Source of the DNA: Knoellia flava TL1
GTDB taxonomy: Bacteria; Actinomycetota; Actinomycetes; Actinomycetales; Dermatophilaceae
Direction: 5' to 3'
Length of the DNA stretch: 35,817 nt
NCBI RefSeq assembly: GCF_000768675.1
Contig: NZ_AVPI01000033.1
Coordinates: forward strand, 1 to 35,817
A program made the position numbers and the translations under genes. The notes beneath the pieces are model-generated. The model was not told where the DNA came from. It did no database searches and saw nothing but the letters and a program-made list of their open reading frames with translations. Below, piece by piece: positions 1 to 35,817 of this stretch (its first letter is position 1; every line of letters starts with the position of its first letter).

Positions 1-98
1 CCTCGGGCGAGGCCGGGACCGAGGGTTCCGCGGCGCCCCGCCGCAACCGCAGCCGTCGCCGCACCCGCGGCGGCAAGCCGGCGGCCTCGACCGACTGA
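1..98 (+). CDS. C-terminal end of an Arg/Gly-rich protein, probably a DEAD/DEAH-box RNA helicase (5' end outside window)
   Basis: Only the last 31 codons and a TGA stop (96-98) are present, read in the frame that begins at base 3. The tail is strongly basic and low in complexity, with runs such as RRNRSRRRTRGG, and ends in ASTD. Actinobacterial RhlE-type helicases carry such Arg/Gly-rich tails, and in mycobacteria the rhlE gene (Rv3211) lies close to a ParA-like gene (Rv3213c); a ParA-like gene lies about 1.2 kb further on here. The helicase assignment therefore rests on tail composition and neighbourhood, not on any helicase motif visible in the window. It could also be the tail of another RNA-binding protein. 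A strong hairpin terminator follows at 129-169. Confidence 0.5.
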   Translation, partial: SGEAGTEGSAAPRRNRSRRRTRGGKPAASTD

Positions 99-128
99 GC
101 CGCGCCGGCCGGCATACGGCATCGGCAT

Positions 129-169
129 GACGAAGGCCCGCCCCGCAACACGCGGGGCGGGCCTTCGTC
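129..169. terminator. Bidirectional hairpin terminator between convergent genes
   Basis: An 18-bp perfect stem (129-146 with 152-169) closes a 5-base loop. It lies between the stop of the Arg-rich protein (+) and the stop of the alcohol dehydrogenase (-), so it can serve both. The outer end of the stem is GACGAAGG/CCTTCGTC. There is no long U tract, which is usual in high-GC actinobacteria. Confidence 0.85.
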
Positions 170-177
170 TCTCATCG

Positions 178-1236
178 TCAGGCCGGGATCGTCGCGGTGT
201 CGATGACGTAGCGGTAGCGGACGTTGCCCGCCACGACCTCGTCGTATGCCGTGTCGACGGTCGTCGTGTCGCTCGCGTCGAGCTTCTCGATCGTGGCGCC
301 GATGCCGTGCTCGGCGCAGAAGTCGAGCATCTCCTGGGTCTCGCCGATGCCACCGATGTTGCTGCCGGTGAGGACCTTGTTGCCGCCGATGAGGCTCCCC
401 GGGCTCACGGAGAGCTTGCTGGGCGGAAGGCCGACGTTGACGAGCGCACCGTTGGGGCGGAGCAGCCGGACGTAGGTCTCCATGTCGAGGTCGGCGCTCA
501 CGGTGTTGACGATGAGGTCGAAGCTGCCCCTCGCGTCCTTCATGGCGTCCTCGTCGCTCGTCGCGATGTGCCGGCTCGAGCCGAGCTCCTTGGCGTCGTC
601 GGCCTTGGCGGAGGAGCGCGAGAGCGTGGTGACCTCGGCGCCCATCGCGGCGGCGAGCTTGACGGCCATGTGCCCGAGGCCGCCGACACCGACGACGGCG
701 ACCTTCTTGCCCGGCCCGGCGCCCCAGCGGCGCAGCGGCGAGTAGGTCGTGATCCCGGCGCAGAGCAGCGGAGCGGCCTCGTCGAGCTCGATCCCCTCGG
801 GGATGCGCAGGACCATGCGCTCGGTGACGACGATCTGCTGGCTGTAGCCGCCGGCGGCCCACTCGCCGTCGTAGTTCTGGCTGTTGTAGGTGCCGACCGA
901 ACCCTTGCTGCAGAACATCTCCTGGCCGTTCTTGCAGTTCTCGCACTCGCCACAGGAGTCGACGAGGCAGCCGACGCCGACGCGGTCGCCGACCTTGAAC
1001 TTCGTCACGCCGTCACCGACGGCGCTCACCGTGCCGGCGATCTCGTGGCCGGTGACGATCGGGTAGTGCGCGGCGCCCCACTCGTCGCGGACGGTGTGGA
1101 TGTCGCTGTGGCAGATGCCGGCGAAGGCGATGTCGATCCGGACGTCGTCGTCGCGCAGGTCACGGCGCTCGAGGTCGACAGCCTCGAAGGGAGCGCCGGC
1201 GGAGGGGACGGACAGTGCTCGTGTGGTGGTGGGCAT
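178..1236 (-). CDS. Zinc-dependent NAD(P) alcohol dehydrogenase (cinnamyl-alcohol/YahK-AdhC type)
   Basis: A 352-residue medium-chain dehydrogenase, full length for the family. It should interconvert alcohols and aldehydes with NAD(P)H in the cytosol. The catalytic zinc ligands are visible as GICHSD (Cys42) and GHEIAG (His64-Glu65). The structural-zinc lobe has Cys95, Cys98, Cys101 and Cys109. GVGGLGH in the second half is the dinucleotide-binding turn. The ATG at 1236 is chosen because TACGGT (1243-1248) ends exactly 7 bases upstream, fitting a leaderless mRNA; the frame stays open further upstream but that extension is antisense to the ParA gene and is not plausible. The Cys/GHE pattern resembles the broad-specificity CAD/YahK/mycobacterial AdhC group; the physiological substrate cannot be read from the sequence. 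It stands alone, convergent with the upstream helicase-like gene. Confidence 0.92.
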   Translation of the reverse strand: MPTTTRALSVPSAGAPFEAVDLERRDLRDDDVRIDIAFAGICHSDIHTVRDEWGAAHYPIVTGHEIAGTVSAVGDGVTKFKVGDRVGVGCLVDSCGECENCKNGQEMFCSKGSVGTYNSQNYDGEWAAGGYSQQIVVTERMVLRIPEGIELDEAAPLLCAGITTYSPLRRWGAGPGKKVAVVGVGGLGHMAVKLAAAMGAEVTTLSRSSAKADDAKELGSSRHIATSDEDAMKDARGSFDLIVNTVSADLDMETYVRLLRPNGALVNVGLPPSKLSVSPGSLIGGNKVLTGSNIGGIGETQEMLDFCAEHGIGATIEKLDASDTTTVDTAYDEVVAGNVRYRYVIDTATIPA

Positions 1237-1242
1237 GTCACC

Positions 1243-1248
1243 ACCGTA
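1243..1248 (-). promoter_or_regulatory. Predicted -10 hexamer of a leaderless promoter (alcohol dehydrogenase)
   Basis: TACGGT on the minus strand ends 7 bases before the ATG at 1236, placing the transcription start on the start codon. No Shine-Dalgarno sequence is present. Confidence 0.5.
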
Positions 1249-1292
1249 AACCCGCACGAGGGGTGCCCCGGACCGCGCGTCGGGGGCTGCGC

Positions 1293-2075
1293 CTAGACGC
1301 GCGGCAGCAGGCTCTCGGCGACCTCGCGGTAGGCCTTGGCGCCCTTGGAGGTCCGCGACGTCGCGAGGATCGACCGACCCACGGCGGGCGCCTCCGCGAA
1401 CCGCACGGTGCGCGGGATCGGGGGCGAGAGCACGGGCAGGTCGTAGCGCTCGCCGACGTCGGAGAGGACTTCTTGGGCGTGGTTGCTCCGCCCGTCGAAG
1501 AGCGTCGGGAGGATGCCGACGACCTCGAGCTTCTTGTTGAGGAACCTCTTGACGTCGGCGACGGTGTCGAGCAGCTGTCCGACTCCGCGGTGGCTGAGCA
1601 TCTCGCACGGCATCGGGATGATGAGCCCGTTCGCGGCCGTGAGCGCGTTGAGCGTGAGCACCCCCAGGCTGGGCGAGCAGTCGATGAGGATGACGTCGTA
1701 GTCCTTGCGCACCGGGTCGAGCGCGGTCTGGAGGACGTACTCGCGCGCCGGGCGGCCGAGGAGGACGGCCTCGGTGCCGGCGAGGTCGATCGAGCTCGGC
1801 ACGAGGTGCACGCCGTCCTCGCACTCGACGACGACGTCGCCGATCTCGACCTGGCCGAGAAGGACGTGGTGGACCGACTCCTCGACCTCGTCCGGGTCCA
1901 CGCCGAGGCTGAAGGTCAGGCAGGCCTGCGCGTCGAGGTCGACGAGGAGCACCCGCTTGCCGAGCTCGGCGAAGGCAGCGCCCAGCGAGGCCACCGACGT
2001 CGTCTTGGCCACGCCGCCCTTCTGGTTGGCGACCGCGAGGATGGTGGCACCGGTGGCGCGCTTGCGAGGGGGCAC
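1293..2075 (-). CDS. ParA/Soj-family partition-type ATPase
   Basis: A 260-residue P-loop ATPase of the ParA/MinD superfamily. The deviant Walker A motif KGGVAKTT lies near residue 20, followed by VLLVDLDAQ (A') and VILIDCSPSLG (Walker B) at mid-protein. These proteins dimerise on ATP, bind DNA non-specifically, and position chromosomes, plasmids or protein complexes. The GTG at 2075 is selected because AAGGAC lies about 7 bases upstream; further upstream the frame has no such site. No ParB gene or obvious parS array adjoins it, so it is probably the orphan actinobacterial ParA-like protein found next to rhlE in mycobacteria (Rv3213c) rather than the main chromosome-partition ParA encoded near oriC. 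Its cargo is unknown. Confidence 0.88.
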   Translation of the reverse strand: MPPRKRATGATILAVANQKGGVAKTTSVASLGAAFAELGKRVLLVDLDAQACLTFSLGVDPDEVEESVHHVLLGQVEIGDVVVECEDGVHLVPSSIDLAGTEAVLLGRPAREYVLQTALDPVRKDYDVILIDCSPSLGVLTLNALTAANGLIIPMPCEMLSHRGVGQLLDTVADVKRFLNKKLEVVGILPTLFDGRSNHAQEVLSDVGERYDLPVLSPPIPRTVRFAEAPAVGRSILATSRTSKGAKAYREVAESLLPRV

Positions 2076-2173
2076 GTGAGGTCCTTGCGAGAGAGATCGG
2101 TATGCCGGTCCACGCAGAGCGTGGGACCCACGCCCCAGTGTCTCAGGCCGGTCGCCTGCGGTCGGCACCCCCG

Positions 2174-2611
2174 TCAGGTGGTGTCGGCCACTGGTGGCAG
2201 GACCAGCCGGCCGACCGGGCCGGGGTTCCACGCGACCTCCCAGCGGAAGCCGTCGGGGTCGGCGAAGTAGCCGGTGTAGCCACCCCACTCGCGCTCGACC
2301 GCCTCGGAGATCTCGCTCGCCCCGGCTGCCCGGGCGTCGCCCAGCACGGAGTCGACCTGCTCGCGCTCGTGGACGTTGTGGCTCAGGGTCATCGGCACGA
2401 CGCCCGGGCCGGACCGGGCGCTCGCGCCGACCTCGGCCTCGAAGTGGGCGAGGTCCCAGAGCGAGAGCACGGTGAGCGGCCCGGCGCGGAACATGAGGAC
2501 CTCGTCGGGGTCGTGGAACTCGGGGGTCCAGCCGAGTCCCTCGACGTAGAACCGGTGCGAGGCGGCGAGGTCGCGCACGGCGAGCGTGACGAAGGAGACG
2601 CGCTGCTCCAC
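2174..2611 (-). CDS. VOC-superfamily (glyoxalase/bleomycin-resistance-like) protein
   Basis: 145 residues forming two beta-alpha-beta-beta-beta modules of the vicinal-oxygen-chelate fold: SFVTLAVRDLAASHRFY opens the first module and YTGYFADPDGFRWEVAW closes the second. The family binds a divalent metal and includes glyoxalase I, dioxygenases and antibiotic-binding proteins; the substrate cannot be read here. GTG at 2611 is chosen because AGGAGGG precedes it by about five bases. Its start is one base from the stop of the upstream VOC gene at 2613, so the two are almost certainly co-transcribed and translationally linked. The pair may be a tandem duplication, although sequence identity between them is low. 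Confidence 0.85.
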   Translation of the reverse strand: MEQRVSFVTLAVRDLAASHRFYVEGLGWTPEFHDPDEVLMFRAGPLTVLSLWDLAHFEAEVGASARSGPGVVPMTLSHNVHEREQVDSVLGDARAAGASEISEAVEREWGGYTGYFADPDGFRWEVAWNPGPVGRLVLPPVADTT

Positions 2612-2612
2612 C

Positions 2613-3059
2613 TCAGCCCTCCTCGCGCCCCTCGGCCCGCGCGGCAGCCTCACCGGCCGCTCCCTGCTCGCCCGCCACGGGGGGCTCGCCCGCCGCGCCG
2701 TGGAAGACGGCCTCGACGTTGTTGCCGTCGGGGTCGCGCACGAAGACGGCGTAGTAGCCCGGGTGGTACTCCGGCCAGAGCCGCGGCTCGTGGAGGGTCT
2801 CGGCGCCGAGGCCCGTCGCCGCTGCGTGGAAGGCGTGGACCGCCTCGACGCCCGAGGCGGTGAAGGCGAGGTGCGACTCGCGGTTCTCGGTCTCGACCTC
2901 GGGCTGGGCGATCCAGAAGTCGGGGCTCTCGCTGCCGTAGCCGACCGCCACGTCGACGTCGAGCACCCGGCGATGGCCCAGCGTCGCGAGCACGGTGTCG
3001 TAGAAGCGCTTGGAGGCCTCGAGGTCGGCGCAGGTGATTCCGATGTGGTCGACGATCAT
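2613..3059 (-). CDS. VOC-superfamily protein (glyoxalase-like)
   Basis: 148 residues. It begins MIVDHIGITCADLEASKRFY, the standard first strand and helix of a single-unit VOC protein, and has YAVFVRDPDGNNVEAVFH as the last strands. His5 and the Glu of NVEAVFH are the expected metal ligands. The C-terminal 25 residues are a low-complexity Ala/Gly/Glu tail. The ATG at 3059 is preceded by AAGGGTGG. It is the first gene of a two-gene unit with the VOC gene that starts at 2611. The N-terminal pattern resembles lactoylglutathione-lyase-like proteins of unknown substrate. Cytosolic, no signal peptide. Confidence 0.86.
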   Translation of the reverse strand: MIVDHIGITCADLEASKRFYDTVLATLGHRRVLDVDVAVGYGSESPDFWIAQPEVETENRESHLAFTASGVEAVHAFHAAATGLGAETLHEPRLWPEYHPGYYAVFVRDPDGNNVEAVFHGAAGEPPVAGEQGAAGEAAARAEGREEG

Positions 3060-3109
3060 GGGCCCACCCTTGCACCCGACGCCGACACACGGCGACCTGC
3101 GACGAGCGG

Positions 3110-3994
3110 TCAGTCGACCTCGACCGCGCGGGGGACCTCGGCGGGCTCGAGCGCCGCCCACCCGGACTTCTCCGGCCCTGCCGTCTGGCCCTCGGGGCAG
3201 TGCGCGCGGAAGTCGCACCACGTGCACAGCGGCCCGACGACCGGTGGGAAGAGGGTGGACTCCACCCCGCGTTCGGCGAAGTCGGCGTCGGCCCGACGGG
3301 CGTCTCGGGCGATCGACTTGGCCTCGTCGACCTTGCGGGTGAGTGACTCCGGCGTGTGGGTGTGCGAGACGACCTCACCGGTCGGCACGTGGTGGAGCTC
3401 GACCCGCAGGCAGGGGCGGCGGAACATCTTCCAGACGGCCGCGGCATACAGGGCCATCGGCAGCGAGGTCCGCGCGTCCGCCTCGCCGAGCGGCTTCTGG
3501 CTCGTCTTGTAGTCGACGACGACGAGCTCGCCGTCGCGGTCGTCGAGCCGGTCGATGCGGCCGGTGACCCGCAGGTCCCCGCTGACGAAGGAGACGGTGC
3601 GTTCGATGCCGGTCGGGTGGTCGTCGGGGTCGACGCGGGAGAGGTAGGCGATGACGTGCTCCTGTGCGCGCCGGCGCCACTCACCCGACTGCTCGGCGTC
3701 ACGGAAGCCGGTCTCGATCCACGACTGGCGCACCAGCTCGTGTCCGGCCGAGGCGGTGCGGCGCTCGCGCGGCAGGTCCCACCAGTCGCGCAGCGCGTTG
3801 TGCACGGCGAGGCCGAACGACGTGTGCGCACGCTGGGGCCGCTGCTCGGGTCGCGGCCGGTCGAGGTACTGCATCCGGTAGCGCCGCGGGCAGTCGACGA
3901 GGGCGAGCAGGCGCGAAGGGCTCGCGGGATAGAGCCTCGGCGGCATCCCCGCGAGCTCGGCCTGCACCGGTCGCCCGGTCGTCACCTCGGTCAC
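3110..3994 (-). CDS. RecB-family PD-(D/E)XK exonuclease with a probable 4Fe-4S cluster
   Basis: A 294-residue stand-alone nuclease domain. The PD-(D/E)XK core shows His65 (LAVHNALRDW), Asp148 (GRIDRLDD) and Asp161-Tyr-Lys163 (VVDYKT). Four cysteines, Cys35 (DCPRRYR) and Cys257/Cys260/Cys266 (CTWCDFRAHC), match the Fe-S staple seen in AddB, Dna2 and CRISPR Cas4. Mycobacterial Rv2119 is a comparable stand-alone RecB-like protein. It should cut or resect DNA in repair; no helicase partner is adjacent. The GTG at 3994 is chosen because TAGGTT (4001-4006) ends 7 bases upstream, fitting a leaderless transcript; there is no Shine-Dalgarno site. A second GTG three codons inside is possible. Confidence 0.87.
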   Translation of the reverse strand: MTEVTTGRPVQAELAGMPPRLYPASPSRLLALVDCPRRYRMQYLDRPRPEQRPQRAHTSFGLAVHNALRDWWDLPRERRTASAGHELVRQSWIETGFRDAEQSGEWRRRAQEHVIAYLSRVDPDDHPTGIERTVSFVSGDLRVTGRIDRLDDRDGELVVVDYKTSQKPLGEADARTSLPMALYAAAVWKMFRRPCLRVELHHVPTGEVVSHTHTPESLTRKVDEAKSIARDARRADADFAERGVESTLFPPVVGPLCTWCDFRAHCPEGQTAGPEKSGWAALEPAEVPRAVEVD

Positions 3995-4000
3995 GCCGCC

Positions 4001-4006
4001 AACCTA
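4001..4006 (-). promoter_or_regulatory. Predicted -10 hexamer, leaderless promoter of the RecB-like nuclease
   Basis: TAGGTT on the minus strand, followed by six bases and then the GTG start. This geometry recurs at many genes in the window. Confidence 0.55.
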
Positions 4007-4044
4007 GCCAGCCTCGCCGACAACGTCGGGAGGCTCTCCACAGG

Positions 4045-4931
<887 letters not shown>

Positions 4932-4935
<4 letters not shown>

Positions 4936-5777
4936 GGTTCCACCACCTTCACGCCAGAGGACTGCTCGACGATACGTGACCACTGTCGGGGCTGCGTCGT
5001 GTGCTCACCGAGGCGGTTGAGCTTGCCGGCGCCGTGGTAGTCGCTGCTGCCGGTGACGGCGAGGTCGTGTCGGTGCGCGAGCCGCACCGCACGCTCGACG
5101 TCGGCGGGCTCGTGGTCGCGGTGGTGCGCCTCGAGTCCGGCGAGGCCGGCCGCGGCGAGCTCCTCCACCAGCTCGTCCGAGACCGTCGCCATCCGCGTCG
5201 CGAAGGGGTGCGCGAGCACCGGCACACCCCCGGCCGCCAGGACGATCGCGATGGCGGCGACGGGGTCCGGCGCGTAGTGCCCGACGTAGTAGCGGCTGCC
5301 GTCGTGCAGCAGGTCACGGAAGGCCTCGTCACGGTCGGCCACCACGCCTTTCGCGACGAGGGCGTCGGCGAGGTGCGGGCGCCCGAGGGTCGCTCCCGGC
5401 GCCAGCTGGGCGCGCACCTCCTCGACCGACACCGGTATGCCGTCCGCGGCCATCCGCTCGATCATTCGGTCCATCCGCGTCACCCGGCTGTCGCGGGCTC
5501 GGGCGAGCTCGACGACGAGGCGCGGGTCGTCGGGGTTGGGCAGGTAGCCGAGGAGGTGGATGCTGCGGTGGTTCCGGCTGCACGAGATCTCGATGCCCCG
5601 CACGAGCCGGATGCCGACCTGCTGGGCCGCCGCGGTCGCCTCCTCCCAGCCGGCCGTGGTGTCGTGGTCGGTGAGGGCGATCATGCCCAGCCCGACCGCC
5701 TCGGCCTCGGCCACGAGCTCGGCCGGTGTCTGGGTGCCGTCGCTCGCGCTCGAGTGCGTGTGCAGGTCGATCCTCAC
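4932..5777 (-). CDS. PHP-domain phosphoesterase (RNase AM / YciV-TrpH-like)
   Basis: 281 residues with all metal-binding motifs of the PHP family: DLHTHSSASDG at the N-terminus, ALTDHDTT near 36, VRGIEIS near 60, VLAHP in the second half, LEAHHRDH, and the C-terminal GSSDYHG. The trinuclear-metal YciV/TrpH group hydrolyses 3',5'-nucleoside bisphosphates and trims short 5' RNA ends; that is the closest known activity. The GTG at 5777 is preceded by TAGGGT (5784-5789) exactly 7 bases upstream and by no Shine-Dalgarno site, implying a leaderless message. It is the first gene of an operon with purU (4-base GTGA overlap). Cytosolic. Confidence 0.9.
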
Positions 5778-5783
5778 GCTCGT

Positions 5784-5789
5784 ACCCTA
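5784..5789 (-). promoter_or_regulatory. Predicted -10 hexamer, leaderless promoter of PHP-purU operon
   Basis: TAGGGT on the minus strand, six bases before the GTG of the PHP gene. Confidence 0.55.
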
Positions 5790-5817
5790 GGTCCGCGCCG
5801 GGTCCGGGGCGGGGAGG

Positions 5818-5842
5818 CAACCTTCGACGGCATACCCGCGTA
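5818..5842 (+). promoter_or_regulatory. ECF-type promoter of sigma cassette 1
   Basis: -35 CAACC (5818-5822), a 16-bp spacer, and -10 CGTA (5839-5842). The AAC/CGT pair is the classical ECF arrangement. The same pair with 16-17 bp spacing occurs before the other two sigma cassettes, suggesting autoregulation. A start near 5849 would leave a leader of about 25 bases. One copy of the CGGCATAC octamer lies in the spacer. Confidence 0.65.
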
Positions 5843-5873
5843 GTGGGTGGTGGGACCACGACGAGGGGGAGAC

Positions 5874-6377
5874 ATGGGACGAGAGTCCAAGGCCGAACGC
5901 GACGCCGCGTTCACCGCGTTCATGACCGACGCCACGCCGTCGTTGCTGCGCACCGCGTGGCTGATCACCGGTTCGACGGAGCGCTCGCAGGAGCTCGTCC
6001 AGGCGGCGTTCGTCAAGACGTATGCCGCCTGGCCCAAGGTGCGACGCCACTCCGCGCTCGCCTTTGCCCGCCGGGTGCTGGTCAACCACAAGACCGACAC
6101 CTGGCGCCGCACCTCACGCGAGGTCGTGGGCGACGTGCCCGAACGCTCCACCGCACCCGACTCCTCGGTCGAGCACCGCGACCAGATCCTGCGGATGCTC
6201 GACCTCCTGCCTCCGCAGCAGCGACGCATCGTCGTCCTGCGCTACTACCAGGACCTGTCCGAGCAGCAGGTCGCCGACCTGCTCGGCATCTCCGTCGGCG
6301 CCGTGAAGTCCGGCGCCTCCCGTGGCCTCGCCACCCTCCGAACCGCCCACCCCTCCACCGAAGGGAGCCAGCGATGA
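5874..6377 (+). CDS. SigE-family (ECF-like) RNA polymerase sigma factor, cassette 1
   Basis: 167 residues with only sigma regions 2 and 4. Region 2 includes LLRTAWLITGSTERSQELVQ and TYAAWPKV. Region 4 is the helix-turn-helix LPPQQRRIVVLRYYQDLSEQ followed by VADLLGISVGAVKSGASRGL. The lineup with tryptophan motifs (AWLITG, AAWPKV) is typical of the TIGR02983 SigE-family group of Streptomyces and relatives, distinct from mycobacterial SigE. The ATG at 5874 has GAGGGGGAG upstream; an in-frame upstream start at 5847 would overlap the promoter. The ATG of the partner membrane protein overlaps its stop (ATGA). It is the first of three tandem cassettes; promoter recognition is probably of its own CAACC/CGTA site. 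Confidence 0.92.
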   Translation: MGRESKAERDAAFTAFMTDATPSLLRTAWLITGSTERSQELVQAAFVKTYAAWPKVRRHSALAFARRVLVNHKTDTWRRTSREVVGDVPERSTAPDSSVEHRDQILRMLDLLPPQQRRIVVLRYYQDLSEQQVADLLGISVGAVKSGASRGLATLRTAHPSTEGSQR

Positions 6378-7216
6378 GCCCCGACCTCGAGGACCTGCTC
6401 CGCGGCGAGCTGCGCGGCGCCGCCAGCGGCGCCCCCCACCACCTCGGCGTCGCCGACACCGACGTCCTCACCCGCGGCCACCGCGTCGTCGTGCGCCGCC
6501 GCATCCTCACCGGCGTCGGCGCCGCCGCCGTCGTGCTCGCCCTCGCCGGAACCATCGGCGTGCTGGCGCCCCGGCCCGGCGACACCGACACCCTGCCTGC
6601 CGTGCCGACGCCCACGACCACCCCGACCACGAAGCCCACTCCCACCCCGACGACCTCGGCCACGGCCACCGCCAGCCCGACCGCGACGCCCATCGCCACG
6701 AACACCCCGACCCCCACCGAGACGCCCACCTCGTCGGACACCCCGGCGAACACCGCGACAGCGACCCCCTCGACCTACCCGTGGTCCGACCCGGTGGTCG
6801 TCGGTGGTGTGACCTACACGGCCAGGGTCGTGCCGGCGATGTACGGCGATCGTGCCGGCCACAAGGCGGAGGTCCGCGCCGACGGCGTCCTCGTGGGCAC
6901 GCGGAGCGACGCCAACGGTGAGCCCAGCCTCCTGGTCCTGTCCGACCCGACGGTGGTCTTCGCGGCGCATGTCGGGCCGTGGGCCGACGTCATCACCGAG
7001 AACGACCAACCGGTGAGCGGTGAGAAGTTCGAGACCATCCGGGCTCCTTACCCGGAGCCACACACCGGCAAGCTCGACGCCGTCATGATCACGATCATCA
7101 AGCTGCCCCGGGCCGCGACGGTCGACGAGAACGACAACGTTCAGGGCATGGTCGTGCGACTGCCCGACGGGACCGAGCAGAGGTACTGCGTCGGGTTCTG
7201 CTCGCCGGGCGAGTGA
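6374..7216 (+). CDS. Single-pass membrane protein partner of sigma factor, candidate anti-sigma/sensor, cassette 1
   Basis: 280 residues. A short basic cytosolic part (1-43) ends in VVVRRR, followed by one transmembrane helix (about 44-65), the segment APRPGDTDTLPA, a Pro/Thr/Ser-rich wall-spanning stretch (about 78-135) and a C-terminal extracytoplasmic domain of about 140 residues with a closing CVGFC pair (Cys272, Cys276) that could form a disulfide. No zinc-type anti-sigma motif (HxxxCxxC) is present. The start overlaps the sigma stop (ATGA) with AAGGGAG upstream, so the two are translationally coupled. Coupling and topology suggest an anti-sigma or signal sensor; this is inference. The extracytoplasmic domain is not one I recognise. 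Confidence 0.85.
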   Translation: MSPDLEDLLRGELRGAASGAPHHLGVADTDVLTRGHRVVVRRRILTGVGAAAVVLALAGTIGVLAPRPGDTDTLPAVPTPTTTPTTKPTPTPTTSATATASPTATPIATNTPTPTETPTSSDTPANTATATPSTYPWSDPVVVGGVTYTARVVPAMYGDRAGHKAEVRADGVLVGTRSDANGEPSLLVLSDPTVVFAAHVGPWADVITENDQPVSGEKFETIRAPYPEPHTGKLDAVMITIIKLPRAATVDENDNVQGMVVRLPDGTEQRYCVGFCSPGE

Positions 7217-7254
7217 TCCCACCGCGCGGCACGAGAATCAGTACCCTCCCGGCC

Positions 7255-7280
7255 CAACCGGGAAGGTCCCCCTGCGCGTC
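7255..7280 (+). promoter_or_regulatory. ECF-type promoter of sigma cassette 2
   Basis: -35 CAACC (7255-7259), 17-bp spacer, -10 CGTC (7277-7280). It resembles the promoters at 5818 and 8672. The -35 lies in or beside a small GC hairpin (TCCCGG 7247-7252 with CCGGGA 7258-7263) that may terminate cassette 1. Confidence 0.5.
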
Positions 7281-7303
7281 ATAGGGGTGGGAAGGGAGTT
7301 GAG

Positions 7304-7816
7304 ATGGACAGGGATCCGGACTTCACGGCATACGTCATGGCGCGGCGACCACAGCTGTACCGGACGGCGGTGCTGCTGTGCGGCGACCCGCACCGCGCCG
7401 AGGACGTCGTCCAGGACGCGCTGGTGCGCCTGTATGCCGTGTGGCCCCGCGTGGCGTCGATCGGCAACGTCGACGCGTACGTGCGCCGGGTCATCGTCAA
7501 CGCCCACCTCTCCGACCGGCGCCGCCCGTGGCGGCGCGAGTCCCCTCGCGAGCTCCCCGACACGGCGATGGCGCCGGGGTTCGGGTTCGAGGAGACCGAC
7601 GCCGTCCGAGCCGCGATCCGTCGGCTCCCACCGGGTCAGCGCCGGGTCGTCGTGCTCCGGCACATCTGGGGACTGTCCGTCGAGCAGACCGCCCAGGAGC
7701 TCGGCATCAGCACCGGCACCGTCAAGAGCCAGACGGCCGACGCCCTCGCGTCGTTGAGGCAGGCGCTGTCACCGGCCTACGAGAGCACGACGCCCAGGAG
7801 AGGAGAGGACCGATGA
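7304..7816 (+). CDS. SigE-family (ECF-like) RNA polymerase sigma factor, cassette 2
   Basis: 170 residues, regions 2 and 4 only. Region 2 shows QLYRTAVLLCGDPHRAEDVV and the LYAVWPRV tryptophan motif; region 4 shows LPPGQRRVVVLRHIWGLSVE and ELGISTGTVKSQTADAL. It is clearly paralogous to the sigma factors at 5874 and 8737. The ATG at 7304 is preceded by GGAAGGGAG. The stop overlaps the ATG of its membrane partner (ATGA at 7813-7816), the same junction as in cassette 1. Two GTATGCCG/CGGCATAC octamers (7326 and 7432) fall in the gene, read as TAYV and LYAV. Confidence 0.92.
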   Translation: MDRDPDFTAYVMARRPQLYRTAVLLCGDPHRAEDVVQDALVRLYAVWPRVASIGNVDAYVRRVIVNAHLSDRRRPWRRESPRELPDTAMAPGFGFEETDAVRAAIRRLPPGQRRVVVLRHIWGLSVEQTAQELGISTGTVKSQTADALASLRQALSPAYESTTPRRGEDR

Positions 7817-8646
7817 GCAACGACCAGGAGGTCCTGGACCGGTTGCGGGGCTACCACGACGCCATCCCCGTCCCGCCGTTCGACCCGGCGGACGACGTCA
7901 TCCGCGGACGACGACGCGTCGTGCAGCGGCGGGTCCTCACCGCGGCCGGCGCGGCGGCGGCCGTCGTCGCGATCGCCGCCACCGTCGGGGCCCTCGCCCC
8001 ACGGGCCGGCGACACCGACACACTGCCCGCCCTGCCGACCGCCACGACGACCCCGACCGGGCAGCCCACACCCACGGTGACCACCTCGGCGTCCGTCACC
8101 GTGTCGCCGACCCCCACGGCCACGGCCACGCCCACGCCCACGTCCACCCGCGCCGACGAGCCGGAGCCGAGCGAGACACCGCGCCCGTCGAGCACTCCGT
8201 CGGCGACGACGGGCACCGGCTCGGGGTGGTCCTCGTGGGTCTCCGTTGCGGGACGTGACTTCCGCGCCCGGCTCACGCCGACGGCCGGGGACCACAACCA
8301 GGACCTCACCGTCGAGGACCGGGACGGTGACGTCTTCTCGACGACAGCCATCTACAACAGCGAGGGTCGATGGGGCCATGCCGAGGACCGACGGTTCGTC
8401 CTCTACGCCAGCGGGTCGCGGCTCACCGACCTCGTCTCGGTCGACGGCACCCCCGTCGACACCGAGGTCGTCGGCCACATCTCCGTCCCGGTGCCGGACG
8501 GCGAGGACATCACGGAAGCGCCCTACGTGCAGCTGTTCGTCACGGTGTTCCGCACGGACGAGCCGACGGCGTTCGCCTCGGGACGGCCCAGCGGATGGGT
8601 GGTGCGCACCGAACAGGGCGGGCTGTGGGACCTCAGTGAGGAATGA
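7813..8646 (+). CDS. Single-pass membrane protein partner of sigma factor, candidate anti-sigma/sensor, cassette 2
   Basis: 277 residues. Cytosolic part 1-40 ends in RRVVQRR, one transmembrane helix lies at about 41-62, then APRAGDTDTLPALPT, nearly identical to the juxtamembrane segment of the cassette 1 protein, then a Pro/Thr-rich linker (about 77-140) and a C-terminal domain of about 130 residues. No HxxxCxxC zinc motif. The shared helix, junction and linker with divergent C-terminal domains indicates duplication of cassette 1 and 2 from one ancestor, with the outside domain specialised. The last domain has no cysteines, unlike cassette 1. Translationally coupled to the sigma gene. Role as anti-sigma or sensor is inferred. 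Confidence 0.84.
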   Translation: MSNDQEVLDRLRGYHDAIPVPPFDPADDVIRGRRRVVQRRVLTAAGAAAAVVAIAATVGALAPRAGDTDTLPALPTATTTPTGQPTPTVTTSASVTVSPTPTATATPTPTSTRADEPEPSETPRPSSTPSATTGTGSGWSSWVSVAGRDFRARLTPTAGDHNQDLTVEDRDGDVFSTTAIYNSEGRWGHAEDRRFVLYASGSRLTDLVSVDGTPVDTEVVGHISVPVPDGEDITEAPYVQLFVTVFRTDEPTAFASGRPSGWVVRTEQGGLWDLSEE

Positions 8647-8671
8647 GCCGCGAAGAAACGTCGCCGCAAGA

Positions 8672-8696
8672 CAACCTTTCGCACCGGACGCCCGTA
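8672..8696 (+). promoter_or_regulatory. ECF-type promoter of sigma cassette 3
   Basis: -35 CAACCTT starting at 8672, 16-bp spacer between CAACC and -10 CGTA (8693-8696). Identical in core and spacing to the cassette 1 promoter. The transcription start would fall near 8703. Confidence 0.65.
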
Positions 8697-8711
8697 CCAA
8701 GGGCGTCCGGT
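8683..8711. terminator. Hairpin overlapping the cassette 3 promoter
   Basis: An 11-bp perfect inverted repeat (8683-8693 and 8701-8711) with a 7-base loop. It can terminate cassette 2 transcripts, but its DNA also covers the spacer and -10 of the cassette 3 promoter, so it could equally be a palindromic operator. Confidence 0.55.
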
Positions 8712-8736
8712 TCGATGATGAGGTGGAGGAGGTGCC

Positions 8737-9234
8737 GTGAAGCGACGTGATGACGGCTCGTTCGACGAGTTCCTGAGGGCCAGCTCGCCCCGGCTGCTCA
8801 AGCTGGCGTGGCTGCTCACGGGGGGCGCGTCGAGCGCCGAGGACCTCGTGCAGGAGACCCTCGAGCGGGTCTACGTGGCCTGGCCGCGGATCGAGGAGGG
8901 TGGCACGCACAACTACGCCCGCCGGGTCCTCGTCAACCTCCACACCGACTCCTACCGACGCCGCTGGCGCGAGAACCTCACCGACGAGGTCCCCGACACG
9001 GGGCGGCCAGACCGCTCCGAGCACGTCGCCCTCGCCGACGAGCTCGCCTCGGCGCTCGCGACCCTGCCCGTGCGCGAACGGCAGTGCGTCGTCCTGCGCC
9101 ACCACATCGGCCTCTCCGAGCGCGAGACGGCCGACGCCCTCGACGTGAGCACCGGCACCGTGAAGTCCTCGACCTCGCGTGGCCTCACCCGTCTCCGCAC
9201 CCTGCTCGTCCCCGAAGGAGGTCGTCATGTCTGA
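8737..9234 (+). CDS. SigE-family (ECF-like) RNA polymerase sigma factor, cassette 3
   Basis: 165 residues. Region 2 includes LLKLAWLLTGGASSAEDLVQ and VYVAWPRI; region 4 includes LPVRERQCVVLRHHIGLSER and ALDVSTGTVKSSTSRGLTRL. It belongs to the same SigE-family group as the two upstream sigma factors. The GTG at 8737 is chosen for the strong GGAGGAGG upstream. The last eight bases overlap the ATG of the partner gene (9227), so this cassette has a longer overlap than the ATGA of cassettes 1 and 2. Probably autoregulated from the CAACC/CGTA promoter at 8672. Confidence 0.92.
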   Translation: MKRRDDGSFDEFLRASSPRLLKLAWLLTGGASSAEDLVQETLERVYVAWPRIEEGGTHNYARRVLVNLHTDSYRRRWRENLTDEVPDTGRPDRSEHVALADELASALATLPVRERQCVVLRHHIGLSERETADALDVSTGTVKSSTSRGLTRLRTLLVPEGGRHV

Positions 9235-10240
9235 CCCGATCCTCGAGCTGCTCGCCGCTCCCCCGTCCCCGGCCATGTCCGTCGACGAGGACGCCGTCCA
9301 CACCGGCGGCCGTCGCCGCCTGCGCCGCCGCAACCTGCGCCGCGCGGGCGTGGGTGCCGGCGCTGCGGTCGCCGCCGCCGCGATCGCCTTCACCACCCTT
9401 GGCTCCGGCCTCGGCGGGGAGGCGCTGCCAGCCGGACCTTCGACCTCCGTCGACGCTGGCCGACGCGTGTCCGCCGCCCTGTTCGACGGCGACTGGTCCG
9501 TCGAGGTGCGACCGGGCGCCCCGGCCGACCAGCCGAACGTCATGTTCTACAAGGGCTCGGGCACGTCACGGCAGCAGCTCGCGGGGTCGAGCGCCGACGC
9601 GACCGTCGTCTCCATGGGCACCGGGACCGGCGCCGACGGCGTCATGCTCGGCACGGCTCCCGCTGACGCGGAGCAGTTCCTGACCGTCACCAGAGACGGC
9701 ACCACCGGTGGGGTCGAACAGGACACCAAGCCGCTTCCCGGGACCGACTACCAGGCGATCGCGCTGAGGTTCGAAGTCCCCGCGCAGACCGAGAACTATG
9801 TCGACACCTTCTGGACCAACGCCGTCGACGAGGTTCGCTCGGCCCGGGGCGAGCTCCTCCCGAGCGTTCCCACCAACGACGGCGACCGGTTCTTCCTCGC
9901 TCGTGAGGCCGGGACCATGGGGGTCTTCATGGCCGACGGCAGCGGCGGCTCGACCCGCCCTCTCACCACTGGCGAGAGCACGACGATGGGCTATGGGCAG
10001 AAGCCCGACGGTGGCGCGTGGTCCTGGAGCTCGGTGACGCTCCTGCCGGAGGGCGCGCGAGACGTGAGGCTCGAGTGGGCGAACGCCTCCCGCACCACCG
10101 ACGTCACCGTCCGCTCACTCGGCACCGCCGAGGTCGCTTTCGCCAAGGCGTCCGGACCCGGCGCCGGCTCGGGCCCCATCGTCACCACGGTGAGCTGGAC
10201 CGACACGGCGGGCACACGGCATACCGAAGCGGTGGAGTAG
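9227..10240 (+). CDS. Single-pass membrane protein partner of sigma factor, cassette 3
   Basis: 337 residues. The basic cytosolic segment (about 28-40, GGRRRLRRRNLRR) precedes one Ala-rich transmembrane helix (about 41-60) and a large extracytoplasmic domain of about 270 residues. It lacks the Pro/Thr linker and the GDTDTLPA junction of the other two partners, so it is the most divergent member. There is no zinc anti-sigma motif. AAGGAGG precedes the ATG at 9227, which lies inside the end of the sigma gene. Function as sensor or anti-sigma is inferred from coupling and topology; the outer domain is not recognised. One CGGCATAC octamer lies near its stop (10217). Confidence 0.84.
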   Translation: MSDPILELLAAPPSPAMSVDEDAVHTGGRRRLRRRNLRRAGVGAGAAVAAAAIAFTTLGSGLGGEALPAGPSTSVDAGRRVSAALFDGDWSVEVRPGAPADQPNVMFYKGSGTSRQQLAGSSADATVVSMGTGTGADGVMLGTAPADAEQFLTVTRDGTTGGVEQDTKPLPGTDYQAIALRFEVPAQTENYVDTFWTNAVDEVRSARGELLPSVPTNDGDRFFLAREAGTMGVFMADGSGGSTRPLTTGESTTMGYGQKPDGGAWSWSSVTLLPEGARDVRLEWANASRTTDVTVRSLGTAEVAFAKASGPGAGSGPIVTTVSWTDTAGTRHTEAVE

Positions 10241-10243
10241 GCC

Positions 10244-10663
10244 TCAGACGACGAGGTGCGCATAGGGGTCGGGTCGCTCCGACTCGCTGCGCAGGATGCA
10301 GAACTCGTTGCCCTCCGGGTCGAGCAGGGTCACCCAGCCCGACCCGGCGGGGCGACCGGGGAGGTCGCGCAGGTCCTGGTGCACGGTCGCCCCGTGCGCG
10401 AGGAGCCGCTCGACCTCCTCGTCGCGCGTGCGGTCGGTCGGCGTGAGGTCGAGGTGCAGGCGGTTCTTCACCGTCTTGCCCTCCGGGACCTCGATGAAGA
10501 GCAGGCGCTCGCGACCGTCGGGGCTGAAGATCATGCACTCCTCGTGACCCGGGAGGTTCGGGTCCTGCGGGTCCTCGGACCAGCCGAGCACCTCGCTCCA
10601 CCAGTGGGACTGGGCGTGGGCGTCACGGGAGTCGACGGACGTGTGCGAGATGCGTGAGGTCAT
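10244..10663 (-). CDS. VOC-family protein (Glyoxalase_6-like)
   Basis: 139 residues. The segment SHWWSEVLGWSEDPQDPNLP and the closing SGWVTLLDPEGNEFCILRSE are typical of the actinobacterial Glyoxalase_6 (PF18029) branch of the vicinal-oxygen-chelate superfamily. No substrate is known for this branch. The ATG at 10663 is preceded by GAGGGTGG. The stop is only three bases from the stop of the convergent cassette 3 membrane protein, leaving no room for a separate terminator. It may be co-transcribed with the MaoC gene upstream (25-base gap). Confidence 0.86.
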   Translation of the reverse strand: MTSRISHTSVDSRDAHAQSHWWSEVLGWSEDPQDPNLPGHEECMIFSPDGRERLLFIEVPEGKTVKNRLHLDLTPTDRTRDEEVERLLAHGATVHQDLRDLPGRPAGSGWVTLLDPEGNEFCILRSESERPDPYAHLVV

Positions 10664-10688
10664 GCGCGCCACCCTCGCACGCGAGCCG

Positions 10689-11231
10689 TCAGTCGGTCGC
10701 GGCGTTTTTGGGGCCGGGCCAGTTCTTGTCGGGCTGCGGGACCGGGCGGCCGGGCTGCTCGCCGCCGCGGGCCTCGAGGTAGTTGTCCTTCGGCACCATG
10801 ACCTTGCGACGGAAGATGCAGACGACCTTGCCGTCCTGGTTGTAGCCGATCGTCTCGACGTGCACGACGCCGCGGTCGTCCTTGGAGCTGCTCTCCCACT
10901 TGTCGAGCACACGCGTCTCGCCGTAGAGGGTGTCGCCGTGGAAGGTCGGCGCGACGTGGCGCAGGCTCTCGATCTCGAGGTTGGCGATGGCCTTGCCCGA
11001 GATGTCGGGGACGCTCATGCCGAGCAGGATCGAGTAGACGTAGTTGCCGACGACGACGTTGCGCCCGAACTGCGTCGTCTCCTCGGCGTAGTTGCTGTCG
11101 AGGTGCAGGGGGTGGTGGTTCATCGTGAGCAGGCAGAACAAGTGGTCGTCGAACTCGGTGACCGTCTTGCCGGGCCAGTGCTTGTAGGTCGCGCCGACCT
11201 CGAACTCTTCGTAGCTGCGTCCGAACTGCAT
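10689..11231 (-). CDS. MaoC-family acyl-CoA hydratase (Rv2499c-like)
   Basis: 180 residues of a hot-dog fold enoyl-CoA hydratase. The hydratase-2 catalytic region is seen as FCLLTMNHHPLHLDSNYAEE, followed by FGRNVVVGNYVYSILLGMSV. Length and sequence type match mycobacterial Rv2499c and mesaconyl-CoA/methylfumaryl-CoA hydratase-like proteins, which work beside a CitE lyase and FadE19; related genes lie in this window at 20826 and 24619-26579. The ATG at 11231 is favoured over one three codons upstream because AAGGA then has normal spacing (about 8 bases). The C-terminal 25 residues are a Pro/Gly-rich tail. The reaction would be hydration of a trans-2-enoyl or mesaconyl-type CoA thioester. Confidence 0.87.
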   Translation of the reverse strand: MQFGRSYEEFEVGATYKHWPGKTVTEFDDHLFCLLTMNHHPLHLDSNYAEETTQFGRNVVVGNYVYSILLGMSVPDISGKAIANLEIESLRHVAPTFHGDTLYGETRVLDKWESSSKDDRGVVHVETIGYNQDGKVVCIFRRKVMVPKDNYLEARGGEQPGRPVPQPDKNWPGPKNAATD

Positions 11232-11306
11232 GCCGCCCATCCTTGCCTGCCGCCGTCGTCCCGGTCGCGCGAATGCCGCGTGCGTTCCCTCACAGCACCG
11301 CGAACC

Positions 11307-11360
11307 ATGACGCGGAAATCTCGGAGATGCCCGGTTGCAACCGGGTCGACCTCGAGATTT
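11307..11360 (-). repeat. Left copy of an inverted pair of palindromic repeats flanking the DUF559 gene
   Basis: ATGACGCGGAAATCTC followed seven bases later by CCCGGTTGCAACC. The copy folds on itself: GGAAATCTCG pairs with CGAGATTTCC, and CCCGGTTGCAACCGGG is a perfect palindrome at the apex. The reverse complement of the same two blocks, with the same 7-base spacing, lies at 12362-12399. It is upstream of the MaoC gene. Confidence 0.75.
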
Positions 11361-11372
11361 CCCCGACACCTC

Positions 11373-12275
11373 TCAGGCGGCAAGCGCACGTCGCAGCATC
11401 GCGGCCACTCGCGCAGGGTTCGACAGGTCGGCCCACGTCAACCTCACCACGGCATACCCGAGAGCCCGCAGCCGGTCCTCACGACGCTTCTCCGCCGCGA
11501 GCGCCGCGCGGCCCTGCGAACCGGCGTACTTCTGCAACCCGTCGAACTCCACGACGACGCGGCCGCCGACGAGGAAGTCCACCTTGGCCACGAACTCGTC
11601 GTGCTCGTCGCAGATGACGACCTGACTCCGCCAGCTGAACCCGAGGTCGTGGAGGAGCAACCGGGTACGCGACTCACCGGGTGAGTCGCTCTTCGGGTCG
11701 GCCAACGAGATCAACGTGGCGCCCAACGCCGCGTGACGCTTCGGCGCCAGCACTGCGAGAGCCGCCTCGAGGTCCTCGATGACGCAGGCCCTCGTGCGAA
11801 GGGCAGCGTCCAAGGGGACCACCGCCGCTTCCAGCCCCGACCGGAGGAGCACCTGGACGATGGCGTGCCCGATACGAACCGCTCGCACACCCTCGACGTT
11901 CACGGACGGCAGGTCACCGGGTTGGGTCCGCAGTCCCGCCGACAGCCGGACTCGGCTGACGTTGGACTGGGCGTCAACGACGTCGAGACGCACGCCGTGA
12001 AGGGGCAGGCGGTGCAGGGCGAGGGCGGCCTGATGTGTGGCGACATCCGCCCGACGGGCTCTCAGGACAGCCTTGGTCCTCAGCCGGAGCGCGTCCTCGT
12101 GCTCGGCAGCAGCCCAGATCTCGCCCACGACGTAGGCGCCGCGCCGCACTCGCACGACCTCCTTGGACCGGACCAGTGCGCGCAGCGTCGCGTCGTCGAC
12201 GTCGACGTGTCGCGCGTCGGCCGTGGAGAAGACCCCGCCGAGGTCCATGGCGAGCCGGTGCAGTCGGGCATCCAT
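11373..12275 (-). CDS. AbiEi-like winged helix plus DUF559 (Vsr/PD-(D/E)XK-like nuclease fold) protein
   Basis: 300 residues. The N-terminal part (about 1-60, with [20 protein letters not shown]) resembles the AbiEi antitoxin winged helix. The C-terminal 110 residues fit DUF559: [19 protein letters not shown], then [19 protein letters not shown], with the Asp-Glu-rich strand pair and basic helix of the Vsr-type endonuclease fold. Such proteins are abundant in multiple copies in actinobacteria and their role is not established; no toxin partner is adjacent. ATG at 12275 is chosen because CACGCT ends 7 bases upstream (leaderless), and the longer ORF start at 12335 runs into the flanking repeat area. 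The gene is bracketed by inverted repeats (11307 and 12362), which is the oddity here. Confidence 0.82.
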
Positions 12276-12361
12276 GGAGCCAGCGTGGCGGAACCGTGTC
12301 GGCCGGCCGTCCCATCGTCCACAGCCCCGAGCCATGAGGACGCCAACATCTCATCCGTGCA

Positions 12362-12399
12362 CGGTTGCAACCGGGAGGATCGGAGATTTCCGCGTCATA
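12362..12399 (+). repeat. Right copy of the inverted palindromic repeat, abutting glpK promoter
   Basis: GGTTGCAACC-centred block followed by GAGATTTCCGCGTCAT. It is the inverted counterpart of 11307-11360. Its outer end touches the predicted -10 (TAGGCT, 12398-12403) of glpK, so it covers the -35 region and might also be a regulatory site. Confidence 0.75.
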
Positions 12400-12403
12400 G
12401 GCT
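12398..12403 (+). promoter_or_regulatory. Predicted -10 hexamer, leaderless promoter of glpK
   Basis: TAGGCT ends 8 bases before the glpK ATG (12411). No Shine-Dalgarno site is present. Confidence 0.5.
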
Positions 12404-12410
12404 GACCGGC

Positions 12411-13925
<1,515 letters not shown>

Positions 13926-13952
13926 CGCGAGGGCGACCGAGGCGGGGCTCGG

Positions 13953-14894
13953 CTACTCCGCCGCGAGAGGCTGCGCGAGCGCGTCGTAGACGATCTTCGA
14001 CAGCCCGTTGATCGTCTCGCGCCCGTAGCGGAAACCCTGCGGACTGCGGGTGAGGATCGCCATCGTGTGGCTTCGGCCGTTGCCGAGCACGCGTCCGATC
14101 GAGTTGAGCCGGTAGCCGTCCGGGAGCGGGCCCCAGCCGTTCTTCGTCTCCGTGTATGCCGTCCGCGGCAGCGGCGGGTCGGCGACGCCCCAGCGCTGGT
14201 CGGGCACGACACCGGCCATGAGGTGGCGGATGTAGGCACGGTGGCCCGCGTGGATGACGGGGGTGCCTGTGACGACGGCGTCGACGACGGAGACGAGGTC
14301 GCTCGGAGTGGTCGTGCTGTAGCCCCACCACGTCTTCGACCCGGCAGGACCGCCACCGCGGACCGTCGTGGCCTTGAGCCCGAGGAGACCGGCGGCCTCC
14401 TGCACCTTGCCCGTCGACACCCACTCGAGGAGCGCGTCGGTCGCGGCGTTGTCGCTCGCCTGGATCATCCGGCGGGCCTGCGAGTGCCGCTCGTCGGTGA
14501 AGGGCTCGCCACCGTCCTGCACCTTCTTGAGGCACGCGAGCAGGATGAGGACCTTGATCGTGCTCAGCGACTCGTTCTCGAACTCTCGCCAGGCGAACCG
14601 GCCGCCGGTGCGCAGGTCGTGCACGACGAGCCCCATCGTCCCGCCCCGCTCCGCGCGGTGGGCGTCGAGCGCCGCAGTGAGCGCAGCCCGGTCGAGCGAG
14701 GGCACGGCGGCGGCAGGAGCGGACGCCGCCTCACCGGATGCCGCGCGCCCACGCGAGATGCCGCTCTCCACACCGGCACTGGCCGTGGACCCGAACGCCA
14801 GCCACGCCGGGACGCCGACGGCGGCACCCGCGAGCGCGGACTCGAGCACGAGCCGCCGGGTCAGCGGACGACTCGGCGAACGGGGTGGGGGCAT
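13953..14894 (-). CDS. Exported class A beta-lactamase-related serine hydrolase
   Basis: 313 residues. A twin-arginine signal (LTRRLVLESALAGAAVGVPA, about 11-40) precedes an Ala-rich linker and a penicillin-recognising catalytic domain. The active-site set is Ser111-Thr-Ile-Lys114, Ser147-Asp-Asn149 and Lys251-Asn-Gly, corresponding to SxxK, SDN and KTG, with Asn for Thr in the third. The omega-loop glutamate of true class A beta-lactamases (ExxLN) is not evident, so a DD-peptidase or esterase role is as likely as beta-lactam hydrolysis. The ATG at 14894 is 7 bases downstream of TACGCT (14901-14906), giving a leaderless mRNA. It is divergent from glpD with only 39 bases between starts. Confidence 0.84.
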   Translation of the reverse strand: MPPPRSPSRPLTRRLVLESALAGAAVGVPAWLAFGSTASAGVESGISRGRAASGEAASAPAAAVPSLDRAALTAALDAHRAERGGTMGLVVHDLRTGGRFAWREFENESLSTIKVLILLACLKKVQDGGEPFTDERHSQARRMIQASDNAATDALLEWVSTGKVQEAAGLLGLKATTVRGGGPAGSKTWWGYSTTTPSDLVSVVDAVVTGTPVIHAGHRAYIRHLMAGVVPDQRWGVADPPLPRTAYTETKNGWGPLPDGYRLNSIGRVLGNGRSHTMAILTRSPQGFRYGRETINGLSKIVYDALAQPLAAE

Positions 14895-14900
14895 GACAGG

Positions 14901-14926
14901 AGCGTAGGCGAGCGCGCAACTATGCT
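14901..14926. promoter_or_regulatory. Divergent, nearly overlapping -10 elements for serine hydrolase and glpD
   Basis: Minus-strand TACGCT (14901-14906) serves the ATG at 14894; plus-strand TATGCT (14921-14926) serves the GTG at 14934. Each -35 must lie in or beyond the other promoter. Confidence 0.5.
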
Positions 14927-14933
14927 CGAGCGG

Positions 14934-16640
14934 GTGACCCTCTCCCCCGCGGCACGCACGTCCACGCTCGAGCGGTTCCGTTCCGGCGGTGAGCTCGACG
15001 TCCTCGTCGTCGGAGGCGGCGTCGTCGGCTGCGGTGCGGCGCTCGACGCGGTGACGCGTGGCCTCTCGACCGGGCTCATCGAGGCCCGCGACTACGCCAG
15101 CGGCACGAGCTCGCGGTCGAGCAAGCTGATCCACGGCGGCCTGCGCTACCTCGAGATGCTCGACTTCGGGCTCGTCCACGAGGCCCTGCAGGAGCGCCGG
15201 CTGCTCCTCACGACGATCGCTCCGCACCTCGTCCGGCCGGTGCCGTTCATGTACCCGCTGAGCAAGCCCGCGTGGGAGCGGTTCTACGTCGGCTCGGGCA
15301 TCGCGCTCTACGACGGACTCGCGTTCGGCGTGCGCCAGACCGCCGGACTCCCGCGCCACCGTCACCTCGGCAAGAAGGCCGCCCTGCGCCTCATGCCGAG
15401 CCTGCGACCCGACGCGCTCACCGGCGCGATCCAGTACCACGACGCCCAGGTCGACGACGCCCGCTTCGTCCTCGAGCTCGCCCGGACCGCGGCACAGCAC
15501 GGCGCCCACGTCATCAACCGCGTCGCCGCGACGAGCCTGCTCCGCTCCGACGACGGCGAGCGCGTCGTCGGAGTGCGCGCCCGCGACAACGCGACCGGCG
15601 AGGAGCTCGACATCCGGGCCCGGCGGGTCGTCGCCGCCACCGGCGTCTGGACCGACGAGATCCAGTCGATGCTCGGCGACGACGGCCCCCTCAAGGTCCG
15701 GTCGAGCAAGGGCATCCACCTCGTCGTTCCGCGCGACCGCATCACGTCCGAGACCGGCGTCATCCTGCGCACCGAGAAGTCCGTCCTCTTCATCATCCCG
15801 TGGGACGAGCACTGGATCATCGGCACGACCGACACCGACTGGAGTCTCGACAAGGCCCACCCCGCCGCCACGTCCGCCGACATCGACTACCTCCTCGAGA
15901 CGGTCAACTCGGTCCTCGTCACTCCCCTCACGCGGGACGACATCGACGGCGTGTATGCCGGCCTGCGCCCCTTGATCTCGGGCGACGACTCCGACGAGAC
16001 CACCAAGCTCTCACGCGAGCACGTCGTCGCCACACCGGTTCCCGGCCTCACGCTCGTCGCCGGCGGCAAGTACACGACCTACCGGATCATGGCCCGTGAC
16101 GCCGTCGACGAGGCCGTCAAGGACCTCGGCGAGGAGGTGGCCGAGTCCTCCACCGACAAGGTGCCCCTCGCCGGCGCGGTCGGCTGGGAGTGGCTCAGCG
16201 AGCGCCCGCAGATCCTCGCCCGTTCGGCAGGCATCGACGAGGAGCACGTCGAGACCCTCCTCGAGCGCTACGGCACCCTCACCAAGGAGATCCTCGTCCT
16301 CATCAACGCCCAGCCCGAGCTCGGCGAGCTCCTGCCCGGCGGTGAGACGCACCTCAAGGCCGAGGTCGTCTACGCGGCGGCGACCGAGGGCGCGATGCAC
16401 CTCACCGACATCCTCACGAGGCGCACGCGCATCTCGATCGAGGCGCGCGACCGTGGCCTCGGCGCCGCGCCGCACGCGGCCGCGCTCGCGGCGCCGATCC
16501 TCGGCTGGGACGCCGCGCGCGTCGCCAACGAGATCGACATCTACCACCGCCGGGTCGAGGCCGAGATGTCGAGCCAGATGATGCCCGACGACGAGAGCGC
16601 GGACCAGGTCCGCCGCCTCGCCCCCGACGGCGCCCTCTGA
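14934..16640 (+). CDS. glpD: Glycerol-3-phosphate dehydrogenase, FAD-dependent
   Basis: 568 residues from the GTG at 14934 (572 from the ATG at 14922). It oxidises glycerol 3-phosphate to dihydroxyacetone phosphate at the membrane, passing electrons to quinone. The FAD Rossmann motif VVGGGVVGCGAALDA is near residue 25, and SRSSKLIHGGLRYLEM, VRSSKGIHLVVPRD and IGTTDTDW are GlpD signatures. The C-terminal DAO_C domain (about 400-540) is complete. I prefer the GTG because the ATG at 14922 lies inside the -10-like TATGCT (14921-14926), 8 bases before the GTG, and neither start has a ribosome site. A long hairpin terminator follows. Confidence 0.95.
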   Translation: MTLSPAARTSTLERFRSGGELDVLVVGGGVVGCGAALDAVTRGLSTGLIEARDYASGTSSRSSKLIHGGLRYLEMLDFGLVHEALQERRLLLTTIAPHLVRPVPFMYPLSKPAWERFYVGSGIALYDGLAFGVRQTAGLPRHRHLGKKAALRLMPSLRPDALTGAIQYHDAQVDDARFVLELARTAAQHGAHVINRVAATSLLRSDDGERVVGVRARDNATGEELDIRARRVVAATGVWTDEIQSMLGDDGPLKVRSSKGIHLVVPRDRITSETGVILRTEKSVLFIIPWDEHWIIGTTDTDWSLDKAHPAATSADIDYLLETVNSVLVTPLTRDDIDGVYAGLRPLISGDDSDETTKLSREHVVATPVPGLTLVAGGKYTTYRIMARDAVDEAVKDLGEEVAESSTDKVPLAGAVGWEWLSERPQILARSAGIDEEHVETLLERYGTLTKEILVLINAQPELGELLPGGETHLKAEVVYAAATEGAMHLTDILTRRTRISIEARDRGLGAAPHAAALAAPILGWDAARVANEIDIYHRRVEAEMSSQMMPDDESADQVRRLAPDGAL

Positions 16641-16661
16641 GCGCACAGAAAGCGCACAGAC

Positions 16662-16720
16662 CTCGCCAATTCCTCCCGTTCGGTACGTCAGCGGCGTACC
16701 GAACGGAAGGAATTGGCGAG
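16662..16720. terminator. Long hairpin, bidirectional terminator between glpD and DUF2332 gene
   Basis: A 26-bp stem (16662-16687 with 16695-16720) with one mismatch and a 7-base loop, placed between two convergent stops (16640 and 16725). The stem base is CTCGCCAATTCC/GGAATTGGCGAG. It belongs to the group of unusually long intergenic hairpins seen also near 19302, 30304 and 34211. Confidence 0.85.
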
Positions 16721-16724
16721 TTGG

Positions 16725-17756
16725 TCACGGGGACAGCTCGAGTGGTGGGCCGTGGTGGGTGCACCAGCCGATGACGTCGTCGTCGACCTCGACCTGAGGT
16801 CGCCACGACCCGCTCTCGGGCAGCACCTCCGGGTCCTCGAGCGCGACGCGCACGACCGGCATACGCGGTCGTGCCTCGTCGATGGCTGCGAGCATCGCGG
16901 CATACTCCTCCTTCGGCCAGTACATCCGCGTGATCGAGTGCCACACGACAGTGAGCACGTCGTCGGCCACCGGCTCGGCGAGGCGATCGCGCACCCAATG
17001 GGCGGCTCCGGCCCGGTCGACGGCGACGGGCGTCTCGCGCAGGGTTGCCAGGGCTGCGACGAGCCGGCTGTCACGCTCCGGCATGTGCGGCCAGACGAAC
17101 GACCGGAGGTGTGCCGCACCGTCGCTCGTCGTCGCGTCGAACGGGTCGAGGTCGCATCCTCGCCGCTCCACCACCTCGACCGCGGCGGGGACGAGGCCGG
17201 CGCCGCCGCACCCTTCGAGAACGAGGTGCGCGTCCTCCGGCCCCGCCGCCCACCCGTCGCCCACGAACCGGAAGCGGTCGACGAGGAGATTGAGGCCGGC
17301 CGACGCACCCGGTTCGAGGAGCCGTACCCGGTGCAGGCCGGTGCGTCGAACCGCCTCCGAGAGCCCCGCGAGCAGCGCCAGCGAACGACCCACCTCGTTG
17401 GTCTGCGGTGCGACGTCGAGACCGGCCCGGAGCTCGGCCACGTGGTCGCGGAGGACGGGTTCGAGAGCCGGCCACACGGCATACCGCTCGGCTGTTCCGC
17501 CCATGGACGGGTAGAAGCGCGCGAGGTCCGGAGCGTCGCCGCGCAGCACGATGCGGTGGATCCCGGCGAGCAGCCGCAGCTGCACCATGTCACCTGGCGG
17601 CGCGTCCTCCCGGCCCCGGAGAATGTCGCGCACCACTCCGCCGCGGTCGGCGTCGTCGGCGAGCTCGCGCACGAGCACGCCGTAGAGGTGGTCGGTGCTG
17701 CCGCCCCAGTGGTTGCGCATGCGCTCGACCACGGTGGCTCCGTCGTAGGCGCTCAC
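16725..17756 (-). CDS. DUF2332-family protein
   Basis: 343 residues from the GTG at 17756 (three more from a GTG at 17765). The sequence fits the actinobacterial DUF2332 family: VLRGDAPDLARFYPSMGG in the N-terminal third, VRLLEPGASAGLNLLVDRF at about 135-155 and VVWHSITRMYW near 275. The glycine-containing segment LEPGASAGLNL resembles the nucleotide-binding turn of Rossmann methyltransferase-like folds, but no activity is established. TATCGT (17764-17769) ends 8 bases before the GTG at 17756, which supports that start and a leaderless mRNA. Divergent from pepP, with 18 bases between the start codons. Confidence 0.82.
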   Translation of the reverse strand: MSAYDGATVVERMRNHWGGSTDHLYGVLVRELADDADRGGVVRDILRGREDAPPGDMVQLRLLAGIHRIVLRGDAPDLARFYPSMGGTAERYAVWPALEPVLRDHVAELRAGLDVAPQTNEVGRSLALLAGLSEAVRRTGLHRVRLLEPGASAGLNLLVDRFRFVGDGWAAGPEDAHLVLEGCGGAGLVPAAVEVVERRGCDLDPFDATTSDGAAHLRSFVWPHMPERDSRLVAALATLRETPVAVDRAGAAHWVRDRLAEPVADDVLTVVWHSITRMYWPKEEYAAMLAAIDEARPRMPVVRVALEDPEVLPESGSWRPQVEVDDDVIGWCTHHGPPLELSP

Positions 17757-17762
17757 GCGTGA

Positions 17763-17769
17763 CACGATA
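17763..17769. promoter_or_regulatory. Shared divergent promoter core between DUF2332 gene and pepP
   Basis: The bases 17763-17769 read CACGAT on the plus strand, 7 bases before the pepP GTG, and TATCGT on the minus strand, 8 bases before the DUF2332 GTG. Both -10 elements would therefore use the same base pairs. Confidence 0.4.
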
Positions 17770-17774
17770 GGCCG

Positions 17775-19268
17775 GTGAGCGAAGAGCAGAAGCAGGCAGA
17801 GAACCGCGCCCGTCCGACGACGGAGGAGTTCCGTCGCTTCGTCCGTGAGGACTGGGCAGAGCGCCGTCCGCAGGCGACCGGGCAGTCCCCAGCGGCCCCG
17901 TATGCCGCCGCGCGCCGCGCCGCCGTGAGCGCCGCGTTCCCGGGCGACCGGCTCGTCGTCCCCGCCGGCGGTCTCAAGGTCCGCAGCAACGACACCGACT
18001 ACGTCTTCCGCCCGCACACCGCGTTCGCCCACCTCACCGGCCTCGGCGCCGACCGCGAGCCCGACGCCGTGCTCGTGCTCGAGCCCACCGCCGACGGACA
18101 CGAGGCCGTCCTCTACTTCCGCCCGCTCGGCGAGCGCGACAGCGACGAGTTCTTCGCGGACGCGCGCTACGGCGAGTTCTGGGTCGGCGCCCGGCCGAGC
18201 CTGGCCGACATCGAGCTCGAGCTCGGCGTCACCGCACGCCACATCGACGAGTTCGAGGCGGCGGTCGCCAAGGACGCCGGCGAGGTCACCGTCCGCCTCG
18301 TGCGCGACGCCGACCGTGAGCTGTCCGCCACGCTCGACGACGCGCGGGTCGAGAACGGAGCCGAGCGCGAGACCCTCGCCGAGCTCGACGACGCGCTCGC
18401 CCACGCCCTCTCGGTCCTGCGCCTCACCAAGGACGAGTGGGAGGTCGAGCAGATGCGCGAGGCCGTCGCCGCGACGCACGGCGGTTTCGAGGCGGTCATC
18501 GCCGAGCTCGAGACCGCTGCCGAGCTCGGCCGTGGCGAGCGCTGGATCGAGGGCATCTTCGGCCTCCACGCCCGCCACCAGGGCAATGGCGTCGGCTACG
18601 ACTCGATCGCCGCGGCGGGCGACCACGCCAACACGCTGCACTGGATCAAGAACACCGGCGACGTCGCCGAGGGCGACCTCGTCCTCCTCGACGCCGGGGT
18701 CGAGGTCGACTCGCTCTTCACCGCCGACATCACCCGCACGCTGCCGGTGAGCGGCACCTTCACCGACGCGCAGCGCGAGGTCTACGACGCCGTCTACGCC
18801 GCGCAGGAGGCCGGCATCGCCGCCGCGAAGCCGGGCGCCAAGTTCTCCGACATCCACGCCGCGGCCATCAGGGTCATCGCCGAGCACCTCCACGCGTGGG
18901 GGCTGCTGCCCGAGGGCGTGAGCGTTGAGGACACCCTCGACACCGACCACGGCCAGTACCACCGTCGCTGGATGGTCCACGGCACGTCGCACCACCTCGG
19001 CCTCGACGTCCACGACTGCGCCCTCGCGACCCGCGCCGAGTACATGGACGCCGAGCTCGAGCCGGGCATGGTCCTGACCGTCGAGCCCGGTCTCTACTTC
19101 AAGGCCGACGACCTCAAGGTGCCCGAGCGCTTCCGCGGGATCGGCGTGCGCATCGAGGACGACATCGTCATCACCGCCGACGGCAACGAGAACCTCTCGG
19201 CCGCGATGCCGCGCAGCAGCGCCGACGTCGAGGCGTGGATCGCCGAGGTCCGCGAGGAGAACGCCTGA
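17775..19268 (+). CDS. pepP: Xaa-Pro aminopeptidase (M24B)
   Basis: 497 residues. It removes N-terminal residues linked to proline. An N-terminal creatinase/prolidase domain (about 50-200) precedes the pita-bread catalytic domain with all dinuclear metal ligands in order: Asp (LLDAGVEVDSLF), Asp (ADITRT), His (GTSHHLGLDVHD), Glu (TVEPGLYF) and Glu (GVRIEDD). The 40-residue N-terminal extension before PYAAARRAAV is charged and typical of actinobacterial PepP. GTG at 17775 is the only sensible start, as the upstream bases belong to the divergent gene. Cytosolic, no signal peptide. Translation has no Shine-Dalgarno site, implying a leaderless message. Confidence 0.94.
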   Translation: MSEEQKQAENRARPTTEEFRRFVREDWAERRPQATGQSPAAPYAAARRAAVSAAFPGDRLVVPAGGLKVRSNDTDYVFRPHTAFAHLTGLGADREPDAVLVLEPTADGHEAVLYFRPLGERDSDEFFADARYGEFWVGARPSLADIELELGVTARHIDEFEAAVAKDAGEVTVRLVRDADRELSATLDDARVENGAERETLAELDDALAHALSVLRLTKDEWEVEQMREAVAATHGGFEAVIAELETAAELGRGERWIEGIFGLHARHQGNGVGYDSIAAAGDHANTLHWIKNTGDVAEGDLVLLDAGVEVDSLFTADITRTLPVSGTFTDAQREVYDAVYAAQEAGIAAAKPGAKFSDIHAAAIRVIAEHLHAWGLLPEGVSVEDTLDTDHGQYHRRWMVHGTSHHLGLDVHDCALATRAEYMDAELEPGMVLTVEPGLYFKADDLKVPERFRGIGVRIEDDIVITADGNENLSAAMPRSSADVEAWIAEVREENA

Positions 19269-19287
19269 CGCCCCGACCGCTTTTGTC

Positions 19288-19338
19288 CGACTGATTGCCA
19301 CTTCCAGCGGCGGCAAGCGCAGCGAGCAGCCGCTGGAA
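19288..19338. terminator. Hairpin terminator with CGACTGATTGCC box between pepP and PIG-L gene
   Basis: A 10-bp perfect stem (19302-19311 with 19329-19338) and 17-base loop between convergent stops. Immediately before it, CGACTGATTGCC (19288-19299) resembles the boxes at 30298 and 34213, but its complement is missing on the right, so this looks like a degraded or half member of that family. Confidence 0.65.
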
Positions 19339-19355
19339 CGAGCAGCCAGCCGGTG

Positions 19356-20105
19356 TCAGCGGCGGTTGACGACGTCGAGGACGAGGGCGTGGGTCACGCC
19401 GTCGGCCTGCGCCGCCTGCGCGCCCATCTCGAGGATCATCGGCACGAGCGCGTCCGGCTTGGGGAAGTCGTCCGGCAGGGCCGAGTTGTATGCCGTGTGC
19501 GCCTCGAGCGAGGCGACCGCCACCTCGACGCGGTCGGAGACGTCGACGTAGTGGGTCGGCTTCGACGGTCCGGAGAAGGCGAGGACCTTGACGTTCCACG
19601 GCTCGAAGCCCTCGTCGACGAGCTCGGGGAAGATCCAGCGGTTGCCGGCGTCCGCGACGGCGTCGACCGTGGCCAGACCGACGGCACGGTGGTCGGCCTG
19701 GTTGAGCATGCCGGCGACGAACCGGTCGCCGTAGTCGCCGGTGATGACGAGGTCGGGGCGACGGCGGCGGATCTCGCGGGCTATGTCGCGGCGCAGGTCG
19801 AGGCCGTACTCGACCACACCGTCGCGGTGGGTGCCGAAGTCGACCTCGGTGACGCCGACGACGGCCGCGCTCGCCCGCTCCTCGGCCTCGCGGACCGTCG
19901 CCGCCTCGTCCGGCGCCATGGTGTCGATTCCTGCCTCACCCCGGGTGAGGAGGAAGTAGGTGACGGTCTTGCCCGCCTCGGTCCACTTCGCGACCGCGGC
20001 GGCAGTGCCGTACTCGATGTCGTCGGGGTGGGCGACGACGCAGAGGACCGACGAGAACTCCTCGGGCATCTCCTGCAGCGGAGGTCCGAACGCTGGCGCA
20101 GACAT
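19356..20105 (-). CDS. PIG-L/LmbE-family deacetylase
   Basis: 249 residues. The zinc-binding motif VVAHPDDIEYG lies near residue 24 and the second histidine motif is NQADHRAVG near 135. These enzymes deacetylate N-acetylglucosamine-type substrates; actinobacterial members include MshB (mycothiol) and Mca (mycothiol conjugates). Because this protein is shorter than MshB or Mca and lacks their clear signatures, the substrate is left open. ATG at 20105; TAGCCT (20113-20118) ends 8 bases upstream, so probably leaderless. No signal peptide. One GTATGCCG octamer (19488) is read as TAYN. Confidence 0.88.
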   Translation of the reverse strand: MSAPAFGPPLQEMPEEFSSVLCVVAHPDDIEYGTAAAVAKWTEAGKTVTYFLLTRGEAGIDTMAPDEAATVREAEERASAAVVGVTEVDFGTHRDGVVEYGLDLRRDIAREIRRRRPDLVITGDYGDRFVAGMLNQADHRAVGLATVDAVADAGNRWIFPELVDEGFEPWNVKVLAFSGPSKPTHYVDVSDRVEVAVASLEAHTAYNSALPDDFPKPDALVPMILEMGAQAAQADGVTHALVLDVVNRR

Positions 20106-20112
20106 GTCGCTC

Positions 20113-20118
20113 AGGCTA
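20113..20118 (-). promoter_or_regulatory. Predicted -10 hexamer, leaderless promoter of PIG-L deacetylase gene
   Basis: TAGCCT on the minus strand ending 8 bases before the ATG at 20105. Confidence 0.5.
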
Positions 20119-20160
20119 GACCCGGGCGCGGGTCGTCACCGTGGGGTTGGTCGAGACCGG

Positions 20161-20745
20161 TCAGCTCGTCGACGCCGGGCCGGTCGTCGGGTCCGTGCGC
20201 CGGGCCTGTTCCTGGAGCCGCTGGGCCTCGGCCTGGGCGGCGGCCATCGGGTCCATCTGGGTGAGGAGCTCCCGACCGCGGGCGGCGTGCTTGTGCTCGG
20301 TGAGTACCTCGTACTTCGTCGCGACGACCTGTGTCACCGACGTGAAGTCGCGCTGGCCTCCGGTGATCGAGTAGCCGACGAACGCCCAGATCGCGCCGAA
20401 GACCGCACCGAAGACGACGGTCGCGAGGACCGACGTCCACGCGAACCCGCTCGTGTCGAAGAGCGCGAAGATCATGCCGATGAGCAGGCCGAGCCAGGCG
20501 CCGGAGAGCAGGCCCCCGATGAGGATGCGCCCCCGCGTGAGCCGGCCGGTGACGCGCTCGAGCTGCTTGAGGTCGGTGCCGACGATGAGGAGGTCCTCGA
20601 CCGGGAACTCGTGGTCGGAGAGGTAGTCGACGGCCTTCTGCGCTCCGGCATAGGTGTCGTGGACCCCGAGGGACATCGGGTACTCGAGGGACAGGACCCG
20701 GGCGGCGGCCGCAGGCCCGAGTCCCCGTGTCGGTTGCGTGCTCAT
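20161..20745 (-). CDS. General stress protein (YflT-type domain) with two membrane helices
   Basis: 194 residues. The N-terminal cytosolic domain (about 20-65, LGVHDTYAGAQKAVDYLSDH and VEDLLIVGTDLKQLERVTGR) fits the general stress protein 17M/YflT domain. Two hydrophobic Gly-rich helices follow at about 75-95 and 102-128 (SVLATVVFGAVFGAIWAFVG), then a basic, Gln-rich cytosolic tail. The role is not established beyond association with general stress regulons. ATG at 20745 is chosen over GTG at 20751 because GGGAG lies at a proper distance. The gene faces the same way as, and lies 55 bases from, the PIG-L gene. Confidence 0.8.
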   Translation of the reverse strand: MSTQPTRGLGPAAAARVLSLEYPMSLGVHDTYAGAQKAVDYLSDHEFPVEDLLIVGTDLKQLERVTGRLTRGRILIGGLLSGAWLGLLIGMIFALFDTSGFAWTSVLATVVFGAVFGAIWAFVGYSITGGQRDFTSVTQVVATKYEVLTEHKHAARGRELLTQMDPMAAAQAEAQRLQEQARRTDPTTGPASTS

Positions 20746-20791
20746 GGCCACAGTCTCCCACTCACGGCTGGACGACGGCTGGGAGCCCGCT

Positions 20792-20819
20792 GACCGGCAT
20801 ACCCGAGCGTTTGCCGGTC
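20792..20819. terminator. Short hairpin after acyl-CoA dehydrogenase gene
   Basis: An 8-bp perfect stem (20792-20799 with 20812-20819, GACCGGCA/TGCCGGTC) just past the stop of the minus-strand gene at 20826. The left arm carries most of a CGGCATAC octamer. Confidence 0.55.
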
Positions 20820-20825
20820 GCGAGC

Positions 20826-22040
20826 TCAGCGCTTGAGCGCGTACTCCTCGAGGAGGCGGCGGCCGATGATCATCTTCTGGATCTCGGCCGTGCCCTCACC
20901 GATGAGGAGCATCGGCGCCTCGCGGTAGAGCCGCTCGATCTCGTACTCCTTGGAGTAGCCGTAGCCGCCGTGGATCCGGAACGACTGCTCGACGACGTCC
21001 GCGCAGTACTCCGCCGCGAGGTACTTCGCCATGCCGGCCTCGAGGTCGTTGCGCTCGCCCTTGTCCTTGAGCCGGGCAGCCTTGACCATCATCTGGTGCG
21101 CGGCCTCGACCTTCGTCGCCATGTCGGCGAGGCGGAACATGATCGCCTGGTGCTGGGCGATCTGCTTGCCGAACGTCTCTCGCTGCTGTGCATAGGCGAT
21201 CCCGAGCTCGAAAGCCCTGCGGGACAACCCACATGCGCGCGCGGCGACGTTGACGCGACCGACCTCGACACCGTCCATCATCTGGTAGAAGCCCTTGCCC
21301 GGGACCCCACCGAGGATCTGCGCCGACGTCGTCTCGTGCCCCTCGAGGACGAGCTCGGTCGTGTCGACCCCCTTGTAGCCCATCTTCTCGATCTTGCCCG
21401 GCACGGTGACGCCCTGAGCCGTCCGCCCGAAGCCGGGCTCCTTCTCGACGAGGAACGTCGTCATGTTCCTGTAGGGGCTGTCGCTCTCGCCGAGGTCGGT
21501 CCTGACGAGCACCGCGACGAGGTTGGACGACCCACCGTTGGTGAGCCACATCTTCTGCGCGTTGACGGTCCACTTCTGGTCCTCGCCCTCGCCGTCACCA
21601 GCGACCGCCTTGGACTTGATCGCGGCCACGTCGGAGCCGAGCCCGGGCTCGGACATCGAGAACGCACCCCGCACCTCACCCGTCGCCATCCGAGGGAGGT
21701 AGCGCTGCTTCTGCTCCTCGGTGCCGTGCTGGAGCAGCATGTAGGCGACGATGAAGTGGGTGTTGATGATGCCGCTCACCGACATCCAGCCCCGCGCGAT
21801 CTCCTCGACGCACAGCGCATAGGTGAGCAGCGACTCCCCCAGTCCGCCGTACTCCTCGGGGATCATCAGACCGAAGATCCCCATCTCCTTCATGCCCTCG
21901 ACGATCTCGGTCGGGTACTCGTCGGCGTGCTCGAGGTCCTGCGCGACCGGGATGATCTGCTCCTCGACGAACTGCCGGACGAGCTTGACCAGCTCGCTCT
22001 GCTCGTCGGTGAGGCCGTCGGTGCGCTGGAGCCGAGACAT
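20826..22040 (-). CDS. Acyl-CoA dehydrogenase (FadE19-like)
   Basis: 404 residues, a complete FAD-dependent acyl-CoA dehydrogenase. Motifs: FGLMIPEEYGGLG, GAFSMSEPGLGSDVAAI (FAD/substrate loop), KMWLTNGG, and RIHGGYGYSKEYEIERLYRE at the C-terminus with LLIGEGTAEIQ. The catalytic glutamate is in the RIHGGYG-YSKEYEIERL region as in short/branched-chain enzymes or nearby IGEGT; it cannot be fixed by eye. It resembles mycobacterial FadE19 (Rv2500c), which neighbours MaoC and CitE genes there; those functions are in this window but not adjacent. The ATG at 22040 is preceded by GAAGGCGG. Likely substrate: a branched short-chain acyl-CoA or methylsuccinyl-CoA-type thioester (inference). Confidence 0.92.
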   Translation of the reverse strand: MSRLQRTDGLTDEQSELVKLVRQFVEEQIIPVAQDLEHADEYPTEIVEGMKEMGIFGLMIPEEYGGLGESLLTYALCVEEIARGWMSVSGIINTHFIVAYMLLQHGTEEQKQRYLPRMATGEVRGAFSMSEPGLGSDVAAIKSKAVAGDGEGEDQKWTVNAQKMWLTNGGSSNLVAVLVRTDLGESDSPYRNMTTFLVEKEPGFGRTAQGVTVPGKIEKMGYKGVDTTELVLEGHETTSAQILGGVPGKGFYQMMDGVEVGRVNVAARACGLSRRAFELGIAYAQQRETFGKQIAQHQAIMFRLADMATKVEAAHQMMVKAARLKDKGERNDLEAGMAKYLAAEYCADVVEQSFRIHGGYGYSKEYEIERLYREAPMLLIGEGTAEIQKMIIGRRLLEEYALKR

Positions 22041-22227
22041 GCGTGGAAGCCGCCTTCGTGAGTGGGGTGAAAGACGTTGTCGAGTATGCCGTCCGCCCAC
22101 CTGCCGGCCCACCGCTGCGGCGTGTGAGTCCTCCCACCTCCACCGGTCGAAAAGGTCCGTGGGTGGCGCATGACTGCACGGGCCGGGGGTAGGGACATCG
22201 ACGTCCACGTCAACGAAAGGAGACCCC

Positions 22228-22581
22228 ATGACGGACACGAGCATGTGGAGCTACCGAGGCGGCGACGACTGGTCGTCCATGAACCTCACCGGCTACACGG
22301 TCGAGGCCACCGACGGTGACATCGGCAAGGTCGACGAGGCGTCCACCGAGGTCGGCGCGAACTACATCGTCGTCGACACCGGACCGTGGATCTTCGGCAA
22401 GAAGGTCATGCTGCCGGCAGGCGTCATCTCGAGTGTCGACACCTCGGACGAGCGGGTACGCGTTGACCGGAGCAAGGACGAGATCAAGGCCTCGCCGGAG
22501 TTCGACGAGACCAGCTACCGGGACCCCGCGTACCGGGAGGACCTCGGCGGCTACTACGGCGAGCGCAGCACCGGACTCTGA
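22228..22581 (+). CDS. PRC-barrel domain protein
   Basis: 117 residues. A single PRC-barrel (about 18-80) with LTGYTVEATDGDIGKVDEAS and YIVVDTGPWIFGKKVMLPAG, followed by a charged Tyr-rich tail. Stand-alone PRC-barrel proteins are common in stress-induced actinobacterial genes; they bind RNA or protein partners and have no known catalysis. The ATG at 22228 has an excellent ribosome site (AAAGGAG). It is divergent from the acyl-CoA dehydrogenase with a 187-base gap, which otherwise holds one GTATGCCG octamer (22084) and no other clear element. Confidence 0.87.
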   Translation: MTDTSMWSYRGGDDWSSMNLTGYTVEATDGDIGKVDEASTEVGANYIVVDTGPWIFGKKVMLPAGVISSVDTSDERVRVDRSKDEIKASPEFDETSYRDPAYREDLGGYYGERSTGL

Positions 22582-22603
22582 CGGAAGCCGCGCTTCGACA
22601 CGA

Positions 22604-22634
22604 TGCCCTCACCCAGCCGTGCTGGGTGAGGGCA
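22604..22634 (+). terminator. Strong hairpin terminator of the PRC-barrel gene
   Basis: A 14-bp perfect stem (22604-22617 with 22621-22634) closing a 3-base loop, 22 bases after the stop codon. No U tract. Confidence 0.85.
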
Positions 22635-22716
22635 CCGTTGTCCTCCGGTCGGTGACGCACCGGATCCTCGTGTCCCGCATGCCTCGATGGCCTCCCGCCG
22701 AGCCTCGGGTGGGTGA

Positions 22717-22734
22717 CCGCGCGTTCACGCGCGG
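22717..22734 (+). other. Small GC hairpin in the structured leader before the RIO kinase
   Basis: CCGCGCG (22717-22723) pairs with CGCGCGG (22728-22734) around TTCA and is followed by GAAAACC. Further downstream, GTGGC (22743-22747) can pair with GCCAC (22766-22770). The whole 22635-22842 stretch has no gene on the plus strand and may be a long 5' leader. Confidence 0.4.
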
Positions 22735-22842
22735 GAAAACCGGTGGCGCCGACCCGTCGGGGGGTGCCACGCTGGAGCGAGCCACACGGCATACGAGAGA
22801 GCGCGGTCGCGAGGACCACGCTCCGAGAGAAGGAGGCGTGAC

Positions 22843-22962
22843 ATGTCCACGACTGTCCCGGGCCCTGTCAGCGCCCACCCCCTTCTCTCGATGGAGCACC
22901 ACCGTGCACTTCTCCGACGCCGCGACCGAGTCGCCGCTGTTCGCAAGCAACACCTGTCCTGA
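22843..22962 (+). CDS. 39-residue small ORF with strong ribosome site, overlapping RIO kinase start
   Basis: ATG at 22843 is preceded by AGAAGGAGG, the best ribosome site in the region, six to seven bases upstream. The 39-residue product is basic: it starts MSTTVPGPVSAHPLLSMEHH and continues into an Arg-rich stretch ALLRRRDRVAAVRKQ, with no membrane helix. The TGA at 22960-22962 lies 59 bases inside the kinase gene in another frame, an arrangement typical of translational coupling or of a regulatory leader ORF. I do not recognise a family. It may be a true small protein, a leader peptide, or just a reinitiation device. Confidence 0.5.
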   Translation: MSTTVPGPVSAHPLLSMEHHRALLRRRDRVAAVRKQHLS

Positions 22963-23764
22963 CACCCCGCCCGAGGGCGAGCGCTGGTCCACGTGGGACG
23001 GCGCCATGCACGGGCCGACACCCCGACCCGACTGGGTCATCACCGCCCTCGGCGCCGTCGAGGAGGACCTCGGCGTCCTCAAGACCGGCAAGGAGGCGGA
23101 CGTCCACCTCGTCCGGCGGTGGGTGCCCGACGGCACCGCCTCACCGGCCGTCGAGTCGATCCTCGCCGCCAAGCGCTACCGCGGGAGCGAGAACCGCCTC
23201 TTCCACCGCGACAGCGGCTACCTCGAGGGTCGCCGGGTCCGCAAGAGCCGCGAGATGCGGGCCATGATGCGGCGCACCGACTTCGGCCGCGCGATGATCG
23301 CCGGGCAGTGGGCTGCAGCCGAGTTCGACGCCCTCGGGCGTCTGTGGGAGCTCGGGCTGCCCGTCCCCTACCCCGTCCAGCTCGACGAGGCCGAGATGCT
23401 CATGGAGTTCGTCGCGGACGGTGGCACGGACCGCACGGCCGCTCCCCGGCTCGTGCAGACGAAGCCGTCACCGGAGCTGCTCGCCGAGCTCTTCGAGCAG
23501 TTCCGCCACGTCGTCCTCACCCTCGCGCAGGAGGGCTGGGCGCACGGCGACCTCTCGCCCTACAACGTCCTCGTGCGCGAGGAGGCGCTCGTCGTCATCG
23601 ACTGGCCGCAGATCGTCGACGTCGTCGGCAACCCGCACGGGTTCGAGTTCCTCGAGCGCGACGTCCGGACGATGTGCGACTGGTTCGTCCGGCGAGGGCT
23701 CGACGTCGACGCCGACCTCGTCTTCGGCGACGCCGCGGCGATGGCGGCGGGTTCCACCTGGTGA
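22904..23764 (+). CDS. RIO-type serine/threonine protein kinase
   Basis: 286 residues from the GTG at 22904. Kinase landmarks are the RIO nucleotide loop TGKEADV (61-67), the conserved lysine Lys90 (AAKRYR), the catalytic His214-Gly-Asp216 with Asn221 (HGDLSPYNVLV), and metal-binding Asp233 (VIDWPQIV), all in RIO1-like form with no activation loop. RIO kinases in eukaryotes act in ribosome maturation; bacterial roles are largely unknown. GGAG lies at suitable distance before GTG 22904, inside the overlapping 39-codon ORF; a later ATG (23008) would still include the whole kinase core. It ends before the hairpin at 23764-23801. Confidence 0.88.
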   Translation: MHFSDAATESPLFASNTCPDTPPEGERWSTWDGAMHGPTPRPDWVITALGAVEEDLGVLKTGKEADVHLVRRWVPDGTASPAVESILAAKRYRGSENRLFHRDSGYLEGRRVRKSREMRAMMRRTDFGRAMIAGQWAAAEFDALGRLWELGLPVPYPVQLDEAEMLMEFVADGGTDRTAAPRLVQTKPSPELLAELFEQFRHVVLTLAQEGWAHGDLSPYNVLVREEALVVIDWPQIVDVVGNPHGFEFLERDVRTMCDWFVRRGLDVDADLVFGDAAAMAAGSTW

Positions 23765-23801
23765 CCTGCCGCCGCGGCCCGTCCCGGCTGCGGCGGCAGG
23801 T
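23764..23801. terminator. Hairpin terminator between RIO kinase and L,D-transpeptidase genes
   Basis: 12-bp perfect stem (23764-23775 with 23790-23801) with a 14-base loop, between convergent stops at 23764 and 23822. Confidence 0.8.
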
Positions 23802-23821
23802 GACACCGCCGTGGACCGTGG

Positions 23822-24532
23822 TCAGTAGAGGACGACGCGGCGGTTGAGGGCAACCCAGCCGCCGGCCCAGAGCATGTCCTGGGCGGCGGTGCTCACCCGG
23901 CAGCAGCCGTGCGAGGCGGGATAGGGCGGGATCGACTGCGACCCGTGGATGGCGAAGTCACCGCGCCAGTAGGTCGGTCGCCACATCGACCCGAGCGACC
24001 CCGTCTGCCACCCGTTCGACCAGCGCCAGTAGATCGAGTAGGAGCCGGTGGGCGTGCGTGCGGTCTTCCACGACCCGCCGGAGTAGTAGCGCTCGCCGCT
24101 GCCCGTGCTCGTGTTGAGCGTGTGGACGAGCCGGCCGTTGCTGACGACCATGAGGATCTGCTTCTTCAGGTCCACCTCGATGAGCGTGCCCGAGGTCGCG
24201 CGCGGTCGCGGCGTGAACCCACGGGCCAGCAGACCCCACGCGGCGAGGTCGATGCGGCCGCTGCGGCGTGCGCCCGCCGACTTCTGCAGGGCCCACACCG
24301 CCTGCTGTGTCACGTGGCCGAACGTGCCGTCGGGCGTGCCCACCCAGTAGCCCAGGGCCCGCAGCCGCTCCTGCGCCTCGGTGACCGCGGGTCCGCGGGA
24401 CCCGAGGACGAGGACGGGGCGGGTCGCCGCCTCGGCCGTCGTCGCCGCGAGGGCGCTCGCCCCCAGGACGGAGGCACCCACGCCCCCGACGAGTGCCGCG
24501 CGCCGCGACACACCGTGACCGGTGTCGTCCAT
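23822..24532 (-). CDS. Exported L,D-transpeptidase (YkuD) with peptidoglycan-binding domain
   Basis: 236 residues. A twin-arginine-like signal (Ser9-Arg-Arg, then hydrophobic to AEAA at about 36), a PG_binding_1 domain (about 40-103; SRGPAVTEAQERLRALGYWV) and a YkuD catalytic domain (about 115-236). The catalytic motif is His196-Gly ... Ser207-His-Gly-Cys210-Cys-Arg212. The usual SHGC(I/V)R has Cys in the variable position here, giving two adjacent cysteines. It should form 3-3 peptidoglycan crosslinks or attach proteins to the wall. ATG at 24532 is preceded by AGGGGAA. Single gene, convergent with the RIO kinase gene. Confidence 0.9.
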   Translation of the reverse strand: MDDTGHGVSRRAALVGGVGASVLGASALAATTAEAATRPVLVLGSRGPAVTEAQERLRALGYWVGTPDGTFGHVTQQAVWALQKSAGARRSGRIDLAAWGLLARGFTPRPRATSGTLIEVDLKKQILMVVSNGRLVHTLNTSTGSGERYYSGGSWKTARTPTGSYSIYWRWSNGWQTGSLGSMWRPTYWRGDFAIHGSQSIPPYPASHGCCRVSTAAQDMLWAGGWVALNRRVVLY

Positions 24533-24618
24533 CGTTCCCCTGCCCTTCGCAAGACTCCCGTGCCCGTGTGGACGCGCGAGGGCGCCCGAAGGTTGCGTCG
24601 CGGGGAGTTGGGAGGATC

Positions 24619-25491
24619 CTACCGCCGACCGGCGATGACGTCGTGGGTCGCCAGGACCCGCCTCGCGACCTCGACGTGGAGGTTCTCGACCATGCGGCCG
24701 TTGTGCGTCACGACCCCGGTCCCGGCGCCGGCCTCCCACGCCTCGAGGATGCCGCGCGCCTCCACGACCGCCTCCTCGCTCGGAGCGAAGGTCGCGTTGC
24801 AGGCCTCCACCTGGCCGGGGTGGATGAGGGTCTTGCCGTCGAAGCCGAAGTCGCGTCCCTGGACGCACTCCGCCTCGAACCCCTCGGCGTCCTTGACGTC
24901 GTTGTAGACCCCGTCGAGGATCGCGATCCCCGCTTCGCGCGCGGCGAGCAGCGACAGCTGCAGGGCAGTGAGCAGCGGCGCCCGGCCGGGGACGTGCTCG
25001 GCGCGCAGCTCCTTGACGAGGTCGTTCGTGCCCATGACGAGGACGGCGAGCCGCGGTGACGCCGAGGCGATCTCGCGGACGTTGAAGATCGCCTCGGGCG
25101 TCTCGACCATCGCCCAGAGCCTCGTGTGCTCCGGGGCGCCGGCCGCCTCGAGCGCGGCCACGAGCGATCGCACCTCGTCGGCCGAGCCGACCTTGGGCAC
25201 GACGATGCCGGCGGGCCCGGCGGCAGCGGCCGCGGCGAGGTCGGCGTCGTGCCACTGGGTGCCCGAGCCGTTGATCCGGATCGTGACCTCGCGGTCGCCG
25301 TACTCGCCCGATGCCGCTGCGGCACAGGCATTCTCGCGCGCCGCGTCCTTGTGGTCCGGCCCGACTGCGTCCTCGAGGTCGAGGATGAGCGCGTCGACCG
25401 GCAGCGTCTTCGCCTTCTCGAGCGCGCGCTCGTTCGAGCTGGGCATGTAGAGGACCGACCGACGAGGCACGTATGCCGTCTGCTCCCCCAT
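24619..25491 (-). CDS. HpcH/HpaI aldolase/citrate lyase family CoA-ester lyase (CitE/malyl-CoA lyase-like)
   Basis: 290 residues of a TIM-barrel CoA-ester lyase. SVLYMPSSNERALEKA opens the barrel, LILDLEDAVGPDHKDAAREN holds the metal Asp/Glu, TIRINGSGTQWHDADL has the substrate arginine, WAMVETPEAI the metal glutamate, and FDGKTLIHPGQVEACN the C-terminal CoA-binding loop. Enzymes of this family split malyl-, citramalyl- or beta-methylmalyl-CoA or act as malyl-CoA thioesterases; exact substrate cannot be decided. Its ATG overlaps the stop of the upstream lyase by one base (TGATG), so the two are coupled. A GTATGCCG octamer at 25471 provides the TAYV codons. Confidence 0.88.
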   Translation of the reverse strand: MGEQTAYVPRRSVLYMPSSNERALEKAKTLPVDALILDLEDAVGPDHKDAARENACAAAASGEYGDREVTIRINGSGTQWHDADLAAAAAAGPAGIVVPKVGSADEVRSLVAALEAAGAPEHTRLWAMVETPEAIFNVREIASASPRLAVLVMGTNDLVKELRAEHVPGRAPLLTALQLSLLAAREAGIAILDGVYNDVKDAEGFEAECVQGRDFGFDGKTLIHPGQVEACNATFAPSEEAVVEARGILEAWEAGAGTGVVTHNGRMVENLHVEVARRVLATHDVIAGRR

Positions 25492-26579
25492 CAGGACGCC
25501 TCACCCTCGCCCGACGCGGCAGGTGAGTCGACGGCATACAGCGTCGCGAGCTCGGGGTCGCTCGCGCTGAGGCGATCGGCGAGCTCGAGGATGACGAGGC
25601 ACTGCTTGAGCGAGGCGTCGTCCTCCATCTTGCCGTCGAGCATGACGGCGCCGGTGCCGTCGCCCATAGCCTCCTTGACGCGGCGTGCGTGGGCGACGTC
25701 CTCGGCGGACGGGCTGAAGACACGCTTGGCGATCTCGATCTGGACAGGGTGCAGCGACCACGTGCCGACGCACCCGAGGAGGAAGGCGTTGCGGAACTGG
25801 TCCTCGCAGGCGACGACGTCCTTGATGTCACCGAAGGGCCCGTAGTAGGGGAAGATCCCGTGCATCGCACAGGCGTCGACCATCCGCGCGATCGTGTAGT
25901 GCCACAGGTCCTGCTGGTAGGTCGCGCGGGCGCCCTCGACGTCGCCGTCCACGGGGTCCTGCCGCACGAGGTAGCCCGGGTGGCCGCCGCCCACGCGGGT
26001 CGTCTTCATCCGACGGTCGGCGGCGAGGTCGGCCGGACCGAGGCTGATGCCCTGCATGCGCGGCGAGGCGCCGGCGATGGCCTCGACGTTGGCGACGCCG
26101 CGGGCGGTCTCGAGGATCGCGTGGACGAGGATCGGCCGGGTGAGCCCGGCGCGTGCCTCGAGCTGGGCGAGGAGACGGTCGACGTAGTGGATGTCCTCGG
26201 GGCCCTGGACCTTCGGCACCATGATGACGTCGAGCCGGTCGCCGATCTCGGTGACGAGGGTGACGAGGTCGTCGAGGACCCACGGGCTGTCGAGGCTGTT
26301 GACGCGCGTCCAGAGCTGGGTGGACTCGCCGAAGTCCGTGCTCTTCGCAATGTCGACGAGGCCCTGCCGGGCGGCCTCCTTGCGGTCGGCCTTGACGGCG
26401 TCCTCGAGGTTGCCGAGGAGCACGTCGACCGTGCCCACCATCGCGGGGACCTTCGCCGCCATCTTCTCGTTGCTCGGGTCGAAGAAGTGGATCATCCGGC
26501 TGGGGCGGGCGGGCACCTCGCGCACCGGCGCCGGGGCGCCGACCGCGAGAGGGCCGAAGAAGTCCTTGGGTGAGCGCAT
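25491..26579 (-). CDS. HpcH/HpaI aldolase/citrate lyase family protein (malyl/beta-methylmalyl-CoA lyase-like)
   Basis: 362 residues. It shares the CoA-ester-lyase layout with its neighbour: [60 protein letters not shown] and [13 protein letters not shown]. It is longer, with an N-terminal extension (about 1-40) and an extended loop ([20 protein letters not shown]) as in actinobacterial malyl-CoA/beta-methylmalyl-CoA lyase-type proteins. The pair of unequal paralogues recalls the mcl1 (lyase) and mcl2 (thioesterase) pair of the ethylmalonyl-CoA pathway, but no crotonyl-CoA carboxylase gene is in the window. ATG at 26579; TAGCGT (26588-26593) ends 9 bases upstream, giving a leader of about two bases. 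Confidence 0.86.
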
Positions 26580-26587
26580 GGAGCCGG

Positions 26588-26593
26588 ACGCTA
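26588..26593 (-). promoter_or_regulatory. Predicted -10 hexamer of the lyase operon
   Basis: TAGCGT on the minus strand, 9 bases before the ATG at 26579. Confidence 0.45.
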
Positions 26594-26633
26594 GCAGTGC
26601 GCGGGCGGGGGGCGTTATGAGACAGTTCACGCC

Positions 26634-27170
26634 GTGAGCGGCTCCGCGCAGACACCCTCCCCCGTCAACGTCACGCGCCTGCTCGCCGAGGCGGCGAGCA
26701 AGTCCGGCGTGATGTGGGTCGAGGTGCCGGACAGGGGCACCCACGCGGTCTGGTTCGTCTGGCACGACGACGAGGACCCTCGCGGCGCCGGGCCCGCGGC
26801 CTACGTCGTCTCCGGCGTCGGCGAGCAGACCCTGCCGCACCTGCCGCCGGAGGTGCGGGTCATCCTGCGCAGCAAGGACACCGGTGCCCGCCTCCTCGCG
26901 TTGCCCGCCACGACCCGTGAGCTCGAGCCCGGATCGCCGGAGTGGGACGCCGCCGCCGAGGTGCTGCGCGCCGAGCGGCTCAACGCCACCGGCGACGTCG
27001 TCGCCCGCTGGCGCGAGAGCGCGACCATCACCGTCATCACTCCTCATGGCCGTCCCGACGAGGCGCCCGGATCGTATGCCGTCGGCCCCGGTCGCGTGAC
27101 CGTCACGCCCGCGCGTGGGACGACGGCGCGTTGGCGGCCGTGGCACTGGCGCGGTCGCGGTCGCGACTGA
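26634..27170 (+). CDS. Conserved hypothetical protein upstream of the MgtE_N/CBS gene
   Basis: 178 residues, no signal peptide or membrane helix. Not a family I recognise. Its features are [20 protein letters not shown] and [20 protein letters not shown] in the first half, [10 protein letters not shown]-like beta strands later, and a very basic Trp/Arg-rich tail ([14 protein letters not shown]) that could bind nucleic acid or membrane. GTG at 26634 has no clear ribosome site; a weak GACAGT lies 8 bases upstream. It is divergent from the lyase operon (54-base gap) and lies 88 bases before the MgtE_N gene in the same direction, in the block conserved around mrp and tatB. Confidence 0.7.
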
Positions 27171-27246
27171 GGACGTCGCGGCCGGGCGCAGCGGGAAAGG
27201 ACGACCGGCCCCGGGACGGCGCCACGGGCCGAGCGGTCGGCCCGAC

Positions 27247-27252
27247 TAGCCT
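27247..27252 (+). promoter_or_regulatory. Predicted -10 hexamer, leaderless promoter of the MgtE_N/CBS gene
   Basis: TAGCCT ends exactly 7 bases before the GTG at 27259; no Shine-Dalgarno site. Confidence 0.55.
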
Positions 27253-27258
27253 GTCCGT

Positions 27259-28557
27259 GTGAGCACGAGCACCCGCGTCTTCGTCGGCCGACTGGCCGAG
27301 CTCGCCGTCTTCGACCCCCTGGGCGACCCCGTGGGTCGCGTCCGGGACGTCGTCGTGACGTTCAGCGCGCAGCGCACCAGACCTCGGGTCATCGGCCTCG
27401 TCGTCGAGGTGCCCGGCCGCCGCCGGGTCTTCGTGCCCATGACCCGGGTGACGTCGGTCGACGGTGGCCAGGTCATCACCACCGGCCTCGTCAACATGCG
27501 CCGCTTCGAGCAGCGCCCCAACGAGACGCTCGTCCTCGCCGAGCTCATCGAGCGCCACGTCCGCGTGCGCGACGAGGGAGGCGAGGTCGTCGACGCGACG
27601 GTCGAGGACATCGGGCTCGAGCAGAACCACGCCCGCAGCTGGTCGGTGACCCGCGCCTTCGTCCGTCGTGCCTCCGCCCGCAGCTCGCTCTCCCGGCTCG
27701 GCCGCCGCCGGGGTGAGACGTTCGTCGTCCCCATCGAGGACGTCGACGGCCTGCGCGACACCGCCGACGTCCAGAGCGCGGCCCGGCTCCTCGAGCACTA
27801 CGAGGACCTCAAGCCCGCCGACCTCGCCGAGGCGATCCACGACCTCCCCGCCAAGCGCCGGGCCGAGGTCGCCGCCGCCCTCGCCGACGAGCAGCTCGCC
27901 GACGTCCTCGAGGAGCTCCCCGAGGAGGAGCAGGTCGAGATCATCGCCGGCCTCGGCAACGACCGCATCGCCGACGTCCTCGAGGCGATGGAGCCCGACG
28001 ACGCCGCCGACCTCCTCGCCGAGCTCCCGACCGCGCGCCAGGAGGAGCTGCTCGAGCTCATGGAGCCCGACGAGGCGGCGGACCTGCGGCGGCTCCTCAC
28101 CTACGACGAGAACACCGCCGGTGGCCTCATGACGACCGAGCCGGTGATCCTCGGCCCGGACGCCTCGATCGCCGAGGCCCTCGCGGTCGTACGGCGACAG
28201 GAGCTGTCGACGACGATGGCGTGCACCGTCTTCGTGTGCCGCCCGCCGCTCGAGACCCCGACCGGCAAGTTCCTCGGCATGGTCCACATCCAGCGCCTGC
28301 TGCGCGAGCCCCCGCACGCCGCGATCGGGACCATCCTCGACAAGGACGTCGAGCCGGTCTCGACCGACGCCACCGTGGGCCAGGTGACGCGCATGCTCGC
28401 GACCTACGACCTCGTCGCGCTTCCCGTCGTCGACGACAACGGGCTGCTCGTCGGCGCCGTCACGGTCGACGACGTCCTCGACCACCTCCTGCCCGACGAC
28501 TGGCGCGAGGACCGCCACGAGGTCACCGGCTCGCACGAGGTGATCCCGCATGGCTGA
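27259..28557 (+). CDS. MgtE N-terminal/PRC-barrel/CBS protein without membrane domain
   Basis: 432 residues. An N-terminal PRC-barrel-like region (about 8-150, LAVFDPLGDPVGRVRDVVVT) is followed by the MgtE_N helical superhelix (about 170-275, with repeated DVLEELPEEE, ADVLEAMEPDDAADLLAELP) and a pair of CBS domains (about 285-425; ENTAGGLMTTEPVILGPDAS and LVALPVVDDNGLLVGAVTVD). The five-helix transmembrane pore of MgtE is absent. The protein thus has the Mg2+-sensing half only, as in mycobacterial Rv1232c; a regulatory or partner role is likely. The DUF1003 membrane gene overlaps it by eight bases, suggesting a two-protein complex. GTG at 27259 follows TAGCCT (leaderless). Confidence 0.9.
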   Translation: MSTSTRVFVGRLAELAVFDPLGDPVGRVRDVVVTFSAQRTRPRVIGLVVEVPGRRRVFVPMTRVTSVDGGQVITTGLVNMRRFEQRPNETLVLAELIERHVRVRDEGGEVVDATVEDIGLEQNHARSWSVTRAFVRRASARSSLSRLGRRRGETFVVPIEDVDGLRDTADVQSAARLLEHYEDLKPADLAEAIHDLPAKRRAEVAAALADEQLADVLEELPEEEQVEIIAGLGNDRIADVLEAMEPDDAADLLAELPTARQEELLELMEPDEAADLRRLLTYDENTAGGLMTTEPVILGPDASIAEALAVVRRQELSTTMACTVFVCRPPLETPTGKFLGMVHIQRLLREPPHAAIGTILDKDVEPVSTDATVGQVTRMLATYDLVALPVVDDNGLLVGAVTVDDVLDHLLPDDWREDRHEVTGSHEVIPHG

Positions 28558-29131
28558 GCGCCGCGACCGCGCGCCTCGCCTCGACCAGCCGCGAGAGGCG
28601 AGGCGCCAGTTCATCAGCCGCCCCGAGGCCCTCACCGAGGAGGCGTTCGGCGTCCTCTCCGAGCGGTTCGCCCGCTACATGGGGACGGCCTACTTCCTCA
28701 TCGGCATGACGATCTTCGTCCTCGCCTGGGTGCTGTGGAACCTCCTCGCGCCGAGCGACTGGCGCTTCGACGAGTACCCCTTCATCTTCCTCACGCTCAT
28801 GCTCAGCCTGCAGGCCTCGTATGCCGCGCCGCTCATCCTCCTCGCGCAGAACCGCCAGGCCGACCGTGACCGCGTGGCCCTCGAGCAGGACCGCACCAGG
28901 GACGAGCGCAACCTCGCCGACACCGAGTTCCTCACCCGCGAGGTCGCCGCGCTGCGGATCGCCATGCGCGACAGCGCGACCCGTGACTTCGTCCGCGGCG
29001 AGCTGCGCGACCTGCTCGACGAGATGGAGGAGCGAGGGCTCGTCGTGGGTCGGCTGGCCCCCGACGACCGTGACGCATCGGACACCGCCAGGACCCGGCC
29101 CGATGAGGGAGGATCGCACCGCTCGACCTAG
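28550..29131 (+). CDS. DUF1003 membrane protein
   Basis: 193 residues. Two transmembrane helices (about 45-68, TAYFLIGMTIFVLAWVLWNL; about 78-100, PFIFLTLMLSLQASYAAPLI) are separated by a short loop with DEYPF, and are followed by a long charged coiled-coil-like tail (about 102-170, NRQADRDRVALEQDRTRDER). This is the standard DUF1003 layout, with the tail in the cytosol. The start overlaps the MgtE_N/CBS gene by eight bases with GAGG upstream. Possibly the membrane partner of the soluble MgtE_N/CBS protein; this is inferred from overlap alone. The octamer at 28819 supplies SYAA. Confidence 0.9.
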   Translation: MAERRDRAPRLDQPREARRQFISRPEALTEEAFGVLSERFARYMGTAYFLIGMTIFVLAWVLWNLLAPSDWRFDEYPFIFLTLMLSLQASYAAPLILLAQNRQADRDRVALEQDRTRDERNLADTEFLTREVAALRIAMRDSATRDFVRGELRDLLDEMEERGLVVGRLAPDDRDASDTARTRPDEGGSHRST

Positions 29132-29134
29132 CAT
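29129..29134 (+). promoter_or_regulatory. Predicted -10 hexamer, leaderless promoter of mrp
   Basis: TAGCAT ends exactly 7 bases before the ATG at 29141. It overlaps the end of the DUF1003 gene, so mrp may have its own promoter within the operon. Confidence 0.5.
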
Positions 29135-29140
29135 GGAGCA

Positions 29141-30286
29141 ATGCCCGACACCGCTGCACCCGTGAGCGACGAGGCCCTGCGCGCCGCTCTCTCCACCGTC
29201 AACGACCCCGAGATCCGCAAGCCGATCACCGAGCTCGGCATGGTCGAGTCGGTGGAGTGCGACGACACCGGACGGGTCGCGGTGACCGTGCTGCTCACCA
29301 TCGCCGGCTGCCCCCTCAAGGACACCCTCACCAAGGACACGATCGCGGCCCTGCTCAAGGTCCCCGGCGTCACCGCCGTCGACGTCACGCTCGGTGTCAT
29401 GTCCGACGAGCAGCGCGCCGAGCTTCGCACGAACCTGCGCGGTGGCGCGGCCGAGAAGGAGATCCCCTTCGCCAAGGCCGGCAGCCTCACCCGCGTGTAT
29501 GCCGTCGCGTCCGGCAAGGGCGGCGTCGGCAAGTCGTCGGTGACGGCCAACCTCGCGGCTGCGCTCGCCGAGCAGGGCCTCAAGGTCGGCGTCGTCGACG
29601 CCGACATCTACGGCTTCTCCATCCCGCGCATGCTCGGCGTCGAGCATCGGCCGACCCAGGTCGACGAGATGATCCTGCCGCCCGTCGCCCACGACGTGAA
29701 GGTCATCTCGATCGGCATGTTCGTGCCCGGCAACCAGCCGGTCGTCTGGCGTGGCCCCATGCTCCACCGGGCCCTGCAGCAGTTCCTCGCCGACGTCTTC
29801 TGGGGCGACCTCGACGTCCTCCTGCTCGACCTCCCCCCGGGCACGGGCGACATCGCGATCTCGGTCGCCCAGCTCATCCCCGGCGCCGAGATCCTCGTCG
29901 TCACGACCCCGCAGCAGGCGGCGGCCGAGGTCGCCGAGCGCGCCGGCGCGATCGCCGTCCAGACCCACCAGCGGGTCGCCGGGGTCATCGAGAACATGTC
30001 GTGGCTCGAGCTGCCCGACGGCACCCGCCAGGAGATCTTCGGCTCCGGAGGCGGGCAGGTCGTCGCGGACTCGCTCACCCGGAGCATCGGCGCCCCGGTG
30101 CCACTGCTCGGCCAGATCCCGCTCGACACGTCGCTGCGCATCGGTGCCGACCAGGGCAGCCCGGTCGTCCTCGGCGAGCCCACCTCCCCCGCGGCCGTCG
30201 CCCTGCGCGGCATCGCACGCGAGCTCGGTCAGCGCTCCCGCGGCCTCGCGGGTCGCTCGCTCGGCCTCACCCCCGCCGGCCGCTGA
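29141..30286 (+). CDS. mrp: Mrp/ApbC/NBP35-family P-loop ATPase
   Basis: 381 residues. An N-terminal DUF59/MIP18-like domain (about 8-100, VNDPEIRKPITELGMVESVE and TIAGCPLKDTLTKDT) is fused to a ParA/Mrp ATPase domain. The P-loop is SGKGGVGKSS (124-133), and DVLLLDLPPGTGDI is the Walker B region. The family carries and delivers [4Fe-4S] clusters. The CPxC motif that binds the bridging cluster in canonical Mrp is replaced: the corresponding stretch reads NMSWLELPDGTRQEIFGSGG, with no cysteine. Only two cysteines occur, both in the N-terminal domain (Cys40, Cys57). This is the actinobacterial form of Mrp (Rv1229c-like). Starts at ATG 29141 after TAGCAT. Confidence 0.93.
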   Translation: MPDTAAPVSDEALRAALSTVNDPEIRKPITELGMVESVECDDTGRVAVTVLLTIAGCPLKDTLTKDTIAALLKVPGVTAVDVTLGVMSDEQRAELRTNLRGGAAEKEIPFAKAGSLTRVYAVASGKGGVGKSSVTANLAAALAEQGLKVGVVDADIYGFSIPRMLGVEHRPTQVDEMILPPVAHDVKVISIGMFVPGNQPVVWRGPMLHRALQQFLADVFWGDLDVLLLDLPPGTGDIAISVAQLIPGAEILVVTTPQQAAAEVAERAGAIAVQTHQRVAGVIENMSWLELPDGTRQEIFGSGGGQVVADSLTRSIGAPVPLLGQIPLDTSLRIGADQGSPVVLGEPTSPAAVALRGIARELGQRSRGLAGRSLGLTPAGR

Positions 30287-30297
30287 CCGCACCAGTC

Positions 30298-30366
30298 CGA
30301 CTTATTGCCCAGTTGGGACACGCTTTCGTCGGCCGAAGGCCACTCAGCGTGTCCCAACTGGGCAAT
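30298..30366. terminator. Long hairpin with CGACTTATTGCC box between mrp and tatB
   Basis: A 21-bp perfect stem (30304-30324 with 30346-30366) and 21-base loop, between convergent stops (30286, 30376). The left edge carries CGACTTATTGCC (30298-30309), shared with the hairpin at 34211; on the right only the ATTGCC half is complemented. Confidence 0.85.
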
Positions 30367-30375
30367 GCGGGCATC

Positions 30376-30777
30376 TCAGGTGGCGTCGACGTCGTAGGGC
30401 GTCGGGCGCAGCGGGTCCCACCCCCGGTTGCTCGTGTCGAGCCAGGCCGACTCGTCGTCGGGTGACACCTCAGCGGTGTCGGGGTTCGTCCCGCGGGTCT
30501 TGAGTGTCGCGGCGGCGTCCTCGAGCGGCTCGACGAGTGCCTCGCGCACGATCCGGCGCGGGTCGTACTGCCGCGGGTCGTACTGGCGCCAGTTGATGTC
30601 CTCGTAGTCCGGGCCCAGCTGGTCCTTGAGCTGCCCCTTGGCACCCTCGGCCATGACCCTGGCCTTGCGGATCATTTGGGCGAGCTTCTGGGCGTACTCC
30701 GGCAGCCGCTCCGGGCCGAGGACGAAGACAGCGATGAGGGCAAGGAGCACGATCTCCCAGCCGTTGATGCCGAACAC
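30376..30777 (-). CDS. tatB: Sec-independent protein translocase subunit TatB
   Basis: 133 residues. The N-terminal transmembrane helix with the Tat motif (FGINGWEIVLLALIAVFVLG then PERLPEY) is followed by an amphipathic helix (LAQMIRKARVMAEGAKGQLK) and a charged tail. RQYDPRQYDPRR is a short internal repeat. TatB with TatC receives folded twin-arginine substrates such as the serine hydrolase and L,D-transpeptidase of this window. The GTG at 30777 has AGGAGG just upstream. It is the last gene of the sigE-rseA-htrA-tatB unit, 27 bases after htrA, the same order as Rv1221-Rv1224 of M. tuberculosis. Confidence 0.95.
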   Translation of the reverse strand: MFGINGWEIVLLALIAVFVLGPERLPEYAQKLAQMIRKARVMAEGAKGQLKDQLGPDYEDINWRQYDPRQYDPRRIVREALVEPLEDAAATLKTRGTNPDTAEVSPDDESAWLDTSNRGWDPLRPTPYDVDAT

Positions 30778-30804
30778 TCGTCCTCCTGTGCGCTCCCTCG
30801 AGCG

Positions 30805-32262
30805 TCAGTCGCTCCTGCCCTGGAGGACCATCTTGACATCCCGCGACTTCCCGTCCCGCACGACGGTCAGGGAGACCGTCGAGCCCACCGGCTTGGAGCG
30901 GATCGCCACGACGAGAGCGTCCGGGTCGGTGACCGGCTGGCCCTCGAACGCCGTGATGACGTCACCGGGCTCGAGCCCGGCCTTGTCGGCCGGGCCGCCG
31001 GGCGTGACCGCCGGCGTCTGGCTGCTGTCCTCGCCGATCTTGACGCCCTCGCCCTGGTAGCTGCGGTCGAGGACGACACCGATGACGGGGTGCTCGGCCT
31101 TGCCGGTGCGGATGAGCTGGTCGACGGTGATCTTGACCTGGGCGCTGGGGATGGCGAAGCCAACGCCGATGTTGCCGCTCTGCCCGTCGAGGCTCGAGCC
31201 GGCGACGCGAGCGATCGCGGTGTTGACGCCGATGACCCGTCCCTGCATGTCGAGCAGCGGCCCGCCCGAGTTGCCCGGGTTGATCGCCGCGTCCGTCTGG
31301 ATGGCGTTGATGAAGGACTGGTCGTCGGCCTGGCCGGGCGTCACGGGCCGGTTGAGCGCCGACACGATGCCGGTGGTGACGGTCGAGTCGAGGCCCAGCG
31401 GCGCGCCCACGGCGATGACCGGGTCGCCGACGACGACGTCGGCGGAGTCGCCGAGCGTCAGCGCCTTGAGGTCGGTGCGCTCGACCTTGAGGACGGCGAG
31501 GTCGTAGGAGACGTCCCGCCCGACGATTGTCGCCTTGGACTGCTTGCCGTTGGCGAGGACGACGGTGATCGTGCCACCGTCGGCGGCCGAGGAGACGACG
31601 TGGTTGTTGGTGACGATGTGGCCCTTGCCGTCGAGCACCCAGCCCGAACCGGTGCCGTCGCCGCCGGTCGCCTCGACGCGGATCGTCACGACGCTGGGCG
31701 TCGCCCGCGCGGCGATGTTGGCGACGCTGCCCTCGGGGCGCGCCGTCGCTCCGGCGCCCGGCTTGGGCGCCGATCCGTTGTCGGAGCTCCCGCCGATGTC
31801 GAGGCCGTCGAAGCGGTCGGTCGAGCCGACCCATCCGCCGAGCAGGCCGCCACCGAGACCCGCGAGCAGCGCGGCGACGCCGGCGATGAGGAAGACCGCG
31901 AGCCAACCCGGACCGCGCCCGCTGCGACCCGACGACGGCGAGGAGGGCGAGGTGGGCGCGGCAGGCGAGCCGCCGGCATACGGACGAGGAGAAGCGGCCG
32001 CGGCATAGGGGTCGTATGCCGTGTGCCCACCGGGCTGCTGCCAGCTCTGGGGGCCGGCCGGCCGGCTCTGGGTGGACTCCCGCGACTGGGACGCCGCGGC
32101 GTCGGACCACCACGTCGGCTCCGGTTCGCGCGGCGGGAGCAGTGGCTGCTGGCCGGGGGCCGGACCGATCTCCTGCGTCCGCCCCAGGTCGACCTCGGTC
32201 GTGTGCCGCGGGTCGACGTCGGGGGACTCGCCGTCGGCGCGGTGCGGGCTGTCCTCGGTCAT
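30805..32262 (-). CDS. Membrane-anchored HtrA/DegP-family serine protease (PDZ)
   Basis: 485 residues. A long, Pro/Ser-rich cytosolic N-terminus (1-118), one transmembrane helix (about 119-146), a trypsin-like protease domain with His221 (NNHVV), Asp254 (YDLAVL) and Ser332 (NPGNSGGPLL), and a C-terminal PDZ domain (about 395-480, GGPADKAGLEPGDVITAFEG). The catalytic triad is intact. It degrades or refolds misfolded envelope proteins and is equivalent to PepD/HtrA2 (Rv1223), a SigE target in mycobacteria. ATG at 32262 overlaps the rseA stop (ATGA). Two octamers (31974, 32014) fall in the N-terminal region and supply PYAG and TAYD. Confidence 0.95.
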   Translation of the reverse strand: MTEDSPHRADGESPDVDPRHTTEVDLGRTQEIGPAPGQQPLLPPREPEPTWWSDAAASQSRESTQSRPAGPQSWQQPGGHTAYDPYAAAASPRPYAGGSPAAPTSPSSPSSGRSGRGPGWLAVFLIAGVAALLAGLGGGLLGGWVGSTDRFDGLDIGGSSDNGSAPKPGAGATARPEGSVANIAARATPSVVTIRVEATGGDGTGSGWVLDGKGHIVTNNHVVSSAADGGTITVVLANGKQSKATIVGRDVSYDLAVLKVERTDLKALTLGDSADVVVGDPVIAVGAPLGLDSTVTTGIVSALNRPVTPGQADDQSFINAIQTDAAINPGNSGGPLLDMQGRVIGVNTAIARVAGSSLDGQSGNIGVGFAIPSAQVKITVDQLIRTGKAEHPVIGVVLDRSYQGEGVKIGEDSSQTPAVTPGGPADKAGLEPGDVITAFEGQPVTDPDALVVAIRSKPVGSTVSLTVVRDGKSRDVKMVLQGRSD

Positions 32263-32828
32263 GTCCGAGATTCTGCCTCGCACAGGTCGAGGTTCCGAAT
32301 CGAGCTGCCACCTGTCCACGAGGTCGAGACGGCGCGGGTTCGCAGCGGGCTCGCGGGGGCGCTCGGCGGCGACGACGCGGGCCGGACGGTGGGCGTCGAG
32401 CCACCCACGGAGCTCACCGACGTCGTGAGGGAGCCGGTGCCGGTCACGGTGAGCGACCACGCGACGGCGGCGGTCGCTCCAGCCGCCGCCGTCGCGAGGG
32501 CCGCCGACCTCAGAGGGCTCCGGTGCGCGGGAGGCGCCGACGGCGGAACCATCTCGAGAGGTGCGAACTCACCCGTCCGGTCCACCACGGGGGCGGCGGT
32601 CGACGTGGCGAGGGCGACGAGCTGGGCGTGGAGGCTGCCGGGCATCGACGGGCAACCCGTGGCGAGCAGCGCCTGCAGCCGGCGCTCGGCCGCGACGGCA
32701 TGCTGGCAGTTGACGCAGGTGATGAGGTGGCGGTCCCAGGCGTCGGAGCGCTGCGGCGAGAGATGGCCCGAGACGTAGTCGGCGATCTCGTCCAGGCGGC
32801 AGCGGGAGGGTCGCGACAGGCCGATCAC
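32259..32828 (-). CDS. rseA: Anti-sigma factor (RseA-type, ZAS zinc motif)
   Basis: 189 residues. The N-terminal zinc-containing anti-sigma domain has the HxxxCxxC motif at His34, Cys38 and Cys41 (RHLITCVNC); a further His22 can complete the site. A Pro-rich spacer is followed by one transmembrane helix (about 106-128) and a short, Ser/Thr-rich extracytoplasmic tail. It should hold SigE inactive at the membrane until proteolysed or oxidised. The GTG start overlaps the sigE stop (GTGA) and its own stop overlaps the htrA start (ATGA). Corresponds to Rv1222. Confidence 0.9.
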
Positions 32829-33433
32829 ACGGCACCTCGCGCGGGCGTGAGGATCGCAGGGCGCAGCGAGGACCCACCGGACGAGGCGCGGACCTCGGGG
32901 GCGCGGTGCGCGAGGGCCTCGCGCAGCTGGGCGCGGCCGCGGTGGATGCGCGAGCGGACGGTGCCGAGCTTGACGTCGAGCGTGGCGGCGATCTCCTCGT
33001 AGGAGAGACCCTCGATGTCGCAGAGGACGACCGCGGCGCGGAAGTCGGGCGCGAGCGAGTCGAGCGCGCGCTGGACGTCGTCGTCGAAGTGGGCGTCGGC
33101 GTAGGTCTGCTCCGGGCCGAGCTCGCGGCTGGGCAGCCGGGCGGCGGACTCGTCGGAGAGCGCGTCGAAGCGGATCCGCTGCTTGCGGCGCATCTTGTCG
33201 AGGAAGACGTTGGTCGTGATGCGGTGCAGCCAGCCCTCGAAGGTGCCCGGGCGGTAGGTGTGCAGCGAGCGGAAGACGCGGATGAAGACGTCCTGGGTGA
33301 GGTCCTCCGCGTCGTGGACGTTGCCGGTGAGGCGGTAGGCGAGCCGGTAGACGCGGGCGCTGTGCTCCTCGACGATCTGCTCCCACGACGGCGGCGTCCA
33401 CTCGAGGGTGGCCGCACCTGCGTCCGTCGTCAT
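32825..33433 (-). CDS. sigE: ECF sigma factor SigE
   Basis: 202 residues from ATG 33433. Regions 2 ([54 protein letters not shown]-type helix) and 4 ([40 protein letters not shown]) are complete. This is the envelope-stress SigE of mycobacteria (Rv1221), with anti-sigma RseA directly downstream, and is not the same group as the three small sigma factors at 5.8-9.2 kb. ATG 33433 is preferred because AGGGG precedes it; an ATG at 33469 would add 12 residues. An ECF promoter lies upstream (33481-33506), so expression is probably autoregulated. Confidence 0.94.
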
Positions 33434-33480
33434 CGTCGTCCCCTGCTCCGTCGCCACGTGGCTGTCCATGCACTGATGTC

Positions 33481-33506
33481 TACGTGCCGGAGCCGGGAAA
33501 TGTTCC
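33481..33506 (-). promoter_or_regulatory. Candidate SigE autoregulated promoter
   Basis: On the minus strand GGAAC (33502-33506), 17 bp, CGTA (33481-33484), the ECF SigE-type pattern (GGAAC / CGTT). The start would fall near 33475, with a 40-base leader to ATG 33433. Confidence 0.6.
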
Positions 33507-33556
33507 TGAGGATCCTGAACGGCGGCTGTGAGTCCGGAGCAGGGGTGTCCCACGAG

Positions 33557-33562
33557 TAGGGT
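33557..33562 (+). promoter_or_regulatory. Predicted -10 hexamer of the O-methyltransferase gene
   Basis: TAGGGT ends 9 bases before ATG 33571, giving a leader of about two bases. Confidence 0.45.
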
Positions 33563-33570
33563 TTCGCTGC

Positions 33571-34206
33571 ATGAGCACCCTCAAGCCCGCGAGCTGGTCG
33601 TACGCCGAGGACTTCGTCCCCGAGCCCGAGGCCATGGAGCAGGCCCGAGCGCGCGGTCTGGCCTTCGACGCCGCCACCCCGGTCGGCACCGGCGCGGGCG
33701 CGACCCTGCGGGTGCTCGCCGCCGCCATCGGCGCCCGCCACGTCATCGAGATCGGCACCGGTGCGGGCACGTCGGGCCTGTGGGTGCTCGCCGGCATGCC
33801 CGAGGACGGCGTGCTCACGACGATCGACATCTCCCCTGAGCACCAGCGCGCCGCCCGCGAGGCCTACGCCGGCGCCGGCTACCCGACGCAGCGCACCCGC
33901 GTCATCACCGGCCGGGCGACCGAGGTGCTCCCCCGCATGACCGACGGCGCCTACGACATGGTGCTCATCGACGCGGACAAGGCGAGCTACCCGGCATACG
34001 TCGAGCACGGGATCCGGCTGCTGCGCAGCGGCGGCGTGCTCGCCCTCGACAACATGCTCTGGCACGACAAGGTCGCCGACCCGGCGGCGCGCGACGTCGA
34101 GACGACGACGCTGCGCGACCTCGGCAAGTCGCTGCGCGACAACGAGGACGTCGTGCCCGCCCTGCTCCCGGTGAGCGACGGACTGCTCGTCGCCGTCAAG
34201 CGCTGA
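33571..34206 (+). CDS. SAM-dependent O-methyltransferase (Rv1220c-like)
   Basis: 211 residues, class I methyltransferase of the catechol/caffeoyl-CoA O-methyltransferase family 3. The SAM motif [20 protein letters not shown] is near residues 53-72, [17 protein letters not shown] is motif II, and [20 protein letters not shown] holds the metal Asp. The divergent position next to sigE is the same as Rv1220c/Rv1221. Substrate unknown; catechol-like compounds are typical for the family. It ends before a long hairpin (34211-34288). Confidence 0.93.
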
Positions 34207-34210
34207 CAAC

Positions 34211-34288
34211 CACGACTTATTGCCCGTTTGGGCCGTTCCACGGTCGGCTCGCCGCGCTGGAATTGGCCCAAACGGGCAATAAGTCGTG
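34211..34288. terminator. Long perfect hairpin with CGACTTATTGCC box
   Basis: A 24-bp perfect stem (34211-34234 with 34265-34288) and a 30-base loop that itself has a TTCCA/TGGAA pair. It lies between convergent stops (34206, 34297). CGACTTATTGCC (34213-34224) is fully mirrored at the right edge, unlike at 30298 and 19288. Probable bidirectional terminator. Confidence 0.85.
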
Positions 34289-34296
34289 CGATGGAG

Positions 34297-34662
34297 TCAG
34301 GCGTGGGCGTCGACGTGCGGGCCGGCTCCACGGCGGAAGCCGGCCGGTCCCTCGGCGATCGCGACGACCTCGAACTCCTCGATGACCGTCGGCGCCGAGC
34401 CGATGAGCTCGGACCCCTTGGACTCGCCGGCGGTCGCCTCGAACTCCTCGCGGAAGACCTTGCGCTCCTGCTCGGTGTCGAAGACGTAGGTGCCCTCGAA
34501 CCACTCGCCCTCGCGCATCCGCCACACCTTGAAGGCGAGCCCGTCGAGGAACATGAACTTCGCGATCGAGGTGCCGACGACGTACTCACGCAGTCGGGCG
34601 GGGGCGTCTTCGGGGGCGTTCTCGAGCGACCAGCGCACTGCCAGTCCGTATCCGGCGTTCAT
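34297..34662 (-). CDS. Small conserved protein translationally coupled to leucyl aminopeptidase
   Basis: 121 residues, no membrane helix. The fold looks like a dimeric alpha-beta barrel of the YdhR/monooxygenase type, with KFMFLDGLAFKVWRMREGEW and EGTYVFDTEQERKVFREEFE; this is a weak resemblance, and no catalytic residues can be named. The ATG at 34662 overlaps the stop of the upstream aminopeptidase gene (ATGA), with GGAAGG upstream. Function unknown; co-translation with an M17 peptidase suggests linked expression only. Confidence 0.78.
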   Translation of the reverse strand: MNAGYGLAVRWSLENAPEDAPARLREYVVGTSIAKFMFLDGLAFKVWRMREGEWFEGTYVFDTEQERKVFREEFEATAGESKGSELIGSAPTVIEEFEVVAIAEGPAGFRRGAGPHVDAHA

Positions 34663-35817
34663 CGCAGACCTTCCAACCATCGCAGCAGCAGTCGGGTGCC
34701 GAACCCCGTCCCACCCTTGGCGTGGACTCCGGAGTCGACATCGGAGCGGCCGGGGCCGGCGATGTCGAGGTGGGCCCAGCGACGCTCCCCCACGAACTCC
34801 TGCAGGAACAGCGCCGCCGTGATGGACCCACCTCCGACGGAGGGACCGATGTGGTTGATGTCGGCCACGTCGGACTCCAGTGCCCGACGGTAGGCCGCGA
34901 CGAGCGGGAAGGGCCACAGCGTCTCACCTGCTGTCTCACCGGCCTCGCGGAGCTGGGACGACAGGTCGTCGTCGGTCGCGTAGACCGGAGCCATCGTCCG
35001 GGCGAGCGCGACCCGCGCCGCACCGGTGAGGGTGGCGATGTCGACGACGACATCGGGGTCGAGCTCGGCGTCGGCGTAGGCCAGGGCGTCGGCGAGCACG
35101 ATCCGCCCCTCGGCGTCGGTGTTGCCGATCTCGGTCGTTCGTCCCCCGTAGTGCGTGACGACGTCGCCGGGCCGGTATGCCGCACCGTCGACCATGTTCT
35201 CGGCGAGCGCGAGCAGGCCGGTCACCTTGACCGGCACCTCGAGGTCGCGGCACGCGGCGAGCACCGCGAGGACGATCGCGGACCCGGTCATGTCGGTCTT
35301 CATCGCGAGCATGCCCTCGGCGGGCTTGACCTGGAGGCCGCCCGAGTCGAAGGTGATGCCCTTGCCCACGAGGACCACGTGGGGCGTCGAGGCGTCGGCG
35401 CCGTCGGGTGCCCAGCGGAGCTGGACGAGCCGCGGCGGGGTGCCGGAGCCGCCACCGACGGCGAGCAGACCGCCGAACCCGCCCTTGCGCAGGGCCGACT
35501 CGTCCCAGACACGCACGTCGAGACCGGAACGGCTCGCGACGGTCCGGGCCTGCCGGGCCATCCATGCGGGGTTCTTGATGTTGGAGGGGGTGTTGGCGAG
35601 GTTGCGCGCGACGAGGGTCGCCACGGAGCGGCGCACGGCGCGCTCGACGACGTCGGCCTCGGCACCGACGACGACGACCTCACCGGCCACCTCGGCGCCG
35701 GCGGTCCACTCCCCACCGGTCCAGCGGGTCGGCGCCCAGCCGCCGAGGACCGCACCCTCGACGAGCGCGGCGTGGCCGGCCTCGTCGGAGGGCGGCGCGA
35801 GGACGACGACGTGGTCG
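34659..35817 (-). CDS. pepA: Leucyl aminopeptidase (M17), 5' end outside the window
   Basis: At least 385 residues of the C-terminal and middle region; the frame is open to the window edge. The signature VGKGITFDSGGLQVKPAEGM carries two metal ligands and the catalytic Lys; NTDAEGRIVLADALAYADAE is the M17 motif with Asp/Glu ligands and the Arg. The catalytic domain is complete; most of the N-terminal macro-like domain is missing. It should release N-terminal residues from peptides and may bind DNA, as E. coli PepA does. Its stop overlaps the small gene at 34662. Confidence 0.95.
   Translation of the reverse strand, partial: DHVVVLAPPSDEAGHAALVEGAVLGGWAPTRWTGGEWTAGAEVAGEVVVVGAEADVVERAVRRSVATLVARNLANTPSNIKNPAWMARQARTVASRSGLDVRVWDESALRKGGFGGLLAVGGGSGTPPRLVQLRWAPDGADASTPHVVLVGKGITFDSGGLQVKPAEGMLAMKTDMTGSAIVLAVLAACRDLEVPVKVTGLLALAENMVDGAAYRPGDVVTHYGGRTTEIGNTDAEGRIVLADALAYADAELDPDVVVDIATLTGAARVALARTMAPVYATDDDLSSQLREAGETAGETLWPFPLVAAYRRALESDVADINHIGPSVGGGSITAALFLQEFVGERRWAHLDIAGPGRSDVDSGVHAKGGTGFGTRLLLRWLEGLR

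Follow-up and report, generated by a model that had tools for sequence, protein, structure and literature searches.

The octamer GTATGCCG is dispersed throughout the window, the whole stretch of 35,817 nucleotides of DNA from the soil actinobacterium Knoellia flava TL1 that was analysed. Across the genome, each of its two orientations makes up an evenly spaced lattice of its own, and both are used equally. On the evidence below, we lean towards regarding GTATGCCG as the core of a longer, asymmetric self tag of the DUS kind, which would serve natural transformation and be read with polarity. The likeness to DUS, the uptake sequences of the Neisseriaceae, is best read as functional, and the origin of the word as independent.

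Abundance of the word

Exact counting gave 34 copies of GTATGCCG in the window, 19 on the plus strand and 15 on the minus strand, spanning positions 110 to 35182 (Table 1), in agreement with the original prediction. All 34 GTATGCC heptamers in the window are followed by G, as had also been stated. Dinucleotide shuffles of the window contained a mean of 0.44 copies and a maximum of 4, and an order-3 Markov model derived from the window gave an expectation of 1.77. The 3.56-Mb genome of the same Knoellia carries 2,541 copies (1,268 plus, 1,273 minus; 0.71 per kb); the reversed string, used as a control, occurs 94 times (44 plus, 50 minus). When the word was masked, the order-3 Markov expectation for 415 kb of this genome was 1.86, and 331 copies were seen; the enrichment of about 30-fold estimated earlier was thus too low. 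The mean gap between copies is 1.1–1.4 kb. Hundreds to thousands of dispersed copies, far above chance, are what is expected of a DUS-class word.

Table 1. Copies of GTATGCCG in the window.
Position	Strand	Remarks
110..117	-	exact match; intergenic by simple gene caller
244..251	+	exact match
2100..2107	+	exact match; intergenic by simple gene caller
3442..3449	-	exact match
4636..4643	+	exact match
5435..5442	+	exact match
5828..5835	-	exact match; intergenic by simple gene caller
6020..6027	+	exact match
7326..7333	-	exact match
7432..7439	+	exact match
10217..10224	-	exact match
11450..11457	-	exact match
13087..13094	-	exact match
13754..13761	+	exact match; in glycerol kinase-like gene (name by eye)
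13868..13875	+	exact match; same glycerol kinase-like gene as 13754 copy (name by eye)
14154..14161	+	exact match
15953..15960	+	exact match
16857..16864	-	exact match; minus-strand reading frame, Arg-Met-Pro
16898..16905	-	same frame as 16857 copy, Tyr-Ala; same-orientation pair with 16857, 41 bp
17477..17484	-	exact match
17900..17907	+	exact match
19488..19495	+	exact match
20795..20802	-	exact match; intergenic by simple gene caller
22084..22091	+	exact match; intergenic by simple gene caller
22787..22794	-	exact match; intergenic by simple gene caller
25471..25478	+	exact match
25532..25539	-	exact match; convergent pair with 25471 copy, 61 bp
27074..27081	+	exact match
28819..28826	+	exact match
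29497..29504	+	exact match
31974..31981	-	divergent pair with 32014 copy, 40 bp
32014..32021	+	divergent pair with 31974 copy
33992..33999	-	exact match
35175..35182	+	exact match

Selection on the word inside and outside genes

Gene ends were taken from our own simple gene caller, which is wrong at places. It put 8 of the 34 window copies outside genes, in the 10.7% of the window that is non-genic. Two of these, at 16857 and 16898, fall within a minus-strand frame overlooked by the caller (...RPRMPV... and ...KEEYAAML...), which leaves the six intergenic copies originally reported. In a 436-kb sample of the same genome, 88 of 332 copies were outside genes, in 14.8% of the length, with caller error possible. 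The ratio of intergenic to genic density is 2.8 in this genome and 1.7 in a second genome, G164.

Within genes, one reading frame per strand dominates (115 of 137 sense and 84 of 107 antisense copies in the own-genome sample), as would be expected if the word were a by-product of codon or dipeptide usage. This explanation, or that of a mobile repeat, is hardly credible. Tyr-Ala in the right one-base context is spelled with TAT in 115 of 135 cases in that sample, against 12–24% in the other three contexts; the intergenic density exceeds the genic one in both genomes; the flanks around the window copies are unrelated; and the expectation with the word masked is 1.86, as given above. Both TAT and GCA codons had been thought to occur largely inside the word. 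About half of the TAT codons in the sample do (115 of 232), but this is not the case for GCA (84 of 831). At third codon positions, a comparison proposed with the original prediction, identity to eight relatives is 0.882 inside GTATGCCG and 0.728 outside it, and the word is kept in 93 of 137 site-by-relative comparisons, where 40.8 were expected. The TAT spelling and the third positions support the earlier view that the DNA word itself, not the choice of codons, is under selection. Among copies classed as intergenic in two genera, the site also extends asymmetrically, at positions 9–19, −1 and −8.

Convergent pairs of GTATGCCG at most 50 bp apart numbered 13 in 836 kb, nine of them intergenic. 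By the simple gene caller, eight of these nine are 18–34 bp apart and sit no more than about 125 bp past the end of a gene. Two convergent pairs were folded, with energies of −19.9 and −38.3 kcal/mol; close pairs sometimes form predicted hairpins behind genes. Intergenic excess with inverted pairs behind genes is again a DUS-class trait, with the ends here coming from an error-prone caller. In Neisseria, close inverted DUS are terminators and the mean distance between DUS is about 1.5 kb, according to the available part of PMC2397512.

Orientation and spacing

Pairs of copies less than 1 kb apart were counted by orientation. In the own genome, 50 same-orientation pairs were found against 136 ± 20 in simulations, and 149 opposite-orientation pairs against 135 ± 19. 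A second genus gave 76 against 152 ± 21 and 165 against 143 ± 20 respectively, and 31 further genomes gave 57 and 121, with 104 expected for each. The avoidance between same-orientation copies reaches about 1.5 kb and is absent between opposite copies; none of 39 control octamers with comparable counts in this genome showed it. In the window alone, orientation alternates in 21 of 33 neighbour steps. Orientation-specific avoidance is a new feature of GTATGCCG. Since same-orientation copies avoid each other and opposite ones do not, the word appears to be read directionally.

Local strand polarity is absent, with 95 plus and 93 minus copies over 260 contiguous kb and 178 of 342 copies on the plus strand in 400 kb from a chromosome assembled as one contig. 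The lack of replication polarity, as judged by strand equality over these two stretches, is a further DUS-class trait. The lack of strand skew had been offered as an argument against a polar signal of the Chi or KOPS type. The totals are indeed equal, but the separate, evenly spaced lattices had been overlooked; they make the signal directional despite the absence of replication skew.

Even spacing, high density and conservation are also properties of a chromosome-organising or segregation site, where a nucleoid or translocase protein would use oriented, even sites to set loops or guide a motor. Such a role is improbable. It is opposed by the missing local polarity and by the behaviour of opposite-orientation copies, which show no mutual avoidance, so that what is maintained is not simply an even lattice of sites. 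In addition, absence within a genus (19 copies in G083 and 3,681 in G084 of the same genus) argues against an essential function.

Like GTATGCCG, the Chi site of E. coli is an asymmetric, over-represented octamer with one-sided reading. An enzyme of the helicase-nuclease type, AdnAB being a candidate, might recognise GTATGCCG from one side only while resecting broken or imported DNA, and switch to recombination; both orientations would be kept evenly spaced because breaks need processing from both sides everywhere. A one-sided stop for double-strand ends would need orientation-specific spacing with both strands equal, and the eight-letter length and asymmetry fit. We nevertheless consider a Chi-like signal unlikely. 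In the same measurement over 400 kb, Chi was strand-skewed, with 77 of its 98 copies on the same strand, and showed an excess of close same-orientation pairs (17 below 1 kb, with 8.0 expected), whereas GTATGCCG is not skewed to one replication strand over the stretches above and avoids same-orientation neighbours. Chi requires RecBCD, and the own genome lacks RecC. RecC does not follow the distribution of the word either, being present in 12 of 35 genomes with at least 800 copies and in 25 of 45 others. Several genera lack the word, with no related replacement in the 14–80 kb sampled per genus, which would be odd for housekeeping repair.

The cyanobacterial HIP1 had also been named as a parallel. 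The likeness holds in that both are dispersed octamers of high density. HIP1 is a palindrome, according to the title of a cited reference, and GTATGCCG differs from its own reverse complement; membership was therefore rejected. As a palindrome, HIP1 has no orientation and is just a loose analogue.

Distribution, dialects and foreign DNA

A count over the genome and its relatives had been suggested at the outset. The number in 415 kb of the genome is far above the Markov expectation, and GTATGCCG reaches at least 800 copies in 103 of 186 genomes of the family; the highest count in sampled genomes outside it was 386. In the sampled genomes, the word is limited to a single family. One-letter dialects of it are used in sister genera, namely GGATGCCG (983–2,258 per strand in g9, g15 and g51), GTATGACG (754–1,016 in g14 and g48) and GTATGCGG (233–613 in g13). 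Restriction to a clade, with related words in its sister genera, is typical of the DUS class. For GGATGCCG, a small sample (82 copies, 4 loci) had 36 same-orientation pairs below 1 kb against 27.7 expected, which is not below expectation and is lower only as a ratio than the 55 opposite pairs against 26.4. Strand totals in its 7 genomes showed no under-dispersion (mean squared z 2.0). When GTATGCCG and GTATGACG were pooled at three loci from genomes that carry both, orientation alternated in 28 of 53 steps.

A single 27-kb stretch of low G+C content with an IS3-type transposase gene contains one internal copy of GTATGCCG. One phage, Tetrasphaera phage TJE1 (49 kb; G+C lower, at 0.577), has two copies, equal to the control count. 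The right end of the low-G+C stretch, from about 54 kb, carries ordinary-looking genes. A 10-kb word gap in G164 contains, by eye, regulator-like and transport-like genes and no obvious mobile element.

The poverty of this stretch and this phage in the word would also suit a DNA modification target or a restriction or anti-restriction self-mark, and an enzyme site could well consist of an asymmetric 8-bp core plus an extended flank. Genomes as a rule avoid restriction sites, though, and GTATGCCG is enriched; kilobase-range avoidance by same-orientation copies alone would be left unexplained. Such a function is very improbable.

Relation to known uptake systems

The DUS of the Neisseriaceae, which are read by the minor pilin ComP, also occur in thousands of dispersed copies, about one per 1–1.5 kb. 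Further likenesses, each from the available part of its source, are family restriction with dialects differing by one to a few letters (PMC3630211), close inverted pairs, which are terminators in the DUS case (PMC2397512), and imbalance between sense and antisense copies with sense-dependent drift along the gene (PMC2346458). In the own-genome sample, one sense likewise holds more copies inside genes, and the drift along the gene differs between senses. The heart of GTATGCCG, ATGCCG(T), coincides with that of AT-DUS, ATGCCGTCTGAA (sequence from the part of PMC2346458 available). In contrast, GTATGCCG needs GT before ATGCCG, is without CTGAA, and its hosts are a phylum away. Neither the Neisseriaceae word ATGCCGTCTGAA nor its 10-mer core, GCCGTCTGAA, had a copy in 836 kb. 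Orientation-specific avoidance was not met in the portions of the DUS literature examined.

For the USS of the Pasteurellaceae (Hin and Apl types), even spacing was described by Karlin, and a citing paper, in the part available, found it less even than a compaction role would expect. Their sequence is unrelated to GTATGCCG. In Haemophilus experiments, uptake did not depend on which way round the strongest uptake sequence lay (available part of PMC1939737), and orientation-specific spacing is therefore not predicted by the classical uptake model. The proposed likeness to Neisseria and Haemophilus uptake sequences proved the best of the comparisons offered and is strengthened by dialects, family restriction and hairpin pairs; scarcity in foreign DNA adds to it on thin data.

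Of 80 family genomes tested, all encode ComEC and 79 encode TadE. Competence machinery is thus encoded, as in the DUS class, but this does not discriminate, as genomes without the word encode ComEC and TadE too; no gene tracking the word was found among these 80 genomes, because both are equally common with and without it. The N_methyl Pfam family, which we take to be the type IV pilins to which ComP-type receptors would belong, was found in one of the 80 (G085) and not in the own genome; in place of a ComP system, Tad-type pilus genes are present. These searches yielded no receptor for the word. Transformation of the actinobacterium Micrococcus luteus, which has comEA and comEC homologues, depends on tad genes (PMC4322843, PMC6370729, in the parts available).

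Uptake, a receptor and polarity of import are the parts of the self-tag model that we infer. A DNA receptor of the competence system, surface or pilus-linked, would bind the tag one way round only. From that point the duplex, with or without being cut first, would enter the ComEA/ComEC channel in a single direction; alternatively, only the word-carrying strand would be used. Either step would let each copy serve about 1–1.5 kb on one side. A second same-orientation copy within reach would add nothing, and one in the opposite orientation would cover the other side or strand. The word would be spread and maintained as tagged DNA from kin is imported and recombined time after time, and a change of receptor would change the dialect. 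More specifically, and only tentatively, GTATGCCG may be a directional uptake code with genus dialects, each copy being a one-sided licence of about 1–1.5 kb, or a one-strand licence, for import or recombination, with a Tad-pilus- or ComEA-linked receptor unlike ComP.

Significance

To our knowledge, there are only two families, both proteobacterial, in which DNA uptake guided by sequence, with genomic tags in the thousands, is established. If the self-tag reading is true, GTATGCCG would be a third, independent case of an uptake code, in a different phylum, the Gram-positive actinobacteria. The family, in which about thirty genera carry the word and several have dialects, would offer a natural experiment on the origin of such a code and on the co-evolution of receptor and word. 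Orientation-specific spacing would be a quantitative clue to mechanism that is checkable at once in the classical systems. The reading also predicts the design of DNA acceptable to environmental Knoellia, Tetrasphaera, Pedococcus and their kin, and scarcity of the word may hint, gene by gene, at recent foreign origin.

Enrichment and conservation of the word

The octamer GTATGCCG occurs 34 times in the window, 19 times on the forward and 15 times on the reverse strand (shuffle mean 0.44), and all 34 GTATGCC heptamers carry G as the eighth base, so that both counts of the original prediction were borne out. The 3.56-Mb genome of Knoellia flava TL1, in which the window is contig 33, contains 1,268 and 1,273 copies on its two strands, and 44 and 50 of the reversed string, which served as control. 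Under an order-3 Markov model with the word masked, a check proposed in the same prediction, 1.86 copies were expected in 415 kb of this genome and 331 were observed. Most one-mismatch octamers were near expectation in the same comparison; CTATGCCG was the clear exception (19 versus 3.1 expected), and a smaller excess was also seen for GGATGCCG, GTAGGCCG and GTACGCCG.

A mobile repeat was rejected as the source of the word, because the window copies have unrelated flanks. A by-product of codon or dipeptide usage was similarly rejected, since the choice of TAT for tyrosine depends on the word context: TAT is used in 115 of 135 Tyr-Ala pairs flanked by G on both sides and in 12-24% of those in the remaining contexts, as anticipated if selection acts on the DNA word rather than through codon bias. 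When the window was aligned with eight genomes of the same genus, which are not independent of each other, the word was retained in 93 of 137 site-by-genome cases, versus an expectation of 40.8 derived from control octamers matched for codon phase. The suggested comparison of synonymous sites agreed, third codon positions being 0.882 identical inside the word versus 0.728 outside; positions called non-coding gave 0.879 and 0.733 respectively.

Extended site

Flanking bases were analysed in 88 Knoellia copies and 85 copies from G164, a genome of a second genus in the family, all called intergenic by a purpose-written simple gene caller that misplaced at least one window gene (16.7-17.6 kb), so these sets include some genic copies. 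In the pooled copies, base composition departed from random at -8, at -1 and throughout positions 9-19 (chi-square >16.3 each); with the sets analysed singly, position 16 fell below the threshold in Knoellia, and positions 11 and 17 in G164. Common to both genera are G at 12, C/T at 14, C at 15, a scarcity of A/T at 13 and the near absence of A at -1 (4 of 173 copies). At position 9 the Knoellia copies favour T (58/88), and those of G164 either C or T. Including these flanks, the site spans about 27 bp and is asymmetric.

Distribution and dialects

Counting in relatives, also proposed as a check, revealed at least 800 copies (here termed word-rich) in 103 of 186 family genomes, spanning 30 of 53 genera. 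The maximum in other families of the order was 177 copies (273 of 297 order genomes). In a sample of the phylum (n=198), the maximum outside the family was 386 copies in a 7.5-Mb genome, whose reversed control numbered 176. Copy number differs sharply within some genera: 19 in G083 versus 3,681 and 1,062 in G084 and G085 (genus g32), 37 in G008 versus 1,251-1,660 in the others of g4, and 50 in G113 versus 394-1,901 in the others of g41. In a set of 80 named loci, counted per 14-21 kb, 9-26 copies were present in seven from Knoellia or Janibacter sp. HTCC2649, and also in those from Pedococcus, Ornithinibacter, two Tetrasphaera and Phycicoccus sp. Soil802. Eight of the loci bear the name Phycicoccus: six of them lack the word, Soil748 has three copies and Soil802 has 13. 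Word-rich and word-poor genera were interspersed in a tree of the comEC neighbourhood, a rough point only given much missing data; ComEC was recovered in 57 of its 68 loci and missed in 11 because the gene caller had been trained on Knoellia. A literature search, with most subscription papers outside its reach, listed no match describing such a word in these bacteria, and joining DNA uptake sequence with Intrasporangiaceae returned no paper.

The surroundings of comEC (68 loci, 14-20 kb each) were also scanned de novo for their most over-represented dispersed word. In 29 of 33 word-rich loci this word had six letters in common with GTATGCCG, GAATGCCG in G047 being one case; the one-letter dialect GTATGACG was the word of two further word-rich loci. 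A related word was found in 5 of 35 word-poorer loci, namely GGATGCCG in G034, G017 and G178, GTATGCGG in G025 and GTATGCCG itself in G143. These three dialects were then counted family-wide, each strand apart. Per strand, GGATGCCG numbered 2,258/2,222, 1,814/1,805, 1,104/1,091 and 1,116/983 in g15, 1,966/1,850 and 1,878/1,960 in g9, 1,977/1,972 in g51, and about 110-675 in the remaining family genomes. Thus G178 (g51), seemingly word-less with only 40 copies of GTATGCCG, is a dialect speaker. Five g14 genomes held 811-1,016 forward copies of GTATGACG and g48 held 754/803 (K. flava TL1, 6/5), and GTATGCGG reached 233-613 per strand in g13.

No related replacement word was found in the sampled loci of other word-poor genera (e.g. 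g46, g31, g37). The word-less genera g27 and g35 carry an unrelated word, CCCCCTTCG, strongly over-represented and dispersed (in G092, 26 bins of 500 bp versus 1.8 expected); it may act in termination or ribosome binding, or be the word of another system. In G083, CGCCGTAC was rejected as a replacement word; its near relatives are also among the commonest Nocardioides words, and it was therefore taken for codon context. In G053, TGCCCGGGCA was rejected as a dispersed word, as it forms two local arrays (five and six copies) plus one further copy.

Features other than the word, with their coordinates
Sequence	Position	Strand	Feature
Window	5847-10240		Three adjoining head-to-tail gene pairs, ECF sigma factor plus membrane protein by eye
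Window	16653-16731		Near-perfect hairpin of ~70 bp; z -7.6 for 105-nt stretch
Window	30299, 34214, 34276	+	CGACTTATTGCCC, three copies
Contig C1, K. flava TL1 (L010-L011)	~30.3-57.7 kb		27-kb stretch, G+C 65-67% vs 71%; one internal GTATGCCG
G053, locus L118	~8666-8830		TGCCCGGGCA array, ~31-bp unit containing CGCAACTGCCCGGGCAA
G053, locus L120	~8470-8640		TGCCCGGGCA array, same unit
L118-L120, L124-L125, L203, L204, L211, L212			CCCCCTTCG; G053 and G092 among carriers

Other features of the window

At least nine further copies of the long hairpin lie elsewhere in the K. flava TL1 genome and a few in G072, with matches on both strands; judged from these matches, it is a putative dispersed palindromic repeat, REP- or MITE-like. 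CGACTTATTGCCC, of which the last two copies face each other, may represent a second family of terminator-like hairpins; its 11-mer CGACTTATTGC occurs 11 times in 436 kb, with about 0.1 expected. The triple repetition of the putative sigma factor and membrane protein arrangement is unusual.

Orientation-specific spacing

Neighbouring copies of GTATGCCG tend to switch strand (136 of 187 steps in 260 contiguous kb of the K. flava TL1 genome), because same-orientation copies avoid each other and opposite ones do not. The observed-to-expected ratio of same-orientation pairs in this genome was 0.24-0.45 within 1 kb and 0.65-0.84 at 1-3 kb, and that of opposite-orientation pairs 0.88-1.21 at all distances. 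In G164, the ratio for same-orientation pairs was 0.34-0.64 within 1 kb, 0.83 between 1 and 1.5 kb and about 1 at greater distances; that for opposite pairs was close to 1, apart from 1.71 below 100 bp, the range of hairpin pairs. A copy-poor stretch (C1, 34-55 kb) was excluded from the pair-spacing, simulation and control-octamer statistics and included in the 260-kb count.

Gene-position bias was rejected as the source of alternation by simulations that preserve the gene-position preferences of the copies. Counting pairs less than 1 kb apart, 50 same-orientation pairs (simulated 136 +/- 20) and 149 opposite pairs (135 +/- 19) were found in K. flava TL1, with alternation of 0.717 versus 0.496 +/- 0.029; the figures for G164 were 76 (152 +/- 21), 165 (143 +/- 20) and 0.636 versus 0.491 +/- 0.027. 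Another 31 word-rich genomes gave 57 same and 121 opposite pairs within 1 kb, 104 being expected of each, and alternation in 162 of 287 steps. A general avoidance of direct repeats was likewise rejected, as 39 control octamers of similar count in K. flava TL1 behaved otherwise (G164 offered only three). With pairs less than 20 bp apart excluded, the set including GTATGCCG averaged 0.47 for alternation and 1.13 for same/expected; GTATGCCG stood apart in both measures, at 0.717 and 0.38, the next values being 0.545 and 0.94.

Strand totals were also closer to equality than by chance. The mean squared z was 0.58 over all 103 word-rich genomes (nominal P 2e-4, which is too optimistic, family members being related by descent), 0.12 across nine genomes of Knoellia and 0.91 in 60 control genomes, a subset of the 273 from other families. 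Some data disagree: seven GGATGCCG dialect genomes had a mean squared z of 2.0, four small GGATGCCG loci showed a same:opposite ratio of 36 to 55, which is lower but without absolute avoidance, and three mixed-dialect loci, with words pooled, alternated in 28 of 53 steps.

Function of the word

As the two orientations are equal in number and independently placed, each copy would act in one direction or on one strand, with a reach of about 1-1.5 kb, and both directions would be needed equally. A replication-linked reader is disfavoured, because such readers would leave skew. Two readings fit. One is the recombination of broken ends, the other the import of outside DNA, for which either strand or end would serve. 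A Chi site read by RecBCD was rejected as the identity of the word. RecC is absent from K. flava TL1 and does not track the word among 80 family genomes, being present in 37 (12 of 35 with at least 800 copies, 25 of the other 45), and E. coli Chi, measured in the same way over 400 kb, is strand-skewed (77/98) and clustered (17 same-orientation pairs below 1 kb versus 8.0 expected).

Among the same 80 genomes, word-bearing or not, ComEC was found in all and TadE in 79, and type IV pilins of the N_methyl family in one; none of ComEC, TadE, N_methyl pilin and RecC tracks GTATGCCG. An apparently broken ComEC in G113 proved to be a contig end. Micrococcus luteus has comEA and comEC homologues (PMC6370729) and requires tad genes for transformation (PMC4322843). 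Given this and the rarity of N_methyl pilins, no ComP-like receptor would be expected here.

By analogy, the word is provisionally filed as DUS-like, outside the Neisseriaceae DUS/ComP system. In Neisseria, DUS lie ~1.5 kb apart, matching conversion tracts (PMC2397512), and form eight dialects (PMC3630211); their density is similar to that of GTATGCCG. The letters ATGCCG(T) common to both are probably coincidence. Genic copies of GTATGCCG are more often sense than antisense (137 versus 107 in K. flava TL1, 157 versus 100 in G164) and the two classes drift unlike each other along the gene, resembling uptake sequences as described in PMC2346458. Orientation had no effect on uptake in Haemophilus (PMC1939737); the one-sided avoidance therefore either went unseen there or is new here.

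Some inverted pairs of GTATGCCG form predicted hairpins located behind genes. These, together with a word that is optional, dialect-forming and bound to one family, favour import. The scarcity of the word in the low-G+C stretch of C1 and in one Tetrasphaera phage (two copies, two of the control) points the same way more weakly; that stretch encodes an IS3-type transposase and a DUF6994 protein, has ordinary-looking genes at its right end, and is perhaps an integrated element ending before ~54 kb. On this analogy we lean slightly towards GTATGCCG being a candidate self tag of the DNA-uptake type.
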